From: Paenibacillus sp. MBLB1832
Lineage (GTDB): Bacteria > Bacillota > Bacilli > Paenibacillales > NBRC-103111
Assembly: GCF_032271945.1 (NCBI RefSeq)
Contig: NZ_CP130319.1
Span: forward strand, 2,809,001-2,873,000
Direction of reading: 5' to 3'
Length of the DNA: 64,000 nt
The translations under genes were made by a program, and so were the position numbers. Below the pieces are notes generated by a model. It worked only from the letters and a program-made list of their open reading frames with translations. It was not told where the DNA came from and ran no database searches. Positions 1 through 64,000 of the stretch are shown here, piece after piece (within the stretch, counting starts at the first letter, position 1; every line of letters begins with the position of its first letter).

Positions 1-1134
1 TATTCCAATGCGGAGGCGCGAAGGTTGATGGTGAAGGATGCGGCGGATTATGCTCAGCAGAATCCACAAATTGCCATGCTGCATGTATGGCTGGCGGATG
101 CGCCGAATAATCACTGCGAGTGCGAGGCTTGCAGTCGTGCTCGTCCAGCGGATTTTTACGTGAGGCTGCTCAATGAGTTGGATGAAGAACTAATCGCTAG
201 GCAGCTGGAAACACGAATTGTATTCCTGTTGTATTTGGATTTGTTATGGACGCCCGAGACGGAAAAGCTGCGTAATCCCGGAAGGTTTCTACTGTTATTT
301 GCTCCGGTTAGTCGTACATATAGCCGTACTTACGACCCGGATACGACCGGCATTCAGCTCCCGCCCTATGAACGCAATCGGCTTAAGTTCCCGCAAGGTA
401 TTCGCGAGAATGTCGCTTTCCTGAAAGAATGGCAGAAGCATTTTGACGGTGACAGCTTCGCTTATGAATACCATTTCATGTGGGATCACTATTTTGATCC
501 CGGTTATGAACATATTGCCGATATAATCAGCGCTGACGTGAAGCAACTCCGGCACCTTGGTTTAAATGGCATGGTCAGCGATCAGACGCAGCGCTCGTTT
601 TTCCCAAGTGGGCTTGGGATGTACGTCTTGGGCAAGACACTCTGGAACGAAAACGCCGATTTCGACGCACTTTCAAAAGCCTACTATGAAGCTGCATTTG
701 GGGCCGATGCTGAGGCTTGCCAATGGTATCTTAGGAAATTGTCCACTTTGTTCGATCCACCTTATATGCGTGGTGAGAAACCGAGATACAGTCGTGAAGC
801 TGTCAGTCGACTTGCACAAGTGCGAGGTGTTGTGCATGAATTTCAGCCATGCATAGAGAAAAACCTAAAGCGAAACACGGACCCGTGCAGGCGAAAATCT
901 TGGGCATACTTGGGAGAGCATGCGGAGCTTGTGGTTTTGCTTGCGGATGCATTTCAAGCGCGTGCGGACGGACGTATAGCGGAAGCCCGGCAACACTGGG
1001 AGCGCACTGTTGATTGGGCACGGCAGGCAGAAGACCGGATTCAGCCGGTTTTTGATGTCTTTCTTTTTATCCAAACACTGCAGAAAGAATTCGAAGAAGG
1101 GATACGGACAAATTTTGGAGGCGAAGTATCATAA
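1..1134 (+). CDS. DUF4838-family protein, 3' part
   Basis: The frame is open from the first base, so the gene starts upstream of the window. The visible 377 residues look like the C-terminal half of DUF4838 proteins, which are large proteins related to family 20 glycoside hydrolases in Paenibacillus and Bacteroidetes. Visible marks are a paired-cysteine segment (CECEAC) near residue 40 and aromatic-rich stretches such as YEYHFMWDHYFDPGYEH. The last third is helical and Arg/Glu rich, as in the tail of that family. No catalytic assignment can be made from the sequence. It lies outside the cassette array and has no repeat site after it. The substrate is unknown; a role in carbohydrate use is inferred from the family. 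Confidence 0.6.
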   Translation, partial: YSNAEARRLMVKDAADYAQQNPQIAMLHVWLADAPNNHCECEACSRARPADFYVRLLNELDEELIARQLETRIVFLLYLDLLWTPETEKLRNPGRFLLLFAPVSRTYSRTYDPDTTGIQLPPYERNRLKFPQGIRENVAFLKEWQKHFDGDSFAYEYHFMWDHYFDPGYEHIADIISADVKQLRHLGLNGMVSDQTQRSFFPSGLGMYVLGKTLWNENADFDALSKAYYEAAFGADAEACQWYLRKLSTLFDPPYMRGEKPRYSREAVSRLAQVRGVVHEFQPCIEKNLKRNTDPCRRKSWAYLGEHAELVVLLADAFQARADGRIAEARQHWERTVDWARQAEDRIQPVFDVFLFIQTLQKEFEEGIRTNFGGEVS

Positions 1135-1208
1135 AATAGTTTCAATGCCTAAACGTGAGAGTCGAGGAAAATCGCTCCCCGAAGCAGCACCATTAATGTG
1201 GAAGATAG

Positions 1209-1677
1209 ATGAGCAATTGTGTAGGTCCTGTTCCTATGGGCTTGGCGGTTCCGCCTACCGTCGATGTCTACGATTCGTCGAACAAACTTGGCGTTGGCGA
1301 TTTCCGAATGGACACGCAGGACGGTTTTACAAAAATACGCCGCTGGATCAGCCGCCTAAAACAAACGGGCAATTACCGATACGATGCCACGTTGAACTTC
1401 TATGATGCAGCAGGTAAGGCGCTTGGTACTGCGGAATTGAAGCAGACGGGGAGCGGCAGTGCAGAAAGTTTCACTTCGACCTTCGACGATATTCGAAACT
1501 GCAGGCAAGGGTGATTTTACCGACTTCAAATCCGTATCGGTAACGGTAAATATGGTTCGAGCAGACAATCGATCCATTGAAATAAGTTCATTTGGCGCGC
1601 ATAACAATGACACAAAAGCTCTCATAAAGGCAGCCGATACACTATCGGTTGCCTTGTCTGTTCAAGTGGGATCATGA
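1209..1677 (+). pseudogene. Decayed ORF with a probable frameshift
   Basis: Two overlapping frames together read like one beta-rich extracellular domain. The first (1209-1514) contains DTQDGFTKIRRWISRLKQTG and ends in STFDDIRNC. The second (from about 1459) continues with a plausible FETAGKGDFTDFKSVSV segment. A single-base indel near 1490-1500 would join them. I do not recognise the family. It follows the DUF4838 gene by about 75 bp and may have been a small partner gene or its displaced tail. This is a weak call. Confidence 0.3.
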
Positions 1678-1771
1678 AAAGTTTTCATGGGATCAAGTAA
1701 GAAGATAAAGCCGAGGCAAAAGTCACCTGAATGAAGTCTTCTTGACTTGAAGGGTGTCGCTTAGTAATCAA

Positions 1772-1810
1772 GAAAAAATCCACGCCGTTTTTAAGCAGTG
1801 GATTTTTTTG
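1772..1810 (+). terminator. Rho-independent terminator
   Basis: AAAAATCCAC pairs with GTGGATTTTT across a 14-nt loop and runs into a T-tract. It ends the transcript from the left-hand genes. Confidence 0.7.
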
Positions 1811-1821
1811 TTGTCGCTTGT

Positions 1822-1970
1822 CCAATGACACAAATGTGCCTACATAATTTCAAATCCAAATGCCTGAGGAATCAGGCTTTTTTATTTTTATGTAGGAAGA
1901 TTTGTGTCATCTAAAAATGCACAAATGTCCCAACATTGTAGTCTGACGACACAAATTCACCTACATTATA
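1822..1970. repeat. Cluster of forward and inverted copies of a 25-bp motif
   Basis: The motif GACACAAATGTGCCTACATA occurs forward at about 1826-1845, inverted at about 1889-1911 (TATGTAGG..TTTGTGTC), as a partial copy near 1926-1937 and forward again at about 1946-1966. A GCCTGA/TCAGGC stem with a T-run sits between the first two copies. The same order of copies, with a different motif, is seen at 17719-17864. It looks like the end or remnant of a mobile element, but no recombinase gene is next to it. Confidence 0.5.
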
Positions 1971-2040
1971 AAGATCGATTTTTGGATCGGGTCGAATCAC
2001 TAAAGAGATTCTCCACTTGCCAACAAAATAACCCTAAGCG

Positions 2041-2070
2041 CTCAACTAACGGGCAGTTTAGTTGAATAAC
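2041..2070 (+). repeat. Lone right half-site at the start of the array
   Basis: CAACTAAC-GGGCAG-TTTAGTTG is a near-perfect 8-6-8 palindrome matching the right half-site of all later cassette sites. No left half-site or hairpin is seen before it. It is the first such site in the window and precedes the T-box/thrS unit, so it could be a primary (attI-like) site or the end of a deleted cassette. Confidence 0.6.
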
Positions 2071-2104
2071 ATATAATTCCTATTTTTCGTTAGGAGAGAC
2101 AAAA

Positions 2105-2492
2105 TAAATAAATACTGAATTTTTGAACTGTATGATCGGGAAGCAGATTACCAATCCTTGACAGAGTGAGAATATGTATGTAATATAATCCTATTGGCGC
2201 TGACCAAAGACATGATTTCCTTCACGAACTGCCCAGAGAGAGAAGCATTCGCTGCGAGCTTCTTCAGTAAACGGATTGAAATTACCCCTTTGTAGCCGTG
2301 GCGTTGAACGCGTCGGTCCTTCTTGGATGACGTAAGTATGCGGCACCGTCTGATCCCCGTTACCGGATACTTATGAGGACTTGTAGCAGCTTTCTTTGGT
2401 CGAAACCGGGAATAGCTTGCCGCAGGTTGAATTAGGGTGGAACCACGAGTTGAACGCACTCGTCCCTTTCTGGGATAGAGGCGTTTTTTTGC
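2105..2492 (+). promoter_or_regulatory. T-box leader of thrS
   Basis: The untranslated leader before thrS holds the conserved T-box sequence AGGGTGGAACCACG at 2434-2447, followed by a stem that runs into TTTTTTT at about 2485-2491 (the terminator competing with the antiterminator). Upstream, the AGAGAGAGAAGC...GCTGCGAGC segment near 2230-2262 resembles conserved stem I elements. An ACC triplet, a threonine codon, lies in the following GAAATTACCCC stretch near 2281 as the likely specifier. Known T-boxes of this kind raise expression when tRNA-Thr is uncharged. The exact fold is inferred. Confidence 0.85.
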
Positions 2493-2533
2493 GTTCAATA
2501 CGTTCTAATAACGAAGAAATGGAGGCTACAATC

Positions 2534-4447
2534 ATGGAGATCAAAGTAACATTGCCAGATGAAACAGTTAGGAGGTATCAACAAGGAACCACCGTGGAGC
2601 AAGTGGCGGGCTCTTTGGGGACGGGACTTAGAAAGAGTGCGATAGCTGGGACAATCAATGGCAAGCTCGTTGATCTGGATCAACCGATCGACCATGATTG
2701 CCGCCTGGAAGTGATAACACTCGCTGACGAGGATGGTTTAATGATCTATCGGCACAGTACAGCTCATGTAATGGCGCAAGCGATTACGCGAATCTATGGA
2801 CAGCAAGTCGTGAATCTGGGGATTGGGCCGGTTATCGAAGATGGGTTCTACTACGATATTGATATAGAAAAGCCGTTGTCGACCGAGGATTTGAAGGCAA
2901 TCGAGAAGGCAATGCAGCAGATTATCCAAGAAAACCTCCCCATTGTCCGGCGCGCGGTAAGCCGTGCGGAAGCGATACGTACGTTCGAGGAACTGGATGA
3001 GCCGTTGAAATTGGAGTTAATCGGGGCATTGCCAGATGATGCCGTCATTACAATCTATGATCAAGGTGAATTCATGGATTTATGCCGGGGGCCGCATTTG
3101 CCTTCAACAGGTAGAATTAAAGCTTTCAAGCTGCTCAGTGTGGCCGGGGCATACTGGCGCGGAGATGCGAATAACAAGGTGCTGCAGCGTATATATGGAA
3201 CAGCCTTTCCGAGTAAAACCCAACTCGACGACCATCTGTTTATGCTGGAGGAAGCGAAAAAGCGCGACCACCGCAAGCTGGGGAAAGAACTGGAGTTGTT
3301 TATGTTCTCGGAGGAAGCGCCGGGAATGCCATTCTACTTGCCGAAAGGGATGACGATTCGCACAGCACTAGAGGACTTTGCACGGGATATTCAGCGGAAA
3401 CTCGGGTACGATGAGGTACGGACACCACTTATGATGAATAACCGGATATGGGAGCAATCCGGACACTGGGATCATTACAAGGAAAATATGTATTTCACTA
3501 ATGTAGACGAAACGAAATTCGCGCTTAAACCGATGAACTGTCCAGGCCATATGTTGATTTATAAAAATGATCTGCATTCCTATCGTGAGCTGCCTATCCG
3601 GCTTTCGGAATTCGGCCAAGTGCACCGCCATGAGTTTTCAGGTGCGCTGGGCGGAATGATGCGGGTCCGCACCTTCTGCCAGGACGATGCGCATCTATTC
3701 GTCTTGCCGGAGCAAATCGAAGATGAGATCAACAATATTATGGAGTTGATCGACCATGTCTATCGCGTATTTGGTTTCGAGTACAGAATCGAGCTCTCGA
3801 CTAGGCCGGAAGATTCGATGGGGGCGGAAGAGTTATGGGACCAAGCGGAGCAAGCGCTTAAGAATGTGCTGGACAACCGCGGAGCCGCGTATCGAATCAA
3901 TGAGGGTGATGGGGCCTTTTATGGGCCGAAAATTGATTTTCACATTCTCGATGCGCTAAAGCGGAGCTGGCAGTGCGGAACGATCCAGTTGGATTTCCAG
4001 ATGCCTGAGAAGTTCGATCTCACGTATATCGGCGAGGATAATCAGAAGCATCGGCCCGTTGTGATCCACCGTGCTGTCTATGGCTCGATCGACCGCTTCA
4101 TGGGTATTCTGACCGAGCATTACTCAGGTGCTTTCCCACTCTGGCTTGCGCCTGTGCAGGTGAAGGTGCTGCCCGTTTCGGAGCGGTACAACGACTATGC
4201 TTTCCAAGTGAAGAAAGAGCTGGTTGAGGCTGGAATCCGAGTAGAAATCGACGCGCGGGAAGAGAAGCTCGGATACAAAATTCGTGAAGCGCAGCTTGAG
4301 AAAACGCCGTATATGCTCGTGCTTGGCGAAAGCGAGAAGGAAACCCGGAATGTCTCGGTCCGCAAACGGGGCGAAGGCGACCTTGGCGCTATAACCTTGG
4401 AAGTATTCATAACTCAGCTGATGGAAGAGCTTCGACCGCTTAACTGA
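2534..4447 (+). CDS. thrS: Threonyl-tRNA synthetase
   Basis: Charges tRNA-Thr with threonine in the cytoplasm. The 637-residue product has the full bacterial domain order: N-terminal TGS domain (about 1-62), editing/SAD domain (about 65-220, with HSTAHVMAQA), class II catalytic core with the zinc-site motif MNCPGHM, motif 3 near RPVVIHRAVYGSIDRFMGIL, and a C-terminal anticodon-binding domain. The start at 2534 (MEIKVTLP) is chosen because GGAGG lies 7-8 bases upstream. It sits between a lone right half-site (2041-2070) and the first complete cassette site (4518-4614), so gene plus T-box leader have the layout of a cassette. Many Bacilli carry a second, inducible ThrRS; whether this is the housekeeping copy cannot be told here. 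Confidence 0.95.
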   Translation: MEIKVTLPDETVRRYQQGTTVEQVAGSLGTGLRKSAIAGTINGKLVDLDQPIDHDCRLEVITLADEDGLMIYRHSTAHVMAQAITRIYGQQVVNLGIGPVIEDGFYYDIDIEKPLSTEDLKAIEKAMQQIIQENLPIVRRAVSRAEAIRTFEELDEPLKLELIGALPDDAVITIYDQGEFMDLCRGPHLPSTGRIKAFKLLSVAGAYWRGDANNKVLQRIYGTAFPSKTQLDDHLFMLEEAKKRDHRKLGKELELFMFSEEAPGMPFYLPKGMTIRTALEDFARDIQRKLGYDEVRTPLMMNNRIWEQSGHWDHYKENMYFTNVDETKFALKPMNCPGHMLIYKNDLHSYRELPIRLSEFGQVHRHEFSGALGGMMRVRTFCQDDAHLFVLPEQIEDEINNIMELIDHVYRVFGFEYRIELSTRPEDSMGAEELWDQAEQALKNVLDNRGAAYRINEGDGAFYGPKIDFHILDALKRSWQCGTIQLDFQMPEKFDLTYIGEDNQKHRPVVIHRAVYGSIDRFMGILTEHYSGAFPLWLAPVQVKVLPVSERYNDYAFQVKKELVEAGIRVEIDAREEKLGYKIREAQLEKTPYMLVLGESEKETRNVSVRKRGEGDLGAITLEVFITQLMEELRPLN

Positions 4448-4517
4448 TGTCATGTAAGAAGGACTGCCCAATGATTAGTGGCCTCCTGCTTTTCGAAAGA
4501 AAAAGGGTTGTGGGATT

Positions 4518-4614
4518 AAGCTTACGTAGGAACGTTAGTTGAACATTGACACAGCGGCAGCCGGCTCTGACCGGCTGCCGTTTTCCGTTAAAGTAATGGG
4601 CGGGGTAGTTACAA
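4518..4614 (+). repeat. attC-like site 1 (complete)
   Basis: Left half-site GCTTACGTAGGAACGTTAGT, hairpin CGGCAGCCGG/CCGGCTGCCG, right half-site AGTAATGGGCGGGGTAGTT. First complete site, directly after thrS. Confidence 0.8.
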
Positions 4615-4646
4615 AAAGTGGTATTATTATTGTGAGGTGATTAATA

Positions 4647-5273
4647 TTGAGGTGGTTACAAGGGGGACCTTTTTTAGAACTAAGCTTTATATTTAATGAA
4701 CCAATGAAAATCGAAAAAGTAATCGCTAAACTGATTAATACTAACGTCAAAATAGAAGTGCACAACTCACCAGAACATATTCAGCAATTTTACGAGGGTT
4801 ATCCTTATGACGAGGATGATCCGCACAGTGTGATGATCCATCGAATCGAAATCAACTTAACTGTGCACACAACCCGACAACGGAGAGCTATACTATTTGT
4901 TGAGAAAATAAGTTTGGAGTTATTATCATTTTCAATGTGTTTTTTCGGAGATAAAGATGATGCCCCAGAGTGGAATCAGCCAGGTATAAGAGATGATGAG
5001 CTTGATGAGATTATCTGTTTATTAATCTCACTCTATAGAGAATTAAAGTTTAGTGTGGGTGGTCTAGCAATTGAAGAAGATATGAAAGGTTTGTTTAATG
5101 TTAATAAAGTATGGCCAAATGAAAAATATAACTTTGCAAATCTTACTTTCAAAGATAACCTACATAAGTTTCAAGCTATCTTAGTAAATCAATCTTTAAA
5201 TGAAAAACTGCCTGAAGGACAGTACACTCTAATAGATAATTCTTGTATTCTTTATCGAAACGCATTGAACTAA
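4647..5273 (+). CDS. Hypothetical protein
   Basis: A 208-residue soluble protein starting with TTG behind a GAGGTG ribosome binding site. I do not recognise its family. It is acidic, without signal peptide or membrane segment, and has an aromatic/acidic stretch (YEGYPYDEDDPHSV) near residue 50. Single gene between cassette sites 1 and 2. The stop codon TAA is the TAA of the left half-site that follows (GAACTAACG), a typical cassette-end arrangement. Confidence 0.75.
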   Translation: MRWLQGGPFLELSFIFNEPMKIEKVIAKLINTNVKIEVHNSPEHIQQFYEGYPYDEDDPHSVMIHRIEINLTVHTTRQRRAILFVEKISLELLSFSMCFFGDKDDAPEWNQPGIRDDELDEIICLLISLYRELKFSVGGLAIEEDMKGLFNVNKVWPNEKYNFANLTFKDNLHKFQAILVNQSLNEKLPEGQYTLIDNSCILYRNALN

Positions 5274-5352
5274 CGTAAGAACGATAGTTTGATGACGGAA
5301 TTTGGATTATCCATCTTAAATGATTGAAGCTGCCAATTGGGAGCTTCATTTG
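5266..5352 (+). repeat. attC-like site 2 (left half and hairpin)
   Basis: Left half-site GAACTAACGTAAGAACGATA, then GAAGCTGCC/GGGAGCTTC hairpin with T-run. No right half-site is recognisable. The same arrangement precedes the paralogous cassette at 57468. Confidence 0.65.
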
Positions 5353-5400
5353 TATTTTTTTGGATATGCTATTTATATATAGAGAAAGGGGGAAAATCAA

Positions 5401-5877
5401 TTGAAGAATAACAAACCAGTAAAATTGGAGGATCTAAGTAGTGAGATTGAGCTTCAAATTGATGATACTTTTACTTTTATAAATACTAATACAGGCGAAG
5501 TTATTACATTAATGAGAGAAGAAATGAGAGCTGCAGAAGATGAAGAACCACTTGAAAAATTCCCTGACTGGCAAAGAGAGAATATTGAAAAAGCTATCGG
5601 CATAATTGAGGATGATGATGGAGTTTACGTGGACTTTACATTAAGAAACAACTTCAATGAATATGAAATCATGGAGGAGTTTATTGTAAGTCATCAGGAT
5701 CAAAAAAATAGAGGAGTACTGTATAACGCCATTCAAGGAAGAGGCGCTTTTCGAAGATTTAAAGATAAAATAATAGAACTTGGAGTTGATAAGCAATGGT
5801 ACACATACAAAGAAAGTAAGATAAGGCAATTAGTAATTGAATGGTGTAAGGAGCACAACATAACAATCCAGGATTAA
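5401..5877 (+). CDS. UPF0158 family protein (intact copy)
   Basis: The 158-residue protein matches UPF0158: an N-terminal segment ending in FINTNTGEVITLMREE, a helical acidic middle, and a C-terminal block GRGAFRRFKDKIIELGVDKQWYTYKESKIRQLVIEWC typical of the family. Function is not established for the family. The start is TTG at 5401 behind AGAAAGGGGG. A second, frameshifted copy with the same upstream region lies at 57468-57942, so this cassette has been duplicated within the array. Confidence 0.85.
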   Translation: MKNNKPVKLEDLSSEIELQIDDTFTFINTNTGEVITLMREEMRAAEDEEPLEKFPDWQRENIEKAIGIIEDDDGVYVDFTLRNNFNEYEIMEEFIVSHQDQKNRGVLYNAIQGRGAFRRFKDKIIELGVDKQWYTYKESKIRQLVIEWCKEHNITIQD

Positions 5878-5887
5878 AAAATGGATA

Positions 5888-5948
5888 TTGAGGCTGCCGC
5901 GGTATATGTCGGTAGCTTCATTACGTTAACGGGCAGGATAGCGTGGAA
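5888..5948 (+). repeat. attC-like site 3 (hairpin and right half)
   Basis: GAGGCTGCCGCGG..GTCGGTAGCTTC hairpin followed by GTTAACGGGCAGGATAGCGT. The left half-site is not recognisable. The paralogous cassette at 57957 has the same defect. Confidence 0.7.
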
Positions 5949-6014
5949 ACTATCTTGAATAAATGATTAATAAATATGCGAAGCGTTACCAACCGTATTC
6001 GGAGGTGATATTTG

Positions 6015-6473
6015 ATGGCAATAGGGGATTATCAATTTATTCTTTATCCAATAGGAAATTCGCCTATTTTAACGGAAGATGGAATGGAATTTGTTGGACC
6101 TAATTATTTTAACTTTGTCCAAGCAGTCAAAGAGCTCGAGAAATTACGTTATATGAAAAATGACCCAACCTTGAAAAGTTGGAACTCATTCGATGATGCG
6201 TGTTATTTTGTCTATAACGACGGGAAGTACAAAGTTGAAATTGAACTAAATACAGGTACTATAGCTGAAGAGGCTGAAATGATATCTGTCAGAACTAATA
6301 TTTATAAAGTAGAAGGAAATGTAACTGAAGCATTACATATTTGCAGGATATTATGCGATTCCTTGAACTTATGTTGCTGGGGTATGAAACTTCGCAAAAT
6401 TGTTAATTTGAATGATATTCAAGATGTAAATGCTACAATTAATAACTTCAATAAGCTAAGAAACAAGTATTAA
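6015..6473 (+). CDS. Hypothetical protein
   Basis: A 152-residue soluble protein. The ATG at 6015 is preferred to the TTG at 6012 because of GGAGGTG about 10 bases upstream. Visible features are an N-terminal beta-rich part (GDYQFILYPIGNSPILTEDG) and a Cys-containing helix near residue 112 (HICRILCDSLNLCCWG). Family not recognised. Size and setting resemble small immunity-type proteins, but nothing specific proves this. Confidence 0.7.
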   Translation: MAIGDYQFILYPIGNSPILTEDGMEFVGPNYFNFVQAVKELEKLRYMKNDPTLKSWNSFDDACYFVYNDGKYKVEIELNTGTIAEEAEMISVRTNIYKVEGNVTEALHICRILCDSLNLCCWGMKLRKIVNLNDIQDVNATINNFNKLRNKY

Positions 6474-6485
6474 TTCAAAACATCG

Positions 6486-6545
6486 TTGAGCTAACGCAGG
6501 AACGATATTTAAATTAACCGCCATTTCAAAGGGCGGTTTTCTTTT
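6486..6545 (+). repeat. attC-like site 4 (left half, terminator hairpin)
   Basis: Left half-site GAGCTAACGCAGGAACGATA followed by ACCGCC/GGGCGGTTTT, a terminator-type hairpin. The right half-site is lost. Confidence 0.6.
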
Positions 6546-6713
6546 GGGGTAAAAAACAACATTAAGATTTAACATACCCTTGAATAAAGGAGTTATATTA
6601 CGTTGTTGCTAGCGCCAGTCTGAAACTTCTTATTTCGTAATAAAATGGTAGGAATTCCCCTTGGAAGGCAAATACTAAAACGCCTCAATCCAAATCATAA
6701 AAGGAGCTTGATA

Positions 6714-7727
6714 ATGAAAGAGAAATTCGTATCCATCACGTTAGCACTAATCCTATTATTTTCTAGTATCCATACTGCAATAGCAGCCCCTTCAGATACC
6801 ACACCTGCCGTTTTCATCGATGGTAAGAAGATCACGTTTGAGGTTCCGCAGACCGTAATTAACGGGTCGACACTCGTTCCGATGCGAAAAATTTTTGAAA
6901 GCTTGGGTGCTTTGATAGAATGGGAGGGTAGCACTCGAACTGTCACTGCTAAGAAAGGCGATATTACGATAACTTATGTGATTGGTGATACCATGGCAAA
7001 GAAAAACTCCGCTGATATTGCCTTATCTGTGCCAGGTCAGATTGTTGACGGATCTACTCTTGTACCACTCCGTTTTGTAAGTGAGTCCCTTGGTGCGACA
7101 GTCGGTTGGGAAGGAGCAAGTCGCACGATTACGATCTCTTCGGCAGTGAAGGTAATTACGAAAGTTAAGCGTGTGGTCGATGGTGATACGGTAAAAATCG
7201 ATTGGAACGGAAAGGAAGAATCGATCCGTTTAATTGGAGTCGATACAGCGGAGTCTGTTCATCCTGATGCGACGCGAAATTCGGAGCTTGGTAAGATAGC
7301 TTCCGACTATACGAGAAAAGAACTGACCGATGCCAGTATCTTTATAGAAGTTGATGTCGAGGAACGCGATAAGTACGGTCGTCTCCTTGGGTACGTGTAC
7401 CTTGCAGATGGTACGTTTTACAATGCAAAGTTAGTCGCGGAAGGCTACGCCCAACTGGCGACATTCCCACCAAATGTACGATGGGTTGAATTGTTCCGTC
7501 ACTTGCAGACGGATGCTCGCAGTGAAAATCGCGGATTATGGGCTAAATTACCGGCATCACCGGCACCGACAGTTAATTACGATCCTAATGGTCCGGACCG
7601 CGATTGTGGTGACTTTGCAACGCATGAAGAGGCACAGGCTTTCTTTATCGCGGCGGGTGGACCGGAAAAAGATCCACACCGTTTAGATGCTGATAAGGAC
7701 GGCTTGGCGTGTGAAGCGCCAAAATAA
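6714..7727 (+). CDS. Secreted thermonuclease with CuAO-N and Excalibur domains
   Basis: Predicted extracellular nuclease of 337 residues. Order: signal peptide (1-24, cut near AIAA), a copper-amine-oxidase N-terminal domain (about 30-145; paired STLVPMRKIFESLGA and STLVPLRFVSESLGA motifs, usually a cell-surface adaptor), then a staphylococcal-nuclease domain (about 147-285; VVDGDTVKI, IRLIGVDTAES, ERDKYGRLLGYV with the usual Arg/Asp/Glu residues), and a C-terminal Excalibur calcium-binding motif (DRDCGDF...DADKDGLACE). The start at 6714 follows AAGGAG. It probably degrades DNA/RNA outside the cell. Single-gene cassette. Confidence 0.9.
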   Translation: MKEKFVSITLALILLFSSIHTAIAAPSDTTPAVFIDGKKITFEVPQTVINGSTLVPMRKIFESLGALIEWEGSTRTVTAKKGDITITYVIGDTMAKKNSADIALSVPGQIVDGSTLVPLRFVSESLGATVGWEGASRTITISSAVKVITKVKRVVDGDTVKIDWNGKEESIRLIGVDTAESVHPDATRNSELGKIASDYTRKELTDASIFIEVDVEERDKYGRLLGYVYLADGTFYNAKLVAEGYAQLATFPPNVRWVELFRHLQTDARSENRGLWAKLPASPAPTVNYDPNGPDRDCGDFATHEEAQAFFIAAGGPEKDPHRLDADKDGLACEAPK

Positions 7728-7761
7728 ACTGAGCAGCAAATCATTGAGACTATGATAACAA

Positions 7762-7786
7762 GAGCACCTTCGGGTGCTTTTTCTTT
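7762..7786 (+). terminator. Terminator after nuclease gene
   Basis: AGCACC-TTCG-GGTGCT stem with a UUCG loop and a T-run. Confidence 0.8.
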
Positions 7787-7925
7787 AGGGGTTGATGCTT
7801 GTGCTATCTAAACCGAAACGCTCAGCCATCAGCCAGGATGCAAGTACCTAACCGATCAAGGATACTGCGATAACCACAAGAAAGAATCAAGTCAGTATAT
7901 TTTTGCAATTACTAATTATTTCATA

Positions 7926-8009
7926 ACACTAACGGTTACGATAGTGCAGGAGTTGCCTTGTAGAAGCTCCTCTTTTATTCGTTCAAGTAACGGGAGTTTT
8001 CTTCAATAG
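7926..8009 (+). repeat. attC-like site 5 (complete, diverged)
   Basis: Left half-site CACTAACGGTTACGATAGTG, hairpin GGAGTTGCC..GAAGCTCC, right half-site AAGTAACGGGAGTTTTCTTC. The interval 7787-7925 before it shows no gene. Confidence 0.7.
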
Positions 8010-8074
8010 CAACACTTGCTAAAATATATACACTAACACCTGATTTACCAAATTACCGCGGGGGTAAACGAATC

Positions 8075-8491
8075 ATGAGTTACTATTTATTGGTATTTGA
8101 AAATACGAGAGTTCCAAAAACAAAGAAAGAGTTTATGTCTTGGTATGAAAACTTAACAACTTGGGGTGAAGATGTAGACTATAACGAGATATCACACACA
8201 ACTATGTCACTACAAAATTGGTTTCAAGAAAGTATCAAGTCATTTCCTGCTATGAACGGTTCATTTGCACCATCTGATGAGGAATTTAATGGGAATGAGG
8301 AGCTTGAGGAAAGATTAACTGATTATTGTGTTGCATCGAATGCTATTTACATGGCCTTTGCATGGTCAGTAGCTGAAAAGGCGTACGAACATGTTCGCAT
8401 GTTAGCAACTAAGCATAATGTTGGTTTTTTCAATGTCAGTAGTGATAATGGTGAAATTATTCTTCCAGATGGTTTAAAAATTGAGTGCTGA
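8075..8491 (+). CDS. Conserved hypothetical protein
   Basis: A 138-residue acidic soluble protein. The opening YYLLVFENTRVPKTKKEFMSWYE, the middle SLQNWFQ..FPAMNG and the end VGFFNVSSDNGEIILPDG match my memory of a widespread family of small proteins near polymorphic-toxin immunity genes, but I cannot name it. No membrane segment. ATG start; the ribosome binding site is weak (GCGGGGG upstream). Single-gene cassette. Confidence 0.75.
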   Translation: MSYYLLVFENTRVPKTKKEFMSWYENLTTWGEDVDYNEISHTTMSLQNWFQESIKSFPAMNGSFAPSDEEFNGNEELEERLTDYCVASNAIYMAFAWSVAEKAYEHVRMLATKHNVGFFNVSSDNGEIILPDGLKIEC

Positions 8492-8553
8492 GGGTGTCGT
8501 GCTTTACATCGGCTCCTTTTCGATTGTTGAACGAAAGGGCAGAATAGCGTGAT
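8489..8553 (+). repeat. attC-like site 6 (hairpin and right half, diverged)
   Basis: Weak hairpin after the stop codon, then right half-site GAACGAAAGGGCAGAATAGC. The left half is not recognisable. Confidence 0.55.
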
Positions 8554-8617
8554 AAAGGTTATGATACGATTGAAATAGTAAATTCAATTTTTCAAATCAC
8601 ATTTTGGGGGAAATGTT

Positions 8618-8905
8618 GTGAATGTGCCTGCTGAATTAGACGGTGCGAAAGTGATAATGTACATTGAAAATGACAAGCGTCCATTCTTGATAATGAAGTT
8701 TGAAGAAGATGATGGTTCTCAAAAGGAAGTACCCATTACAAGAATGGCGATAGCGAAATATGAAAATGGGAAGGGGTATTATCTATTTTTATGTGATATG
8801 AACTGGGAAGTTCAAAATGATTTTGACTTTGATTCTATTGAAGAGGCAATACATTGTGCTTCCAAGAGTTTTGAGGTAAAAATAAATGATTGGAATAATT
8901 TCTAA
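8618..8905 (+). CDS. Small hypothetical protein
   Basis: A 95-residue acidic protein with GTG start behind GGGGG. It has a beta-rich core (KVIMYIENDKRPFLIMKFEE) and an aromatic strand (YYLFLCDMNWEV). Family not recognised. Its stop TAA is part of the next left half-site (TTCTAACGGG), so gene and site overlap. Confidence 0.65.
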   Translation: MNVPAELDGAKVIMYIENDKRPFLIMKFEEDDGSQKEVPITRMAIAKYENGKGYYLFLCDMNWEVQNDFDFDSIEEAIHCASKSFEVKINDWNNF

Positions 8906-8924
8906 CGGGAAACGTTAGTTCAGA
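8901..8924 (+). repeat. attC-like site 7 (left half only)
   Basis: TCTAACGGGAAACGTTAGTT. Hairpin and right half are missing; the next gene starts 44 bp further on. Confidence 0.6.
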
Positions 8925-8968
8925 GCTACCAGAAGTAGTTATAGAGAAGTTCGAGGGGGTCAAATGAA

Positions 8969-9628
8969 TTGACACTAGATGAGTATAAAAATCGGGCGTA
9001 TGTACAGGAAGATTGGGCTCCTGGATGGGATGCCATCGATGAGGAATTTGAAAAGCTCTATCCTAAACAGAATCCAGTACATTATGGGACAGAGATGCAT
9101 AAACGTGCAATTTTTGGTGGGAATGAGTATCTAGATGGTTATAGCATTTATCAATCTCCAAATGGGTATAAGCATTTACTGACATATGGAATGACCGAGC
9201 TTTATGTTGAAGAGGAATCGTTTGGTGGTGAGTGGAGTCGTTGGGGGTACGAAATGACGATAAAATTAAAAGAGGAATCAGTTGAAAGTTGTCTATGGGC
9301 AATAGATATGCTTTCTAATCTTGCTCGCTATACCTACACGAAAGAAAGAATATTTGAACCTTATCAGTATGTTCCTGGGAATTGTAAATCACTTCATATT
9401 GGCGTTGAGTCGGAGATTACAGCGTTAATAACAGTAAACGATACTGAAGTGAAAGGGATTAATACACTACACGGAAAAGTTGATTTTATTCAATTCGTTG
9501 GAATTACACAACGAGAATTAGAATTATTGAAACAGGACAGCAATCAACTTGAGATTTTAATTGAGAATATGAAGAAGGACAATCCGTTTTTAATAACTGA
9601 TATGAATCGAACTATGTCATATTTCTAG
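8969..9628 (+). CDS. Suppressor-of-fused (SUFU) domain protein
   Basis: A 219-residue protein resembling bacterial SUFU-domain proteins: PGWDAIDEEFEKLYP at residues 18-32, YGMTELYVEEES, a core strand GGEWSRWGYEMTIKL, and KSLHIGVESEITALI. In bacteria this fold is common among immunity proteins of polymorphic toxins; that role is inferred here. TTG start with GAGGGGG upstream. Only a left half-site separates it from the gene before, so the two may now travel as one cassette. Confidence 0.8.
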   Translation: MTLDEYKNRAYVQEDWAPGWDAIDEEFEKLYPKQNPVHYGTEMHKRAIFGGNEYLDGYSIYQSPNGYKHLLTYGMTELYVEEESFGGEWSRWGYEMTIKLKEESVESCLWAIDMLSNLARYTYTKERIFEPYQYVPGNCKSLHIGVESEITALITVNDTEVKGINTLHGKVDFIQFVGITQRELELLKQDSNQLEILIENMKKDNPFLITDMNRTMSYF

Positions 9629-9643
9629 TTCGAGATTCGTCAA

Positions 9644-9739
9644 GCTCTAACGGGAGACGTTAGCGGAATAACCAGGGAGCAGATCGCCGCGGCAGCTGCT
9701 CCCTGGTGTCGTCGAAGTAACGGGCAGTATAGTTGAATC
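9644..9739 (+). repeat. attC-like site 8a (complete)
   Basis: Left half-site CTCTAACGGGAGACGTTAGC, hairpin CCAGGGAGCAG..CTGCTCCCTGG, right half-site AGTAACGGGCAGTATAGTTG. Followed at once by site 8b. Confidence 0.85.
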
Positions 9740-9810
9740 ATCACGGAGCAGATCGCCGCGGTCAGAAGCTGCTCCCATTTTTGTTGAAGTAACGGGCAGT
9801 AAAGCGCAAC
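9740..9810 (+). repeat. attC-like site 8b (tandem, no gene between)
   Basis: A second hairpin (GGAGCAGATCGCCGCGG..GCTGCTCC) and a second right half-site AGTAACGGGCAGTAAAGC follow directly, so the right half of 8a serves as the left half of 8b: a site without a cassette. Confidence 0.75.
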
Positions 9811-9955
9811 TTGCGTTGTATGTGTAGCGTCTTTATATATGGGATAATTTCCTAAAGTTTACTGCAACTAATTAAAATTTAATTTGGGAGATTGGCATCG
9901 AAGCAGTTCCCTAAATAACTCGTAGAAGGAATATTTAGAACGGAGGGATGAAAAA

Positions 9956-10117
9956 GTGGATATTGCCTTTGCGTTATTGTCCTTTCTCTTTATGTTGTTA
10001 TTCTTAAGTACAATTCGAGCAATTGTAAACAAAGATAAAAGTGATGTGCTTATTTTCACGACTTCGGTTTTTTTTGCAGCTATTCTCTTTATTAGTATAG
10101 TTATATTTGCTCAGTAA
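9956..10117 (+). CDS. Small two-helix membrane protein
   Basis: A 53-residue reading frame starting with GTG behind GGAGGG. It has two hydrophobic helices (about residues 2-21 and 35-52) with a short charged loop (NKDKSD) between, so it should sit in the membrane as a hairpin. Function unknown. It is the only plausible gene of this cassette. Confidence 0.6.
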   Translation: MDIAFALLSFLFMLLFLSTIRAIVNKDKSDVLIFTTSVFFAAILFISIVIFAQ

Positions 10118-10148
10118 TATTTAGCCGAGAACTGATATCGGAAATACA

Positions 10149-10204
10149 AAAACTGGCTGCTGCTATTGGGCAGCTTATTCTAGTAACGGGCAGATGAACG
10201 CAAA
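10149..10204 (+). repeat. attC-like site 9 (hairpin and right half)
   Basis: ACTGGCTGCTG..GGGCAGCTT hairpin, right half-site CTAGTAACGGGCAGATGAAC. Left half degraded. Confidence 0.65.
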
Positions 10205-10270
10205 TATAGATGCCATTTTTAGTTTATTGTTATCCATAGAGTGGTAAAAATCAGTGAATTTGATAAGAGG

Positions 10271-10609
10271 ATGATTAAAATAAAAATTTTGTTTATATGT
10301 AGCAGAAACAAATGGAGAAGCCCAACAGCCGAAAAAATATTCCATAAATATAATGGTTATGATGTGAGGTCTGCTGGGACAGAAGATAGTGCTAGGATTA
10401 AGGTAACAAGTGGACACATTGGATGGGCAGATCTCATATTTGTAATGGAAAAAAAGCATTTGAGCCGACTCAAACATAAATTTGGATCAACACTAATTGA
10501 AAAGCCGATCTGGAACCTAGATATACCCGACGATTATAGTTATATGGATGAAGAACTTATTGAAATACTTAAAGCTAGAGTATCGGAATATATAGATGTC
10601 CGAGAGTAG
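10271..10609 (+). CDS. Low-molecular-weight protein tyrosine phosphatase-like
   Basis: The 112-residue product begins with ILFICSRNKWRSPTAE, which carries the CX5R phosphatase signature. It continues with RSAGTEDSARIKV, DLIFVMEKKHLSRLK and a late DIPDDYSYMD segment containing the acidic residues expected of the general acid loop. This matches the short predicted tyrosine phosphatases (COG4551 type). The start at 10271 fits the family N-terminus; a GTG at 10241 is possible. Substrate unknown. Single-gene cassette. Confidence 0.85.
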   Translation: MIKIKILFICSRNKWRSPTAEKIFHKYNGYDVRSAGTEDSARIKVTSGHIGWADLIFVMEKKHLSRLKHKFGSTLIEKPIWNLDIPDDYSYMDEELIEILKARVSEYIDVRE

Positions 10610-10673
10610 TAAGTCTCGGTAAAAATGTATTACTTTGAACAATTTATTGTCCTTCGTATTCAGATATTTGTTA

Positions 10674-10731
10674 TTAAAGTAACGTAAGAATTATAGTGGA
10701 GGAAAATGCCTCGCGGCAGTTCCTTTTTTTA
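10674..10731 (+). repeat. attC-like site 10 (left half and hairpin)
   Basis: AAAGTAACGTAAGAATTATA left half, GGAGGAAAATGCC..GGCAGTTCC hairpin with T-run. No right half. Confidence 0.55.
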
Positions 10732-10829
10732 TGGCTCTCGCCATATATTTAGGTTAATTCCAAAAAACTATTGGAATTATTTAGGTAATAATCCTTTGAT
10801 TCGAGTAAGATGGTAATAGGGGGGATATC

Positions 10830-11465
10830 ATGAATAAGCTGCTATCCATTCTTCTCACGACAGCCATGCTGCTCAGTGGCTGCAGAGAAAACCGCTCGAT
10901 TACAGATTCCACAACGAAGTATGACTTACCGCGTATGGAACAGTTAGGTCCAAACCAGTTGCCTTACCAACTTATGCAAGACGGGATGCTTCGATCAGAG
11001 CAATATGCTGGCGGTAATACCTTGGTTGTAGATCCACACTTTTATGATGCCAAATTGGTCGATAGAGGTGATGTCATCTATTATAAAACATCGGCTACAG
11101 ATGAAGAAATCAAAAATAAAAAAAGAATGGAATTTGATGTGGCGAGAGTGATCGCCTTGCCTGGGGAAACTGTGACGGTTCAAAAAGGGCAAGTCTACAT
11201 CAATGGCCATAGGCTTGATACTTTTTATGGTAAAGAATATTATGATGGCAAATTTATAAATGGAACTAAAAATTCGTATACCATGCCTGACTCGATCGAT
11301 GTGCCACCAAATCATTATATTCTTGCTGGTGATGTATGGTGGCGAGTTGGCATTATAGAAGACCCCGTATCAAATGAAGATATCCGCGGCGGCGTTGTGG
11401 GATGGATCAAAAAAGAAATCAAGAAAGTACCGTTTAATCCCAAAGATTATCCAATGCATTTTTAA
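10830..11465 (+). CDS. S26 signal-peptidase-like lipoprotein, probably inactive
   Basis: A 211-residue lipoprotein (signal peptide with lipobox LLSGC, Cys18) whose body resembles type I signal peptidases: RGDVIYYK, a VIALPGETVTVQKGQVYINGH block, and YILAGDVWWR. The usual catalytic Ser of the SMxPTL motif is not visible (the equivalent stretch reads LRSEQYAGGNTLVV), and the Lys normally just before RVIGLPGD is replaced (DVARVIALPGE). I infer a non-catalytic relative held at the membrane by a lipid anchor. ATG start with GGGGG upstream. Confidence 0.7.
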   Translation: MNKLLSILLTTAMLLSGCRENRSITDSTTKYDLPRMEQLGPNQLPYQLMQDGMLRSEQYAGGNTLVVDPHFYDAKLVDRGDVIYYKTSATDEEIKNKKRMEFDVARVIALPGETVTVQKGQVYINGHRLDTFYGKEYYDGKFINGTKNSYTMPDSIDVPPNHYILAGDVWWRVGIIEDPVSNEDIRGGVVGWIKKEIKKVPFNPKDYPMHF

Positions 11466-11489
11466 AATAACAAGAGACAACATCTTGAG

Positions 11490-11650
11490 ACCAACTGGCT
11501 GCCAACATGGCCAGCCAGTTACTCCGTGGGCAGGATGCTGGCAACCTCGTTTTGTCCAGCTAACGGGAGCACAAAAGCTTAGTAAACCACACTACCGTGG
11601 GAATAATCGGGAAACTTCACTGTGCTAACGGGCAGAATAGCGTGGTACTA
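11490..11650 (+). repeat. attC-like site 11 (composite, two degenerate sites)
   Basis: Hairpin ACTGGCTGCC..GGCCAGCCAGT, then a right-half remnant GTGGGCAGGATGCTGG, then a left-half-like GCTAACGGGAGCACAAAAGC at about 11560, and a clear right half GCTAACGGGCAGAATAGC at 11624-11641. It looks like two sites whose cassette was lost or shortened. Confidence 0.55.
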
Positions 11651-11744
11651 ACTTTTTTTATAGTCCTTATTCATTTATGATACAGTTCACGTAGATTAGC
11701 CTACATCATATCTTAATGAAAGAGCAATTTTATATACGAAGGGA

Positions 11745-11960
11745 ATGAGTCGAATGGGATTAATGGCATCGTTACTCTATTTATTTCTCTATGTTACCCC
11801 AATAATAGCAATTCTGTTTTTCATTAACGGTGTTTCACTTGTCAAGAAAATTAAAGGCGATAAAAAAACCGCTTATAATACGGCTTTGGGTGCAATAATG
11901 TTTGGATTCATTGTATTTTCAATAATATGGAGCATATCAATACACTTTCCTTTTCACTAG
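11745..11960 (+). CDS. Small membrane protein
   Basis: A 71-residue protein with two strong hydrophobic helices (about 8-28 and 46-66) and a basic connecting loop (KKIKGDKKT). ATG at 11754 is an alternative start with better spacing from GAAGGG. Family not recognised. Single-gene cassette. Confidence 0.65.
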   Translation: MSRMGLMASLLYLFLYVTPIIAILFFINGVSLVKKIKGDKKTAYNTALGAIMFGFIVFSIIWSISIHFPFH

Positions 11961-12009
11961 CAACATGGATTTGATTTTACTCCACGTAACAATAGATGAC
12001 AGGTAATCA

Positions 12010-12103
12010 TTACGCTAACGAGGAACGAGAGTTCAATAACTGGCAGCTGACCTTAATGGTGCGGCTGCCTCTTCTCAACTAAAGGGCAGAAATGCTTAGT
12101 GAA
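12010..12103 (+). repeat. attC-like site 12 (complete)
   Basis: Left half CGCTAACGAGGAACGAGAGT, hairpin TGGCAGCTGACC..GGTGCGGCTGCC, right half AACTAAAGGGCAGAAATGCT. Confidence 0.8.
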
Positions 12104-12238
12104 CTTTCAATATTAAGTTGAAACATTTTCCAATAGTGTACGTCTAAATGGAGAATATCAATTTAATGGGATCGGCGAAGCCTTGTCCCATCTGCCTCGG
12201 CGAATGCCTAGAGGCTATTTTAGTTTTAGGAGGGTTAC

Positions 12239-12625
12239 ATGACATTAACTTTATTGGTTTTAGTTCTTGGCTTTATTGGAGTCTGTATCATTGTGCCTAT
12301 TGCACTATGGTTAAGAAGTAAATTTTCACCGAAATTTGATATTCTTCCACAACGAAAATTAAATACCTTATCTACGTTAGCAACGATTCTTTCCTTCCTT
12401 TATCAGTTAAGCTTCATGTTTGTCTATTTATCTGATCATTTAGCTAATTTTTCTAACCCTTGGGGGGATATATATTGGGTCAGTGCTGGTTTGAGCGGAA
12501 TTATTTTTGGCTTTATAGGCGTTAACTGTCCAAGGCTTATCTCAGTTATTTCTATTTTGCAAATCATATTGGGTTTTGGACTTTTAGGGTTGTTAGTTTT
12601 AGCGATCGGCATTACTTCAATGTAA
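12239..12625 (+). CDS. Multi-pass membrane protein
   Basis: A 128-residue protein with about four hydrophobic helices (4-25, 45-66, 78-99, 104-126) and almost no soluble part. ATG start behind AGGAGGG. Family not recognised; nothing in the loops suggests an enzyme. Single-gene cassette. Confidence 0.7.
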   Translation: MTLTLLVLVLGFIGVCIIVPIALWLRSKFSPKFDILPQRKLNTLSTLATILSFLYQLSFMFVYLSDHLANFSNPWGDIYWVSAGLSGIIFGFIGVNCPRLISVISILQIILGFGLLGLLVLAIGITSM

Positions 12626-12702
12626 TCACTTTGAACTTAGCAAGTATTGTTTGTTACGCTAAAAGTGCTAGAGTTTCCATGGATGATTGACGACGACCAT
12701 TG

Positions 12703-12793
12703 ACTAAACTAAACGGTGAACGATAGTTGAGGGGCTTGCTTCGCGGCTGCTCTTTTTTTGTTCATTCAAGTAACGGGCAGGATACTTGCAAGA
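12703..12793 (+). repeat. attC-like site 13 (complete)
   Basis: Left half AACTAAACGGTGAACGATAG, hairpin GAGGGGCTTGC-TTCGC-GGCTGCTC with T-run, right half AAGTAACGGGCAGGATACTT. The hairpin family is shared with sites 14, 27, 51a and 55. Confidence 0.85.
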
Positions 12794-12862
12794 ACATGCA
12801 GAATTTAAACATGTAATTTATGGATGAGAAGTGTTATGTAAATTTATTAAGTAGGTGGCAGA

Positions 12863-13597
12863 GTGGGATTATTCGATTTTCTAAAGAAACAAAAAAATTC
12901 GGAGCAGGAAGTAAGAAACGTAAATTTACAAGATATTGAGAATTTTTCATCGATGCAAGAATTATTAGAGCGATATAGTGGTATTGCTTTCGAGAAACAA
13001 CTAGCAATTAACGATTCAATCGGTAACCTTGATTGGAATGTTGATATGAGTGCAGGAACAGCGACTTTTGGTAATGATTTAACTTTCCCTATTCAAATGT
13101 TGGGTAGTGTTTCGCACCAATCAAACACTTGGTTATGGGCTTGGGGAAACGCTCAAGCACAGATTTCCTCTGATAGTTTGACACAAGCAATGCAATTGAA
13201 AGCTTATGGCATAAAGAACAACATTCTTGAACTGACAGAAAAAACAATCCCTGCGACCGATAATGAAGGACATGTAATTGCATGTATAGCATCTGGAATG
13301 TTTAAAAAACGCTTTTATTATGCTGGCAACTATGGTGTAGGAACAGCATTTTTTACTATTGATGTAGCAGAAGAAGGTTTACTGGAAAAACCCGAATCGG
13401 TATTAACTGTATTTCCTCAACTGATTACGGCATTTGGACTCAATCACAGAAAAGCATTATACTTTTATCTGAAGGACAAAGGGTTTAAAGTTTCTGAATC
13501 GAATGACAGTTTAACGGGTGTTTCTGATAAGCTGACGGTTACAGCACATTTCGATGAGCTGCACCGAATGACCAACTTAGAGGCAACTAATAAATAA
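12863..13597 (+). CDS. DUF6882 family protein
   Basis: The 244-residue soluble protein has the features I associate with DUF6882: the NTWLWAWGNAQAQIS motif, a central LKAYGIKNNILELTEKTIPATDNEGHVIACIASGM stretch, and FYYAGNYGVGTAFFTI. Its first 20 residues (MGLFDFLKKQK) look like an amphipathic/basic leader. Function of the family is unproven; it is often found among immunity-like genes. GTG start behind GTAGGTGG. Confidence 0.7.
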   Translation: MGLFDFLKKQKNSEQEVRNVNLQDIENFSSMQELLERYSGIAFEKQLAINDSIGNLDWNVDMSAGTATFGNDLTFPIQMLGSVSHQSNTWLWAWGNAQAQISSDSLTQAMQLKAYGIKNNILELTEKTIPATDNEGHVIACIASGMFKKRFYYAGNYGVGTAFFTIDVAEEGLLEKPESVLTVFPQLITAFGLNHRKALYFYLKDKGFKVSESNDSLTGVSDKLTVTAHFDELHRMTNLEATNK

Positions 13598-13606
13598 AAG
13601 TGTTGG

Positions 13607-13689
13607 TCATTACGGAAACACGATGAGGGGCTTGCTTCGCGGCAGCTCCTATTTGTTTTATTGAAGTAACTGGCAGTTATCTTCAATAG
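13607..13689 (+). repeat. attC-like site 14 (complete, left half diverged)
   Basis: Left half CATTACGGAAACACGATGAG, hairpin GAGGGGCTTGC-TTCGC-GGCAGCTCC, right half AAGTAACTGGCAGTTATCTT. Confidence 0.75.
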
Positions 13690-13755
13690 TTCATGTTAAT
13701 ATATGGATGTAGCGAGCACGTAGGTTGATTTTTTACTGAGGAGTGTGAATCTAAT

Positions 13756-14208
13756 TTGAAAATAATCTTTTTAGATATTGATGGTGTTTTAGTTACCACG
13801 AATTCACTAATTCCCAGTGATAAATATTTTGGCAACAAATTTGATCCTATTTCTGTTAGATATCTAATTGACATTCTTGATGCCACTGATGCAAAAATCG
13901 TTATTTCTTCTTCCTGGAGAGAAGGAAGAACCTTGGTTCAGTTACAATCGATCTTTAAAGCTAATGGAATCGATGACTGCATAATTGGTTTAACTCCTTC
14001 CTTTAACGGGGAAACAATCAGGGGAAAAGAAATCAAAGCATTTCTAGATACCAGTCGTGACGTAGAATGCTTTGTTATTATCGATGACGAGGAAAAAATG
14101 GGTGAATTAGAACCATTTTTGGTTGAGACAGATTTTAGAACAGGGATTACAGAAGATATCAAAAACGAAGTAATTCGAAGATTGACTATGCAAACTGGCT
14201 TAAGCTAA
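13756..14208 (+). CDS. HAD-domain hydrolase of the RNA-repair-associated type
   Basis: A 150-residue HAD phosphatase-like protein: motif I IFLDIDGVLV (nucleophile Asp and second Asp), motif II IVISSSWRE, and a late CFVIIDDEEKMG motif with paired acids. This short form matches the HAD domain found alone or in Swiss-army-knife RNA repair proteins. Substrate unknown. TTG start behind GAGGAGTG. The stop codon TAA lies in the next left half-site (AGCTAACG). Confidence 0.85.
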   Translation: MKIIFLDIDGVLVTTNSLIPSDKYFGNKFDPISVRYLIDILDATDAKIVISSSWREGRTLVQLQSIFKANGIDDCIIGLTPSFNGETIRGKEIKAFLDTSRDVECFVIIDDEEKMGELEPFLVETDFRTGITEDIKNEVIRRLTMQTGLS

Positions 14209-14288
14209 CGTAAGAACGATAGTTGAAGGAGTATGCCGCGATGCAGCTCCTTTTTGATTTTATGGAAGTAAGGGATAGATTTGCTAAC
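14202..14288 (+). repeat. attC-like site 15 (complete)
   Basis: Left half GCTAACGTAAGAACGATAGT, hairpin AAGGAGTATGCC..GCAGCTCCTTT, right half AAGTAAGGGATAGATTTGCT. Confidence 0.8.
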
Positions 14289-14318
14289 CCAATTCCTATG
14301 AGATTCTATCTGAGTATT

Positions 14319-14327
14319 TGGTATAAT
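14319..14327 (+). promoter_or_regulatory. Extended -10 promoter
   Basis: TGGTATAAT, a perfect extended -10 element, lies 31 bp after site 15 and about 90 bp before the NUDIX frame. Confidence 0.55.
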
Positions 14328-14416
14328 AAGGTTATAAAGTAGAAAGAACTAAAATTTTGTAATCACAGACAACAGATACTTGCTTTCGGCTTTTATTGAC
14401 AAAGGAAGGGTTAACT

Positions 14417-14876
14417 ATGACAATGAAACTCATTGAACGTGCTGCAGGGGGATTAGTTTCTTCGCAATTCTCGGATAGGATTACAAGCTCTACTTATTCA
14501 CGATAGATATGGACATGTCGGTTTCCCAAAAGGACATCTGGAATCTGGAGAGACATGGGAGGACGCTGCAGTCCGAGAAATATTCGAAGAAACAGGAATT
14601 AACTCAAGAATTCTTTCGCCGCTTGGCGACGTTGAATATCCTATCGAGAAAAAAGGACTAACCATTCGAAATCAGGTCCGCTTATTCCTTCTAGAAGCCA
14701 TCGAAGAACAGGATGAGCCTGTTCACCAGGCTAACGAAGTTGAAAGTGCTCAATATTTAGCATGGGAAGATGCACTTCAACTTCACATGGAACGAGGCTA
14801 TATGGACTTGAATTGGGTGTTTGATAAGGCTAAAGCACTTTGGGAGTGGCATAGTGAAGCTAACGGGACACGATAG
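14417..14876 (+). pseudogene. NUDIX hydrolase, frameshifted
   Basis: ATG at 14417 opens a frame reading KLIERAAGGLV and then stops, while a second frame from about 14480 reads LQALLIHDRYGHVGFPKGHL and holds a complete NUDIX box (GHLESGETWEDAAVREIFEE). A one-base indel near 14465-14490 separates them, and the second frame has no start of its own nearby. The C-terminal part is intact to a TAG that lies inside the following left half-site (CGATAG). An intact version would hydrolyse a nucleoside-diphosphate-linked compound. A sequencing error cannot be excluded. Confidence 0.75.
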
Positions 14877-14881
14877 TTCTA
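14857..14881 (+). repeat. attC-like site 16 (left half only)
   Basis: AGCTAACGGGACACGATAGT. No hairpin or right half before the next gene. Confidence 0.6.
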
Positions 14882-14968
14882 CCGACTACAGACTGCCGAT
14901 ATTAACAACTAAACTCCTAGGGACTTGCGAGAAATAATTAACAAAATAATGTGAGGGAGGTTTACGAA

Positions 14969-15292
14969 ATGTATTGTCCATATTGCAAAGAAGAACTGAG
15001 AGTTAATGATGGAGAGTTATATTGCAATGCTGGAGATAGTTATTTTTCAAAGCATATGGAAGTAGTTTTTAATGAAGCAATAGATAATTGTAAAGATGTT
15101 AAAGTACGGATACCAAAAGTTGAAAACAATGAAACAGGAAAATTCTTTTGTGTGAATTGTGGAACTAAAATGATGAAAATTGAATCTATGCATGAAGTTT
15201 GTACATGTTGTGGATTTGAAATAAACAAACGTACATTCTATGAGATTATTGAAAGGAATCCCCATCGTTCATTCGGGGGAAGAACATTGTAA
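14969..15292 (+). CDS. Zinc-ribbon protein
   Basis: The 107-residue protein has two pairs of CxxC knuckles: CPYC at the start, CVNCG near residue 63 and CTCCG near residue 82, with another Cys in ELYCNAGD. This suggests one or two structural zinc sites. The ATG at 14969 is chosen because GGGAGG precedes it by about 8 bases. Role unknown. Single-gene cassette following a left half-site only. Confidence 0.75.
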   Translation: MYCPYCKEELRVNDGELYCNAGDSYFSKHMEVVFNEAIDNCKDVKVRIPKVENNETGKFFCVNCGTKMMKIESMHEVCTCCGFEINKRTFYEIIERNPHRSFGGRTL

Positions 15293-15309
15293 AAATGAAA
15301 TTATACTTA

Positions 15310-15397
15310 TTGAAGTATTGAGGAACATATTATGGAGGAGACTGCATCGCGGCTGCTTCTCTTTTTTCATTAAAGTAACGGGCAGATTATCGCAATA
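15310..15397 (+). repeat. attC-like site 17 (left half diverged)
   Basis: Hairpin GGAGGAGACTGC-ATCGC-GGCTGCTTCTC with T-run; right half AAGTAACGGGCAGATTATCG. The left half is only vaguely recognisable. Confidence 0.65.
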
Positions 15398-15575
15398 ATC
15401 GTTTTATCTTGTGACCCGCAAAACGAGCGTCGATAAACTCTGAAATTTAAGGGTTTTTAATAAAAGAGAGACGCTGATATCCTAATAATGTTAATATAGA
15501 TTGAGATCAATATATTCCAAATTTCCGAATAATTAGTGCTTCTTTTCGAAGACATAAAAAAGGGGATTTCTTATA

Positions 15576-15782
15576 ATGAAAACAAGTTCAATAAAACAAT
15601 TCTGCTATTCAATTTGTGTGTTTTTGGTCATTTTTATTGTTAGTAGTGCTTTGATAAGAGCGGTAATACATCCAATAAATCAGTTATCAAATCAGATAAA
15701 TTTGGTACTCAGTATTGGTATTTCAATATATTTAACTAGAAAGTTTATTGGCCGTCGTAGGAAGGCTTTGATAAAGAAATAG
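15576..15782 (+). CDS. Small membrane protein
   Basis: A 68-residue protein with two hydrophobic helices (about 9-31 and 38-54) and a strongly basic C-terminus (RKFIGRRRKALIKK), so the tail should face the cytoplasm. ATG behind AAAGGGG. Not recognised. Confidence 0.6.
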   Translation: MKTSSIKQFCYSICVFLVIFIVSSALIRAVIHPINQLSNQINLVLSIGISIYLTRKFIGRRRKALIKK

Positions 15783-15897
15783 CTGGAATGATAATAATAT
15801 AAATATCAACTTGGTTACCAGTAAAAACATGGCAACCTTTTTAAATTCAACGTTGGTTTTTTGTTTTTTTATCAGAATTACTATTACTCCAACGGAT

Positions 15898-15999
15898 TGA
15901 ACTAACGTAAGAACGATAGTTCAATAACTTCAGAATGAGGCTGCCGGCAGATTTGACCTGGTAGCCTTCGTTACATTGAAGGGAAGGATAGTTTAATAA
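15898..15999 (+). repeat. attC-like site 18 (complete)
   Basis: Left half GAACTAACGTAAGAACGATA, hairpin GAGGCTGCCGG..CTGGTAGCCTTC, right half TTGAAGGGAAGGATAGTTTA. Confidence 0.8.
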
Positions 16000-16055
16000 C
16001 CTTCGCGAATACTACAATTATGGAGAATTTACGAGGTTCGTAAAAAAGGAGTTAG

Positions 16056-16703
16056 GTGAAATTGCCTGTGAAGGAGCTTTCTATGAAGTTTACATCAATT
16101 TATAAAAAAGTACGGGGAATGAAGAGGAGAGCTAGAAAGCTTCCTTTATGGGGAAACTATCAAAAGGAACTAAATCTCGAATCCTTACTAAACAGGAAGA
16201 AACATTATGTTAAGTTATGGATTAATCCATTCTATAACTTATATCAGATCGGTAAAGATAAAGTTGGGAAGAAAAACCCACCATTTAAATTTAGAAAACA
16301 AGTTTTGTATCAATTAATCGAGATTTATCTTGCATGGCAAGAGAAGCTAAGTCAATTGGATGAACCCTACTACTTAAAAATATGGTTAGGGGACCCTGAA
16401 TTTATTGATTCTCAAGTTGTAACGGCTCTAGGATCAGAAATAAAATATTATGAACAGATATTTATTAATAACCCAGTACCCAAATCGTTTCCTTATAGTA
16501 ATCTTCATCCTAGTTTTGTTTTTTTTACTTGGGAGAGATATGTGAATGGATATTATGTTTGGGAAAGTGACTTGGAAACAGAGGAAGAAATAGAAGACAT
16601 TCAAAGAAGAGCTTTTGAAGTCAACGAATATGTGATCAATGGGAAACAAGAAAAAAGCTATTTTATAAGTACTGGAGACATGTGGCTGGGGTATATTCGA
16701 TGA
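16056..16703 (+). CDS. Hypothetical protein
   Basis: A 215-residue soluble protein with a very basic N-terminal third (KKVRGMKRRARKLPLWGNYQKEL) and an acidic/aromatic rest with KIWLGDPEFIDSQVV near residue 108. Starts with TTG behind AAGGAGTTAGG. Family not recognised. Single-gene cassette. Confidence 0.7.
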   Translation: MKLPVKELSMKFTSIYKKVRGMKRRARKLPLWGNYQKELNLESLLNRKKHYVKLWINPFYNLYQIGKDKVGKKNPPFKFRKQVLYQLIEIYLAWQEKLSQLDEPYYLKIWLGDPEFIDSQVVTALGSEIKYYEQIFINNPVPKSFPYSNLHPSFVFFTWERYVNGYYVWESDLETEEEIEDIQRRAFEVNEYVINGKQEKSYFISTGDMWLGYIR

Positions 16704-16820
16704 GGAGTTTCCAAGATATGTGCCTTGGAGAGTAGTAGCTAAGATATTGACCAATACTCATTGAACTCCCATGAAAATTAAAAAGCTCTGGTTTTTAAAA
16801 AACACAAATTAAAGCAGAAC

Positions 16821-16882
16821 ATTAATGAGCAGGTGCCGCGGCAGTCTGCTCATTTTATTAAACTAAAGGGCAGGATAGTTCA
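16821..16882 (+). repeat. attC-like site 19 (hairpin and right half)
   Basis: ATGAGCAGGTGCCGCGGCA..TCTGCTCAT hairpin, right half ACTAAAGGGCAGGATAGTTC. Left half lost. Confidence 0.7.
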
Positions 16883-16958
16883 AACCCTTCACGAATAGTT
16901 CGATTATGGATTTTATGTATCCTGTATCAAAACAAAAATTCAAGAAAGGAATTATCGA

Positions 16959-17189
16959 ATGACAAATGAAAAATTCCTCGAAATGAAACAACGAGTTGGT
17001 TGGGGAGAAGAGTTCCTTATTTACCATAAAGACGAGGGATATTGGATTAGCCAGAACTCTACGGGAGTCTATTTCACAAGGAATGTAGATGGTTATACAC
17101 AAGATTTTGATAACTCGGAAGAATTATTTGAAAACGCCAAAATCGGAGAACAATATTTAAAAGAACTTTTTCAAGAAATTGAATGGTAG
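16959..17189 (+). CDS. Small hypothetical protein
   Basis: A 76-residue acidic protein with aromatic beta strands (EFLIYHKDEGYWISQNSTGVYFTRN) and an acidic helical tail. ATG behind AGAAAGGA. Size and composition are like small immunity proteins; the family is not recognised. Confidence 0.65.
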   Translation: MTNEKFLEMKQRVGWGEEFLIYHKDEGYWISQNSTGVYFTRNVDGYTQDFDNSEELFENAKIGEQYLKELFQEIEW

Positions 17190-17200
17190 GGTAGATTCAA

Positions 17201-17250
17201 TTAAGCAAGGGCATCGTATTCTTGCTTAAGCAGAACGATAGCTCAATAAT
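17201..17250 (+). repeat. attC-like site 20 (fused, partial)
   Basis: AAGCAAGGGCATCG..TTCTTGCTT hairpin running into CTTAAGCAGAACGATAGCTC, which resembles a half-site. Left and right halves cannot be told apart. Confidence 0.5.
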
Positions 17251-17271
17251 CTAACTTCTCTGGAGGGAAAA

Positions 17272-17556
17272 ATGGGTTACATTTGTCCAGTTTGTGGTTA
17301 TGATGAATTAGAAAAACAACCATATGATGAAAAGGGTAATGAATCATTCGAGATATGCGTATGTTGCAGTTTTGAGTTTGGCGTTGATGACATGCTTTAT
17401 ACGTTTGAAACATACCGAATGGAATGGTTATCTAATGGTGCGAAATGGTTGTTCGATACTAGACGCAGTGGTAATTGGAATGCAGATGAACAACTAAAGA
17501 ATATTGACAGAATCAAACCAATGTACATACCATACCATCGTCCACCAAAGCCCTAA
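17272..17556 (+). CDS. Cysteine-rich CPCC-type zinc-ribbon protein
   Basis: A 94-residue protein with CPVCGYDEL at the N-terminus and ESFEICVCCSFEFGVDD some 20 residues later. This is the two-knuckle pattern of the small Cys-rich CPCC family. Function unknown. ATG behind GGAGGG. Stop codon TAA directly abuts the left half-site (CCCTAAGCTAACG). Confidence 0.8.
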   Translation: MGYICPVCGYDELEKQPYDEKGNESFEICVCCSFEFGVDDMLYTFETYRMEWLSNGAKWLFDTRRSGNWNADEQLKNIDRIKPMYIPYHRPPKP

Positions 17557-17644
17557 GCTAACGGGAAACGATAGCGGAAGAGAGGCTGCCTTGAGGTAGC
17601 TTCTTTTTGGTATCCATTCAACTATCGGGCAGATTTGCGTGGTG
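17556..17644 (+). repeat. attC-like site 21 (complete)
   Basis: Left half AGCTAACGGGAAACGATAGC, hairpin GAGAGGCTGCC-TTGA-GGTAGCTTC, right half AACTATCGGGCAGATTTGCG. About 60 bases are identical to site 47. Confidence 0.85.
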
Positions 17645-17718
17645 GCATCGAGCGTCCAACCGACAAATATACTTCGTTTTGTCCAGTTACTTTGACCGAT
17701 TGACTGGATGATGATTTT

Positions 17719-17864
17719 TGTCGGGTAACAAGAACATTATCCCATTAATATTCGTGTAATACGCGGCTTTTTTATTTTATGGGATAAGGTTGTTGTCAAA
17801 TCTCAATGACAGAACTTTATCCAATTCCCGATGTATGACAAGAACATTATTCCATTCCCGACAA
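17719..17864. repeat. Cluster of forward and inverted copies of a 20-bp motif
   Basis: AACAAGAACATTATCCCAT occurs forward at 17727-17745, inverted at 17779-17798 after a GCGGCTTTTTTATTTTA stretch, partly at about 17807-17825 and forward again at 17836-17856, with CGGG/CCCG at the edges. The order of copies is the same as in the cluster at 1822-1970. A related pair (TTCTTGTC...GACAAG) lies at 19270-19295 beyond the next gene. The rest of 17650-18060 shows no gene. Confidence 0.5.
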
Positions 17865-18060
17865 CCAAAGCGAATACACTTTTCACTCCCTTGAGCTGAT
17901 ACATGATCTTCAGGTTTCCTTTTCTTCAAGAAGGTAGAACATACCATTTTACGGGAAAGATGGTACAATATAATAGATGCCTTCAACTTATCGTTGAAGA
18001 AATTAGAGAATAGATTAAGCTCATCGAAATTCTTGAAAATAAACAGATCGGAGCAATAAT

Positions 18061-19188
18061 ATGAACACCTATTATTCAAGACTTGGACGACTTCTGGATG
18101 AAAAAACACCTATCTACCAGGAAGGTTATTACGTGATGTGTGAAGGTGACGAGGCTAAATTCAGTCCAGAGAAACCAGAGGGCGTAGAACTCATTTCAGC
18201 GGAAGCCTTTATCCATGCGCTGGTGGAAGGCTGTAAGTTTGTCATCCAATCTTTTGCGGAGGGCCCAGATAACAAGAACGTATACGCTTTTAATTTATAT
18301 GCTGACGAACATAATAGCTACTACATCTATATGAACACGCTAGATCGATTTGAGAAAACGCTGGAAAAGTATCGGGGCGGCAAGTACGGAGACAAATACC
18401 AGAAAGACAGTGAGGTGCTTTCGTTAAAATACAGTCAAGGGGACTTTGGCTTTCAGCTCTTCCCAGATGATATGGGGGAAAGCAGCCGCATCATCAGAGC
18501 TTTTGAAAACTTGGCTTATACGGTTATGGACCTGGATGAGGACGACTGCTTAAGCGAAGAGGATGAGCCTGTGATTGCCTTCGAAGCGGGTATTCTGAAA
18601 GATGGGTTTAATCTACTAACCTTGAAGGCAGCAGCTCAACTTATTGAGGAAAATGCCTTTGCCCCGTTACAACGCACAGAAGACTTTATCGCATTTGCTG
18701 CGACGGGAAATGATTATGTGGACTACAGCTTGACGATGCGAAAAACAATAGATCTAGACTTGTTTTATCGCTTGTTTCCAGATGTTAAGGAGAAGGATGC
18801 GCTCTTCCAAGCGGAAATTGATAAGACTGCAGGCTTATCCGTGAGTGAAGCATTGGATTACTGGCTCCCTGCTGTTCATTCGGACTATGTGCCAGAGTCA
18901 CCAGCCCAATATATCAAATTCGAATATGATCTATTTATGCGTCTGGAGTGTTACAGTAACTCTCTTGCTAGGGAGTGTTTGGAGCGATTGAAAAAGTTTG
19001 ATTGGAATGAGCCTCTTGAACGCAATGATTATGAGCTCATCGCATATTATCAGGAAGCACTACATTTTGCAGGAGAGCTTACAGAAGACCAGCGTGAAAA
19101 CTGCATAGCATTAGCTGAACAAATGACCGATTCCAACGAGGACTTGCAGGAATGGGCGAATACGCTACTAGCAATTGCGAGAACCTAA
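18061..19188 (+). CDS. Hypothetical protein, possibly DUF4303-like
   Basis: A 375-residue acidic soluble protein, richer in G+C than the neighbouring cassettes. The N-terminal part has VYAFNLYADEHNSYYIYMNTLDRFEKTLEKY, reminiscent of DUF4303-type proteins. The C-terminal half is helical (SVSEALDYWLPAVHSDYV, LARECLERLKKFDW) and may be a separate helical-repeat part. ATG behind GGAGC. It is flanked on both sides by related short inverted repeats (17719-17864 and 19266-19295), so it may have entered by another route than the other cassettes. Confidence 0.6.
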   Translation: MNTYYSRLGRLLDEKTPIYQEGYYVMCEGDEAKFSPEKPEGVELISAEAFIHALVEGCKFVIQSFAEGPDNKNVYAFNLYADEHNSYYIYMNTLDRFEKTLEKYRGGKYGDKYQKDSEVLSLKYSQGDFGFQLFPDDMGESSRIIRAFENLAYTVMDLDEDDCLSEEDEPVIAFEAGILKDGFNLLTLKAAAQLIEENAFAPLQRTEDFIAFAATGNDYVDYSLTMRKTIDLDLFYRLFPDVKEKDALFQAEIDKTAGLSVSEALDYWLPAVHSDYVPESPAQYIKFEYDLFMRLECYSNSLARECLERLKKFDWNEPLERNDYELIAYYQEALHFAGELTEDQRENCIALAEQMTDSNEDLQEWANTLLAIART

Positions 19189-19265
19189 TCTATTACTCAT
19201 ATAGTCATAACAAAAACGGGGCCTCACGAATCAATGAGCTCCGTGACAAACAAAGCGCTGCACAT

Positions 19266-19295
19266 AAAGTTCTTGTCATTCCCGATTTTGACAAG
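19266..19295. repeat. Inverted repeat related to the 17.7-kb cluster
   Basis: TTCTTGTCATTCCCGATTTT followed by GACAAGAG; the same TTGTC/CCCGA words occur inverted in the cluster at 17719-17864. Confidence 0.4.
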
Positions 19296-19302
19296 AGGCA
19301 CT

Positions 19303-19402
19303 ACGTTAAGCTATCTGGGAACGAGAGCGCGGCGGTGGAACAGATCCACCGCTCATTTGCATTTCTGCGCAGTTGCTCAGCTATCGGGCAGGATACTTGA
19401 AT
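19303..19402 (+). repeat. attC-like site 22 (complete)
   Basis: Left half AAGCTATCTGGGAACGAGAG, hairpin GCGGTGGA-ACAGA-TCCACCGC, right half AGCTATCGGGCAGGATACTT. The hairpin family is shared with sites 25 and 46. Confidence 0.8.
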
Positions 19403-19508
19403 GACTTCTCGAATAACTTAAGCCATTGCGAATTTAAGAAGTTCGCAGAAAAGATGTTATACGAAATAATTGCTTTGTGTCGAAAGTGAGTTAGTTTGGA
19501 GGTAGATT

Positions 19509-20294
19509 ATGTCAAGGTTAAGTTCTGAAACTTTATTTCATTATGTACGTGAAAAGAGTTTTTTAATTAGTATACTTCAAAATAATTTTCGTCCGAGGTA
19601 TGTGAAAGAAGAGTTTTCATTTGAATCTAATGAATTGGCTAAAATTGCTTTACCGATGCTTTGCTTTTGCGATATTAAGCTGTCAAGTATTGATGAACAC
19701 GTTAAGTGGTATGGTAAATACGGTATTGGAATGAAGAAAGAATGGGCTTTAAAAAAAGGATTAACTCCAGTTCATTACTATAATCCCAATTCACATGCTA
19801 TAAAGCATTTGTCAGATGCATTGTTGAACATTAGACAGGGCATAAAAAATGGTACAAGTAATCTTGATGCTTATATATCAAATTATTATAATCTGTGGTT
19901 TTTGAAACCATATACAGGTGAGCAGTATAACAGATCAGAAGATAAAATTTTACAAAAGGAGTTTTATGATGAAAGGGAATGGCGCTATATTCCATCTCTT
20001 GATGAGTTAAAGAGATTGGATGAGGGGTTACCGATGTCGATTTCAGGTGATGAATTAGTTAGATTTGAGAATAAATATGATTCTTATAACAGCGATTTGA
20101 ATACAAAACTGGGAGAATCAATAAGCTTAGATTTTACTCCACAAGACATTTCATATATTATCGTTGGCCATGAGGAAGAGCGACTGGAAATGATTGGAGC
20201 CATTAAGCAAGCTAAAAGTCATTTTGATAGAGATACTAGAGAACTTGTATTTAGCAAAATTATCAGTCTTGAGCAAATTTTTAAAGATTTTTAG
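19509..20294 (+). CDS. AbiGi-like abortive infection protein
   Basis: The 261-residue protein resembles the AbiGi family, the antitoxin-side component of the AbiG phage abortive-infection system: LFHYVREKSFLISILQNNFRPRY at residues 10-32, LPMLCFCDIKLSSIDEHVKWYGKYGIGMKKEWA at about 55-87, and FYDEREWRYIPS near 160. No AbiGii partner is next to it, so it may act alone or with a distant partner. ATG behind GGAGG. Single-gene cassette with its own complete upstream site. Confidence 0.75.
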   Translation: MSRLSSETLFHYVREKSFLISILQNNFRPRYVKEEFSFESNELAKIALPMLCFCDIKLSSIDEHVKWYGKYGIGMKKEWALKKGLTPVHYYNPNSHAIKHLSDALLNIRQGIKNGTSNLDAYISNYYNLWFLKPYTGEQYNRSEDKILQKEFYDEREWRYIPSLDELKRLDEGLPMSISGDELVRFENKYDSYNSDLNTKLGESISLDFTPQDISYIIVGHEEERLEMIGAIKQAKSHFDRDTRELVFSKIISLEQIFKDF

Positions 20295-20356
20295 GTGACG
20301 GACGTGCGCAATTACTTCGCATAACAATGTGATCACGCATCGGGAATTCGCCCTAC

Positions 20357-20388
20357 ATTAAGCTAGCGAGGAACGATAGCTGAATCAT
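20357..20388 (+). repeat. attC-like site 23 (left half only)
   Basis: AGCTAGCGAGGAACGATAGC. The next gene follows after about 40 bp with no hairpin or right half. Confidence 0.6.
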
Positions 20389-20427
20389 CCCAGATTATCG
20401 AAGTGCCTTGATAGTAAGGAGGAACGA

Positions 20428-20775
20428 ATGAAGTTTATTTACAAATGCGTCTCGTGTGATGTTGAACTGTTCCTAAATGACCGAAATACAGTGGTAAGAT
20501 TTTATGATAAAAAAAGTGAACAACATGAAGATGAAATTATTAATTTAGTTCATGTTCATCCTGGTCACGGGTACCTATGTTTGAAGTATAAGGGTAAAGA
20601 TACGGCATTGCTAAGCGGATTTTTAGATGAAAGTTTCTTTAAAAATGATGAAATAGTGCAAGCAGCAATTGATTTCATCGAAAATATACTACCAGATGTA
20701 AAGAATCGCTATGTACCTTATCATATTTCTCTCATTAAAAAAACGAGTTTTGTTGAATACAATGGCGAATATTAA
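20428..20775 (+). CDS. Hypothetical protein
   Basis: A 115-residue soluble protein. N-terminal strands with two Cys (YKCVSCDVELFL) and a His-containing loop (LVHVHPGHGYLCLKY), then an acidic helix. ATG behind AAGGAGG. Family not recognised. Confidence 0.65.
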   Translation: MKFIYKCVSCDVELFLNDRNTVVRFYDKKSEQHEDEIINLVHVHPGHGYLCLKYKGKDTALLSGFLDESFFKNDEIVQAAIDFIENILPDVKNRYVPYHISLIKKTSFVEYNGEY

Positions 20776-20792
20776 TAGCGTGGGAACCATTT

Positions 20793-20889
20793 GCGCTAAC
20801 GAGAAACGTTACTTAAATAGGGATCGCCAGCTGCCGCGCAGTATGGACGGTCCCTATTTCGCTGAAGTAAAGGGCAGAATTGTTGAATC
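20793..20889 (+). repeat. attC-like site 24 (complete)
   Basis: Left half CGCTAACGAGAAACGTTACT, hairpin AATAGGGATCG..CGGTCCCTATT, right half AAGTAAAGGGCAGAATTGTT. Confidence 0.85.
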
Positions 20890-21007
20890 GATTCACGAAT
20901 ATGTAAAGTATTGAGGTGTTTGCGAAATTCGCAAATATGACGTTTGATAAAATCCTTAAATACAGAGAAGTTAAAGATTAAATTAGTTCAAACGAAAGGG
21001 CGCTTGG

Positions 21008-21349
21008 ATGAACATTTACATGAGTAAATTCGAATTTGAATCAATAAAAGAAACTAACATTGATCTATTCTATAAAGTTAGAAGTGTTATCAATGAATTT
21101 GATCCCGTATCTTTAATAAGAAATGGTGCACCTGTTAATGAACATGAGGTCTTAGTTGCATATGTCCTCTACTTACTATTAGCTAATAAAACGGAAAAAC
21201 TTAAAACAGAACTTATCGATTCTTATAAATATTATGGTTTTGATCCAGAAGATACTAGAGAAGAATATAAAGAATCATTTAATAGAAGAATTCAAGATAC
21301 AACCGAGGAAATTTTAAAAGTATATAAAGAATATATAGATGAAATTTAG
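21008..21349 (+). CDS. Hypothetical protein
   Basis: A 113-residue protein, mostly helical and charged, with a hydrophobic middle (HEVLVAYVLYLLLANK) too short and mixed for a sure membrane helix. ATG behind AAAGGGCG. Family not recognised; single-gene cassette. Confidence 0.65.
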   Translation: MNIYMSKFEFESIKETNIDLFYKVRSVINEFDPVSLIRNGAPVNEHEVLVAYVLYLLLANKTEKLKTELIDSYKYYGFDPEDTREEYKESFNRRIQDTTEEILKVYKEYIDEI

Positions 21350-21412
21350 TGACTTTGGGGAAGTTGTTGAGGACTTAATCTAACATCATATTCACGCATC
21401 GGGCATTAGATC

Positions 21413-21515
21413 ATTAAGGCTCCCTGGGGAAACTATAGCCTGGCGATGGAATCGATACATCGCTTGTTTGCGTTTCTGTGCGATCGGCTCAACTATCGGG
21501 CAGGATACTTCCAAT
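21413..21515 (+). repeat. attC-like site 25 (left half diverged)
   Basis: Left half GGCTCCCTGGGGAAACTATA, hairpin GGCGATGGAATCGATACATCGC, right half AACTATCGGGCAGGATACTT. The right half is a 7-6-7 palindrome with one mismatch. Confidence 0.75.
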
Positions 21516-21518
21516 ATG

Positions 21519-21527
21519 TGTTAAAAT
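21519..21527 (+). promoter_or_regulatory. Extended -10 promoter
   Basis: TGTTAAAAT, directly after the right half-site. The same words follow the sites before 32557 and 58908. Confidence 0.5.
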
Positions 21528-21548
21528 TGAATTATCTGTATCCGTGGG

Positions 21549-21854
21549 GTGAAAATACTGAAAAGCAATGCTACAAAGTTGGGTATTATTATAATTTTTA
21601 TGTTGATTGTTTTTTGCGGATATCTCTACAATCAACACTTGCACAATAGTAGTTACAGAACTAAAGCATTAAAATACATTAAGGAATTTGACAATACCCA
21701 AATGTATAACTACATTGGAGAATCACAAAAAGAGTGCCATATGATAGGAGGTTGTGAAGTCAGAGTCTACCTACAAGGTAGTGTTACTGGTGAAAAAGTT
21801 ACTATTCTCATACTTAATGGCAGAGTCGCTCCCATAGCTAAAGCAATAAAGTAA
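21549..21854 (+). CDS. Membrane-anchored small protein
   Basis: A 101-residue protein with one N-terminal hydrophobic helix (about 10-27) after a basic start (MKILKSNATK), so an extracytoplasmic C-terminal domain is likely. That domain contains two cysteines (KECHMIGGCEV), which could form a disulphide. GTG start at 21549 close behind GTGGGG. Not recognised. Confidence 0.6.
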   Translation: MKILKSNATKLGIIIIFMLIVFCGYLYNQHLHNSSYRTKALKYIKEFDNTQMYNYIGESQKECHMIGGCEVRVYLQGSVTGEKVTILILNGRVAPIAKAIK

Positions 21855-21907
21855 ATTCTGATTCAAGGTAAAGGAGCATATGTGTCATTTTTATAATCGT
21901 TTGGTAT

Positions 21908-22008
21908 AGACCTAAAGGGAAACTAAAATTGAATAAACAAACACCACATGGCTGCCGCGTAATATGATTGGCAGCCTCATTACGTTAACGGGCAGATTAC
22001 TTCAATAG
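21908..22008 (+). repeat. attC-like site 26 (complete)
   Basis: Left half ACCTAAAGGGAAACTAAAAT, hairpin GGCTGCCGCG..TTGGCAGCC, right half CGTTAACGGGCAGATTACTT. The stretch before the hairpin (AATAAACAAACACCACATGG) recurs at site 60. Confidence 0.8.
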
Positions 22009-22086
22009 AAACCATACAGGAATCACGAAATCTCCCTCGAATTAGTAACTAAATAAATAAAATTCCTTTTGACAGGAGGAAACGTT

Positions 22087-22557
22087 TTGAAAGTTCGAAG
22101 TGGTGTAAAGGGAATCGTAATTAAAAATAATAGTTTGTTAACCATCAAGAAACATGACGATAAATTCGAAGCTGACTATACACTACCAGGTGGCGGTCAA
22201 GAACATGGTGAAAATTTAGTTGAAGCCCTTCAGAGAGAATTTCTAGAGGAAGTAGGATGCCTTATAAAAGTAAAGCAATTTGTGTTTCTTAGGGAGTACA
22301 TTGGTAAGAATCATCATGGGAACAATTTGATAGACCCAAAAACTCATGTGGTGGACCACGTTTTTATTTGTGAAATAGTGGATGAGCATAATATCGGAAA
22401 TGGGATTGCCCCAGATGAGGACTACATTGGGATTGAGTGGATTCCAGTAACATGTCTTAATGAATTTAGGTTTTTCCCAAAAGGATTGATTAAAAACATA
22501 ATTGAAATTGCAAATGATGAAATACCACATGGATTCTATACGGGAGATATAAATTAA
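22087..22557 (+). CDS. NUDIX hydrolase
   Basis: The 156-residue protein carries a complete NUDIX box (GGGQEHGENLVEALQREFLE then EVGCL), with the catalytic REFLEE glutamates. It starts with SGVKGIVIKNNSLLTIKKHD and ends with a short helical tail. It likely hydrolyses a nucleotide derivative; substrate unknown. The TTG at 22087 is chosen because AGGAGG precedes it by 7-8 bases. Stop TAA, then site 27, which is split by a group II intron. Confidence 0.9.
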   Translation: MKVRSGVKGIVIKNNSLLTIKKHDDKFEADYTLPGGGQEHGENLVEALQREFLEEVGCLIKVKQFVFLREYIGKNHHGNNLIDPKTHVVDHVFICEIVDEHNIGNGIAPDEDYIGIEWIPVTCLNEFRFFPKGLIKNIIEIANDEIPHGFYTGDIN

Positions 22558-22567
22558 ACACTTTCTT

Positions 22568-22581
22568 CAGCTAACGAGAAA
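22568..22581 (+). repeat. attC-like site 27, 5' piece
   Basis: CAGCTAACGAGAAA is the start of a left half-site, cut by the intron; it continues at 25225. Confidence 0.8.
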
Positions 22582-25224
22582 GTACGACAAGTTCTGCTAT
22601 AAGCACCAACAGTGCGAAAAGCAGGAGATTACAGTAGTAATCTCAACTTTACAACCGAGGATGGGAATGACGGAACCATGTATCCCGAAACCATCCCGCC
22701 AACACTCCTGCATGCGTCATGTTTAACAGAACATGAGGTGTGAAGTACAGGTAGATTCGACAGAACGAAGGCTAAAGCCATCTAAATAGAAAAGGTATGC
22801 CAACGGATATGTCGCGCGGCTGAAAAATTGAATATGGTGAGAATTTTCGCATTAAAGCGACATGACGAACTTCTGAATGTACGGGTCTAAAGTTAGAGCA
22901 TGCGGAAACGTATGTACCATCAGACGATGGGGTGAGTGGCGTAAAGTAAAACTTTCTTCTATGAAATACGCTATGCCAAACTAAGGAGGCATTGGTCTCA
23001 CAGGCTTAGAGGAAGCACCTAAGTTCAGAAAAGATAGCTAGGCTGTAAGGTACTTGGAAAGCAAGGGACGTTGCAAGAAGGGCTGTTACCCGAAACGGTT
23101 ACAATAAGGCACATGCCGAAATGCATTTATCCTTGTGAGGGCAGGGGCACGACTGATGAAACCTCTGTAATAGAGGCGGAGGAATAGCCCCAAGTCTAAT
23201 TGAAAAGAACGATCATTTTCCATACGTGAATTGCACCGATCAGGTAGGAATGTGGGGACATCGCTTCGTCAGGAGGGATGCCACAGTGCAAGCTTTACGA
23301 AATTGGGAGTATTACGGCATGACGGAAGCTTTTACGGATTTGTACGAAAGATCAGCAAACAATGAGATATTTTCACGTCTCTATGAAATCGTCACATCCA
23401 GAGAGAACATCTTGTTGGCTTACCGTACGATGAAGTCCAATAAAGGATCAAAGACACCAGGAACAGATGGGCTAACCATCAAAGACATCGAACAACGCCC
23501 CGAAAACGAATTAGTGAGTGAAATCCAAAACAGACTGCAACACTATCGTCCCAAGAATGTCAGAAGGAAGCTCATCGAAAAAGATAACGGCAAAATGAGG
23601 CCGCTTGGCATCCCATGCATTCTCGACCGCATCATCCAGCAGTGCTTCAAGCAAGTCCTTGAGCCCATAGCTGAAGCTAAATTCTACAACCACAGCTACG
23701 GATTCAGACCCCTCCGATCGACACATCATGCCATGGCAAGAGTCCAATTTCTTATCAATCAAGCGTCGATGCATTATGTAGTAGACATCGACATATTGAG
23801 TTTCTTCGACAACGTCAATCATACGTTGCTTATGAAGCAACTTTGGAACATGGGCATCCAAGATAGAATGGTACTAGCCTGCATTTCTAAAATGCTAAAA
23901 GCTGAAATCGATGGAGAAGGAATACCGTCAAAAGGCGTGCCTCAAGGAGGACTGTTGTCGACGTTGCTTTCGAATGTCGTACTGAACGACTTGGACCACT
24001 GGGTAGCAGGTCAATGGGAGCTATTTCCCTTGAAGAAGCAACCTAAAAAGTCAAGGGACAGCCAAAGATACGCTAAAATCCGCACGACCCTTAAAGAAGG
24101 CTATTTGGTGCGTTACGCCGACGACTTTAAAATCATTTGCAGAGATTGGAGATCGGCTCAGAGATGGTATCATGCGGTAGTTTTGTATCTCAAAGACCGC
24201 TTAAAGCTCGACATCTCTCCAGAGAAATCGCAAATCATTAACCTGCGAAAAAGAGAGTCGGAATTTCTTGGCTTTACAATCCGAGCAAACAAAAAGGGTC
24301 AAAAGCGAGTAGCGCATACGGGGATCAAATCGGGCAAAATACAGAAAATGAGGAGCGAAGTCAAGAAACATATTCTCAAAATGAGGGCTTCGCCAACGGC
24401 GCTAACCGCTGCACGTTTCAACAGCTTTGTTCTAGGAATTCACAACTATTTCAATCGGGCAACACATGTAAATGTTGCGTTCTCACGTCTTGCCTATGAT
24501 CTGCGAGCTTTCATGTATAATCGTCTTAAACAAATCGGGAAATATGAACATCCTGCAAACCCACCGCCAACATACAGTAAATTTTACAGCTTGGGGTACA
24601 GGACTTTTAAAGTAGCAGATGTTTATTTATACCCTCTGGCCAATGTAAAAACAAAGAATACGATGGGCTTTAGTCAAGGTCTTTCGCTCTTTACCACAGC
24701 AGGCAGAGAACAAATATACAAAAAGCTTCGACCAGATTTACGTCAGGAGATTTACTTCCTAACGAAATCTAGCATCCCGAATCAGAGTGTAGAGTATATA
24801 GATAATCGGATTAGTCGGTATAGCATGAAAATGGGGAAATGCGAAATTACAGGCATGTATCTCTTCGCATCCGATGTTCACTGTCACCACTATATCCCAC
24901 CCCACGCAGGTGGAAACGACAAGTTTAACAACTTGCGTATCCTCCACAAGGAGGTCGGGAAACTTATCCTACAAACACACAAAGAGACAATTGACGTACT
25001 CAAGGAAAAACTGGATCTAACGGAATTGATGATGGTTCAGATCAACAAATACCGTGAAAAGTATGCATTAAGACCAGTTTAACATATCCCAAATCAATGA
25101 GTAACGAGGAACTTATGATTTAGTAAATTCAGTTAGAGGGAACGCGGAGTACTGGGAAACTCGTACGCTCCGTGTGGAGCAGGGGAAAAGCTGGAGATCA
25201 CATCAAATGCTTACCTATTGCAAC
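22582..25224 (+). mobile_element. Group II intron inserted in a cassette site
   Basis: About 2.64 kb. Removing it rejoins CTAACGAGAAA with CTATAGTTGAGG, a normal left half-site. The 5' end reads GTACGAC (most introns start GTGYG). About 640 bases of structured RNA precede the encoded protein. A domain V-like hairpin lies at 25141-25176 (GCGGAGTAC-tgGGAAACtc-GTACGCTCCGTG, a stem with two-base bulge and GAAA loop), and the 3' end is ...GCAAC. Boundaries are inferred from the site consensus. The intron lies on the same strand as the array genes. Confidence 0.9.
23226..25082 (+). CDS. ltrA: Group II intron reverse transcriptase/maturase with HNH
   Basis: A 618-residue intron-encoded protein needed for splicing and retrohoming. 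The reverse-transcriptase domain (about 60-330) shows GTDGLTIKDIE, PLGIPCILDRIIQQ, SYGFRPLRS, GVPQGGLLS and the catalytic YADDFKI. A maturase (X) domain follows (about 370-480), and a C-terminal HNH endonuclease (about 540-590) has CEITG...VHCHHYIPPHAGG..NNLRILH. The presence of HNH separates it from class C introns, the class known to target integron attC sites, which lack it. An internal ATG (MTEAFTDLYE) may be the true start. Confidence 0.92.
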   Translation: MNCTDQVGMWGHRFVRRDATVQALRNWEYYGMTEAFTDLYERSANNEIFSRLYEIVTSRENILLAYRTMKSNKGSKTPGTDGLTIKDIEQRPENELVSEIQNRLQHYRPKNVRRKLIEKDNGKMRPLGIPCILDRIIQQCFKQVLEPIAEAKFYNHSYGFRPLRSTHHAMARVQFLINQASMHYVVDIDILSFFDNVNHTLLMKQLWNMGIQDRMVLACISKMLKAEIDGEGIPSKGVPQGGLLSTLLSNVVLNDLDHWVAGQWELFPLKKQPKKSRDSQRYAKIRTTLKEGYLVRYADDFKIICRDWRSAQRWYHAVVLYLKDRLKLDISPEKSQIINLRKRESEFLGFTIRANKKGQKRVAHTGIKSGKIQKMRSEVKKHILKMRASPTALTAARFNSFVLGIHNYFNRATHVNVAFSRLAYDLRAFMYNRLKQIGKYEHPANPPPTYSKFYSLGYRTFKVADVYLYPLANVKTKNTMGFSQGLSLFTTAGREQIYKKLRPDLRQEIYFLTKSSIPNQSVEYIDNRISRYSMKMGKCEITGMYLFASDVHCHHYIPPHAGGNDKFNNLRILHKEVGKLILQTHKETIDVLKEKLDLTELMMVQINKYREKYALRPV

Positions 25225-25297
25225 CTATAGTTGAGGGGATTGCTTCGCGGCAGCTCCTCTTTTTGTTTATTAAAGTAACGGGCAGGTTAATTAAATA
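25225..25297 (+). repeat. attC-like site 27, 3' piece
   Basis: CTATAGTTGAGG end of the left half, hairpin GAGGGGATTGC-TTCGC-GGCAGCTCCTC with T-run, right half AAGTAACGGGCAGGTTAATT. Confidence 0.8.
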
Positions 25298-25392
25298 AGG
25301 TTTCTTATAATTCTTTAAAACAAATACTAAATATTGGAAACTAATTCATTTAATTAACGTCTACATTTTAAACAATAAAATGAGGAGTCATT

Positions 25393-25509
25393 TTGAGAAA
25401 GTTTATATAGGGTTTTAGCTATGGCATTACTTTAACTGCAAGTACAGTAGTGTATGCATCAGGTATTATTCAAGCCGTGAGACAGATTATGAAGGGAGAA
25501 GTGAGCTGA
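25393..25509 (+). pseudogene. Remnant of a CuAO-N-type secreted protein
   Basis: A TTG-started frame whose signal-peptide region matches that of the intact gene at 30457 (RKFI*GFSYGITLTASTVVYASGIIQA versus KKFVLGLICGIGLTATTAVYAADTIQA). It has an in-frame TAG at the sixth codon and is cut off after 38 codons. It sits 2 bp before the next gene. Confidence 0.7.
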
Positions 25510-25511
25510 TC

Positions 25512-26975
25512 ATGAAAAAGAAGTTGGTACTTGTAATAACTATGGCTTTATGCGTAGGGAATTTGGGTTGGGAGAAGTACTCAGCCTTTGCCATGTCAAC
25601 CGAGACGAACAAGCCGAAAGAAACTACTATTACCTTGTTTGAAAACACGCCTCTGCTCAGCGATAACGGGAATACGCTCGGAATACTGTCTCCCCAAACG
25701 GTTACAATTCTTAAAACTGGTCAAAGGAGAGTAGGGCATGGGGAAGGGTATTTTGTACCTATCTATCAGATTTCTACTTGGCTCGGAAAGGCGTGGGTTA
25801 TGCCATTAAATGCTGCTCTTGGAGAGCAAGTTCCCTCCCAAGCGAATCTTGAATTATTCGGTGTTGAACCGTTATACTTCGATCCTGGTCTTACTAATCC
25901 GACTTGGATTCAATTAGCTCCACAAACCGTCAAAGTCAAGTCGAAATGGGGAGACCGTTATCTAATCGAAACACAAAAGGGCGATAGGTGGATCGCTCCA
26001 CGCTACGAATCGTTGTACGGTGTGGAGGAGGTAGTACGTGAGGTTCAACTCCATAATGAAATAAAGTTGCTTCGTTCCCCCTCTGGGTTGGAAACGGGTG
26101 CAGCATTGAGCCCCCAAAGAGTAAAAGTGAATGCAGTGTGGCGCGATTGGTATCGCACAGAATCGTGGCTCGGGCCAGTCTGGTTCAAGCTTACTGAGAT
26201 GGATAATGATAAAGATGTAATACGAGACCATGACAATTTTGTATCCATCAGCAATCTGGAAAGCAGCGCATCAGGCACTAATAGTTATTCATTATCAGGA
26301 GTGATAACAATAAATCAAGAACTCCGAGGGAAAGTTGTTGAAATACACGCCTTAGATTCAAATAAGACGGTAACGGGTTCCACTGCGGAGATAACAATAG
26401 AGGGAATTTCATTAGCAAAAATTGGGGACACGCTGAGGTTTTCAGCACCCATTTTTTCACATGGGACACCAAACTCATTTGAAGTTGTGGTCAAAGATTC
26501 GTGGGGACTAACCAATTTAGATTTTTTTTCAGATGGAATGATAAATAATGTTGCCGGCATTTCATTTGGCCCACCTTCCATAGATGAAAACAAAATAGTT
26601 CTCATTTCTGGTCTCCAATTTAAAAATCAAAGCAAAAATGACTTAAATATCGAACCACTCTCAATCGAGTTTCAAATTAACAAAGTAATTGGAGATCGAA
26701 AGGAGATCGTCAAGAGTTATAAATTATCTGATCTCAAGGGTAAAATTCCCGCAATGTCATGGTACAAAGCTTACCTTCCTGCATGGAATCTTACGGATCA
26801 AAACGCTGCACCAGTTGCACCTGGTAAATATGAAGTAAGTATTATCGTACCTAGCTTACTGAAATATAATATTGTAGGGTCAGATGTTACTGAAACGCTA
26901 TATGATTTTGCACGATACCAAAAATGGGATGTAGAGATAACCCAAGATCAGATTAATAAGATAACAAATAATTAA
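25512..26975 (+). CDS. Secreted protein with SH3-like repeats
   Basis: A 487-residue exported protein: signal peptide (1-28), then three imperfect repeats of an SH3-like unit (LSPQTVTILKTG.., LAPQTVKVKSKWGDRYLIETQKGDRWI, LSPQRVKVNAVWRDWYRTESWLGPVWF) to about residue 235, then beta-rich domains (NSYSLSGVITINQELRGKVVEIHA and a terminal domain with IEFQINKVIGDR). Such repeats usually bind the cell wall. No catalytic motif seen. ATG behind GAAGGGAG. One of the larger cassettes. Confidence 0.75.
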   Translation: MKKKLVLVITMALCVGNLGWEKYSAFAMSTETNKPKETTITLFENTPLLSDNGNTLGILSPQTVTILKTGQRRVGHGEGYFVPIYQISTWLGKAWVMPLNAALGEQVPSQANLELFGVEPLYFDPGLTNPTWIQLAPQTVKVKSKWGDRYLIETQKGDRWIAPRYESLYGVEEVVREVQLHNEIKLLRSPSGLETGAALSPQRVKVNAVWRDWYRTESWLGPVWFKLTEMDNDKDVIRDHDNFVSISNLESSASGTNSYSLSGVITINQELRGKVVEIHALDSNKTVTGSTAEITIEGISLAKIGDTLRFSAPIFSHGTPNSFEVVVKDSWGLTNLDFFSDGMINNVAGISFGPPSIDENKIVLISGLQFKNQSKNDLNIEPLSIEFQINKVIGDRKEIVKSYKLSDLKGKIPAMSWYKAYLPAWNLTDQNAAPVAPGKYEVSIIVPSLLKYNIVGSDVTETLYDFARYQKWDVEITQDQINKITNN

Positions 26976-27164
26976 AAATCGCTTTTGAAAAATAAGTCAG
27001 CCAGAAAACCAAAGAATCGTCAACTGCATCGCATTTTCAAGCCCAATAAATTGTCATAGGATTATGATTTTAAGCAATTCAACTCGTTAAAGAGCACATC
27101 AGTTCTTCGAACGAGAAGGATATTATGGATCTGTTAGTAAAGGATTTAAAAAATATCTCTAGAC

Positions 27165-27216
27165 GATTGGCTGCCGCATGGCAGCCCTTTGCTCCGCTAA
27201 CGGGCAGTTTAACGTG
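27165..27216 (+). repeat. attC-like site 28 (hairpin and right half)
   Basis: TTGGCTGCCGCATGGCAGCCC hairpin, right half CCGCTAACGGGCAGTTTAAC. A possible left-half remnant lies at about 27085-27120. No gene in 26976-27265. Confidence 0.7.
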
Positions 27217-27265
27217 GTGTGGTATGATAGAATTTAAGTAAATATTCTAACTAGGAGGAGCATTG

Positions 27266-27649
27266 ATGCACCCGATAAACCCGAAAGAATTCGAGGCTAT
27301 TATTAAACTCCCCGCGAATATTAGATATGAATACTTTATAAAGAAGGTTGCTGATTCAGAAGAAGTCTGGGGGTTGTATGATGACGGATGGGCAATGTCT
27401 TCAGATGAAAACGGGAGCTTGCTTATTCCATTCTGGCCTAAGAAAGAATTTGCAGATTACTGTGCTTATGAAGATTGGTCAAATTATAAAGCACAGGGTA
27501 TCTCATTAAACGAGTTCATTAATGACTGGTTACCCAATATGTCTGAGGATCAGCGTAAGCCGTCGATCTTTTGGAACCGAGATGATTCTGCAGTTCTTGA
27601 GATTCAAGTTCTACTAAATGATTTAGAGCAGGAGCTCGAAAAGTATTGA
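27266..27649 (+). CDS. DUF2750 family protein
   Basis: The 127-residue protein fits DUF2750: RYEYFIKKVADSEEVWGLYDDGWAM, then LLIPFWPKKEFADYCA and a C-terminal INDWLPNM motif. Family function unknown; members often sit among immunity-like genes. The ATG at 27266 (after a TTG at 27263) is chosen because of AGGAGGA upstream. Confidence 0.85.
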   Translation: MHPINPKEFEAIIKLPANIRYEYFIKKVADSEEVWGLYDDGWAMSSDENGSLLIPFWPKKEFADYCAYEDWSNYKAQGISLNEFINDWLPNMSEDQRKPSIFWNRDDSAVLEIQVLLNDLEQELEKY

Positions 27650-27657
27650 ACCATCAT

Positions 27658-27684
27658 TACGCTAACTGAAGAAGTTTCATTTAA
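27658..27684 (+). repeat. attC-like site 29 (left half only, diverged)
   Basis: CGCTAACTGAAGAAGTTTCA. Followed by a gene after 12 bp. Confidence 0.5.
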
Positions 27685-27696
27685 AGGACGGATTAA

Positions 27697-27897
27697 ATGG
27701 AGATACCAGTTTTCTCATATTTTATGAGTCAATATCGTGATGTATTGCAAATGTCACTGACAGAAAACATAGAATTATTTTGTGAGTCAGAATCAGCCAT
27801 TCCAAAGATAGAACTTCTTAAAGAAGTTGAAATGATTCTGAATAACCGTAATTTAGATGACTGGGAAATGGATACGTCCGTTATGCTTTTTATGTAA
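27697..27897 (+). CDS. Small acidic hypothetical protein
   Basis: A 66-residue acidic, helical protein (SLTENIELFCESESAIPKIELLKEVEMILNNR). ATG behind AAAGGACGG. Its closeness to the DUF2750 gene, with only a left half-site between, suggests the two are co-transcribed. Family not recognised. Confidence 0.6.
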   Translation: MEIPVFSYFMSQYRDVLQMSLTENIELFCESESAIPKIELLKEVEMILNNRNLDDWEMDTSVMLFM

Positions 27898-27931
27898 TGG
27901 CTATGTTAATTCTTAATGTTGATTTTTGTTC

Positions 27932-27961
27932 AAAAGAAAACCGCCATCTGAAAGGGCGGTT
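27932..27961 (-). terminator. Terminator for the minus-strand gene
   Basis: AACCGCCCTTTCAGATGGCGG with T-run, read on the minus strand; related to the hairpin of site 4. Confidence 0.65.
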
Positions 27962-27999
27962 GTTTGACTTCTCTTTCCCACGTTGGTACAGAGGAGTAA

Positions 28000-28509
28000 T
28001 CATAATTGCTGTGCGTGACATATCTTCCTTCTCCTGAATATCTCTACACACGAACAAATCAACAATGTTAGTAAAACTCCAATAGCGAAGGTGAAAAAGT
28101 TAAAATACAGTGTATTTGTATATTGATTTAACCAGCCGAATCTGTAAATCACAGACTCTGGGGAATTTGGTCCCCCTCCCAGATGATGGAGTAAAGATTG
28201 GACCAAATAATATTCTCCGTAAATGAAAAAGATTAGTAAAAACGATAATATCGCAGGTAATTTGACAATGTTTTTAAGATGACGATAATATGACCCGCCG
28301 ACTTTATAAACGAAGATTAACATGAATAAATACACGGTAACGGCAGGGAAAATGAAGAGTAGTCCTAAGTTTCCATTCCCTGAAATACTGTGACCTTCTC
28401 CTCTATATTTCAAGGTAAATAGATTGACGAGAAAAAATAAAACAATGGCTAGAAGCAAGGCTGAGAATAGTATTATCAAGTTAATCTTGGATTTCCTCCG
28501 CATATACAT
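28000..28509 (-). CDS. Membrane protein, inverted cassette
   Basis: A 169-residue protein with four hydrophobic helices (about 9-31, 48-68, 85-105, 133-155) and a loop HLGGGPNSPESVIYRFGW. ATG behind AAAGGGGGG on the minus strand. It is the only cassette-type gene inside the array on the minus strand, and an inverted right-half remnant lies upstream of its start (28527-28550). It was probably flipped together with the neighbouring transposon. Family not recognised. Confidence 0.7.
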   Translation of the reverse strand: MYMRRKSKINLIILFSALLLAIVLFFLVNLFTLKYRGEGHSISGNGNLGLLFIFPAVTVYLFMLIFVYKVGGSYYRHLKNIVKLPAILSFLLIFFIYGEYYLVQSLLHHLGGGPNSPESVIYRFGWLNQYTNTLYFNFFTFAIGVLLTLLICSCVEIFRRRKICHAQQL

Positions 28510-28526
28510 GACACCCCCCTTTTAAA

Positions 28527-28550
28527 GATAACTAGACTATCCTGCTCAAT
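28527..28550 (-). repeat. Inverted right half-site remnant (site 30)
   Basis: On the minus strand it reads ATTGAGCAGGATAGTCTAGT, matching GCAGGATAGT of the right half-site, 20 bp upstream of the minus-strand gene. Confidence 0.5.
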
Positions 28551-28555
28551 TTTGT

Positions 28556-29608
28556 TCATGAGGAATAAGAGGTTTGTCGAAGTCTGCTATTTGTGTCCTT
28601 TACAGTGAACAAACAAGAAGTGACCAACATATTCTTCTTATTCGACGTTGTATTCTCATATTCCTTACTATCTAAGTAACGGAACCATGCCAAATAATGT
28701 TGTAAATACTTCGTTGCTACTCCATTGAAACGGTCAATCCAGCGTTTCAGTCGGCTATGGTAGCTGTTCACGTTCTGAATGTGGTAAACGCCTTTCACAC
28801 GCTGTCTTCCGTCTGATTTGAAGCGGTAATGGTCTAACCCTTTCGAATTGGCGTACGAACTAAATGCTCGCCACGAATCAGTACAAAGTACGTTCGAATC
28901 TGATAAATGACCGCCAATCGCTTCATCCAATTTCGCAGTACGAATACGCCCGCGTCCAAGAACGCCAGAAAAAGTCATCTTCTGACGGTCGCGAGCGACC
29001 AATACGCATATTTGTTCGTTGCTGATACCTCGAAATTTAGCTTTGCCGCCGCGTTTACGGGATTTGCGTTCAGAGATGTTTCTTTTCCCTTTCTCAGAGT
29101 ACAAGAAATAGGTTTCGTCCATTTCGACGATGCCTTGGAACGATTCGGTAGGAATTTGCTTCAGAGCGGAAAGAATCTTATGCCGCCAGTAAAACAAGGT
29201 TACATGAGTCACCTCATCACCCAATTGCTCGGCACATTTTCTTAGTGAAAAGCCCTCAATCATGCATTCGATGAACCGAACCCATAGATGAGGTCTTCTG
29301 GTGCGTTGAAGAGGCGTGTTAGTAAGATCGTTGAAAGTTTGACGGCAGGCTTTGCAGCGGTAACGCTGCCGTTTTACAATTCCAGTACGCATCTTAATCA
29401 TGTATTTTCCAAATCGCACAACAAAATGGCTGTCGCAATGTGGGCAGACAAGACCAGCTTTATGCTTTTGCTCCTGGATTTCATCAATTGCACGAATAGG
29501 AGCCGACATGGGTTTCATTCGAGACTGCAAGAAATATACAAGTTCCTGTTTACCACTTTCATTTAATGCGTCAGCTAGTTTCTTTATTTCCTTTAAATCC
29601 ATGTTCAA
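28556..29608 (-). CDS. IS1595-family transposase
   Basis: A 350-residue transposase of the ISXO2-like/IS1595 type. An N-terminal zinc ribbon (CPHCDSHF...YRCKACRQTFNDLTNTPL) precedes an ISXO2 catalytic domain starting at GIVEMDETYF, with a further Asp in CTDSWRAFSSY and a late VNSYHSRLKRWIDRFNGVATKYLQHYLAWFRYL segment holding the third acidic/His region. The protein appears full length. I could not identify the terminal inverted repeats with confidence. Its insertion coincides with an inverted cassette and damaged sites on both sides. Confidence 0.88.
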   Translation of the reverse strand: MNMDLKEIKKLADALNESGKQELVYFLQSRMKPMSAPIRAIDEIQEQKHKAGLVCPHCDSHFVVRFGKYMIKMRTGIVKRQRYRCKACRQTFNDLTNTPLQRTRRPHLWVRFIECMIEGFSLRKCAEQLGDEVTHVTLFYWRHKILSALKQIPTESFQGIVEMDETYFLYSEKGKRNISERKSRKRGGKAKFRGISNEQICVLVARDRQKMTFSGVLGRGRIRTAKLDEAIGGHLSDSNVLCTDSWRAFSSYANSKGLDHYRFKSDGRQRVKGVYHIQNVNSYHSRLKRWIDRFNGVATKYLQHYLAWFRYLDSKEYENTTSNKKNMLVTSCLFTVKDTNSRLRQTSYSS

Positions 29609-29881
29609 TCATCTCCGAAACATTATTATATCTATTATTATGCCCTTATTTGTTCGGAGTTAATCAATTATCAACAACAAGATTTAACATAGCCTATGTA
29701 ATAAATACAGCAAAAGGACAATTAAAGTGATTGCACAAACTATACAGAGAGATTTAACTCAATTTGAAGGAGATAATAATGATTGATGAAGCTAAAATTG
29801 TAAAAATGATGTTATAGTAGTAAAAGGTAATACAGCCTTAATTATTTCCTTGTTCGTTATTAATCAAAGGGTGGTAAAAAA

Positions 29882-30226
29882 ATGGGATATGACTTGAAAA
29901 TTAAAAGAATCGAACCAGCAGCACAAATAACTCTAGATGAATGGAAGCATTGTATCAGTTTAGATTCTGAGCTTGAATATGTTGATTTTATTGAAGCAAC
30001 TAACCCTAAGACAAATGAGACAATAAGGATTGAATCTGTAGGCATGGGTGTATGGAGAACAGAGTTTAATAATGAAGAGTTTGAACTTACTTTTTCATTT
30101 CGAGATGGTAGACGGGGAAGTGAAATATCTGCACGTTATGTTGATGATTTTCAAATTCCAAAAATGAAAGAAATAGCAGGCAAACTCAATGCTAAAGTTT
30201 ATGGTGACGAGGGTGAAGAATACTAA
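29882..30226 (+). CDS. Hypothetical protein, immunity-like
   Basis: A 114-residue acidic protein: GYDLKIKRIEPAAQITLDEWKHCISLDSELEYV at the start, a TNPKTNETIRI strand and FSFRDGRRGSEISARYVDD near residue 78. The overall look is that of small immunity proteins, but I cannot name the family. ATG behind AAAGGGTGG. The 29610-29880 interval before it holds an ATG-started 12-codon stub and no other gene. Confidence 0.65.
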   Translation: MGYDLKIKRIEPAAQITLDEWKHCISLDSELEYVDFIEATNPKTNETIRIESVGMGVWRTEFNNEEFELTFSFRDGRRGSEISARYVDDFQIPKMKEIAGKLNAKVYGDEGEEY

Positions 30227-30264
30227 AAATGAGTTGCTTCAATTCAGTTGCTAAAGATTGCATT

Positions 30265-30289
30265 AAGTCAGCAATGAGCTGGCTTTTTT
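30265..30289 (+). terminator. Terminator
   Basis: AGTCAGC-AATGA-GCTGGCT with T-run. Confidence 0.6.
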
Positions 30290-30324
30290 GTTGTATACTG
30301 ACAACGGAAGATGCTTCCTGTTCT

Positions 30325-30354
30325 CATTAAACTAAAGGGCAGTTTAATGGAATA
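30325..30354 (+). repeat. attC-like site 31 (right half only)
   Basis: AACTAAAGGGCAGTTTAATG. The hairpin is weak and the left half not seen. Confidence 0.6.
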
Positions 30355-30456
30355 TCGTACTAAATAGATGTTTTGTAAAAAAATCAATGAGAATGGTAAC
30401 TTTTTACTTTTTCATTTCGTCTAATTCGTTAGAATAAACAGAGGGAGTGATGAGTT

Positions 30457-31125
30457 TTGAAAAAGTTTGTTTTAGGTCTAATTTGCGGAATTGGTTTAAC
30501 CGCGACAACTGCTGTCTATGCCGCAGACACAATCCAAGCGTACTTATTTCCTGCCAAATTTGAATTTAATGGTATCACCAAAGAAGTGGACAATAAGGAA
30601 TATGTAGTGTTGAATCATAACGGTCATGCATATGTTCCGATTCGTTTCGTAGCTGAAAATATGGGGGCTTTGGTCAAGTATGAAGATACTACCCATACGA
30701 TTTCCATTGAACAAACTAATTTAAGTAAAAAATTACCGTTGGATAAAGATTTTTATTCGTATGCGTCAGAAGGCAAAATCAAAGGAATTGAGTTTGGGAT
30801 CGGGTCAAATAAAAACGATATTATTCAAAAATGGGGAGAGCCCCAAAAAATAGGAAGTTGGCAAACGCAATATTTTTCATGGTTTGATTATTATTATTTC
30901 TTTGGTAATCCCGATGACAGTGTCAGCGCAATTCGAGTAGGTGGAGATTCAGTCAAATATACAGTTGATGAATTAAAAAAAGTAATCGGTGAGCCAAAAG
31001 ATGAAGGATTAAACGACGTTGAAAGCGGATGGTATCTGTATTATGAGGCGGGGGATTACCAAGTATTTCTCAATGCAGATACTAAGAATGGTGTAATAAA
31101 GTATCTGACATTAAAAAAGAGATAA
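30457..31125 (+). CDS. Secreted CuAO-N protein with DUF4309-like tail
   Basis: A 222-residue exported protein: signal peptide (1-22), a copper-amine-oxidase N-terminal-type segment (YVVLNHNGHAYVPIRFVAENMGALVKYEDTTHTISI, about 45-85), then a C-terminal domain with KGIEFGIGSNKNDIIQKWGEPQ like DUF4309 proteins. A surface or spore role is possible but unproven. TTG start behind GAGGGAG. A broken relative of its N-terminus lies at 25393. Confidence 0.75.
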   Translation: MKKFVLGLICGIGLTATTAVYAADTIQAYLFPAKFEFNGITKEVDNKEYVVLNHNGHAYVPIRFVAENMGALVKYEDTTHTISIEQTNLSKKLPLDKDFYSYASEGKIKGIEFGIGSNKNDIIQKWGEPQKIGSWQTQYFSWFDYYYFFGNPDDSVSAIRVGGDSVKYTVDELKKVIGEPKDEGLNDVESGWYLYYEAGDYQVFLNADTKNGVIKYLTLKKR

Positions 31126-31156
31126 AACAATAACTTAAAATGCTTAATGCTACTCG

Positions 31157-31256
31157 TTGCGCTAACGGTACACTATAGTTGAATCTTCAGGGAGCAGATC
31201 GCCGCGGCCGGCAGCTTCTCCCGTTTTTGTTGAAGTAACGGGCAGGATTGTGTGGG
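31157..31256 (+). repeat. attC-like site 32 (complete)
   Basis: Left half CGCTAACGGTACACTATAGT, hairpin GGGAGCAGATCGCCGCGG..GCAGCTTCTCCC, right half AAGTAACGGGCAGGATTGTG. Confidence 0.85.
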
Positions 31257-31340
31257 AGTGTTAATAAATAATTGATACAATTGTCTGTTATTCTAGTATA
31301 TTTGATATATTACTAAAGAATTTAGTTAGGATGTAGATGG

Positions 31341-32318
31341 ATGAAAAATAGAGTATTGATTCAGATAACTTTTAACTATGAAACGAGTGTATTAGAAAAA
31401 GACATTTTACAAATCGGTACAAAGTTTTTTGTTCCATCCAAAATGAAGGGTAAGGCTATAACAGGTGGTTCTTATCGAAAATATAACGAAAAAAAATTTA
31501 TTGACGGTCTGGTGAAAGAAGAAAAAACAGACAATGGATTTATTTATGGTATGAAAGATGAGCTGGGAAACTGGGTTACTTTTACCAAAGCATTACATTA
31601 TGTCAATGTTTCAATGTGTTTGTTAGATGCAGTTTATGATGATAAGATGATCCAAATCATGAATGAAATAGATACAATAGTTTGCAAATATAATGTAATC
31701 GTTGCAAGGGTTTGCTCACTTGAGGACGACTTTTGGCAAAACAACGAAGATCCACAATTTTATGAAGTATACGGAAAATCAATGGAAGGCATCAAAACGA
31801 AGTATTCAACGATTTATACAGGTGAGCAAATTATAGATGTGGAATACAATCCTGGTCATTCTCATATAGCAAACGAAATATGGTTTGGATCTTGTTGGTC
31901 AATGTGGTTTTCTAAAGGATACTATAAATTCATACCTAAGGAAGTTCTAGAAAGCTTTAAAAGTTGTTTTAAGAACGATTCGTTAAAGGATGATGTAATC
32001 AAGATTGTTTTACATCCAAGAGTATGGGACTTTGCATTAACTGAGAACAGAGAGAAACAATGGGCATTTAGAAGATGGACAGGTATAGATGAAGTAGCCC
32101 ATTATTATATGAACCAGTCAAAAATTAGTAATGACCCAGCTGTAAGTATTGATTCAGAGGTCAACTGTCAACATGGTGGGTTAAAACGTATTACCTACTT
32201 TTTCGATAATAAGGATGAAATCGTGCCAAAATCAAAAGCCTATAAAAGTAAGACATACGAATTGGATGAAACAGGTACTGTAATATGGTCATCAGAAGAA
32301 CTTATGGAAAATAAGTAA
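31341..32318 (+). CDS. Hypothetical protein
   Basis: A 325-residue soluble protein, not recognised. Segments worth noting: GHSHIANEIWFGSCWSMWFSKGYYKFIPKEVLESF (about 174-208), HPRVWDFALTENREKQWAFRRWTGIDEVAHYY, and an acidic C-terminus. ATG start; AGGATG lies just upstream as a weak ribosome binding site. Single-gene cassette and one of the longest of unknown function. Confidence 0.7.
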   Translation: MKNRVLIQITFNYETSVLEKDILQIGTKFFVPSKMKGKAITGGSYRKYNEKKFIDGLVKEEKTDNGFIYGMKDELGNWVTFTKALHYVNVSMCLLDAVYDDKMIQIMNEIDTIVCKYNVIVARVCSLEDDFWQNNEDPQFYEVYGKSMEGIKTKYSTIYTGEQIIDVEYNPGHSHIANEIWFGSCWSMWFSKGYYKFIPKEVLESFKSCFKNDSLKDDVIKIVLHPRVWDFALTENREKQWAFRRWTGIDEVAHYYMNQSKISNDPAVSIDSEVNCQHGGLKRITYFFDNKDEIVPKSKAYKSKTYELDETGTVIWSSEELMENK

Positions 32319-32362
32319 TAATTTTGTGGATCTGATTGGAAGGCTTCTAAAGGTAACCATTC

Positions 32363-32461
32363 GTTAAACTAACGGGAAACGATAGCATAATAGACATCAA
32401 GAGAAGGCTGTCGGAACGATCGGCAGCCGTTTGCTCACCTAACGGGCAGGATACTTCAATA
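32363..32461 (+). repeat. attC-like site 33 (complete)
   Basis: Left half AACTAACGGGAAACGATAGC, hairpin AAGGCTGTCGG..CGGCAGCCGTT, right half CCTAACGGGCAGGATACTTC. Confidence 0.85.
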
Positions 32462-32466
32462 AATCG

Positions 32467-32475
32467 TGTTAAAAT
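32467..32475 (+). promoter_or_regulatory. Extended -10 promoter
   Basis: TGTTAAAAT, within 10 bp of the right half-site. Confidence 0.5.
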
Positions 32476-32556
32476 ATGGATATGAGTTAGAGGTTGCAGC
32501 AGATGATCAGAATCTCGTTACGGTTTCAAGAATTTCGTATGTAGGAGGCTATACTA

Positions 32557-33009
32557 TTGTGGCGCATTGATCATGAAAATAAATACAAACCACTAGATTT
32601 AAATATTGTGGGTGAAGTTGAAACAACTTTGGGATACAAATTACCAAAAAGCTATATAGAATTATTAGGGATTCAGAATGGTGGCGAATTACAAAAAAAC
32701 GTAATTCACTGTGAAAAGAAAACGGGAACAAAATCTGTTTGCACGGGGAGGTTTTATCCTTTAGAAAAAGTAGCTATTAACTTCCAGGAACATATAAACA
32801 TAATTGAAGAGCAGTTAGCTTTTAGCGATCATAATAGAGATATCTATCAATCGTATAAAATGATTTTACCTATCAGTGTTGAGAACCATGGTTATGTGTG
32901 TTTGGACTATAGAAATTCGTTAACAGATCCATCAGTTGTGTACTTTTATGATGAAGATCTTGTAGACTATTACATCGCATCAAGCTTTGATGATTTTCTG
33001 AAAAAATGA
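32557..33009 (+). CDS. SMI1/KNR4 (SUKH) family protein
   Basis: The 150-residue protein has the SUKH pattern: an N-terminal VETTLGYKLPKSYIELLGIQNGGEL (residues 22-46), a middle ILPISVENHGYVCLDYR, and a closing VYFYDEDLVDYYIASSFDDFLKK. In bacteria this superfamily is a leading immunity module against polymorphic toxins; the cognate toxin is not in the window. TTG start (GTG 3 bp later also possible) behind AGGAGG. Confidence 0.88.
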   Translation: MWRIDHENKYKPLDLNIVGEVETTLGYKLPKSYIELLGIQNGGELQKNVIHCEKKTGTKSVCTGRFYPLEKVAINFQEHINIIEEQLAFSDHNRDIYQSYKMILPISVENHGYVCLDYRNSLTDPSVVYFYDEDLVDYYIASSFDDFLKK

Positions 33010-33041
33010 TTTTCTCTTTATTTAATGTAGGACACGGATAG

Positions 33042-33144
33042 TTGTGCTAACGAGAGAACATTACTTTAATAAACTACAAAATGATGCTGCCGCCGCGAAA
33101 CGAGTGGCAGCCTCATTAAGCTATCGGGCAGGATAGTTGAATAT
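33042..33144 (+). repeat. attC-like site 34 (complete)
   Basis: Left half GTGCTAACGAGAGAACATTA, hairpin TGATGCTGCCG..GTGGCAGCCTCA, right half AGCTATCGGGCAGGATAGTT. Hairpin and flanks shared with site 50. Confidence 0.85.
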
Positions 33145-33200
33145 CGACGAGGAAGATATATTATGAAATAGAGCACAAAGTAAACTCGAGGGTGATAAAT

Positions 33201-34535
33201 GTGGCTATCGATAGACTGATTGAAGAATGGTCTTCAATACTAGAGAAGATACAAAACAATGGTGGTAAAATAATTGAACTCGCGAAGAGTGAACCCTCAA
33301 GCGAATTGGAAATCAAAGATAAAGAATTCAATTTAGGAGTTAATATCCCCAGTGAGTTTAAGAAGGTACTAATTGATTCAAAACAGCTTTATTTTAGATG
33401 GTCGTTACCCGATGAAGCAATACTTCCGCAAGAATTTACAGAAATATTTAGTGGAGAAATAGGTTGGAGTCTTGATTGGTTGGAATATTGGGGTGTAGAT
33501 TCGACAGAAGATTACGCAATCAACTTGAAGGGAAAACTTACTTTTTTTCAAGTTGGAAATGGTGATTATTTAGCTTTTGATTTAAGTATGAATAATGATC
33601 ATAATCCACCTGTTGTTTATTGGGATCATGAGACAGACAATGTAATTCCTATTGCTCCGTCCTTTATGGAATATCTTAATAAGATGACAGAACTCAGTTG
33701 TATTGGTGCAGAGATATGGCAATATGAAGAGTTTATAGGCCCTAATGGGATTGAAACTAAATCTGACAAAGCAGAGCGCTGGAAAAAATGGTTTCAATCA
33801 TTTCGGAGCCTACGCTTTGAAGAGGCCAGTCAGTCACTCGAATCTATATTTCAATACATTTTGTACCATGGGGAAGTAAAAGCAAGAGAAGTAAACGCAC
33901 TTCGTCAATTTAATCATTTAGATATTCTTGAAAAGGTTCAAAAGCGGTTACCCAATTGTAATGCAAAAGAATCGAAAGCTTTATGTTTAATAATAGGAGA
34001 GGTTGTCAAAAGTGACGCACAAGCATGGGTCAGAACACTGTGGTCAGAGCAGAGTTCTTTAGATACTGCTGATAGGTCGTATTTGACTGCAAGGTGTTTG
34101 CCATTTGAGGAAGGCTACCAGTTGGTCATCGAATATTTAGAGGGAATATCAGAATCCAAGGTTAATCCTTATGAAGCTCTAAAGCATTTGTCAGCATTCC
34201 AATCAAATCGTGTGATAACTTGGCTTGAGAAGAATGGTCGGCTGCCTGCCACGAACGGTTGGGCTGAACTATTCGCATTTTCATCTCCGACATGGGAAGA
34301 TATTAATAAGTGGTCAAAAATGGAGACTCGGCATCAATTAACCCTTATTCATGCGCTAGAAGATATGATTCGTGAACGGAAAAAACCATATGATCTCATA
34401 CAATTGAAGGTCTACGGGGTTCCAAGCAGGGAAAAGCTATTGGACTTATTAAGGAGAATTCTTGAATCTGAGACACTCAACACTAAAAAATCGATTATAA
34501 TAAAAGTAATAGATAATGTTGAAAAAATCATCTAA
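33201..34535 (+). CDS. SMI1/KNR4 (SUKH) protein with helical C-terminal domain
   Basis: A 444-residue protein. Residues 1-170 resemble SUKH (FNLGVNIPSEFKKVLI, LTFFQVGNGDYLAFDLS, VVYWDHETDNVIPIAPSFMEYLNKM). The rest is an alpha-helical region (SLESIFQYILYHGEVKAREVNALRQ, SYLTARCLPFEEGYQLVIEYL) that may be a HEAT-like repeat scaffold. GTG at 33201 is chosen because GAGGGTG lies 6-7 bases upstream. Immunity or protein-binding role inferred. Single-gene cassette. Confidence 0.78.
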   Translation: MAIDRLIEEWSSILEKIQNNGGKIIELAKSEPSSELEIKDKEFNLGVNIPSEFKKVLIDSKQLYFRWSLPDEAILPQEFTEIFSGEIGWSLDWLEYWGVDSTEDYAINLKGKLTFFQVGNGDYLAFDLSMNNDHNPPVVYWDHETDNVIPIAPSFMEYLNKMTELSCIGAEIWQYEEFIGPNGIETKSDKAERWKKWFQSFRSLRFEEASQSLESIFQYILYHGEVKAREVNALRQFNHLDILEKVQKRLPNCNAKESKALCLIIGEVVKSDAQAWVRTLWSEQSSLDTADRSYLTARCLPFEEGYQLVIEYLEGISESKVNPYEALKHLSAFQSNRVITWLEKNGRLPATNGWAELFAFSSPTWEDINKWSKMETRHQLTLIHALEDMIRERKKPYDLIQLKVYGVPSREKLLDLLRRILESETLNTKKSIIIKVIDNVEKII

Positions 34536-34561
34536 TATCCTGCATTGTTTTAACAGATAAT

Positions 34562-34622
34562 CGTTCAACTAATGGGAACTATAGTTTAAAGACTTAGGCA
34601 GTTTGTCATTCGAACGTCTGGC
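34562..34622 (+). repeat. attC-like site 35 (left half, decayed hairpin)
   Basis: AACTAATGGGAACTATAGTT, then a GACTTAGGCAG..CGTCTGG remnant. No right half. Confidence 0.6.
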
Positions 34623-34665
34623 GCTTACAAACGCGAAGTTAATATTCAAATCCATCCAATAGTAG

Positions 34666-35082
34666 GTGATGATCCTGCTTCAATTAAAACAAATGAATAA
34701 AGTAATTTTCAAAGAAAATTTGTTGAAGACAATTGAGGAAATTTCAATTAAGAAAGAAGGATTGATTTTTACCGATTACAAATTTGTTATAGAGCCTGTG
34801 GAGGAAAAAGACAAGCCACTAAATGCTGCAGATGATATGATGAGGCTGCACGTTTTAAGTAAAGAAAATATCGGAAACAGAAGAATAACATTGGACAACA
34901 CTGTAAATATGCTTTGTGGATTACAACCATTAGTACCTATATGGATAGATGTACGATTCGTCGAAATAATTGAAAATACCGCTGTTATTAAGTTACGTTG
35001 TAGCCTAAGATTTAGAAAACCGACTTTATTGAGAAATGCAGAAACTGGACATGCCCCATTTAAAGCAATTATTGATGAATAG
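34666..35082 (+). CDS. Hypothetical protein
   Basis: A 138-residue soluble protein with a conserved-looking core (NVMLRL-type strand VNMLCGLQPLVPIWIDVRFVEI, about 86-107). GTG start; an ATG at 34693 (NKVIFKENLL) may be the true start. Family not recognised. Confidence 0.6.
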   Translation: MMILLQLKQMNKVIFKENLLKTIEEISIKKEGLIFTDYKFVIEPVEEKDKPLNAADDMMRLHVLSKENIGNRRITLDNTVNMLCGLQPLVPIWIDVRFVEIIENTAVIKLRCSLRFRKPTLLRNAETGHAPFKAIIDE

Positions 35083-35120
35083 AGGATCTTTGTATGCAAT
35101 TACAATAAATTGATGTTTTC

Positions 35121-35145
35121 CTGCTCTAACGAGAAAGGAATGCTA
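35121..35145 (+). repeat. attC-like site 36 (left-half remnant)
   Basis: GCTCTAACGAGAAAGGAATG before the next ribosome binding site; no hairpin. Confidence 0.45.
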
Positions 35146-35166
35146 AAAATTAAGGGAGGATAATTA

Positions 35167-35535
35167 GTGAATCAAAATAAGTTTTGGTTTTTTATTGAAA
35201 GAGAACTACCAGAAATTACTGAAGACCTGAAACATAGTCTAAATTTACCTGACTACTATAGTGACTATGAAGATACATGGGAATGGTGTGAATCTGTAGC
35301 TAGAGATCAAAATGGAACTGATTGTTATTTCGATATAGCAAGAGAACATAATTGGAAGCATGGAAAATATGAATGCCCTGTAATATTTATATTAAAAAAT
35401 TTCCCTTCAAATATTGAAGAGCTAGGGAATAGAATAATGCAGAAGTTAAAAGTATCAGTGTATTATGGTCATGTAACTTATGAAGACTTTTCAAAGTATA
35501 CTTATAATATTATAAATAGTTGGTCTTACAAGTAA
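35167..35535 (+). CDS. Hypothetical protein, immunity-like
   Basis: A 122-residue acidic, Trp/Tyr-rich protein (WFFIERELPEITEDLKHSLNL, DYEDTWEWCESVARD, YECPVIFILKNFPSN). The acidic, aromatic make-up is like immunity proteins, but the family is not recognised. GTG start behind GGGAGGA. Confidence 0.65.
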   Translation: MNQNKFWFFIERELPEITEDLKHSLNLPDYYSDYEDTWEWCESVARDQNGTDCYFDIAREHNWKHGKYECPVIFILKNFPSNIEELGNRIMQKLKVSVYYGHVTYEDFSKYTYNIINSWSYK

Positions 35536-35571
35536 GATTTATTTTTTGGTATTAAAGAAGTTCTTTGTTAA

Positions 35572-35657
35572 AAACTCTAACGGAAATTATTACACAACAA
35601 CAGGCTGCCAGTTTATTACTCGGTAGCCTGTTGAACTATCGGGCAGATTACGTTAAT
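35572..35657 (+). repeat. attC-like site 37 (complete)
   Basis: Left half ACTCTAACGGAAATTATTAC, hairpin AACAGGCTGCC..GGTAGCCTGTT, right half AACTATCGGGCAGATTACGT. Between 35658 and 35871 I see no gene. Confidence 0.75.
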
Positions 35658-35871
35658 GATAAGTAATATAATCCAAATCAATGTGTAAAAGGGATAATGG
35701 GGATTTAATATTCCAAAGATACACTTCGACGAACAGCTTTTTCTTACTGAACTTATTAGTGCTGATGATTACAGTTAATAAAATTTATCAACAATTACCA
35801 ATCAGGCAAATGTAACTTTTTTCACAATTATTTCGTCTAGGAAGTAACTTTAGAAAAATGGAGGAAACGAA

Positions 35872-36309
35872 TTGAAATTTCGAATGATAATTCTCGTTCT
35901 AGCCATTATTTCAGTAATTACAGGTTGTACTGATGGAGTAAAAAAAGGAAATCAACTGACTTTGGATAAAGTAATTACGGCAATAAAGGCCGAAGGACCA
36001 GAGTTATTTTCCAAAGGTAAACTTGATGATGAATTTGTTGTTCTTAGCAAGGTGAAACCAAATGTGTTCAGTATCGGAAGTCCACTTGAAGATACAGCTA
36101 AGCTTGAGAACATCCACGTTTATATCTTTGATTCTGAACAAGCACGAATAGATGGACTTATAACATTTAATAAGCACCTTGAAACAGCCAAATTAGCGTA
36201 TTATGTAAAGGCGTATGAACAAAAAAACGCATTGGTCATTTATTATAGCTTCGGTGAGATAGATACAAAGTTCGGTGACAAGATTCAAAAAGCGATGGAA
36301 AAGTTATAA
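35872..36309 (+). CDS. Lipoprotein of unknown function
   Basis: A 145-residue lipoprotein: signal peptide with lipobox VITGC (Cys19), then a soluble alpha/beta domain with KVKPNVFSIGSPLEDTAKLENIHVYIFDSE. TTG start behind GGAGG. Not recognised; anchored to the outer face of the membrane by inference. Confidence 0.75.
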   Translation: MKFRMIILVLAIISVITGCTDGVKKGNQLTLDKVITAIKAEGPELFSKGKLDDEFVVLSKVKPNVFSIGSPLEDTAKLENIHVYIFDSEQARIDGLITFNKHLETAKLAYYVKAYEQKNALVIYYSFGEIDTKFGDKIQKAMEKL

Positions 36310-36310
36310 A

Positions 36311-36433
36311 GTTATTTTGGGAAACGATTGTCAATTTAGCCGCCTTCAGCGTAAGGCGGTTATTTTTTGGTCTAAAATCAACTTAATAATTTAACATAGT
36401 CATTTATTAAAGTAACGGGCAGTTTAGATGGGT
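36311..36433 (+). repeat. attC-like site 38 (left half decayed)
   Basis: TTTTGGGAAACGATTGTCAA left remnant, AGCCGCC..GGCGGTT terminator-type hairpin, right half AAGTAACGGGCAGTTTAGAT about 50 bp further on. The same spacer words occur at site 4. Confidence 0.65.
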
Positions 36434-36526
36434 AAGGTTGAAGGAATTTCAAAAATACAATATGTAGGAAAAAAGTTAATTTAAGCGAATATACTTTAGA
36501 GGATTACATATCTAGAGGAGGTCAGG

Positions 36527-36814
36527 ATGGGGAGTTTTGCTTTAATCTGTTTAATCGTTTTAACTCCATTAGTTGTAGCGATTTTTTATGGATGCGTATT
36601 ATTAGACTTTATTAATCCAAGCGCTCTTCAAGTTCAGCTTTTAGGTGTTATTATTATACTGTTCGGAATAATTGTTTTGCTGGCTTTTAAAGATTCTCCT
36701 GGATTTGGATTTACATTTGGGCTAATTGGGCTTATTACAGGCATACTCGGATCATTTAGAGAATCTCAAGTGGCTAAACAAGAAAAAGATGATTTAACTA
36801 ACGAGGAACAATAG
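36527..36814 (+). CDS. Small membrane protein ending inside a cassette site
   Basis: A 95-residue protein with three hydrophobic helices (about 4-24, 35-53, 58-76) and a short acidic tail. The last five codons and stop (LTNEEQ, TAG) are encoded by the left half-site itself, so the site contributes protein sequence. ATG behind GGAGG. Family not recognised. Confidence 0.7.
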   Translation: MGSFALICLIVLTPLVVAIFYGCVLLDFINPSALQVQLLGVIIILFGIIVLLAFKDSPGFGFTFGLIGLITGILGSFRESQVAKQEKDDLTNEEQ

Positions 36815-36877
36815 TTCAATATCAAGGGCTGCCGCGAGGCAGCCCTTAGCTTAACTAAAGGGCAGATTAACGCAACA
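36794..36877 (+). repeat. attC-like site 39 (complete)
   Basis: Left half AACTAACGAGGAACAATAGT, hairpin AAGGGCTGCCGCGAGGCAGC, right half AACTAAAGGGCAGATTAACG. Confidence 0.85.
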
Positions 36878-36916
36878 TTTACCATCCTAATGCGTCAAAT
36901 TAGAAGAGGTGGATAA

Positions 36917-37393
36917 ATGAGGAAATTTAATGTGTTATTAATACTTTGCATACTAATAACTGGGTGTAGTAGTAGCAAACAGGTTGAAGTAAAAAGCAAA
37001 TCAATACTTTATGATTTTAGAGAACCTTTTAGCTTTCCATTTGAAGTTAATGAGGTTCGTTCAGAGATCGCAATTGATAATCCAGAATATATCCAACAAT
37101 TCGTATTTCATTATAAAAACAAGCAGACTCTGCAAGAAATAAAATACATTTTAAGCAAGGTTATTGATAAACCAGAGGAACTACCCAAACAAAGCAAGCA
37201 GCCCCTAGAACTTAAAAGTGGGAAACAAGCGTATTACCAAGAAGATATGACTAGCCAATCAATATGGTGGGAAGGTCAAAATGGTTTCTTAGCTCGATTT
37301 GTTTATTATATTGACGGAAATCGTGAGCAACTAGGTAGCAATAAATTAGCTCAATCCGACTTCATAGGTTTAGTAAATCAGGTTCAACAGTAA
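36917..37393 (+). CDS. Lipoprotein of unknown function
   Basis: A 158-residue lipoprotein with lipobox LITGC (Cys17) and a short Ser-rich linker, then a soluble domain (FSFPFEVNEVRSEIAIDNPEYIQQF, SIWWEGQNGFLARFVYYIDG). ATG behind AGAGGTGG. Family not recognised. Confidence 0.75.
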   Translation: MRKFNVLLILCILITGCSSSKQVEVKSKSILYDFREPFSFPFEVNEVRSEIAIDNPEYIQQFVFHYKNKQTLQEIKYILSKVIDKPEELPKQSKQPLELKSGKQAYYQEDMTSQSIWWEGQNGFLARFVYYIDGNREQLGSNKLAQSDFIGLVNQVQQ

Positions 37394-37421
37394 TGCAAAT
37401 AAAAATAATATTCGAGCATGA

Positions 37422-37523
37422 TTGAACTAACTGAGAACTTTAGCTCAATAGTACCTTCGCGGCAGCCGACCAGTTAGATATCGGCTGCTTTTTCATTGAG
37501 CTAAGGGGAAGTTACTGAGCTTA
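37422..37523 (+). repeat. attC-like site 40 (complete, diverged)
   Basis: Left half AACTAACTGAGAACTTTAGC, hairpin CGGCAGCCGA..TCGGCTGC, right half AGCTAAGGGGAAGTTACTGA. Confidence 0.7.
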
Positions 37524-37774
37524 AATGAATCCCATTATTCATTGTTTGGGATCTTGTATCCCCGAAATGGAGCGAGTGGTGTGTGAGGTGTTTAAGTAAT
37601 GTAATTTAAATAAAATCCTAGAATTGGATATGTAATTAGTATCACGTTCTAGGGTTGTTTTAATTTTAATGATGTATTTTAGGTTTTGGTGATTTAATAT
37701 TTGTTAAATATAGGATATAGTTTAATGAATTTCGGGAGATTTTAACTAGAAAAAAAGCAGGAGGTTCATTCAAG

Positions 37775-38075
37775 GTGGGGGTCTACTTATTAAAATATCT
37801 TTCTCTCAAAAATTTGTTTATCGTATGAACTCATATATAAGTGCTGCAAGTTCAAATTAGTATATGGGCGGCTCTATTTAAAGGACAGCAGGAGATTAGC
37901 GGTGTTTATAAAGGATATGATTACTTTTGTTATCGTGAATTCTGTATTAAGTTCGCTTATTTATTCGAATATTGCAAATGAGATTGGGAACAGAGAAGTT
38001 AATGGTTCAATTAGTACAGACTTTATTAAACTAATGAATTTATTTAGGTTAGGTTTAACCACTTTCTGAATGAAT
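37775..38075 (+). pseudogene. Broken ABC-2 permease gene
   Basis: With one frameshift near 37820, the region reads VYRMNSYISAA... then MITFVIVNSVLSSLIYSNIA and NEIGNREVNGSISTDFIKLMN, which lines up with residues 20-105 of the intact permease at 38293 (MINYIIVSALIGSLIDSSIH...VVDGSLSLDFIKPMN). It is truncated after about 95 residues. A relative of the next gene rather than a copy, since the DNA has diverged strongly. Confidence 0.75.
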
Positions 38076-38292
38076 ACTTCTTTTTATATTGATTGGTTTA
38101 TGAAGGCATTTTTTAAAATGATTTGGGGATGGAGATTTGTATATGGATTCACAACACCCTTGGAACGATAGCTTAGTTTCAACACGTAAAGTCAGACTCC
38201 GGATTGAAACGCAGAACCACATAATGAAATCTACGAGATATTTTCATTTCTCCAAAAATTTTATCCTATGAAAATAAGTGAGGGAGAGAGTG

Positions 38293-39084
38293 ATGGGGTT
38301 ATACATCGAAGTAATTAGGACGGCTTTCAAACAAAGTTTTGCCTATCGGCTGAATACGTACATATCAACGATTACCTCCGTTTTCAGCCTTGTGGTACTA
38401 GTAAATATTTGGTCATCGCTGTTTCATAATCAGTCCATGGTTAAGGGCATTCAGTTACCTGATATGATCAATTATATCATCGTAAGTGCGCTGATCGGCA
38501 GTTTGATTGACTCTAGTATCCATACGAAAATAGGAACCAAAGTAGTTGATGGATCCTTGTCACTGGATTTTATTAAACCGATGAATTTTAAATTCTATAT
38601 GTTCGCTGAGCAGCTAGGGGATAACTTATTTAGACTATTGTTCAACACGATTCCAGCCTGCTTGCTCGTCGCACTGATATGGGGATTTCATCCACCTACA
38701 CAACCTTATCAGATCATTTTCTTTATTATTAGTTTAATCAATGGGCTCATTCTTTGTTATTATTTTAATTTCATTCTTGGGCTGTTCGTATTTTACCTGG
38801 ATTCACCGTTTTTCATAGATTGGGTTAGCGCCGCCCTGTTCCAATTGTTTGCAGGAGCCTTCGTGCCACTTTGGTTTTATCCGACTTTTCTATACAACAT
38901 AAGCATGTATTTACCTTTCCGGTTGTTTACTTTCGAGCCGATTTCCATTTTCGTCGGGAAAACAGATTTTTCGGGATCCCTTTCGGTAATTGGCTTACAG
39001 TTTCTATGGATAGCTGTGTTTGTTGCTGTGGAGAAAATGCTATGGAACAATGCTCATAAAATCGTCGACATTCATGGAGGCTGA
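38293..39084 (+). CDS. ABC-2 type exporter permease, first subunit
   Basis: A 263-residue membrane protein with about six helices; it begins YIEVIRTAFKQSFAYRLNTYISTITSVFSL and contains VVDGSLSLDFIKPMNFKFY. It matches the ABC-2 permeases paired with COG4586-type ATPases. ATG at 38293 is preferred because of GGGAGAGAG upstream. First gene of a three-gene operon, 2 bp ahead of the second. It probably moves a lipid, peptide or drug across the membrane; substrate unknown. Confidence 0.85.
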   Translation: MGLYIEVIRTAFKQSFAYRLNTYISTITSVFSLVVLVNIWSSLFHNQSMVKGIQLPDMINYIIVSALIGSLIDSSIHTKIGTKVVDGSLSLDFIKPMNFKFYMFAEQLGDNLFRLLFNTIPACLLVALIWGFHPPTQPYQIIFFIISLINGLILCYYFNFILGLFVFYLDSPFFIDWVSAALFQLFAGAFVPLWFYPTFLYNISMYLPFRLFTFEPISIFVGKTDFSGSLSVIGLQFLWIAVFVAVEKMLWNNAHKIVDIHGG

Positions 39085-39086
39085 AG

Positions 39087-39890
39087 ATGGAATACTTATC
39101 GCTTTACCTCAAATTCGTTCAGATAAAATTTCGTGGGATTGCTGAATATAGAGGTGCCTTTTGGACTATGTATTTCGCAAAATTCATTGGTTTTGCAACG
39201 GATTTCATCATGATCTGGCTGTTAGTTTATCGGTTTCAATCTGTTGCAGGATGGAACACCTATGAAATCATGTTGTTGTATGCTCTTAACTTGGTCTCTT
39301 ATTCGTTTTCTGCTTTTTTTCTGTTTCATCCGTTTACCAAGCTATCGTCGCGTATCCAGTCTGGAGAGTTCGATGAAATTTTAACGAAACCTTTGAATCC
39401 CTTTCTCTATTTGGCTTGCAGAGAATTCAGTACGGGGTATCTCAGTAATTTGACTGTGGCTTTTTCAGTTCTAGCGTTCACGTTCTTCAAGTTACAAATC
39501 CCATTATCGCCAGCAAATATTGGTTTCCTAATTGTGACAGTGCTGGGCGGTTCACTTATCCAAGGTGCGGCCTTCATATTAACAAATACGCCTTCTTTCT
39601 GGATCGTGAAGAATAACCGACTCCAGTCTCTGCTTATGGGAGTTCCTAGTAACTTTGTTCGTTATCCCATTACAGCCTACAATAAGGCGATTCAAATCAT
39701 TTTGACTGTGGTTCTGCCTTATGCTTTTATAAGCTACTATCCTGCTCAGTTTTTTTTGAAAAAGCAGGAAACGGTGCTCTTTCCACAGACGCTCCAGTAT
39801 ATGACGCTTGCTGTGGGTGGCGTCCTCTTTTTCATCGCATACCAATATTGGAAGCTAGGTCTTAAACATTACAACAGCACAGGATCGTAA
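39087..39890 (+). CDS. ABC-2 type exporter permease, second subunit
   Basis: A 267-residue membrane protein with six likely helices; FVQIKFRGIAEYRGAFWTMYFAKFIGFATDF at the start and RIQSGEFDEILTKPLNPFLYL in the middle are typical of the second permease of this exporter type (DUF990-like). ATG behind GGAGG; the ribosome binding site lies in the end of the preceding gene, so translation is probably coupled. Confidence 0.87.
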   Translation: MEYLSLYLKFVQIKFRGIAEYRGAFWTMYFAKFIGFATDFIMIWLLVYRFQSVAGWNTYEIMLLYALNLVSYSFSAFFLFHPFTKLSSRIQSGEFDEILTKPLNPFLYLACREFSTGYLSNLTVAFSVLAFTFFKLQIPLSPANIGFLIVTVLGGSLIQGAAFILTNTPSFWIVKNNRLQSLLMGVPSNFVRYPITAYNKAIQIILTVVLPYAFISYYPAQFFLKKQETVLFPQTLQYMTLAVGGVLFFIAYQYWKLGLKHYNSTGS

Positions 39891-39902
39891 GGAGGAACTA
39901 AC

Positions 39903-40925
39903 ATGGAATTAATTGAGGTTTCTGAGGTCTCGAAGGAGTTTCTTGTATATAAGCGAAAAAAAGGATTTTGGAACACACTTGCTGGTCTTGTTTCGAGGGA
40001 ATATGAAGTAAAGAAAGCGGTAAATCAAGTCAGTTTTTCTATAACTAAAGGAGAAATGGTCGGATACGTTGGGCCAAATGGCGCAGGTAAATCAACGACG
40101 ATCAAAATGCTATGTGGTATTCTAACACCGACTTCTGGACAGGTCATAGTTGATGGCCGGTTGCCTTATGAAAGCCGTAAGGAAAATGCACTTCGAATCG
40201 GCGTTGTTTTTGGGCAACGATCACAGCTTTTCTGGGATTTGCCGATGGGAGAGACGTTTGAGCTTTATAAAAAAATGTACAAGATTGAGGACAAACGCTA
40301 CAAGGAAAACTTGGAATATTTTATCGAGCTGCTTGAGATGGAAGAGTTTCTAAATCGTCCTGTCCGCCAACTAAGTTTGGGTCAAAAGATGAGAGCCAAC
40401 TTAGCGATTTCGATGCTCCATGATCCGGAAATTGTGTATTTGGATGAGCCAACGATCGGACTAGATGTCCTAGCCAAAAGTAGGATTCGCCAGTTTCTAC
40501 GTGAAGTTAACCGTCAAAAAAAGACGACTGTGATTCTAACAACGCATGATATGGATGATATCGAGCAAATTTGCGACCGCCTTATTATGATTGACAGGGG
40601 ACAGCTGCAATTTGACGGTAAATTGGATGAATTCAAACGCACTTACAGTGGCGGGTATATGCTTATCGTTGATTTCAAAGATGAGAGCGCCTTGGTTAGC
40701 GACCCACGTTTGAAATTGGTAAAGCAGGAGGGGCCAAGGAAGCATTTTTCTTTCCATAAGGAAGATATTAGTGTTGCCGAAGCAGTTTCTCACATCACTG
40801 GGCGTCACCAAATTGATGATTTGCAAATTAAAGAGCCCGATATTGAAGAAATCATCAAGTCGATGTATGTACGGCAATCTAACCATGACAAATATGATGG
40901 GAAAAATGTTGTGAATCTCGCTTGA
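39903..40925 (+). CDS. ABC exporter ATP-binding protein
   Basis: A 340-residue ATPase that powers the two preceding permeases. Walker A GPNGAGKST (about residue 59), Q-loop FGQRSQLFWDLP, signature LSLGQKMR, Walker B IVYLDEPTIGLD and switch THDMDD are all present. The N-terminal VSKEFLVYKRKKGFWNTLAGL and the C-terminal extension (after about 240) fit COG4586-type transporters. ATG behind AAGGAGG. The operon is the largest functional unit between two cassette sites. Confidence 0.93.
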   Translation: MELIEVSEVSKEFLVYKRKKGFWNTLAGLVSREYEVKKAVNQVSFSITKGEMVGYVGPNGAGKSTTIKMLCGILTPTSGQVIVDGRLPYESRKENALRIGVVFGQRSQLFWDLPMGETFELYKKMYKIEDKRYKENLEYFIELLEMEEFLNRPVRQLSLGQKMRANLAISMLHDPEIVYLDEPTIGLDVLAKSRIRQFLREVNRQKKTTVILTTHDMDDIEQICDRLIMIDRGQLQFDGKLDEFKRTYSGGYMLIVDFKDESALVSDPRLKLVKQEGPRKHFSFHKEDISVAEAVSHITGRHQIDDLQIKEPDIEEIIKSMYVRQSNHDKYDGKNVVNLA

Positions 40926-41013
40926 AATATCGATAGCACAATAAACAGGGAGCAGATTGCCGCGGCAGATACTCCCTGTTTTTATTAAAGTAACGGGCAG
41001 GATAATGGAAATC
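40925..41013 (+). repeat. attC-like site 41 (left half decayed)
   Basis: ATATCGATAGCAC remnant, hairpin AACAGGGAGCAG..ATACTCCCTGTT, right half AAGTAACGGGCAGGATAATG. Confidence 0.7.
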
Positions 41014-41066
41014 ATTTGAAGAAATTAAAGGGGATGGATAAACAAGATTCAAAGGAGATGTACTTA

Positions 41067-41663
41067 ATGCCATTAGGAATCCATATCGAGTTTCGTCTTC
41101 CTCTACAAATAATCGTCATGGTTACTGTTATCATTTTTTATCTTGTCGTTAAAATACGGAAACAAACGTTTTCTTGGAGATCGTGTTTAATTCAACTTTC
41201 ATTCGTGTATTATCTACTTAAACTAATTTCTGTTACGTTGTTTCCTATCTATATTGGATTAACAGATGCGGGAAACATTCAAATTCTTCCAGATAGTAAC
41301 TTCATACCTTTCCGAAGTTTTTTTAATTCAATAAGAATTGGAGAAGGGCTTCGTCAAAACGGAGGAAATATCGTCATGATGTTCCCACTAGGTTTCTACA
41401 TTCCATTATTACGAAAAGGGTTTGTTTCCTTTCGTAAAGCAATATTCACTGGCATTTTGGTATCAGCTTCGATCGAGGGTTTACAGGGGGTTGAGAATGT
41501 CATTTTCGGCGGAATGGATACACGAATCGTTGATATAGATGATGTGATTCTAAATACAATTGGTACAATATTAGGGTATGGAGTTACTCGTTTAATATAT
41601 ATATTTCTCAAACAATTTCGACCCAAAACGTACATACATGAAAAGTTAAATATTGGTGACTGA
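41067..41663 (+). CDS. VanZ-like family membrane protein
   Basis: A 198-residue membrane protein with four or five helices and the VanZ pattern: ILPDSNFIPFRSF, GGNIVMMFPLGFYIPLL, SIEGLQG and TRIVDIDDVILNTIGTILGYG. VanZ relatives can lower sensitivity to teicoplanin-type glycopeptides, but most are uncharacterised. ATG at 41067 is chosen for its spacing from AAAGGAG; earlier in-frame ATGs at 41034 and 41058 lie too close to their ribosome binding sites. Single-gene cassette. Confidence 0.85.
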   Translation: MPLGIHIEFRLPLQIIVMVTVIIFYLVVKIRKQTFSWRSCLIQLSFVYYLLKLISVTLFPIYIGLTDAGNIQILPDSNFIPFRSFFNSIRIGEGLRQNGGNIVMMFPLGFYIPLLRKGFVSFRKAIFTGILVSASIEGLQGVENVIFGGMDTRIVDIDDVILNTIGTILGYGVTRLIYIFLKQFRPKTYIHEKLNIGD

Positions 41664-41702
41664 AAAATTTGAACAGATGCCCTAACTCACAGAACGCCTT
41701 TC

Positions 41703-41731
41703 ACCCCGCTAACGGGCAGATTACTTCAATA
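41703..41731 (+). repeat. attC-like site 42 (right half only)
   Basis: CCCGCTAACGGGCAGATTAC. The preceding CTTTCACC resembles site 51b, but no hairpin survives. Confidence 0.6.
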
Positions 41732-41839
41732 CTCTGAGCTCATAGTCTCTTAAGGAAATTAAGGATATTCGATACTGGAGAATGGTTATAATAGGAGAGA
41801 TATTGCCATAAGGAGTTTTAAATAAAAAGGAGCTTTATA

Positions 41840-42082
41840 ATGGGGATCATAGGGAATATTATCAGCATACTTATTACATTTTACTTATTAAAGACAACTA
41901 AGTCCGCATACGTATGGAAATTAGCTTTTATCATGACATTTATATATTTGATTATTTTTTTTAACATAAACAAATATTATATCTCACTGAATTACAGTCC
42001 TTTGTCTGTTTTCACTTTGCTAGTAGGTATCATTTATGGAGCCATCTTTTTTAAATTTTCGTTCAAGAAAATATTCTCGTGA
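41840..42082 (+). CDS. Small membrane protein
   Basis: An 80-residue protein with three hydrophobic helices (about 3-19, 26-44, 53-72) and a basic end (KFSFKKIFS). ATG behind AAAAGGAG. Extended -10 like TGGTTATAAT lies at about 41783. Not recognised. Confidence 0.65.
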   Translation: MGIIGNIISILITFYLLKTTKSAYVWKLAFIMTFIYLIIFFNINKYYISLNYSPLSVFTLLVGIIYGAIFFKFSFKKIFS

Positions 42083-42123
42083 TCAGCCATTGTTGAGCTA
42101 AATGTACTTTTTTTAAACTCATT

Positions 42124-42219
42124 AAGCGCTATCGGGAAACGAGAATTCAATTACAACTAAGTGAAGCTGCCGGACGTTTTTCGGCAGCTTTTGTTACGTA
42201 TACGGACAGTATAAGTTAG
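42124..42219 (+). repeat. attC-like site 43 (complete)
   Basis: Left half GCGCTATCGGGAAACGAGAA, hairpin GAAGCTGCCGG-ACGTTTTT-CGGCAGCTTTT, right half CGTATACGGACAGTATAAGT. Confidence 0.75.
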
Positions 42220-42302
42220 CGGTCTTGAGTTGATAATGAAGGATACAACACAACATTAAAGAAAATGAACCCAAAGGAAATCACAGGAGCGAGAACATAA
42301 CA

Positions 42303-42482
42303 ATGAGGAAAATGATTAAGTCCATTCTTGTAAAAGTAGTAATCGCCGCTATCTTGACAATCATACTCAGCGCTGTTCTTTATTTTTTAGGTCGTGGTCC
42401 GAATCCGATTGGGATCTTTATCTTTATTATGATTATACTCTTCTTTTGGGATTGGTTATTATGGGGAATAATAAATCGATGA
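42303..42482 (+). CDS. Very small two-helix membrane protein
   Basis: A 59-residue frame starting with ATG. Two hydrophobic helices (about 9-27 and 35-52) are joined by LGRGPNPIG; the start is basic (MRKMIKSILVK). A weak ribosome binding site (GGAGCGAG) lies about 12 bases upstream. It is the only plausible gene between sites 43 and 44. Confidence 0.55.
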   Translation: MRKMIKSILVKVVIAAILTIILSAVLYFLGRGPNPIGIFIFIMIILFFWDWLLWGIINR

Positions 42483-42490
42483 TAAATTAG

Positions 42491-42584
42491 ATTGAACACT
42501 ACAGGGTGAACGATAGTGGAGGAGCTTGCTTGTTGGCGGGCTTCTTTTTTATTTCTTGAAGTATCGGGCAGCATTCCTATTATG
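42491..42584 (+). repeat. attC-like site 44 (complete)
   Basis: Left half ACTACAGGGTGAACGATAGT, hairpin GGAGGAGCTTGC..GGCGGGCTTCTTTT, right half AAGTATCGGGCAGCATTCCT. Confidence 0.7.
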
Positions 42585-42599
42585 TAGAAATACGAGGTT

Positions 42600-42813
42600 T
42601 GAAAACAAAAAGGCTCCTTGGTATGATGTATTTGAATCAGTTGCTTACCAGTGACAGAGCCAGTAGCGTTAGAAGGCTTCGAGAAGTAGTTTGTAAATTG
42701 GTTCAGGAAGATCTTTGTCGGTGTCAAGAACCTTGTCAGAATGAAGTCCGCGTATACCGTGGGCTTTTTTATTTACCTCCTCAAGTTCTTGTCATTTGGT
42801 GATGATGTAACTT
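42600..42813 (+). pseudogene. Decayed cassette gene
   Basis: No frame is convincing over the whole interval. One reads KKAPWYDVFESVAYQ then stops; another reads GVKNLVRMKSAYTVGFFIYLLKFLSFGDDVTC and ends at the TAA of the next half-site. I read this as a frameshifted remnant, family unknown. Confidence 0.35.
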
Positions 42814-42838
42814 GCTAACGAGCAGTCTTGCTATAAAT
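42808..42838 (+). repeat. attC-like site 45 (right half only)
   Basis: TTGCTAACGAGCAGTCTTGC. Confidence 0.5.
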
Positions 42839-42947
42839 ATAAGCAGGTACTAGATGAAAATAGTACTAATTAATTAACCCCAAATACTGTATTCTTCTGT
42901 TGTAGGAAAGAGTTAATACAGGCAAAATTTATTGGGGAGTGAAGATA

Positions 42948-43289
42948 TTGAATAATAATTTTCATCCGAATATGACTAATTTATTCTACATTAAGTGTGC
43001 AACATTTCTTTTTCTAAATGTGTTAATTGGAATGTTTTCAGTAACAGTTTTTATCTTAGGGTTTTCCTTTATCTTTCATTTTATGGGACCGTCACCAACT
43101 GAGTTGGAATGGTTTCTTTGTTTACTTATATGGTCTGGATATATTATTTGTTGTCTTTGTTTAAATATTTTTATTTTCAGAAGGATGAGTACTGGTTTTC
43201 GGTGGGGGATGTTTATATTAGGGATATGTATTATAACAATTAGCGGAATCTTATTTGGTGGAATAGTAGCTGAACACTTTTCATTTTAA
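42948..43289 (+). CDS. Membrane protein
   Basis: A 113-residue protein with three to four hydrophobic helices (FLFLNVLIGMFSVTVFILGF, WFLCLLIWSGYIICCLCLNI, GMFILGICIITISGILFGG). TTG at 42948 is chosen for spacing from GGGGAG; GTG at 42939 is an alternative. Its downstream site is split by two IS110-family elements. Not recognised. Confidence 0.65.
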   Translation: MNNNFHPNMTNLFYIKCATFLFLNVLIGMFSVTVFILGFSFIFHFMGPSPTELEWFLCLLIWSGYIICCLCLNIFIFRRMSTGFRWGMFILGICIITISGILFGGIVAEHFSF

Positions 43290-43304
43290 ATCCACATTGA
43301 ATAA

Positions 43305-43313
43305 CATGCTAAC
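43305..43313 (+). repeat. attC-like site 46, 5' piece
   Basis: CATGCTAAC, the start of a left half-site; it resumes at 46850 with CTAACG. Confidence 0.55.
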
Positions 43314-43948
43314 TGCTACGCTCCCTCGGTATGATTTGATTTTCTCACGCAAGCTCGTCTATTCGCAGGATTTCATCCCTTTAGGTTTCAATGATAAATG
43401 AAGGATAGCGAGATATATTAGGATGTGTCGTTAAAAAGGCATGCGGGAACAAAGGTGGAGTTGAATCACCCAATTCATTCCAAATGCTGCACGTATTCTC
43501 CACGGTGCCCTTAGCGATTTTCACTCCCATGTCTCAACGGGTCAATAGCCCTTACATTCCTCCCTCAGAATGATGAGATTTTCTTACGCATGCTCGCTAG
43601 TTCGCAGGATTTCACATCTCATAGAAGTGGTGAACGAAAGAATCAGGTTGTAGTGGGAGTCCCCTTGAAACATGAGGGCATGCGGAAATAGAGGGATATC
43701 TATAAATTCCCATATTGTTCCATGTTCTGCACGCTGCTCCATGTTTCCCTCGGTGGTTCTCCCTCCCATGACTCAACGGGTCAATGTACCCTGTCATTCC
43801 ATCGTTATACCTATCCAAGGGATGGAGGCTGATCTGCTTCGTTAACGGGTCTGTGCCCTTAAGGAATGAGAATTCAGTACTCGGGTGCTTTCTTTGTCCG
43901 AAATCCTGCGAACAAGCCAATTTACGTTATTTAATGAGATTATTCTAC
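43314..43948. repeat. Repeated noncoding end of IS110-family element A
   Basis: Two imperfect direct repeats of about 240 bp (about 43314-43554 and 43555-43799) share TTCGCAGGATTTCA and CTCAACGGGTCAAT. A third segment next to the transposase (43800-43948) holds the first word inverted (GAAATCCTGCGAAC) and resembles the 141 bp after transposase B (CTATCCAAGG, ACGGGTC, GTGCTTTCTTT, CCTGCGAA). IS110-type elements encode their guide (bridge) RNA in such noncoding ends; this is a candidate place. Confidence 0.6.
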
Positions 43949-45304
43949 TCAAGCTGCGATTGCAGCAGTAACTACCTTCTCAGGATTGTAAGTTTGTTCT
44001 TGACGAGTAATACCTACCAGAATTCTTGCCAGCTTCCCACATAATTTAATGATAGAATGTATCTTTTTCATCTTTTTGGTTCGAGTGTAGTGATGGTGGA
44101 GAGATCGAAACTCCTCATTGTTCACAACTAGGTGCAATACAGCTAAATACAAGAACTTTCGAAGACCGGAGCGTCCTCGTTTAGTAATACGAACCTGCCC
44201 CTTATGCTTGCCAGAACTATCTTCGCCTAAATGTAGCCCCGCGAGACGGAGTACTTGTTGGCCATGGCGATACATACTTAAATCCCCAGTCTCAGCTAAA
44301 ATACCAGCTATTGTGATTTTACCGATGCCTGGAATTGTCAATAAACTTTTGGCTTGTGGAATCTCTTTCATTAGGGAAATAGCTTCTTGTTCAAGCTCTC
44401 CCAATTGTGTTGTCAATCGTTCATACTGATCTAGCAGAAACAACAGGGAACGTTTCACTTGCTCTGGGGCGACATTCTGAGCAATGGACTGCTGGGCCTG
44501 TTCCACCAGCACTTTAGCGAACGATATACTTGCTCTGCGTTTCATATGAGGTTTCCAACTGGCATAGATTTCTTCCGGAGAAAGGATCTTTAGTTCGGAA
44601 GGTAATGGGAACAACCTAAGGGTTACTAGAGAGGTTTTACAGCTCCAATCTTTGAATACTCGATGATACTCTGGGAACCAAATATCCAACCAGCGATGAA
44701 TCTGATTCTGGATCGAGATGAACTGTTTAATGACAAACTCTCGGTCGCTCATTAAAACACGAAGTGCTTGATATTTCCCAGTTGGCAACCGTAAGGGGGA
44801 GTAATAACCATTCTTCACCATATCGGCTATAACCAGAGCATCTTTCAGATCACTTTTGGTTGGGGAATTATCTCGATTCTCCTTGTTGCTTTTAACGTGA
44901 TAAGGATTAACAGTCACTACTTCAAAACGCTGTTCTAAAAGCCACCAGGCAAGGTTAAGCCAGTAATGACCTGTTGGCTCCATACCAACCATAACACTAT
45001 TCTTGTTATGTTCTTTTTGTAACGATTTGACCCAACTTAATAGTTTTAGATAACCCACATCGTCATTTTTAAACGAACAAGGCCTGCCAAGCTCAATACC
45101 ACGGTAAGTTACAGCTCGAGCGACTTGTGTCTCTTTGGCAATGTCGATGCCGATAACAATGTGATTACTGGTGATACGTTCTATCCGTTGATTTTGAGCA
45201 TACTGTTGTTTGAATTTCATAGTAAAGCTTCCTCCTCGATAGTGAAATAGAGCGATTGACCCTGTACATAATTCCATCTTACGAGGAGGCTCCATTTTTT
45301 TCAA
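43949..45304 (-). CDS. IS110-family transposase A
   Basis: Residues about 35-190 form the DEDD/RuvC-like N-terminal domain (HIVIGIDIAKETQVARAV..., VGMEPTGHYWLNLAWWL, KSDLKDALVIADMVKNGYYS), a coiled-coil middle follows, and a C-terminal Transposase_20 domain carries LLTIPGIGKITIAGILAETGDLSMY and RLAGLHLGEDSSGKHKG with the catalytic-Ser region. The ORF may start at the internal MKFKQQYAQNQRI, about 27 residues in, which has AGGAGG upstream and matches the start of transposase B. About 55-60% identical to B by eye, so not a recent duplicate. Confidence 0.9.
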   Translation of the reverse strand: MKKMEPPRKMELCTGSIALFHYRGGSFTMKFKQQYAQNQRIERITSNHIVIGIDIAKETQVARAVTYRGIELGRPCSFKNDDVGYLKLLSWVKSLQKEHNKNSVMVGMEPTGHYWLNLAWWLLEQRFEVVTVNPYHVKSNKENRDNSPTKSDLKDALVIADMVKNGYYSPLRLPTGKYQALRVLMSDREFVIKQFISIQNQIHRWLDIWFPEYHRVFKDWSCKTSLVTLRLFPLPSELKILSPEEIYASWKPHMKRRASISFAKVLVEQAQQSIAQNVAPEQVKRSLLFLLDQYERLTTQLGELEQEAISLMKEIPQAKSLLTIPGIGKITIAGILAETGDLSMYRHGQQVLRLAGLHLGEDSSGKHKGQVRITKRGRSGLRKFLYLAVLHLVVNNEEFRSLHHHYTRTKKMKKIHSIIKLCGKLARILVGITRQEQTYNPEKVVTAAIAA

Positions 45305-45331
45305 AGCGGAAAATTAACGCTCTACAGGAAT

Positions 45332-46849
45332 GCTTCGTCACATCTATCCAAGGGGTGGAGGTCGGTCTTTCTAACGGAACGGGTCGGAGCCCTTTTGCGT
45401 AACGTATCCCGATACTCCGTGCTTTCTTTTTCTCCTGCGAATACGCCAACTTGCGTGAGGTGAGGTTTAGTTTTAAGCTGCTAGTGCAAAGATTTTATCA
45501 GGGTTATAAGCTTCATCACTACGAGCCATTCCTACTAAGAGTCGAGCTAGCTTTCCACATAGCTTCATGATAGACTTCATCTTTTTAAGCTTTTTTACCT
45601 GAACATTGTAGTGGTGTAAGGCTTTAAATTCTTGGTTACTCATGACCATACACATCGTAATTAAATAGAGAAAGTGACGCAGACGTGGACGACCTCGTTT
45701 GCTGAGTTTCAGTTGTCCCTTCCATTTTCCAGAGCTTGCTTCGGTTATATTAAGTCCTGCGTGACGGAGTAGAGCATTCCCGTGGGCATAACCTCTAAGA
45801 TCCCCAGACTCTCCTAAAACACCAGCTAGAGCAATAGGACTTATTCCAGTAATGGCAAGGATTTTGCCTGAATAGGGGATTCGTTCAACAACGTCTTTGG
45901 CTTCTTTTTCTATCCTCTGCAGTTGTTTAGTGGCTAAGTCATGCTCCTCAAGGAGCTGCTCTAGATGAAGTTTGTAAGCATGTGTTGCCTGCTTAGATCC
46001 AACAGATTTCTTGGCAAGTTCGATGAGTAGATGAGCTCTACGCACACCAGAATGCCGCTTCATTGATTTCTGCCATCCTTTAATGACATCGTCAGGACTA
46101 AGTTTACATAGCTCTGCCGGGAGCGGAAAAAGCCGAAGAGTTAATAACGCACCCTTACAAGTTAAGATCTTAAAGACTTGTCTCAGTTCAGGGAAGACAA
46201 TGTCGACCCAGCGGTGAATCTGGTTAACGGCACTTACGAGTCGTTTAACGACCGTATCTCGGTTAGCCATAAGCACTCGCAGCTCCTCGTATTGGGAAGA
46301 ATGAAAGCGGACAGGGGAGTAGTAGCCGTTTTTCACCATGTCGGCAATAACTAAAGCATCTTTTTTGTCGCTTTTAGAGCGTGTATTGTCGCGGTTTTCT
46401 TTATTCTTTTTAACTAGATGAGGATTAACAAGTACGGCTTCAATTTCGTTGTTTTTAAGCCACCCAGCAAGGCTTAGCCAGTAATGGCCGGTCGGTTCCA
46501 TACCAACAATTATTTGAGTTAGTTTGTACAAAGTTAACAAGTCACGAATCCAACGGTGGAGAGACTTGAATCCATCTTCGTCATTACTGAACTCAAGAGG
46601 ATTGCCTAGAGCGACACCGCGAAAGTTAACGGCCCTAGCAACATGGGCCTCCTGAGCAATGTCTATACCAACAACAATATGATTAAAGGTAATGTTTTCA
46701 ATGAGTTGATTTTGCTTATCTTGTGATTTAAACTTCATAATAGAGCGTCCTCCTGGATGGGATTTTTGAGGCAATGACCTCGTGCGTAACCCCATCGTAC
46801 CGAGGCGCTCGTTTTTTTACAAAGCCGAAATTTATCCATCTACAGGAAT
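45332..46849 (-). mobile_element. IS110-family element B
   Basis: Contains the transposase gene 45473-46795 with a 141-bp downstream noncoding segment. It is directly adjacent to element A in the same orientation. Its upstream end abuts CTAACG of the interrupted left half-site at 46850. Confidence 0.7.
45473..46795 (-). CDS. IS110-family transposase B
   Basis: Same layout as transposase A: DEDD domain (HIVVGIDIAQEAHVARAV, VGMEPTGHYWLSLAGWL, KSDKKDALVIADMVKNGYYS), coiled-coil middle, Transposase_20 domain (ILAITGISPIALAGVLGESGDLRGY, RHAGLNITEASSGKWKG). The likely start is the internal MKFKSQDKQNQLI with AGGAGG upstream. Full length, no internal stop. Confidence 0.9.
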   Translation of the reverse strand: MGLRTRSLPQKSHPGGRSIMKFKSQDKQNQLIENITFNHIVVGIDIAQEAHVARAVNFRGVALGNPLEFSNDEDGFKSLHRWIRDLLTLYKLTQIIVGMEPTGHYWLSLAGWLKNNEIEAVLVNPHLVKKNKENRDNTRSKSDKKDALVIADMVKNGYYSPVRFHSSQYEELRVLMANRDTVVKRLVSAVNQIHRWVDIVFPELRQVFKILTCKGALLTLRLFPLPAELCKLSPDDVIKGWQKSMKRHSGVRRAHLLIELAKKSVGSKQATHAYKLHLEQLLEEHDLATKQLQRIEKEAKDVVERIPYSGKILAITGISPIALAGVLGESGDLRGYAHGNALLRHAGLNITEASSGKWKGQLKLSKRGRPRLRHFLYLITMCMVMSNQEFKALHHYNVQVKKLKKMKSIMKLCGKLARLLVGMARSDEAYNPDKIFALAA

Positions 46850-46942
46850 CTAACGAAAAACGATAGCGCGGCGGTGGAACCAATCCATCGCTTGTTTTTG
46901 TTTTTGTGAGATCCGCTCAACTAAAGGGCAGAAGAGTTAAAC
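46850..46942 (+). repeat. attC-like site 46, 3' piece
   Basis: CTAACGAAAAACGATAGCGC left half, hairpin GCGGTGGAACCAATCCATCGC, right half AACTAAAGGGCAGAAGAGTT. The hairpin family is that of sites 22 and 25. Confidence 0.75.
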
Positions 46943-46951
46943 AAAGGATTG

Positions 46952-47842
46952 ATGGAAAGCCAAGGAGTTATTCGTAATAACTTGAAGTATATGGTAAAAT
47001 TAGAGGCGGTTAGCGTATTTCAAAAAGGATGGGGGTTATCTTACTTGATTGAACGAATCGTTTTAATTTCAATACTTACATTAATCATCCATTCCGCCGA
47101 GACACTCTCATATGCAGTGCGAATGGCAGGAATAAGAACAGGTAAGCTAGCTATAGCACTCTCTTTAACTGGTATGATTGTTCTAGTTTCAAGAACGTCA
47201 AATATTGCTCAGGGAACTATGACGGGAAAAGTTATTGATTTTGCTAAAAGCCATTTGGAATTTGACCTTGCTGGAAACTTTCGAATTATATTAGCTGCGG
47301 CTTCCCTAGGTACACTAATAGCAATAGCATTGTTTCCTACATTTGTAGCGTTATCTGGACGCTTGATATCACATTTGGAGAAGGCTGGATCTGTCCCTAA
47401 GATGTTTAAAGATGCACTCCGAGCCGATGTGATAAGAAATGCCTCCTACCATATTCGAATCCCAAAATGGGAAATGGTTCAACGTCTTGGAGTAGGTGGG
47501 TTCCCAAGACGCTTAATACTTATGAATTGTTTAGTAACAGCAATTTATACAGTAGGTGTATTGGCAGCTCTATATGCAACGTTTTTACCTGGACAATACA
47601 GTATAGGAGCATCTCAATCTTCGGGATTAATAAACGGAATGGCAACTATACTTTTAACATTGCTTATTGATCCACAAGTGGCATTATTGACAGATAAGGC
47701 TTTGAGAAAAGAGGCGAAGCTAACATCAATTAATAAAGTTTTTGGATCTCTAATGCTCTCTAGATTTTGTGGCACGGTATTAGCACAAATAATATTCGTA
47801 CCCGCAGCTTATTGGATTAAATGGATCGTCCCTTACTTGTGA
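46952..47842 (+). CDS. amj: Amj-type lipid II flippase
   Basis: A 296-residue membrane protein matching Amj (alternate to MurJ, YdaH in Bacillus subtilis), which moves the cell-wall precursor lipid II across the membrane. Diagnostic stretches: LIIHSAETLSYAVRMAGIRTGKLAIALSL, IVLVSRTSNIAQ, NFRIILAAASLGTLIAIALFPTFVALSGR and INGMATILLTLLIDPQVALLTDK. About six helices. The exact start is uncertain; an ATG at 46991 is also possible. As a cassette it could bypass inhibition of MurJ, an inference from the Bacillus gene. Confidence 0.88.
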   Translation: MESQGVIRNNLKYMVKLEAVSVFQKGWGLSYLIERIVLISILTLIIHSAETLSYAVRMAGIRTGKLAIALSLTGMIVLVSRTSNIAQGTMTGKVIDFAKSHLEFDLAGNFRIILAAASLGTLIAIALFPTFVALSGRLISHLEKAGSVPKMFKDALRADVIRNASYHIRIPKWEMVQRLGVGGFPRRLILMNCLVTAIYTVGVLAALYATFLPGQYSIGASQSSGLINGMATILLTLLIDPQVALLTDKALRKEAKLTSINKVFGSLMLSRFCGTVLAQIIFVPAAYWIKWIVPYL

Positions 47843-47865
47843 ACTCAAGAATGATAGTATAGAGT

Positions 47866-47961
47866 TATTCAACTAACGAGAGAAACGATAGCGGAAGAGA
47901 GGCTGCCTTGAGGTAGCTTCTTTTTGGTATCCATTCAACTATCGGGCAGAATTGTTTAATA
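47866..47961 (+). repeat. attC-like site 47 (complete)
   Basis: Left half AACTAACGAGAGAAACGATA, hairpin GAGAGGCTGCC-TTGA-GGTAGCTTC, right half AACTATCGGGCAGAATTGTT. About 60 identical bases with site 21, 30 kb away. Confidence 0.85.
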
Positions 47962-48041
47962 AATCCTATCCATTGAAGCCAAAACAGTAACTCACTATTA
48001 TTGAAATAATCGAACTTAGAGGGAATATGGGAGGTTTTGAA

Positions 48042-48167
48042 ATGGATAGAAAAAACACTTGTAATGAAATTGCAGGAGAATACGATAAGTACAGACCAAG
48101 CTATCCAGATGTATCCTTCATAAAATGGGGTATTAGCTTGAAAGAAGGATTTACCCTTAGAGATTGA
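48042..48167 (+). pseudogene. Methyltransferase N-terminal remnant
   Basis: ATG behind GGGAGG, then CNEIAGEYDKYRPSYPDVSF, which is the opening of class I SAM-dependent methyltransferases (EIAxxYDxYRPxYP). The frame departs from the family after residue 26 and stops at residue 41, so most of the gene is missing. Confidence 0.7.
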
Positions 48168-48191
48168 TTATTTGATGCCAAGTACCCAACT

Positions 48192-48213
48192 ACCCACCAG
48201 AGGGTGGTTTTTC
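48192..48213 (+). terminator. Terminator
   Basis: CCCACC-AGA-GGGTGG with T-run. Confidence 0.6.
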
Positions 48214-48273
48214 TGTTTTGCATTTTCAGGTAGAATGGTATTAGGCTACCGAAACCTGAAATGAGGACTCATA

Positions 48274-49440
48274 ATGAACCCATATATTCTAGACAGCTCC
48301 CTGCTTGAGGGGTTTAAGCAAGCAGTACACGATCATGACGATTTCTTAATTAACACTTACAAAAACTACAACGGCAAGAACCTAATGAACCTGATTTTCT
48401 CAGCAAAGGATTGGCTATCGGTCAGCGTGAACGGGTTGCCGCACATCAACCTGAATCACCAAAATGATGATTTCCGTTCGCTGAATGTTTTACAGCTGAT
48501 TATGGCATACGATCTTGTCCTTCAATCCATCGAGCAGCTCCATCGTGTGTTCGAAATGGAACACCCACTAAAGAAGGACAATTCGGTATTTAACGAGGAC
48601 ATTCCTGACGATACGTACTTCGCGCAAATCCGGGCAAGCTTCGGGGCGCATCCGGTCGATTTAAGAAGTGCAAATGGAAGAAAGAGCGCAGATAAATACT
48701 TCGCTTCTTGGTCTAGCGATGTAGGGGGTAATGGTGACTATACGGTTTACCACTACAGCAACAATCCCGATGATGATAAACCAATCCCTCTTTCAATGAG
48801 TTTTGCAAAAATTCATGAGTATACAGTAAAGCGATACTCCCTCTTATCGAATGTGGTAAGCGTAATTGAGGAAAAGAAGGGTAGCTTTGTCGAGAAGCAG
48901 CGGCAGCGGACTATTAAGCGCAGTTCTGACATTGTTGAGCAACTGAAAATACTTTTAGAAGAAAACAATGCTCGGATATGTGATAAATCTGGGTATCAAT
49001 TTGAGATCGAGACGATGATTAAGCTGTTCACGGCTCCGCAAGACTTTCCCGAGCGTGAAAGGGAAGAGGTAGCTAAGTACCTGACTTCCCTTAAACTATT
49101 AGTCAATGAACTGTATGATGCACTCCAAGGCATGAAATTTGGAGATGAAGATGATGACACTGACTCCGAAGATAATCTGTCCCATTATTATCTATTGCAC
49201 TCGAGACCGAGCAGGTTCAAAACGGTATCCTATGACCTATCCAAAGTATTTGAGTACCTGAACAATCCTTATTATTATCAATCATTACTGGAGTATCATA
49301 TCAAGCGTCTCGTTGATGCAGGGGTATTGCCTCCTTTCGTAAGCTTAGAAACAAACAAGTTCGACCTGCAGCTCCTACTGTTGTCGAGAATTGCTTCGAC
49401 AGATCAAGGGGAGTGGGGTATAGGGGTAGAGGGGGCATAA
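48274..49440 (+). CDS. Hypothetical protein
   Basis: A 388-residue soluble protein, predicted helical in the C-terminal half (EYTVKRYSLLSNVVSVIEEKKGSFVEKQRQRTIKRSSDIVEQLKILL) with an acidic linker (GDEDDDTDSEDN). N-terminal motifs FSAKDWLSVSVNGLPHINL and IRASFGAHPVDLRSANGRK resemble nothing I can name. ATG start; ATGAGGAC lies upstream. G+C is higher than in its neighbours. A methyltransferase remnant and a terminator precede it, without a site between. Confidence 0.65.
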   Translation: MNPYILDSSLLEGFKQAVHDHDDFLINTYKNYNGKNLMNLIFSAKDWLSVSVNGLPHINLNHQNDDFRSLNVLQLIMAYDLVLQSIEQLHRVFEMEHPLKKDNSVFNEDIPDDTYFAQIRASFGAHPVDLRSANGRKSADKYFASWSSDVGGNGDYTVYHYSNNPDDDKPIPLSMSFAKIHEYTVKRYSLLSNVVSVIEEKKGSFVEKQRQRTIKRSSDIVEQLKILLEENNARICDKSGYQFEIETMIKLFTAPQDFPEREREEVAKYLTSLKLLVNELYDALQGMKFGDEDDDTDSEDNLSHYYLLHSRPSRFKTVSYDLSKVFEYLNNPYYYQSLLEYHIKRLVDAGVLPPFVSLETNKFDLQLLLLSRIASTDQGEWGIGVEGA

Positions 49441-49468
49441 CTTTCCCATGATGTTTGGTGAAAATAAA

Positions 49469-49519
49469 GTGTTAGCTTCACGCGGTAGCGCTCAACGAAC
49501 GGGCAGATTTGCTCAATAG
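49469..49519 (+). repeat. attC-like site 48 (short hairpin, right half)
   Basis: GCTTCACGCGGTAGCGC followed by right half AACGAACGGGCAGATTTGCT. No left half. Confidence 0.6.
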
Positions 49520-49533
49520 TCCCCTGATTAATA

Positions 49534-49542
49534 TGGTACAAT
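49534..49542 (+). promoter_or_regulatory. Extended -10 promoter
   Basis: TGGTACAAT, 15 bp after the right half-site. Confidence 0.5.
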
Positions 49543-49583
49543 ATCCCATAAGTACGAGTTGATAATTGAAGTGGGGAATGTTA

Positions 49584-50111
49584 ATGCAAACTGTTTATAT
49601 ATTGTCAGGACCAGCAGGAGTAGGGAAGTCAACAACTTCAGGTGCACTACTGAGGGCTTTAAATAACTGTGCGTATATCTCAGGTGACGATGTAAGTCAT
49701 ATGCACGTTAGTGGTCGTCAAAAGCCCTGGGAAAGCGAATCCGAGTTGTCTCTTATTTGGAGTAATATTTTGAGTTTGACTCAAAATTTTGTTAACAATA
49801 GAATCGATGTTGTTATAGATTATGTAACTTTTCCAGATGAGGCAAATTGGTTAAAAGACAAATTAAAGGCATTCACCATTAATGTTGTCTATGTGGTTTT
49901 ATGGACTGACCATGAGACCTTACTAAAAAGGGACCAGATGAGGACACCTGAACACCAAATGGGGGAACGGTGCCTCATTTTAATTGATGAATTTAAAGAG
50001 TCGGGATTAAAAAATAAACATTTGCTCAATACAAGCAAGAAAAATGCCGATGATATCCATCAGGTTATCGAGGAGATTCTTAACAATCAACAATACAAGT
50101 TAGAAGATTAA
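49584..50111 (+). CDS. P-loop kinase-like protein
   Basis: A 175-residue NTP-binding protein: Walker A GPAGVGKST at residues 9-17, an acidic Walker B-like strand VVIDYVTF near 78, and WTDHETLLKRDQMR as a lid-type region. The fold is that of small AAA-33/zeta-like or sugar kinases; substrate unknown. ATG at 49584 is chosen for spacing from GGGGA (ATG at 49578 is in frame). Stop TAA abuts the left half-site. Confidence 0.85.
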   Translation: MQTVYILSGPAGVGKSTTSGALLRALNNCAYISGDDVSHMHVSGRQKPWESESELSLIWSNILSLTQNFVNNRIDVVIDYVTFPDEANWLKDKLKAFTINVVYVVLWTDHETLLKRDQMRTPEHQMGERCLILIDEFKESGLKNKHLLNTSKKNADDIHQVIEEILNNQQYKLED

Positions 50112-50209
50112 GCTAATGAAGGAACGATAGTTCAAAAACAAGGGACAGATCGCCGCGGCAGGCACGCTGTCCCTTGTTTTATTGAAGTAACGGGCAGGAT
50201 AGTTACAAT
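50109..50209 (+). repeat. attC-like site 49 (complete)
   Basis: Left half AAGCTAATGAAGGAACGATA, hairpin AACAAGGGACAG..CTGTCCCTTGTT, right half AAGTAACGGGCAGGATAGTT. The hairpin resembles that of site 61. Confidence 0.85.
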
Positions 50210-50335
50210 ATTTGGTGAATTATTTTAGTAGCTCATTTGGAAATTAATTGCGCGGTAAGGTGTAAGTATGAAAGGTTTATTTGCTTTGAGAAATATCAAA
50301 ACAGAGTAAAGGACTGAATCAAAATTACAAATACG

Positions 50336-50761
50336 ATGTGGCAAACTATCTATAAAAAAGCAAACAATCGGACAACTCGCGAGGAAATTGACGAGTTGCT
50401 CACTTCACTTGAAGACGGTGACTGTAATTTATCGGATGATGAAATTACAGTTAAAGTGGGGTGTTTTATTCCCAGTCAAGGTTGTGAGGGGGCCGCAAAT
50501 GGCTATTTAGAGCTGCTAGCTGCCGTATCACCTCTTCGAACCAATATAACTCAAAACCTTCTTATCATCGCACTCCAGCCTATTTATTATATGGGTTATG
50601 AGGAGACAGAAAGCCTTTGTCAGTACATAGCCGCGGTAGCAAGAGAGGGACTTTACTTAAACAATGATCAGCAAAAAGTACTATCGGATTTAGCCACGCA
50701 AAAAACACTTATTGAATCTGCCTTTACAATGTTGCTACAGTTTGAAAAAACGTATCAATAA
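50336..50761 (+). CDS. Hypothetical protein
   Basis: A 141-residue helical protein with REEIDELLTSLEDGDCNL, CEGAANGYLELLAAVSPLRTNITQNLLIIAL and a helical acidic tail. The repeated short helices could be HEAT-like. ATG start; ribosome binding site weak. It shares one inter-site interval with the next gene, so the two form a two-gene cassette. Confidence 0.6.
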   Translation: MWQTIYKKANNRTTREEIDELLTSLEDGDCNLSDDEITVKVGCFIPSQGCEGAANGYLELLAAVSPLRTNITQNLLIIALQPIYYMGYEETESLCQYIAAVAREGLYLNNDQQKVLSDLATQKTLIESAFTMLLQFEKTYQ

Positions 50762-50826
50762 AGCTAAAGAGCTTTACATCGTGGGGTTACCTCGAAGAGA
50801 ATATGCCTTTTAGAACGGAGAGCGTT

Positions 50827-51297
50827 ATGAGGTTTGAATATGAACTTACAGGTATTGGTTGGGCCGATGGCAGTATTGAAATGAACTCAAGTACGGTTTA
50901 CTTCTCTACAAGTTATATAACTGATGCACTTAATGACATGTTAAAAGCAATTAATGCACTTATTCCAGAAGTCAGCCCATACTCTGTTTCAAGGGTCCAA
51001 TTTGAATGGAATGAGGAGCCAGGTGGAACTGTTTGGACATTAAGTAAAATTGATAATGATTCCCTGCGTGTACAAATTATATCTTTTGAAAATTTACGTA
51101 ATAAGAAACAAAAAGTTATTGAACTAGATGAAACCTGTTCTATTTTGGAGTTTACAGGAGCAGTAGTTCAGGCACTGGACCTATTGCTGAAGCAATATGG
51201 TCGAGAAGGCTACAAAGAAAAATGGGTTAATAATGACTTCCCAATGGATAGATACTTGAAGTTAAAAGGTTTCACTTCGAAAAAGAGATTAAGCTAA
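50827..51297 (+). CDS. Hypothetical protein, immunity-like
   Basis: A 156-residue acidic protein: FEYELTGIGWADGSIEMNSSTVYFSTSYITDALNDMLKAI, then VQFEWNEEPGGTVWTL and LRVQIISFENL. A known-looking but unnamed family of small beta-rich proteins, often immunity-like. ATG at 50827 is chosen because of CGGAGAG upstream. Its last codons and TAA stop overlap the left half-site (AGATTAAGCTAACG). Confidence 0.7.
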   Translation: MRFEYELTGIGWADGSIEMNSSTVYFSTSYITDALNDMLKAINALIPEVSPYSVSRVQFEWNEEPGGTVWTLSKIDNDSLRVQIISFENLRNKKQKVIELDETCSILEFTGAVVQALDLLLKQYGREGYKEKWVNNDFPMDRYLKLKGFTSKKRLS

Positions 51298-51390
51298 CGA
51301 GGAACGTTTCTTCAATAAACTACAAAATGAGGCTGCCGCCGCTTCAAACGAGTGGCAGCCTCATTACGTTAACGGGCAGTAATATTCAGC
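51290..51390 (+). repeat. attC-like site 50 (complete)
   Basis: Left half AGCTAACGAGGAACGTTTCT, hairpin TGAGGCTGCCG..GTGGCAGCCTCA, right half CGTTAACGGGCAGTAATATT. Confidence 0.85.
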
Positions 51391-51402
51391 AAGATGTCCT
51401 TA

Positions 51403-51411
51403 TGGTAAAAT
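51403..51411 (+). promoter_or_regulatory. Extended -10 promoter
   Basis: TGGTAAAAT between the right half-site and the pyrE-like gene. Confidence 0.5.
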
Positions 51412-51440
51412 AAAGAAAATATTTTAGATGGGGTGTAAAA

Positions 51441-51977
51441 ATGGACAGAATCATATTAGCAAATGAGATTTATAAGACGGCACATTTAACAGGTACCTTC
51501 AAATTAAGGTCAGGAAAAGTGTCTAATGATTACTTTGATAAATATTTGTTTGAATCTAATCCGGTTTTGTTAAACGAAATCGCTGAACATTTATCAAAGT
51601 TAATCCCAACTGGCACCGAAATACTTGCGGGTCTTGAAATGGGTGGTATTCCTATAGCGACAGCATTATCACTTAAAACTGGCATTCCAGTTACCTTTGT
51701 TAGAAAAAAAGCTAAAGAATACGGTACTTGCAAACTTGCAGAAGGTATCGAAATTCAAGCGAAAAATGTCTGTATAATTGAAGATGTCGTGACTACAGGT
51801 GGACAAATATTGTTGAGTGCTGATGATTTGAAGGAATACGGTGCTATTGTTAAAAATGTGGTGTGTGTAATCGAACGAGAACAGCAAGGAAGAGATAATC
51901 TAGAAAATTCAGGCTTATCATTTTTATCCTTGTTTAAGATGGAAGAACTCATTGAGGCAAGTTCAATAACTCGTTGA
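51441..51977 (+). CDS. pyrE: Orotate phosphoribosyltransferase-like protein
   Basis: The 178-residue protein fits the orotate phosphoribosyltransferase family of pyrimidine synthesis (orotate + PRPP to OMP). Visible: LTGTFKLRSGKVSNDYFDKY (substrate region), AGLEMGGIPIATALSLKTGIPVTFVRKKAKEYGT (hood/lysine loop) and the PRPP-binding CIIEDVVTTGGQI. It is shorter than most PyrE proteins (about 200-215) and stands alone instead of in a pyr operon, so it may be a salvage or defence-related relative. ATG behind TGGGGTG. Confidence 0.88.
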   Translation: MDRIILANEIYKTAHLTGTFKLRSGKVSNDYFDKYLFESNPVLLNEIAEHLSKLIPTGTEILAGLEMGGIPIATALSLKTGIPVTFVRKKAKEYGTCKLAEGIEIQAKNVCIIEDVVTTGGQILLSADDLKEYGAIVKNVVCVIEREQQGRDNLENSGLSFLSLFKMEELIEASSITR

Positions 51978-52022
51978 ACGGAGAACTATAGTTGAGGGGC
52001 TTGCTTCGCGGCAGTTCCTCGG
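51972..52022 (+). repeat. attC-like site 51a (left half and hairpin)
   Basis: Left half GTTGAACGGAGAACTATAGT, hairpin GAGGGGCTTGC-TTCGC-GGCAGTTCCTC. No right half. Confidence 0.7.
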
Positions 52023-52041
52023 CAGCCTTCTAAGAATTAGT

Positions 52042-52076
52042 AAAGCCAATCGGAGAGAGGACCGATTGGCTTTTTG
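52042..52076 (+). terminator. Terminator
   Basis: AAAGCCAATCGG-AGAGAGGA-CCGATTGGCTTTTT, strong stem with T-run. The 52080-52165 interval between two sites holds no gene. Confidence 0.8.
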
Positions 52077-52165
52077 TTGGAGCAAGAGTATGTCTAGTTG
52101 ACATTATTAGTAATTCCATTATTATGGTAATTTAATCCAGAGTTTTTTGGGGGGCAACGGTCACT

Positions 52166-52253
52166 CAGCTAACGAGAGAAAATAGAGTTCAAAAACAAAA
52201 GGGCTGCCGTGTGGCATCCCCTTCACCCCGCTAACGGGCAGGATTCTTCGATA
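52166..52253 (+). repeat. attC-like site 51b (complete)
   Basis: Left half AGCTAACGAGAGAAAATAGA, hairpin AAGGGCTGCCG-TGT-GGCATCCCCTT, right half CGCTAACGGGCAGGATTCTT. Confidence 0.8.
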
Positions 52254-52326
52254 AAAAAATACTTACCCTTGAAGAGTGTAATTTCCATAGGTTACAATTC
52301 ATTCTATATAATGAGGAGGGGAATAA

Positions 52327-52917
52327 ATGTTTGCATGTATTGCATTGTTGCTTGATGATGAAGCACATAATTCGATCAGGAAAATGTTGTATAAAGTTTT
52401 AAGCGAAGGTAACTACGGAATAGAGTCTGCTTTACTACCTCAGCATATTTCACTAAAGCAATCGTTTAATACTTTAGATATTTATGAGATTGAAGATTAC
52501 TTTGATCGGTTTGTTAAAGAGCTATATTCATTTGAATTAACCTTTAATAAAGTTGATTTAATCAATATGGGAAGCAAAGGAAAGGAATCACAAGTGTTAT
52601 GGGTAGATATTGAAGAAAATATGCATTTAAGAAACATTCATAATAAGCTAAATTCAGAATTAATGAGTCAGTATTCCGTTCCAATGTCTGGATTTGACGG
52701 ACATGAGTTCCATTTCCATTCGACATTAACCTATGGCTATAACCAGTATCAAGAACTTGAGAAAGTGAAGAATGAAGTCAATTTAAGCTTCTCCAAGATA
52801 AAATTTAATGTGAAAAAGGCAGTTTTATTATATTCCCTTGAAGATCGGGTTCGGGCGGGGAGTTTTATAACTTATAAGATACTTCCCATTCAAGGTGGAA
52901 GAAGCACATACATATGA
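52327..52917 (+). CDS. 2H phosphoesterase (2'-5' RNA ligase-like)
   Basis: The 196-residue protein has the two HxT/S-type motifs of the 2H superfamily: LPQHISLKQ near residue 41 and FHFHSTLTYG near residue 138, spaced as in 2'-5' RNA ligase/cyclic phosphodiesterase-like proteins. It may act on cyclic phosphates or nucleotide second messengers; substrate unknown. ATG behind GAGGAGGGG. Single-gene cassette. Confidence 0.83.
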   Translation: MFACIALLLDDEAHNSIRKMLYKVLSEGNYGIESALLPQHISLKQSFNTLDIYEIEDYFDRFVKELYSFELTFNKVDLINMGSKGKESQVLWVDIEENMHLRNIHNKLNSELMSQYSVPMSGFDGHEFHFHSTLTYGYNQYQELEKVKNEVNLSFSKIKFNVKKAVLLYSLEDRVRAGSFITYKILPIQGGRSTYI

Positions 52918-52921
52918 TCAT

Positions 52922-52981
52922 TGCACTAACGTAAGATCAATACTAAAACAGGCTACCGCGGATTATTCTCGGTAGCTATTA
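52922..52981 (+). repeat. attC-like site 52 (left half and hairpin)
   Basis: Left half GCACTAACGTAAGATCAATA, hairpin ACAGGCTACCG..CGGTAGCTAT; right half missing. Confidence 0.65.
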
Positions 52982-52998
52982 GATTAGGAGAAGTCTAT

Positions 52999-53766
52999 AT
53001 GATATTAGAAAAAGTTATAAATAAAATTGTAATACAAAGTGAATATAAGGATTTTGTTGATAAGTATATAGATAATATACTTACCGAATTTAAAGGTAAG
53101 GTTCATAGCATTTATATGTGTGGCTCGATTCCAAAAGGAACTGCTAAACCTTTTAAGTCAGATGCAGACTTTACTATCGTATGTGTAAATCCCAAAGATA
53201 TTGATTACGAAAGATTGTCAAAAATTAAAGACAGGCTTTTGGAAGAATATCCAGTATTAACTAAGATTGATACGATAATTTGCTCGATTGACGATGTATT
53301 AAGTAAGCCAAATGAGTGGGGTTTTTGGGTTAAGATAATTTGTGTTTGCATATATGGTCATGACGTTGGTGAAAAAGTACCACCGATAATTATTTCTCCA
53401 GAGTTCATTTTAGACTTAAATAAAGAGACCAAGGAGGAAGTAAATCGCATACATAGTTTACTTTCTAATGCTAGTGATAACACAATGAAAACTAGATATA
53501 TTAAAGGTTACTCTAAGAGATTAATTCGTGCATTATACTCTTCGGTTTTAGAAGATACAGGTATATGGCAAGATGACATTATTAAGATGAAGAATGCCAT
53601 ATTAAACTATTGTGAGATTGACTCCGCTTTAGTTGATTACCTGCATGCTTCTTACTTGGATAGTAATGTACTTGTTGAAGAGTTTCTGGGAATTGCAGAT
53701 GAAGTAAATAGCTATTTTGAGAACGCCTTAAAAGCAATGGCTGCTTCCAGATCTTCCTTCGGCTAA
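52999..53766 (+). CDS. Nucleotidyltransferase-domain protein
   Basis: A 255-residue protein with a polymerase-beta-type nucleotidyltransferase domain: IYMCGSIPKGTAKPFKSDADFTIV holds the GS motif and paired acids, with a third acid probably in LTKIDTIICS. The C-terminal half is helical (KTRYIKGYSKRLIRALYSSVLEDTG), as in aminoglycoside-modifying ANT enzymes. Substrate unknown; drug modification or a toxin-type role are both possible. ATG behind TAGGAGAAG. Confidence 0.83.
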   Translation: MILEKVINKIVIQSEYKDFVDKYIDNILTEFKGKVHSIYMCGSIPKGTAKPFKSDADFTIVCVNPKDIDYERLSKIKDRLLEEYPVLTKIDTIICSIDDVLSKPNEWGFWVKIICVCIYGHDVGEKVPPIIISPEFILDLNKETKEEVNRIHSLLSNASDNTMKTRYIKGYSKRLIRALYSSVLEDTGIWQDDIIKMKNAILNYCEIDSALVDYLHASYLDSNVLVEEFLGIADEVNSYFENALKAMAASRSSFG

Positions 53767-53868
53767 CACCATATTGACGCTCTGGGTCACTCTGAGAAGC
53801 GAGTGACCACATCCAGCCCCTTAAGCCCGTCGGGACGTCACTGCATTAGGTGTTCGGCAAGCCTTATA
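53757..53868. repeat. Long imperfect inverted repeat, possible second type of site
   Basis: CGGCTAACACC (53759-53769) pairs with GGTGTTCGGC (53852-53861) and encloses the hairpin GGGTCACTC..GCGAGTGACC and CCGTCGGGACG. The ends resemble classical attC outer boxes more than this array's own half-sites. It overlaps the last codon and stop of the nucleotidyltransferase gene. Confidence 0.45.
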
Positions 53869-53905
53869 ACTATAAGCAGCGACTCTAATTAAAACATAAG
53901 ACTAT

Positions 53906-54003
53906 TGAGCTAACTGGGAACTATAGTTCAACAAACAGGGAGTAAATTGCCGCGACCGGCAGCTGCTCCCTTTTTCATTGAAGTAACTGGCAGAATTTTA
54001 TAG
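53906..54003 (+). repeat. attC-like site 53 (complete)
   Basis: Left half AGCTAACTGGGAACTATAGT, hairpin CAGGGAGTAAATTGCCGCG..GCAGCTGCTCCCT, right half AAGTAACTGGCAGAATTTTA. Confidence 0.85.
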
Positions 54004-54028
54004 CTTTGCTTAAATAATAAGGGTAACT

Positions 54029-54220
54029 TTGGGGATGCCAAACGCCTCATACATGCTTATTTCAGGCTGTGACAAAAAAAATTTCACGGAGCTGGCAAGT
54101 GAGCTTCATCCGTACACAGAGGAGGATTTACTGAACCTGCCACGATACAATAGCTTGAAATTAATCAAATGCAAGGATGGTTATGCGAGGTTTATCACTA
54201 AATTGCCGAAACCAATATAA
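54029..54220 (+). CDS. Short hypothetical protein, probably a fragment
   Basis: A 63-residue TTG-started frame: YMLISGCDKKNFTELASELHPYTEEDLLNLPRYNSL, ending GYARFITKLPKPI. No clear ribosome binding site. It reads like the C-terminal end of a longer protein, so a truncated gene is more likely than a complete one. Family not recognised. Confidence 0.4.
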   Translation: MGMPNASYMLISGCDKKNFTELASELHPYTEEDLLNLPRYNSLKLIKCKDGYARFITKLPKPI

Positions 54221-54223
54221 AAC

Positions 54224-54358
54224 CTACTCCTCTTCTACTTTTCCTTTTGTATCTGATTTAACCTCATCTTCGACAAGATCATCCTGATCACTTCCCCATA
54301 TATAATCATAGTTATTTAAATCAGATTTATTGTCAGAGTCGGTTTTCTTTGTATCCAT
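54224..54358 (-). CDS. Very small acidic protein
   Basis: A 44-residue minus-strand frame, ATG with GAGGTG 8 bases upstream. Composition is Asp/Lys/Ser rich (NNYDYIWGSDQDDLVEDEV), hydrophilic and probably unstructured. Strand and lack of a cassette site nearby set it apart from the array. Function unknown. Confidence 0.5.
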   Translation of the reverse strand: MDTKKTDSDNKSDLNNYDYIWGSDQDDLVEDEVKSDTKGKVEEE

Positions 54359-54461
54359 CTATCTTCACCTCTTTTCTAAATAATGTTAGGGAAGGGCGGG
54401 AGGAACCTTCCCTTCAAATACCATTAGTCATGAATATCTCTAAGGTGTAACATTATTATGG

Positions 54462-55307
54462 GTGATGAAGAAAATGTTTATTCCTCCAATGTTACTTCAA
54501 TACAGTAAAAACAATCTTCCGTTTGACGATTCTTCCATGCTGGCCGAATTAAAATGGGACGGAATAAGGCTGATCGTTTCAAACTTGGATGAACTAAATT
54601 TATATACGAAGAGCACGAATGCAACGGCGAAATACCCAGAGCTTCACAATCCTCCGATCCCCAAAGGGACAATTCTTGATGGGGAAATGGTCGTGCTAGA
54701 TGAGCAAGGCCGCGCGGACTTTGAAGCTACGAACGCGGGTTTTAGATCACGTAAGAAGCGGCAACCAGTAGTATTTATGGCTTTTGATATCTTAATGCAC
54801 CGCGGCGTAGATGTTACGGCAGTGCCACTTGAGCAGCGCAAGCAGCTACTTTATGAGACGGTTCAGGAGAATGAACATTACCGGATTGTGCGGCCTGTTG
54901 ACGGCAGCTCCAAATCTTTCTTTGATCTAGTGTGTAAGCATGGGCTCGAGGGCATAGTCGTTAAGAAGAAAATGAGTAAGTACGAGAGAGCTCAGCGCTC
55001 TTGGTCCTGGCAAAAGGTGATTAACTATCAGCAGACAGAAGTCTTCATAACAGGTTATAGCAAAAAGGAACACTCATGGCTGCTTGGCTATCCAGATGGT
55101 GACCGGATCCACCCGATCGGTGCAATGGAACTAGGAATAACACCGTCAGCGCGGCAGTCGATGTGGCCTGTGTTTCAAGCTTATAAGAGTGGAGAGAGCA
55201 AGGATCACGTCTATGTGCAGCCAGTTGTACGCTGCAAGGTGAAGTATCGGGATTGGTATAAGTCCGGAGCGATGCGGTTGCCGGTGTTTGAAGAGTTTAT
55301 TGTTTAG
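54462..55307 (+). CDS. ATP-dependent DNA ligase (LigD-like)
   Basis: A 281-residue ligase that would seal DNA nicks. Adenylation motif I is LKWDGIRLIV with the active Lys at about residue 31; also TILDGEMVVLDE (motif III), AFDILMHRG, GLEGIVVKKK (motif IV) and SWSWQKVINYQ (motif V), followed by an OB-like part. Such small ligases work in non-homologous end joining or spore DNA repair in Bacilli; no Ku gene is here. It lies in a 2-kb stretch (54.0-56.0 kb) with genes on both strands and no internal cassette site. The start could be the second or third Met. Confidence 0.9.
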   Translation: MMKKMFIPPMLLQYSKNNLPFDDSSMLAELKWDGIRLIVSNLDELNLYTKSTNATAKYPELHNPPIPKGTILDGEMVVLDEQGRADFEATNAGFRSRKKRQPVVFMAFDILMHRGVDVTAVPLEQRKQLLYETVQENEHYRIVRPVDGSSKSFFDLVCKHGLEGIVVKKKMSKYERAQRSWSWQKVINYQQTEVFITGYSKKEHSWLLGYPDGDRIHPIGAMELGITPSARQSMWPVFQAYKSGESKDHVYVQPVVRCKVKYRDWYKSGAMRLPVFEEFIV

Positions 55308-55310
55308 GGG

Positions 55311-55469
55311 ATGAGATCGTTGGAATACCGCGTAAAGCACAAGGTAACAGGCGAAGATAAGACGTTGACTGCTTCAGAAATGAATGACATGATGCATGGC
55401 GATTCTGGCGAGATCGTAGTGTTTGATACAGAAATGGAAGCTTATATATTGCTTGATGATATCTGTTAA
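55311..55469 (+). CDS. Small hypothetical protein
   Basis: A 52-residue frame beginning 3 bp after the ligase stop (ATG; AGGGG overlaps the ligase stop). YRVKHKVTGEDKTLTASEMNDMMHGDSGEIVVFD, acidic and hydrophilic. Probably co-translated with the ligase. Confidence 0.55.
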   Translation: MRSLEYRVKHKVTGEDKTLTASEMNDMMHGDSGEIVVFDTEMEAYILLDDIC

Positions 55470-55555
55470 TTGGTACAAAGTGGCTGCGTACAACTCCCTT
55501 TAGATGAGTAAAATATTTATGCTTTTAAATCACTCTGATGAGGCGGGCGATATCC

Positions 55556-55678
55556 ATGTCTATAAAACCAGAAACAAACCAAAAGAAAATGCAACAAGTA
55601 AATCACGCAAAAGACCAGGATGACAATAAACCGAATCAAAATAGCAGCAGAGAAAAAAAGAAACACAAAAATCAGTAA
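55556..55678 (+). CDS. Very small Lys/Gln/Asn-rich protein
   Basis: A 40-residue frame behind GAGGCGGG: MSIKPETNQKKMQQVNHAKD followed by a basic tail (REKKKHKNQ). The composition recalls small spore-associated proteins, but there is no clear motif. A strong terminator follows. Confidence 0.45.
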   Translation: MSIKPETNQKKMQQVNHAKDQDDNKPNQNSSREKKKHKNQ

Positions 55679-55692
55679 TAATGTAACAATTA

Positions 55693-55729
55693 AAAAAGCC
55701 CTTGGGGATGCTTTCCCTCAGGGCTTTTC
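55693..55729 (+). terminator. Terminator
   Basis: AAAAGCCCTTGGGG..CCCTCAGGGCTTTT, near-symmetric stem with A- and T-runs, so it can work in both directions. Confidence 0.8.
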
Positions 55730-55796
55730 ACTTTGTACGGTGCTTCTAGTTGATTTGTAATTGTAGGTGAAAAGTCCCTCATTGAAGCTTAGCTAG

Positions 55797-55940
55797 TTAC
55801 GGTTCATCAATATATTCTTCTTCGCTCGGAATACTGTTCAAAAGGTTATTATCTTGTTTCACATCTTGCTCGGTATCGCAGTTAACAATACACTTCATTA
55901 TTTCTTCGGAGTTGTCTTGAATATTAGTGTAATCAACCAT
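55797..55940 (-). CDS. Small acidic protein
   Basis: A 47-residue minus-strand frame, ATG at 55940 with GGAGGT about 8 bases upstream. Acidic with two cysteines (MKCIVNCDTEQDV). Function unknown. It converges on the ligase operon. Confidence 0.5.
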   Translation of the reverse strand: MVDYTNIQDNSEEIMKCIVNCDTEQDVKQDNNLLNSIPSEEEYIDEP

Positions 55941-56012
55941 CCATGTACCTCCTTTCATCGAAATTAGATTTTCCAATATCAAGAAAATTATTCGATTAGT
56001 GATTTGGATGCT

Positions 56013-56043
56013 TCCATTAAAGTAACAGGCAGTAGAGTTGATC
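56013..56043 (+). repeat. attC-like site 54 (right half only)
   Basis: AAGTAACAGGCAGTAGAGTT. Closes the 2-kb non-cassette-like interval. Confidence 0.6.
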
Positions 56044-56060
56044 AACTAACGTGCTAATTC

Positions 56061-56069
56061 TGGTACAAT
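56061..56069 (+). promoter_or_regulatory. Extended -10 promoter
   Basis: TGGTACAAT, 18 bp after the right half-site. Confidence 0.5.
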
Positions 56070-56104
56070 GTATGTTAACAACTTTTAGTAGGTGAGATGG
56101 AAAT

Positions 56105-56443
56105 ATGACTAAATTATATGTCCGAATTATGCTTACTTTCTGTATTTTGGTCATTGCGATTCCACTTTTCATTTTTGCCTATATCAAGTTTAATCTTCAC
56201 ACTATAGAAACAAAAACGATTCAACATTTGCTGGAAGATAAAGAATTCAATAAGGCAAATATTATGAGTCTTAAAAGCAAATTTGGCAAAGCTCCCTTGT
56301 TTTCTGTAAACGTCGTATTTAAAGATGAACCCGAAGTAGTTTATTACTACAAACTCGGTGAAGATCGATCAATTTTTCAATATTCCCATACAACAATAAA
56401 TAACGCTCAGCATTATACGTATAAACATATTGAACAAAGATAA
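56105..56443 (+). CDS. DUF3139 family membrane-anchored protein
   Basis: The 112-residue protein has one N-terminal helix (about 8-28), then the DUF3139 pattern: TIETKTIQHLLEDKEFNKANIMSLKSKFGKAPLFSVNVVFKDEPEVVYYYK. The soluble part should lie outside the membrane. Function unknown. ATG behind TAGGTGAG. Confidence 0.8.
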   Translation: MTKLYVRIMLTFCILVIAIPLFIFAYIKFNLHTIETKTIQHLLEDKEFNKANIMSLKSKFGKAPLFSVNVVFKDEPEVVYYYKLGEDRSIFQYSHTTINNAQHYTYKHIEQR

Positions 56444-56474
56444 TAAGTCTGATCAATTTAGGGGCAATCCATTC

Positions 56475-56558
56475 CGCTAACGGGAACGATACTTGAGGGG
56501 CTTGCTACGCGGCAGCTCCTCTTTTGTTTATTCAAGTAAAGGGCAGGATAGTTCAATA
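56475..56558 (+). repeat. attC-like site 55 (complete)
   Basis: Left half CGCTAACGGGAACGATACTT, hairpin GAGGGGCTTGC-TACGC-GGCAGCTCCTC, right half AAGTAAAGGGCAGGATAGTT. Confidence 0.85.
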
Positions 56559-56622
56559 TGATGCTTCCCGTAATTTCCCGTTTATGTTATTGTTAATTTT
56601 CAATAGACCATAAAAAAGGTAG

Positions 56623-57189
56623 GTGCTTGTTCTGCATATTGGCGTAGATTTAGACAACACAGTTCTTGATGCCACCTCATCTTACTTGCAATATTATAAT
56701 AAGGCTTCTGGATTATCTTTAGCACCAGCCGATGTTAATGATTATTATTTTTATCGTTTATATGGATGGGACAATGAACAACGTAAAACGGTATATCATA
56801 AATATGGATACGATATTCATTGGAACTCAAAGCCTTTTCCAATGGCAGTAGAAATTTTACAACAGTTATTTGAAAAGCATAAAATATCAATTATTACTGC
56901 TCGTCCGTTACTTTTTCATGAGGTTACCGTTAAGTGGCTTAAACACCATAACATTCCTTATCATAATATTACACTTACTGAAAATAAACTCCAAGAATGT
57001 ATCAGCTCAAAGGTAGACGTGTTAATTGATGATGCACCTCATTACGCAGAGGAGTTTGCCCTTCAAAACAAGCCTATCATTTTGTTTGAACAGCCATACA
57101 ATTCATCGGTTTCTAATGACATAGTGTATCGTGCTTCTAATTGGGTTCAAGTAATAAAACATGTTGATTACTTAGATTCGCTTTCATAA
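56623..57189 (+). CDS. HAD-type 5'-nucleotidase-like protein
   Basis: The 188-residue protein resembles 5'(3')-deoxyribonucleotidases (NT5C type): motif I GVDLDNTVLD, motif II IITARPLLF, and VDVLIDDAPHYAEEF as motif IV with paired acids. It likely removes phosphate from a nucleotide or related compound. GTG start, with AAAGGTAGG overlapping; a slightly later start is possible. Single-gene cassette. Confidence 0.83.
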   Translation: MLVLHIGVDLDNTVLDATSSYLQYYNKASGLSLAPADVNDYYFYRLYGWDNEQRKTVYHKYGYDIHWNSKPFPMAVEILQQLFEKHKISIITARPLLFHEVTVKWLKHHNIPYHNITLTENKLQECISSKVDVLIDDAPHYAEEFALQNKPIILFEQPYNSSVSNDIVYRASNWVQVIKHVDYLDSLS

Positions 57190-57222
57190 TTAAAAAAGAA
57201 GAGAAGAGAAGTTCTATCAAAG

Positions 57223-57249
57223 AAACCACTCCATTGTCTGGAGTGGTTT
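57223..57249 (+). terminator. Terminator
   Basis: AAACCACTCC-ATTGTCT-GGAGTGGTTT stem. Confidence 0.7.
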
Positions 57250-57342
57250 GTTGATTAAATGCTGATATATATTTTGTGTTTAAAATGTACTTTGTGTTTA
57301 GATATATTACGGTGAACCGTAGCATAAATGGAAGTCAGGTCG

Positions 57343-57422
57343 TTAAACTAACGACGAACGATAGTTTGATGAAGATATTTGGATTATCCATGATTGAGGC
57401 TGCTGATAGGTAGCTTCATTTG
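57343..57422 (+). repeat. attC-like site 56 (left half and hairpin)
   Basis: Left half AACTAACGACGAACGATAGT, hairpin GAGGCTGC..GTAGCTTC. Closely matches site 2, including the following GGATATG..TATTTATATAT leader. Confidence 0.65.
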
Positions 57423-57467
57423 TTTTTTTGGATATGATATTTATATATTTGAAAGGGGCAGAATCAA

Positions 57468-57942
57468 TTGAAGAATAAAAAACCAGTAAAATTAGATGAT
57501 CTAATTAGTCAGACTGAAATTCAAATTGATGATACTTTTACTTTTATAAACACTAATACAGGCGAAGTTATTACATTAATGAGAGAAGAAATGAGAGCTG
57601 CAGAAGATGAAGAACATCTTGAAAAATTTTCTGACTGGCAAAGAGAGAATATTGAGAAAGCTATCAGCATAATTGAGGATGAAGATGGGGTTTACGTAGA
57701 CTATACATTAAGAAACAACTTCAATGAGTATGAAATCATGGAGGAGTTTATTTTAAGTCATAAAAATCAAAAAATAGAGAAGCACTGTATGACACCATTC
57801 AAGGAAAAGGAGCTTTTCCAAGATTCAAAGATAGAATAATTGAACTTGGCGTTGATAAGCAATGGTATACTTACAAAGAAAGTAAGGTAAGGCAATTAGT
57901 AATTGAATGGTGTAATGAGCACAATATTGAGTTCCAAGATTA
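57468..57942 (+). pseudogene. UPF0158 family protein, frameshifted copy
   Basis: Second copy of the gene at 5401, very similar in DNA and with the same leader. The homopolymer in CAAAAAAATAG (seven A) is six A here, which shifts the frame after residue 103 and gives a wrong tail of about 20 residues. In the original frame the rest of the protein (GVDKQWYTYKESKVRQLVIEWC) is intact to a TAA at 57940-57942. A real one-base loss or a homopolymer sequencing error are both possible. Confidence 0.88.
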
Positions 57943-57956
57943 AGAACGGATCTAGT

Positions 57957-58010
57957 AGGCTGCCGCGGTTTATGTCGGCAGCTTCATTACGTTAACTCGC
58001 AAATTAATGA
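57957..58010 (+). repeat. attC-like site 57 (hairpin, decayed right half)
   Basis: AGGCTGCCGCGG..GTCGGCAGCTTC hairpin as in site 3; right half GTTAACTCGCAAATTAATGA is mutated in the GGGCAG core. Confidence 0.6.
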
Positions 58011-58172
58011 GAGACTCCATTAATTTGTATTAAGGGAATGCAACGTTTTTTTTATGATAAGTCTATATTGTCCAAAAAGGGAGATACACCGACTGTCTAT
58101 TGTAAGCGGGCAAATTTTACTACCACCGAATCATTTAGAACAAATGCTTAACTTATCGGAAGGGGTCAAAAA

Positions 58173-58745
58173 ATGAAAAAGCTTTTTACGCTTGTATTTA
58201 CGGTAATTCTTATTTGCAACTTAGGAATTAATTTCTACCAATATAAACGTCTTGTTCATTCCTATAATGTTGTGGCAGATAAATTTATCTTTCAACTTGA
58301 CAAGGCAAAGCAAAGTGCGGAAGGAATACAAAAAACAATAGATGAAAGCCAATTGAGTCTTTACGCGGACGATCTATGGTACGCACCCGACCATATTGCG
58401 GATTATGGAAGCCTCTTGGATTCCATGGTGCAAAATTCGACATCATACAAGAGCATACTTTCACACGTAGGGACTGATTTAGCGAATTTCACCCTAGACG
58501 TTTGGAGTAAAAACGGATTGAAACAACCGATTCGTTCAGGAAATAATCCGCTTCCTTCCCCTGTTGATACAGCGAAGCTAAAAGAGGTTTACACTATCTT
58601 TCGTAATCATTTTACCGATTCGATCATACGTCACACAGACTACGAAAAACAAAGACAAGCGCTTTTAGACGCTCATCAAGAGATCAAGAGCAAAGGCTTG
58701 GATCAATTGCTCAAAAATCCAACTATGTTTGACATGGGAATGTAA
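58173..58745 (+). CDS. Membrane-anchored hypothetical protein
   Basis: A 190-residue protein with one N-terminal hydrophobic helix (5-22) and a helical extracytoplasmic domain (KAKQSAEGIQKTIDESQLSLYADDLW, LKEVYTIFRNHFTDSIIRHTDYEKQRQALLDAH). ATG behind GGAAGGGG. Family not recognised. Confidence 0.7.
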   Translation: MKKLFTLVFTVILICNLGINFYQYKRLVHSYNVVADKFIFQLDKAKQSAEGIQKTIDESQLSLYADDLWYAPDHIADYGSLLDSMVQNSTSYKSILSHVGTDLANFTLDVWSKNGLKQPIRSGNNPLPSPVDTAKLKEVYTIFRNHFTDSIIRHTDYEKQRQALLDAHQEIKSKGLDQLLKNPTMFDMGM

Positions 58746-58750
58746 TAATG

Positions 58751-58866
58751 ATGAACTAACTGGCAATCGACAGTTTCTTAGAAAACGGTTCTTTTTGGAT
58801 CAATTAGCAAGGAAATTTACGATAATAGCTTTTGCTTATTAAAGTAACGGGCAGTTTAGTTCCAAT
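58751..58866 (+). repeat. attC-like site 58 (left half decayed)
   Basis: GAACTAACTGGCAATCGACA left half, poor hairpin, right half AAGTAACGGGCAGTTTAGTT. Confidence 0.6.
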
Positions 58867-58869
58867 ATG

Positions 58870-58878
58870 TGTTAAAAT
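58870..58878 (+). promoter_or_regulatory. Extended -10 promoter
   Basis: TGTTAAAAT directly after the right half-site. Confidence 0.5.
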
Positions 58879-58907
58879 GAGTGGGACTAAAATTTGGAGT
58901 TGAAGTA

Positions 58908-59237
58908 ATGACAATTAGCAAAAAAGGGTCAAGAAAGATTATTGTCGGGCAAGAGCCATTCAGATGGGTAATCACTCCATCAGCAAGAGGTATTATTACG
59001 CTAACCGTTCAGCATGATGAAGTGAAAGGGCAATTGCTCCGAGTTGATATAGAGTCAGACATCAACGAATTCTGGGTGGAGTTTCCGAATGTTGAATCAC
59101 TCAATAATAAAATCGTGATGCCTGCTGAAATAGCTTTAATTATTTCGGAGGCAATCATACAGGGGTGGAAACCTAGGGAGAAAGGTGCGTTATTAAGTTT
59201 CAAACATTCAGAAAACAAGCTGTTATCGTTGAAATAA
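58908..59237 (+). CDS. Hypothetical protein
   Basis: A 109-residue beta-rich protein (TISKKGSRKIIVGQEPFRWVITPSARGIITLTVQHD) ending in a helix with IISEAIIQGWKPREKG. I recall similar small unnamed proteins in many bacteria but cannot name the family. ATG at 58908 is chosen because of GGAGTTG upstream. Single-gene cassette. Confidence 0.65.
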   Translation: MTISKKGSRKIIVGQEPFRWVITPSARGIITLTVQHDEVKGQLLRVDIESDINEFWVEFPNVESLNNKIVMPAEIALIISEAIIQGWKPREKGALLSFKHSENKLLSLK

Positions 59238-59337
59238 TAGGAGAGGATAGTTCCAAAACGAGATAACGGCAGCAGGCCAGTCAGCTCAGTCCAACTGAAT
59301 TGAATATATAACTTTTAATGAGGAGAATTAATACTAT

Positions 59338-59412
59338 TGAAGCTTTTTACAAAGGAATTTAAGAAAATTGTTCCATTCAGTTCCCATGGAAGAACGTTAT
59401 ATCTTCCATAAT
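59338..59412 (+). pseudogene. Truncated cassette gene, 24 codons
   Basis: TTG behind GAGGAG opens KLFTKEFKKIVPFSSHGRTL and stops after 24 codons at a TAA. Good ribosome binding site but no protein of usual length, so the cassette gene appears deleted. Around 59240-59290 there are also fragments of a site. Confidence 0.4.
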
Positions 59413-59439
59413 CTGTGGTGCCGCGCTGCAGCATGGATG

Positions 59440-59537
59440 GCTAACGGGAAACGAGAGTTGAATAAACAAACAAACACCACTTGGCTGCCCCGAAAATGAT
59501 TGGCAGCCTCATTGTTTAACTGGCAGGCTGGCAGGAA
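59440..59537 (+). repeat. attC-like site 59 (complete)
   Basis: Left half GGCTAACGGGAAACGAGAGT, hairpin TTGGCTGCC..TTGGCAGCC, right half TTTAACTGGCAGGCTGGCAG. Pre-hairpin words shared with sites 26 and 60. Confidence 0.8.
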
Positions 59538-59602
59538 ACTTCCAAAAGGTGTTGAATTTAGATTGGAGCATTGGAAATGACTTCTCGGGGGAGATGGTTT
59601 AA

Positions 59603-60052
59603 GTGAATGAATTCATAATTACAAAAGTGCATCATCTAGATACCCATAAGCTTAATCTGTTGGTTGATGAGAGTACGAGTGAAGGATTTCGTCACCTCAA
59701 AAGATTGGTAACCGATTATGAAGCTGGAACAAATAAATTCGATTTGGACGGGGAAGCACTCTTTCTAGCTATTAAAAACGGCAATATTGTAGGAGTTTGC
59801 GGATTGAATCAAGACCCGCATTCAGAAAACATAGAAATTGGTCGTGTTCGTCGAATGTATGTCTCACCAAGTGTACGCCGATTTGGGATAGGGCGGATGC
59901 TAATGGACTCAGTTATTGCAGAAGCTAGAAATTACTTTCAAATGCTTGTGTTAAAGACTGATAATCCTGTTGCTGATTTGTTTTATCGCTCAATCGGGTT
60001 TTCGGTAAAAGATGATTCTGAAAATGACACCCATCTACTTCAGTTAGCGTAA
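59603..60052 (+). CDS. GNAT acetyltransferase
   Basis: A 149-residue acetyl-CoA-dependent N-acetyltransferase: EALFLAIKNGNIVGVCGLNQD (beta strands 2-3), VRRMYVSPSVRRFGIGRMLMDSV (motif A with the R-R-x-G-I-G acetyl-CoA loop), and LKTDNPVADLFYRSIGF (motif B). Substrate unknown; drug, toxin or protein acetylation are possible. GTG start behind GGGGGAG. Stop TAA directly precedes the left half-site. Confidence 0.9.
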   Translation: MNEFIITKVHHLDTHKLNLLVDESTSEGFRHLKRLVTDYEAGTNKFDLDGEALFLAIKNGNIVGVCGLNQDPHSENIEIGRVRRMYVSPSVRRFGIGRMLMDSVIAEARNYFQMLVLKTDNPVADLFYRSIGFSVKDDSENDTHLLQLA

Positions 60053-60148
60053 GCTAACGCAGGACGAGAGTTGAATAAACAAACACCACATGGCTGCCGC
60101 GAGAATGTTTGGCAGCCTCATTACGTTAACGGGCAGTAGAGCGTGGTA
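60051..60148 (+). repeat. attC-like site 60 (complete)
   Basis: Left half AGCTAACGCAGGACGAGAGT, hairpin TGGCTGCCGCG..TTGGCAGCC, right half CGTTAACGGGCAGTAGAGCG. Confidence 0.85.
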
Positions 60149-60191
60149 GAACAATTATAGCGTTAGCGGCGTACTCGTACACCCTAATATA

Positions 60192-60200
60192 TGGTAAAAT
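60192..60200 (+). promoter_or_regulatory. Extended -10 promoter
   Basis: TGGTAAAAT about 45 bp after the right half-site. Confidence 0.5.
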
Positions 60201-60237
60201 CAAAATATTATATTGCTAAGGCTAAGGGGTGTTCTTA

Positions 60238-61074
60238 TTGAAAGTATGGTGGCTAGACTATCATCCTGTTTTTAACACTGTAAATTTTGCAAATGATGAA
60301 GATGAGAGAGACGTTAGAGAATTGGTTAAAAAAGCTATTCCAATATCGGATAACTGGGGAAAATATCAAGTAGTATTAGAGAACAAGGAGAAACCATCAG
60401 ATATACTCCGAGAATTGGGTGGCGCTCTTATAGTAAGCGGACGAACAAAGGAAGTCATCTCTCAGTTATCTGATTGCAAAGTTGAATTTCTACCACTAAC
60501 AAGTGTAGATGGTGAATTTTATGTGTTGAATGTATTAACAGTTTTAAATTGTGTTAATCCAAATCATTCAAAAGAAAAACGTTTAAGTTCTGGAAAGTTA
60601 TTGGAATACGTAGAACTTGAGCTGTATAAAGATGTTGTACAAGATAAAGACATTTTTAAAATCATGCTACATGAAGGCGATAGAGTTTTACCTAAAATCT
60701 ACGTTTCTGACCAACTTAAATCATTAATTGAGAATCAACTTGAGGGATTTCAACTTGTTGAGATGTGGGATTCGGAGTTTTCGTGGAAGCAGAAGGAAGA
60801 AAAATATTCAAACATGTGCGAAGCAGTTGATAAATCGTTAAAGAAAACATTTGACTTTGGGAAAGCTGTTGATTTTGTAAAAAACAACAAAGAAAAAGTT
60901 GCGTATAGTGGGAAATGGGCATTAAAAGTTGATGACGAAAATGAAATTTTACTTGGACAACTGCAACTTGATGGAGGTTATATTTGGATTAACCCTGCTT
61001 TTTATCCACCAATTATCTTAGGATTGACATGGGGGACTAAAGAGAAGAGAAATATGCTATTTGGAATATTTTAA
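60238..61074 (+). CDS. Hypothetical protein, possibly Imm11/DUF1629-like
   Basis: A 278-residue soluble protein: KVWWLDYHPVFNTVNFANDEDERDVRELVKK, then DCKVEFLPLTSVDGEFYVLNVLTVLNCVNP (the part that recalls Imm11/DUF1629 immunity proteins), IYVSDQLKSLIENQLEGFQLVEMWDSE, and a C-terminal extension. The N-terminal half fits the immunity family, the last 70 residues less so. TTG at 60238 is chosen because AAGGGGTG precedes it. Last complete cassette of the array. Confidence 0.6.
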   Translation: MKVWWLDYHPVFNTVNFANDEDERDVRELVKKAIPISDNWGKYQVVLENKEKPSDILRELGGALIVSGRTKEVISQLSDCKVEFLPLTSVDGEFYVLNVLTVLNCVNPNHSKEKRLSSGKLLEYVELELYKDVVQDKDIFKIMLHEGDRVLPKIYVSDQLKSLIENQLEGFQLVEMWDSEFSWKQKEEKYSNMCEAVDKSLKKTFDFGKAVDFVKNNKEKVAYSGKWALKVDDENEILLGQLQLDGGYIWINPAFYPPIILGLTWGTKEKRNMLFGIF

Positions 61075-61115
61075 ATTATTGATTTATTAACTAATAATAT
61101 GAAAGGTCATGTCAT

Positions 61116-61214
61116 TACGCTAACGGGTAACGATAGTGCAAAAACAAGGGACAGATCGCCGCGACAGGCAGCTGTCCCTTGTTTCATTGAAGTAACGGGC
61201 AGTAGAGCGTGGTG
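61116..61214 (+). repeat. attC-like site 61 (complete, last of the array)
   Basis: Left half CGCTAACGGGTAACGATAGT, hairpin AACAAGGGACAG..CAGCTGTCCCTTGTT, right half AAGTAACGGGCAGTAGAGCG. Confidence 0.85.
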
Positions 61215-61225
61215 GCACTTCAAAA

Positions 61226-61262
61226 GACACCGCTTCTGGAAGGGGAACCCAGAAGCGGTGTC
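61226..61262 (+). terminator. Strong hairpin after the last site
   Basis: GACACCGCTTCTGG-AAGGGGA-ACCCAGAAGCGGTGTC, a 14-bp stem. It sits between the last site and the truncated nucleotidyltransferase. No T-run, so termination is uncertain. Confidence 0.5.
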
Positions 61263-61331
61263 GAAATAGTTTGCATAATATTTAACGTTTTTTTAGGGGG
61301 AGTATTTATTCATCCTGATTTAGATTTTATC

Positions 61332-61511
61332 ATGTCTGAAATGAAGAATTTCCAGAAGCCTTGGTTTATTTCAGGGGGTTGGGTAATCGATATTGCTTTA
61401 GGTAAAGTAACGAGGGAGCATGACGATCTTGATATTTGTATTTACCGTGAGGATGCTAATGAAGCACTACGATATTTTGATGATTGGGAAATTAAAGTAG
61501 CGGTTCGTTAA
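61332..61511 (+). pseudogene. Truncated aminoglycoside-nucleotidyltransferase-like gene
   Basis: Encodes the first third of a protein of the aminoglycoside-2''-adenylyltransferase/LnuB-like type: KPWFISGGWVIDIALGKVTREHDDLDICIYRED holds the GGW and DxD nucleotide-transfer motifs. The family normally runs to 160 residues or more; here the frame stops 20 residues after the motif. The family's usual N-terminus (HPDLDFIM) is encoded upstream but has no good start codon (GTA in place of one). Both ends look damaged. Confidence 0.7.
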
Positions 61512-61639
61512 TTTCGATCATTAGACATATGTATAAAATACGGATTTTGTGAAGTAGTAAGGGCTCTTAAAAATGACTAAACAGCGTCTTCTTTAGTGTT
61601 GTCTTTTTCAATAACTGCAACATTAATTTTCATGGGAGC

Positions 61640-61925
61640 TTAATGAGGCTGCCCGAGCGGCAGCCTCACTTTGCATTTTGCTGAACTCGTTTTCCGATTA
61701 TCAGGCATGAACCTTAAGCCCTGGGAATAGGCGCTTGGGTCAAAGAAGGCAATTTCCCACAGATGTCCGTCCAAGTCCTCGAAGCTTCTGATATACATAA
61801 AGCCATGATCCACCTTCCCTCCCGCACCCAGCGCCTTATTAGCCAGTGCGCAATGATTCCTGCAGCAGCGCTGGCGACATCTGCCATAGGCTTGGTAATG
61901 AACGTCTGGAAATACGACTTACTTG
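61640..61925 (-). pseudogene. VOC/glyoxalase-family remnant
   Basis: On the minus strand the last 50 codons read LANKALGAGGKVDHGFMYIR then SFEDLDGHLWEIAFFDPS, the typical C-terminal half of VOC-fold proteins. Upstream parts are in other frames (FQTFITKPMADVASAA), so one or more indels have broken the gene. It ends with a tail that runs into a cassette-type hairpin (61642-61669). Confidence 0.75.
61642..61669. repeat. Isolated cassette-type hairpin
   Basis: GAGGCTGCCCGAGCGGCAGCCTC, like the hairpins of the array but without half-sites. May be the right-hand trace of a lost site, or a plain terminator. Confidence 0.45.
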
Positions 61926-62320
61926 GACGTATTGATACTCCTGCGGATGATAAACCGTAAGCTCTTGAGAGTCTCACGCTTCAGGTACAAGAGTACGGCC
62001 ACAAATACTAAAACCAATAAAGGAACAGCTGCATCCGTTACGAGGCCTGCGGCGAGATTCGTAAAAGTCGCTCCGATCATGATGACAATCATGATCATTA
62101 ACGATGAAGCTGCCGCTTTTTGGCTACGGTAGCCGGCTATAAGAATCAATCCGGCCAAAACTTCGAAAACGCCAACTGTGTAAATCAATGAGACTGGCGT
62201 ACCAAGTTTGTCGGTGAACAATTCTCTGATTTGGGAGGCAGTGGAGAAGAGTTTCGAAGCCCCAGAAAACAAAAAGTTCAATGCAATTAGACCATGCAGA
62301 ATACGTACAACCCATTTCAT
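61919..62320 (-). CDS. DoxX-like membrane protein
   Basis: The 133-residue protein has four helices and DoxX features: HGLIALNFLFSGASKLF, YTVGVFEVLAGLILIAGY and ATFTNLAAGLVTDAAVPLLVLVFVAVLLYL. Function of such proteins is poorly known (redox or stress links in some). ATG behind AAGGAG. Third gene of a minus-strand operon after ArsR and SRPBCC genes. Confidence 0.85.
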   Translation of the reverse strand: MKWVVRILHGLIALNFLFSGASKLFSTASQIRELFTDKLGTPVSLIYTVGVFEVLAGLILIAGYRSQKAAASSLMIMIVIMIGATFTNLAAGLVTDAAVPLLVLVFVAVLLYLKRETLKSLRFIIRRSINTSK

Positions 62321-62393
62321 AAGTCAAACACTCCTTAAGGGGATTACTTTTTCGCATATATATAATTCAATAATGGTCTTGGTTCCAGCTGCC

Positions 62394-62909
62394 CTATTTC
62401 TTTAACTCGTGCAATAGTTCTTCTAGACGACCCCAAGTTTCTGTAATACCCTGCAACATGCCCATGTCCATAACGAGTTTAAGAGCCTCAGGGGACACAT
62501 ATTCGGAACGATTGACCAGCATTGTCCTGCCACCCAAATCAATGAACTCTACTGTGACATTGGTCGATGGCATTGTGGCATTTGTATTTCCTTCAGCATC
62601 TGCGAAGTAATCAGTGTAGACGATTTTCTCCGGTTCGATAATATCTTTAAAAACCGCTTTGCCCCAAGATTCCATACCGTAAAATTGGCCTTGATGCTGA
62701 TCCACACACTTCATGCAGTAGTGCCAAACTCCTCCCGGCTGGAAATCAATGTTGCAAACAGGTAGATCCCAGCCTTTAGGTCCAAACCAACGCTTGAGAT
62801 GCTCAGGCTCTTTAAACATTTTGAATACGAGATCGCGCGGTGCATCGAAAATGCGCTCCAACACTAGCACCCGTTCTTTCTCTACCCTTGAAACTATTGT
62901 GTATGACAT
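62394..62909 (-). CDS. SRPBCC (AHSA1-type) domain protein
   Basis: The 171-residue protein is a START-like/AHSA1 domain: LVLERIFDAPRDLVFKMFKEPEHLKRWFGPKGWDLPVCNIDFQPGGVWHYCM at the start and FKDIIEPEKIVYTDYFADAEG are hallmarks. It binds small hydrophobic ligands by family knowledge; ligand unknown. ATG behind GAGGAG. Pairing with an ArsR gene just upstream is a common arrangement. Confidence 0.92.
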   Translation of the reverse strand: MSYTIVSRVEKERVLVLERIFDAPRDLVFKMFKEPEHLKRWFGPKGWDLPVCNIDFQPGGVWHYCMKCVDQHQGQFYGMESWGKAVFKDIIEPEKIVYTDYFADAEGNTNATMPSTNVTVEFIDLGGRTMLVNRSEYVSPEALKLVMDMGMLQGITETWGRLEELLHELKK

Positions 62910-62939
62910 TGTAGTTTCTCCTCGTGATTAGGAATGACT

Positions 62940-63284
62940 TTATGGTTTTTCTTTGTTCTGAAGTTCCCGCAAGTAGTCGTCCAGCTTGTCGTATCTTTCT
63001 TCCATCACTCTCAGAAAGGATTGCGCCCAATTATTCAGCGCTTGGAACGGCTCCAGCCGGATTCTGTAGATACGGCGGTTCGCTTCTGCCCTTACTTCTA
63101 AAATCCCGTGGTCGCTAAGCATCTTCAAATGCTTCGAGGCTTGAGGCTGACGAAGCCCCAAACGTTCGGCGACTTCCCCCACAGTCAGGGGACCATGGCG
63201 CAGGAGTTCTACGATACGCATACGATTAGGTTCAGCCAAAGAGCTCAACGTTGATATCTCCATGGCCTGTTTTTTGACTGACAT
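62940..63284 (-). CDS. ArsR-family transcription regulator
   Basis: The 114-residue winged-helix protein shows LSSLAEPNRMRIVELLRHGPLTVGEVAERLGLRQPQASKHLKMLSDHGILEVRAEANRRIYRI, the ArsR helix-turn-helix and wing. No metal-binding cysteines, as in SRPBCC-linked members. It probably regulates its own operon. ATG at 63284 is chosen for spacing from GAGGTGAG. The intergenic region 63285-63390 may hold its operator. Confidence 0.92.
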   Translation of the reverse strand: MSVKKQAMEISTLSSLAEPNRMRIVELLRHGPLTVGEVAERLGLRQPQASKHLKMLSDHGILEVRAEANRRIYRIRLEPFQALNNWAQSFLRVMEERYDKLDDYLRELQNKEKP

Positions 63285-63549
63285 GCTGCTCACCTCACGT
63301 AATCAATTTGAATAATTCTACCATCCCCTTATCACTATACTATGTTATCATGTTGTTGACTCCAATATATTCCATAATGAATATTCACGTCAAGGAATAT
63401 TTGTACAATGACACTTTTGTTCAGTTCTGAGCGTTTGCCTTACACGACGGTTCTTCTTTTCATCCACAAGAGAGATTACTCCGTAGCATAATCCCCACAA
63501 TAAAAAAACCGATTCTTCATGCGGAATCGGGGTGACCTTTTCAAAATTA

Positions 63550-63745
63550 ATTAAATATTCCGCCGCGAGAATCGATAGCTCGTATGTAAACACTTTCTCG
63601 TTGTGGTTGTTCTCAAAGAGGACACGAAACGTACCGATCCGGAGTCGATACAAGCCAACTTAACCCTTCTCGGTTTGATATCGCCATCTAGTGGAATGCT
63701 GAGCAAACCATTCAGATCCTGCACGATTCGCTCTTATATAGCTTT
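63550..63745 (-). pseudogene. RelE/ParE-type toxin, frameshifted
   Basis: Three minus-strand frames in order give ERIVQDLNGLLSIPLDGDIK, then YRLRIGTFRVLFENNHNEKV, then VYIRAIDSRGGIFN, which together make a RelE/ParE-type mRNA interferase or gyrase-poison body. At least two indels break it. No antitoxin gene is visible next to it. A minus-strand frame at 63390-63653 covers only the middle part. Confidence 0.7.
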
Positions 63746-63805
63746 CTCTTGTTTAGCGTTATTTTCACCGAGTCTTAATGTGGTCAGTCAACTTGTAAAC
63801 CGAAC

Positions 63806-63922
63806 TCAGCTCAGTGGCGTTGGGATGAAATATTGCCCAAAAAGCATTGCAACGATGATTCCAAAAAACAGTACAAATATGAAGATTAACAAAATACCAA
63901 GAACAAATCTTCGTAGTTTCAT
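63806..63922 (-). CDS. Very small single-helix membrane protein
   Basis: A 38-residue frame (MKLRRFVLGILLIFIFVLFF then GIIVAMLFGQYF) with a basic start and one long hydrophobic helix; ATG with CGAGGA 6 bases upstream. Similar tiny membrane proteins are common in Bacilli. Function unknown. Confidence 0.5.
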   Translation of the reverse strand: MKLRRFVLGILLIFIFVLFFGIIVAMLFGQYFIPTPLS

Positions 63923-64000
63923 GTTATTCCTCGTTTCAATTTTGTCGCTAAACCCGTTAGAACGAACCAAAAACGGCTACGTTTAGCAATCGTATTCAGT

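What the first reader, a model, noticed from the sequence alone, without database searches (positions are those of the whole stretch)
2041..61214. Integron-like gene-cassette array of about 50 units in a Gram-positive (Paenibacillus-like) genome
Nearly all genes over 59 kb are on one strand, mostly one per unit, each followed by a repeated element built as left half-site / variable hairpin / right half-site. I count about 50 right half-sites. Cargo is diverse and accessory. This is the layout of a mobile-cassette array such as a chromosomal integron, but integrons are known mainly from Gram-negative phyla, and the half-sites here (CTAACGRGAAACGATAGTT and TAACGGGCAGGATAGTTGAA) are not the classical RYYYAAC/GTTRRRY boxes, although some right ends do contain GTTGAAT. 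It may be a distinct cassette system.
Basis: partly seen in the sequence, partly recalled or inferred. Interest (0 to 1): 0.97.

Follow-up and report, generated by a model that had tools for sequence, protein, structure and literature searches.

The report
Xer-type gene-module arrays in Paenibacillus
A 59,000-base stretch of a Paenibacillus-group chromosome is a string of gene units separated by about 80 short repeated sites; several units shared with other species break at such sites, and a recombinase gene carried inside sister arrays, but not found here, likely moves them, which would make this an integron-like gene-swapping system built from different parts.

Summary
In detail: 46 right (R) and 33 left-type (L) half-sites lie in the window, far above chance. 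The array is not an integron. Each half-site is by itself an inverted-repeat core of Xer type: R is 11-6-11 with spacer GGGCAG, L is 11-7(8)-11. L and R arms show no compensating changes, so nothing supports an attC-like folded strand. Near-identical modules with unrelated neighbours diverge at or inside the spacers. A window module is 96% identical in a species whose matching flank DNA is 65% identical. A Xer-like recombinase family of about 280 residues, with a full catalytic set, lies between an L and an R core in 33 of 74 testable named loci. It was not found in this genome. Relatives of about 50% identity sit in arrays with other spacers in some other Bacilli. Best reading: a dedicated Xer-like recombinase likely shuffles gene modules and terminator-like hairpin modules as double-stranded DNA. 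Recombination was not shown; strain-level gain or loss could not be tested; an indel test between species was largely negative.

The parts
2040..61213 (+). array of gene modules separated by core sites
   Evidence: 46 R and 33 L-type cores
4515..4614 (+). complete site: L core, hairpin, R core
   Evidence: A1
9641..9738 (+). complete site L-hairpin-R
   Evidence: A1
11554..11646 (+). complete site L-hairpin-R
12009..12100 (+). complete site L-hairpin-R
   Evidence: A1
12703..12791 (+). complete site L-hairpin-R
   Evidence: A1
15896..15997 (+). complete site L-hairpin-R
   Evidence: A1
17552..17643 (+). complete site; its hairpin module (65 bp) is identical to that at 47867-47960, flanks unrelated
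19305..19402 (+). complete site L-hairpin-R
   Evidence: A1
20790..20888 (+). complete site L-hairpin-R
   Evidence: A1
31156..31256 (+). complete site L-hairpin-R
   Evidence: A1
32363..32460 (+). complete site L-hairpin-R
   Evidence: A1
33041..33142 (+). complete site L-hairpin-R
   Evidence: A1
36792..36876 (+). complete site L-hairpin-R
   Evidence: A1
46844..46942 (+). complete site L-hairpin-R
   Evidence: A1
47867..47960 (+). complete site; hairpin module identical to that at 17552-17643
50107..50208 (+). complete site; hairpin module 95% identical to that at 61114
51288..51390 (+). complete site L-hairpin-R
   Evidence: A1
52163..52252 (+). complete site L-hairpin-R
53904..54004 (+). 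complete site L-hairpin-R
   Evidence: A1
60048..60147 (+). complete site L-hairpin-R
   Evidence: A1
61114..61213 (+). complete site, last of the array; best genome match of the site model
2040..2067 (+). R core without L
5920..5947 (+). R core without L
7923..7950 (+). core, spacer GGTTAC, without partner
8526..8553 (+). R core without L
9783..9810 (+). R core without L
10177..10204 (+). R core without L
13660..13687 (+). R core without L
15369..15396 (+). R core without L
16857..16884 (+). R core without L
21487..21514 (+). R core without L
21979..22006 (+). R core; degenerate L at about 21905 (by eye, in A1)
25269..25296 (+). R core whose L core is split by the group II intron
27191..27218 (+). 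R core without L
30326..30353 (+). R core without L
34563..34590 (+). single core, spacer GGGAAC, between two genes without hairpin
35630..35657 (+). R core without scored L
36406..36433 (+). R core without L
40984..41011 (+). R core without L
41703..41730 (+). R core without L
42193..42220 (+). weak R core
49490..49517 (+). R core without L
56016..56043 (+). R core without L
56471..56498 (+). core, spacer GGGAAC, followed by a hairpin and the R core at 56530
56530..56557 (+). R core
58838..58865 (+). R core without L
5264..5293 (+). L core without R
6485..6514 (+). L core without R
10673..10702 (+). L core without R
14199..14228 (+). L core with degenerate R (by eye, in A1)
14854..14882 (+). 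L core between two genes
17219..17247 (+). L core between two genes, low score
20357..20385 (+). L core; left border of a module that is 98.7% identical in the array at 3.92 Mb
37421..37449 (+). L core without scored R
52920..52949 (+). L core between two genes
57342..57370 (+). L core
12771..13680 (+). gene module (DUF6882 protein 12863-13597) bounded by R cores; 96% identical in G024 next to the recombinase module
20364..20814 (+). gene module (20428-20775) bounded by L cores, second copy in another array of the same genome
59605..60137 (+). acetyltransferase gene and site, 94% identical in G024 with the 3' break at the R spacer
22582..25224 (+). group II intron inserted in an L core (ends by eye)

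Best explanation
The region 2.0-61.2 kb is a string of gene modules and short hairpin modules separated by about 80 inverted-repeat core sites of Xer type, and a Xer-like recombinase, whose gene lies between two such cores in sister arrays but was not found in this genome, likely cuts and rejoins double-stranded cores to move the modules. Shown here: (1) each half-site is an 11-6-11 (R, spacer GGGCAG) or 11-7(8)-11 (L) core; (2) modules shared by unrelated contexts break at or inside the spacers, left arms going with the left module and right arms with the right one; (3) hairpin modules recur with unrelated neighbours on both sides; (4) the recombinase gene occupies an L-to-R interval in many loci. 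Inferred: that this recombinase is the catalyst, that excised circles are the intermediate, that identical R spacers make R x R exchange the main route for gene modules, and that hairpin modules serve as mobile terminators. Predicted: in this genome the array is frozen unless a recombinase arrives from outside.
For: Core architecture and spacer conservation. Breakpoints: 73 alignment borders picked because both copies have a core of the same type within 40 bp (44 R, 29 L; from 434 alignments) keep identity on the homologous side and lose it across the spacer. In 65 pairs of like hairpin modules identity at R is above the random baseline to the end of the left arm (0.88 against 0.67) and equal to it from the first base after the spacer (0.32 against 0.32); the spacer itself is too conserved to tell. 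Of 187 near-identical hairpin pairs (55 modules) a gapped test finds an upstream flank in common in 1, a downstream flank in 0. Transfer: 96% against 65% identity. Recombinase: a core within 400 bp upstream in 58 of 78 testable loci, 52 of them at 82-107 bp, and 24-71 bp downstream in 45 of 76; 0.69 cores per kb against 0.019 in reversed sequence. In 63 pairs of bracketed units with genes at least 85% identical the leader inside L is shared in 63, the outer flank in 1 upstream and 0 downstream. Catalytic R137, K161, H228, R231, H254, Y263 invariant in 5 aligned. 30 of 31 recombinase-bearing genomes have sites. Relatives of about 50% identity occur in arrays with other spacers.
Against: No recombination was observed. 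46 of 76 site-bearing genomes, this one among them, lack the recombinase at E<=1e-60. In the indel test only 2 of 37 insertions or deletions between homologous loci had cores at all three points, and 33 of 107 recently shared segments (at least 90% identity) end at no core on either side. L spacers vary and differ in length from R, so L x L and L x R exchange would need tolerance of mismatch. 41 of 74 testable named loci did not show both bordering cores, and the stretch between gene and R core was recognisably shared in only 17 of 63 close pairs. The hairpin pairs are not independent: one family holds 19 modules. The divergent recombinase in G073 has no recognisable cores nearby, and 5 of 17 class-level loci have 0 or 1 core.
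Confidence: 0.78

Rival explanations
1. A tyrosine-recombinase transposon with miniature non-autonomous copies: only the L-hairpin-R and L-recombinase-R units move, landing at core-like targets behind genes, and the genes between them are passive.
For: Hairpin and recombinase units both have cores at their ends and mostly unrelated flanks.
Against: Gene modules too are shared with breaks at R or L cores and unrelated flanks; a gene module is 96% identical between species whose flank DNA is 65% identical; some cores separate two genes with no hairpin; 399 of 404 R cores lie on the G-rich strand.
Confidence: 0.12
2. The shuffling is done by the host's own XerC/XerD pair, and the embedded recombinase is only cargo or a regulator.
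For: The R cores have the 28-bp architecture of dif sites; many site-bearing genomes lack the recombinase.
Against: The recombinase gene lies in a fixed place between cores in many loci and species, has a complete catalytic set, and its divergent relatives accompany arrays with changed spacers.
Confidence: 0.07
3. A true integron or CALIN with divergent attC sites.
For: One orientation, about one gene per unit, hairpin sites of about 100 nt, GTTNAAT and ATTNAAC ends; group II introns sit in the sites, as they do in attC sites (PMC7923331, passages).
Against: No IntI over the cut-off; recombinase 86 bits to the IntI model against 192 to XerC; no L/R arm covariation; hairpins recur apart from genes.
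Confidence: 0.02
4. Ordinary dispersed terminators or REP-like elements in a gene-rich accessory region.
For: 100 of 182 hairpins have a T-run at the 3' foot.
Against: Clustered in arrays, breakpoints at cores, recombinase embedded.
Confidence: 0.01

Closest known systems
dif modules (pdif sites, XerC/XerD) of Acinetobacter plasmids
   Same: Gene modules bounded by 28-bp 11-6-11 Xer-type cores with the crossover within the site (PMC13141974, passages seen).
   Different: There the sites bounding a module are inversely oriented, C and D modules alternate, and the host XerC/XerD acts (same passages). Here R cores share one orientation (399 to 5), a dedicated recombinase is itself a module, this array is chromosomal with dozens of cores, and separate hairpin modules exist.
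Integrons and CALINs
   Same: Long arrays of one-gene units in one orientation with a repeated site of about 100 nt, accessory cargo.
   Different: Xer-like recombinase instead of IntI, no integrase found at a head, no arm covariation, hairpins recur independently of genes. IntegronFinder 2.0 reports one complete integron in Firmicutes, in Limnochorda pilosa, and a few CALIN (PMC9024848, passages).
XerA/XerC/XerD tyrosine recombinases
   Same: Best sequence and fold matches: XerD 1a0p E=1.2e-31, XerA 5hxy the top fold hit (model of the homologue P0003).
   Different: Below the curated cut-offs of XerC, XerD and XerA (192/335, 190/330, 186/220 bits); multicopy and embedded in arrays. The fold model is of moderate confidence (pLDDT 79, pTM 0.54).

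Membership tests
Integron | Integron integrase IntI with its extra domain | tested here: not met
   No match over the TIGR02249 cut-off in this genome or in 18 relatives; the array recombinase scores 86 bits of 265, its best stretch covering profile positions 10-181. The extra domain as defining feature: PMC9668308 passage.
Integron | attC sites that fold on one strand through pairing of outer and inner boxes | tested here: not met
   187 complete sites: outer arms z=-1.2, inner arms z=-3.2, i.e. no excess complementarity.
Integron | attI site and promoter at the head beside intI | not tested
   No intI to anchor it.
Integron | Co-oriented one-gene units | tested here: met
   (about one main ORF per R-to-R interval, by eye)
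dif modules | 28-bp core, 6-bp spacer, crossover in the site | tested here: met
   R cores; L cores have 7-8 bp.
dif modules | Inversely oriented sites with alternating C and D modules | tested here: not met
   399 of 404 R cores on one strand relative to GC skew.
dif modules | Recombination by host XerC/XerD | not testable with these tools
   Needs knock-outs.
Tyrosine-recombinase transposon with miniature copies | Recombinase between the ends, unrelated flanks | tested here: met
   33 of 74 testable loci; flanks shared in 1 and 0 of 63 close pairs.
Tyrosine-recombinase transposon with miniature copies | Host genes are not part of the moving unit | tested here: not met
   Gene modules shared with breaks at cores.
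Dispersed terminator/REP elements | Spread over the genome, no array, no recombinase | tested here: not met

The most novel reading that the evidence does not exclude
A third class of bacterial gene-cassette system, independent of integrons and of dif modules: a Xer-derived recombinase that is itself a cassette, arrays of direct-repeat core sites in which genes and terminators are separate exchangeable modules, widespread in Paenibacillales with a sister branch with other spacers elsewhere in Bacilli.
Probability: 0.5. Interest if true: 0.95.

Novelty: new variant of a known kind. Interest (0 to 1): 0.87.

Why it matters
If the system is active it would be a major route of accessory-gene exchange in Gram-positive soil bacteria that integron searches would probably miss, and a compact recombinase with dozens of natural target sites. 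It would also suggest that cassette arrays arose more than once from Xer-type recombinases.

Tried and rejected
Integron reading: rejected on integrase and site tests. Circular-attC signature (right arm of one site matching the left arm of the next): no signal. Consensus RNA structure: none found, so model R1 is sequence-only. Rfam: only group II intron parts in the window and nothing in L309 or L088. Promoter just after R: consensus scan no better than shuffled (6.0% against 6.9%). Gain or loss by indels between loci: 2 of 37 events at cores, a weak test at species level. G073 locus with a divergent recombinase: no cores and no array-like repeat found. Broken recombinase at 4.815 Mb in this genome: another family, no cores nearby, left aside. 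My first flank test for hairpin pairs was ungapped and gave 0 of 187; the gapped repeat gave 1 upstream. My first reversed control for cores near the recombinase used a narrower scan (0.012 per kb); the like-for-like figure is 0.019. Literature: nine searches, listings only, showed no description of such a system in Paenibacillus; only open-access PMC was searched.
Full report
OBSERVATION. The window is G000:C1:2809001-2873000 of a 5.85 Mb genome held as one contig. A weight matrix trained on 44 of the sites gives 46 on the + strand at score 12 or more, 1 on the - strand and 0 in the reversed window. The final scan lists 46 R cores (37 with spacer exactly GGGCAG) and 33 other cores, with 21 L-hairpin-R sites; median R-to-R distance 1066 bp. 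In the whole genome a sequence model built from 21 sites finds 68 matches, by my count 39 in the window, 26 in four further clusters (0.97, 3.92, 4.00-4.02 and 5.65 Mb) and 3 single (150 of 1334 candidates scored).

ANATOMY. Pooling 81 loci of this genome and relatives (1.54 Mb), the R matrix finds 801 hits, counted on both strands because the site is nearly palindromic, against 6 in reversed sequence; at a slightly lower score 969 hits become 521 after a palindrome filter. Each half-site is a whole core: left arm ATTNAACTAAC, spacer, right arm GATAGTTNAAT. R cores have a 6-bp spacer, GGGCAG in 105 of 139 complete sites. L cores have mostly 7 bp, or 8, usually ending in AC, with variable sequence (control 75 reversed hits against 1639 at the last setting, which also counts R cores and both strands). 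Between L and R lies a hairpin of median 42 nt, mean energy -17.1 against -7.3 kcal/mol shuffled; 100 of 182 unique hairpins have a T-run at the 3' foot and 44 an A-run at the 5' foot, so they look like terminators. R cores with at least 5 of 6 spacer bases lie on the G-rich strand 399 to 5.

NOT AN attC. In 187 complete sites the outer arms (z=-1.2) and inner arms (z=-3.2) are no more complementary than shuffled partners, and the arm of a site does not match that of the neighbouring site (z=-0.7, n=158). An attC-like folded strand would need the opposite.

BREAKPOINTS. Among 940 ends of alignments between loci, 39 fall within 35 bp of an R core in both copies and 38 of an L core in both; a random single position is that close to an R or L core in about 2% each. 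At 73 borders picked for having cores in both copies (44 R, 29 L, from 434 alignments) identity follows the homologous side up to the spacer and falls beyond it (the L profile uses the 21 with equal spacer length). Hairpin modules give the sharpest view. Of 187 near-identical pairs (55 modules, the largest family 19) a gapped search of 300-bp flanks finds homology upstream in 1, downstream in 0. In 65 thinned pairs identity at the R core is above the random baseline to the end of the left arm (0.92 against 0.47, then 0.88 against 0.67) and at baseline from the first base after the spacer (0.32 against 0.32); the spacer bases are too conserved in any pair to place the crossover more finely. At the L core it is near baseline up to the spacer and clearly above it from the fourth base of the module on (0.89 against 0.54). 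In the window itself a 65-bp hairpin module is identical at 17552-17643 and 47867-47960 with different genes on both sides. So genes and hairpins behave as separate modules, each bounded by cores. Against this: 33 of 107 highly similar segments end away from cores on both sides, and only 2 of 37 indels between loci had cores at all three points; the loci come from different species, so this is a weak test.

TRANSFER. The module at 12790-13600 is 96% identical in G024, where it adjoins the recombinase module, while a stretch of about 830 bp from the window's right flank is 65% identical there. The module 20357-20814 recurs at 98.7% in the 3.92 Mb array of the same genome.

WIDER DISTRIBUTION. 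In 299 Bacilli genomes (own included), sites at E<=1e-5 occur in 38 and the recombinase in 18. Outside the order 15 have sites, 14 the recombinase, 5 both (hypergeometric P=0.0004 with about 273 genomes). Some loci with relatives of about 50% identity have arrays too: 39 cores in 20 kb in G358, where L has the 6-bp spacer GGGTGC and R the 7-bp spacer GGGGCAG, and the recombinase lies on the other strand. Of 20 loci examined (three plasmids; one chosen for sites only and one with a 92% recombinase fragment), 11 have 5 or more cores and 5 have 0 or 1; 9 control hits in all.

CARGO. Of 48 cargo proteins scanned 23 have no Pfam family at 1e-4. The rest include threonyl-tRNA synthetase, SUFU, SUKH (2), Imm11, AbiGi, NUDIX, GNAT, VanZ-like, Amj, a DNA ligase domain, a nucleotidase and a signal peptidase.

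MECHANISM. Identical GGGCAG spacers would let any two R cores exchange as double-stranded DNA, as in Xer recombination (general knowledge); gene modules with their hairpin would leave as circles and enter other R cores. That L borders also change points to exchange at L too, perhaps with less spacer homology. The catalyst is inferred from position and family. In this genome the array would be frozen for lack of the enzyme.

KNOWN SYSTEMS. dif modules share the core but have inverse sites and the host enzyme (PMC13141974, passages). Integrons share the array form, with only one complete integron in Firmicutes reported by IntegronFinder 2.0 (PMC9024848, passages). Nine searches of open-access papers, seen as listings, showed no description of this system.

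Noticed in passing
window 22582-25224 and six further copies in fetched loci: Group II introns sit in cores at the same place; 7 of 7 five-prime ends found by one intron motif follow a CTAACG/CCAACG-type left arm and spacer start, recalling attC-targeting introns.
   Followed up: partly
G000:C1:4815102-4815916 (L024): Broken tyrosine recombinase in two frames matching the integron-integrase model at 104 and 89 bits, no cores nearby.
   Followed up: partly
window 2396-4447: A threonyl-tRNA synthetase gene is cargo near the left end; a T-box-like leader is seen by eye only (not in Rfam hits).
   Followed up: no
window 5264-5947 and 57342-57993: Two copies (88%) of a module with a UPF0158-like gene, the second with a shortened frame.
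   Followed up: no
window 28556-29608, 43949-45304, 45473-46795: An IS1595-type transposase and two further minus-strand ORFs, IS110-like by eye only, interrupt the array.
   Followed up: no
L309, L310 (G358): Arrays of a branch outside the order with L and R spacer lengths swapped and the recombinase on the opposite strand.
   Followed up: partly
L307 (Sporosarcina psychrophila plasmid), L306 (Peribacillus simplex plasmid): Plasmid-borne relatives of the recombinase near cores, with mercury-resistance genes between cores in one and two neighbouring recombinase genes in the other.
   Followed up: no
L083, L084, L095, upstream of the recombinase: In some copies the leader between L core and recombinase looks, by eye, as if it held a small minus-strand gene.
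   Followed up: no
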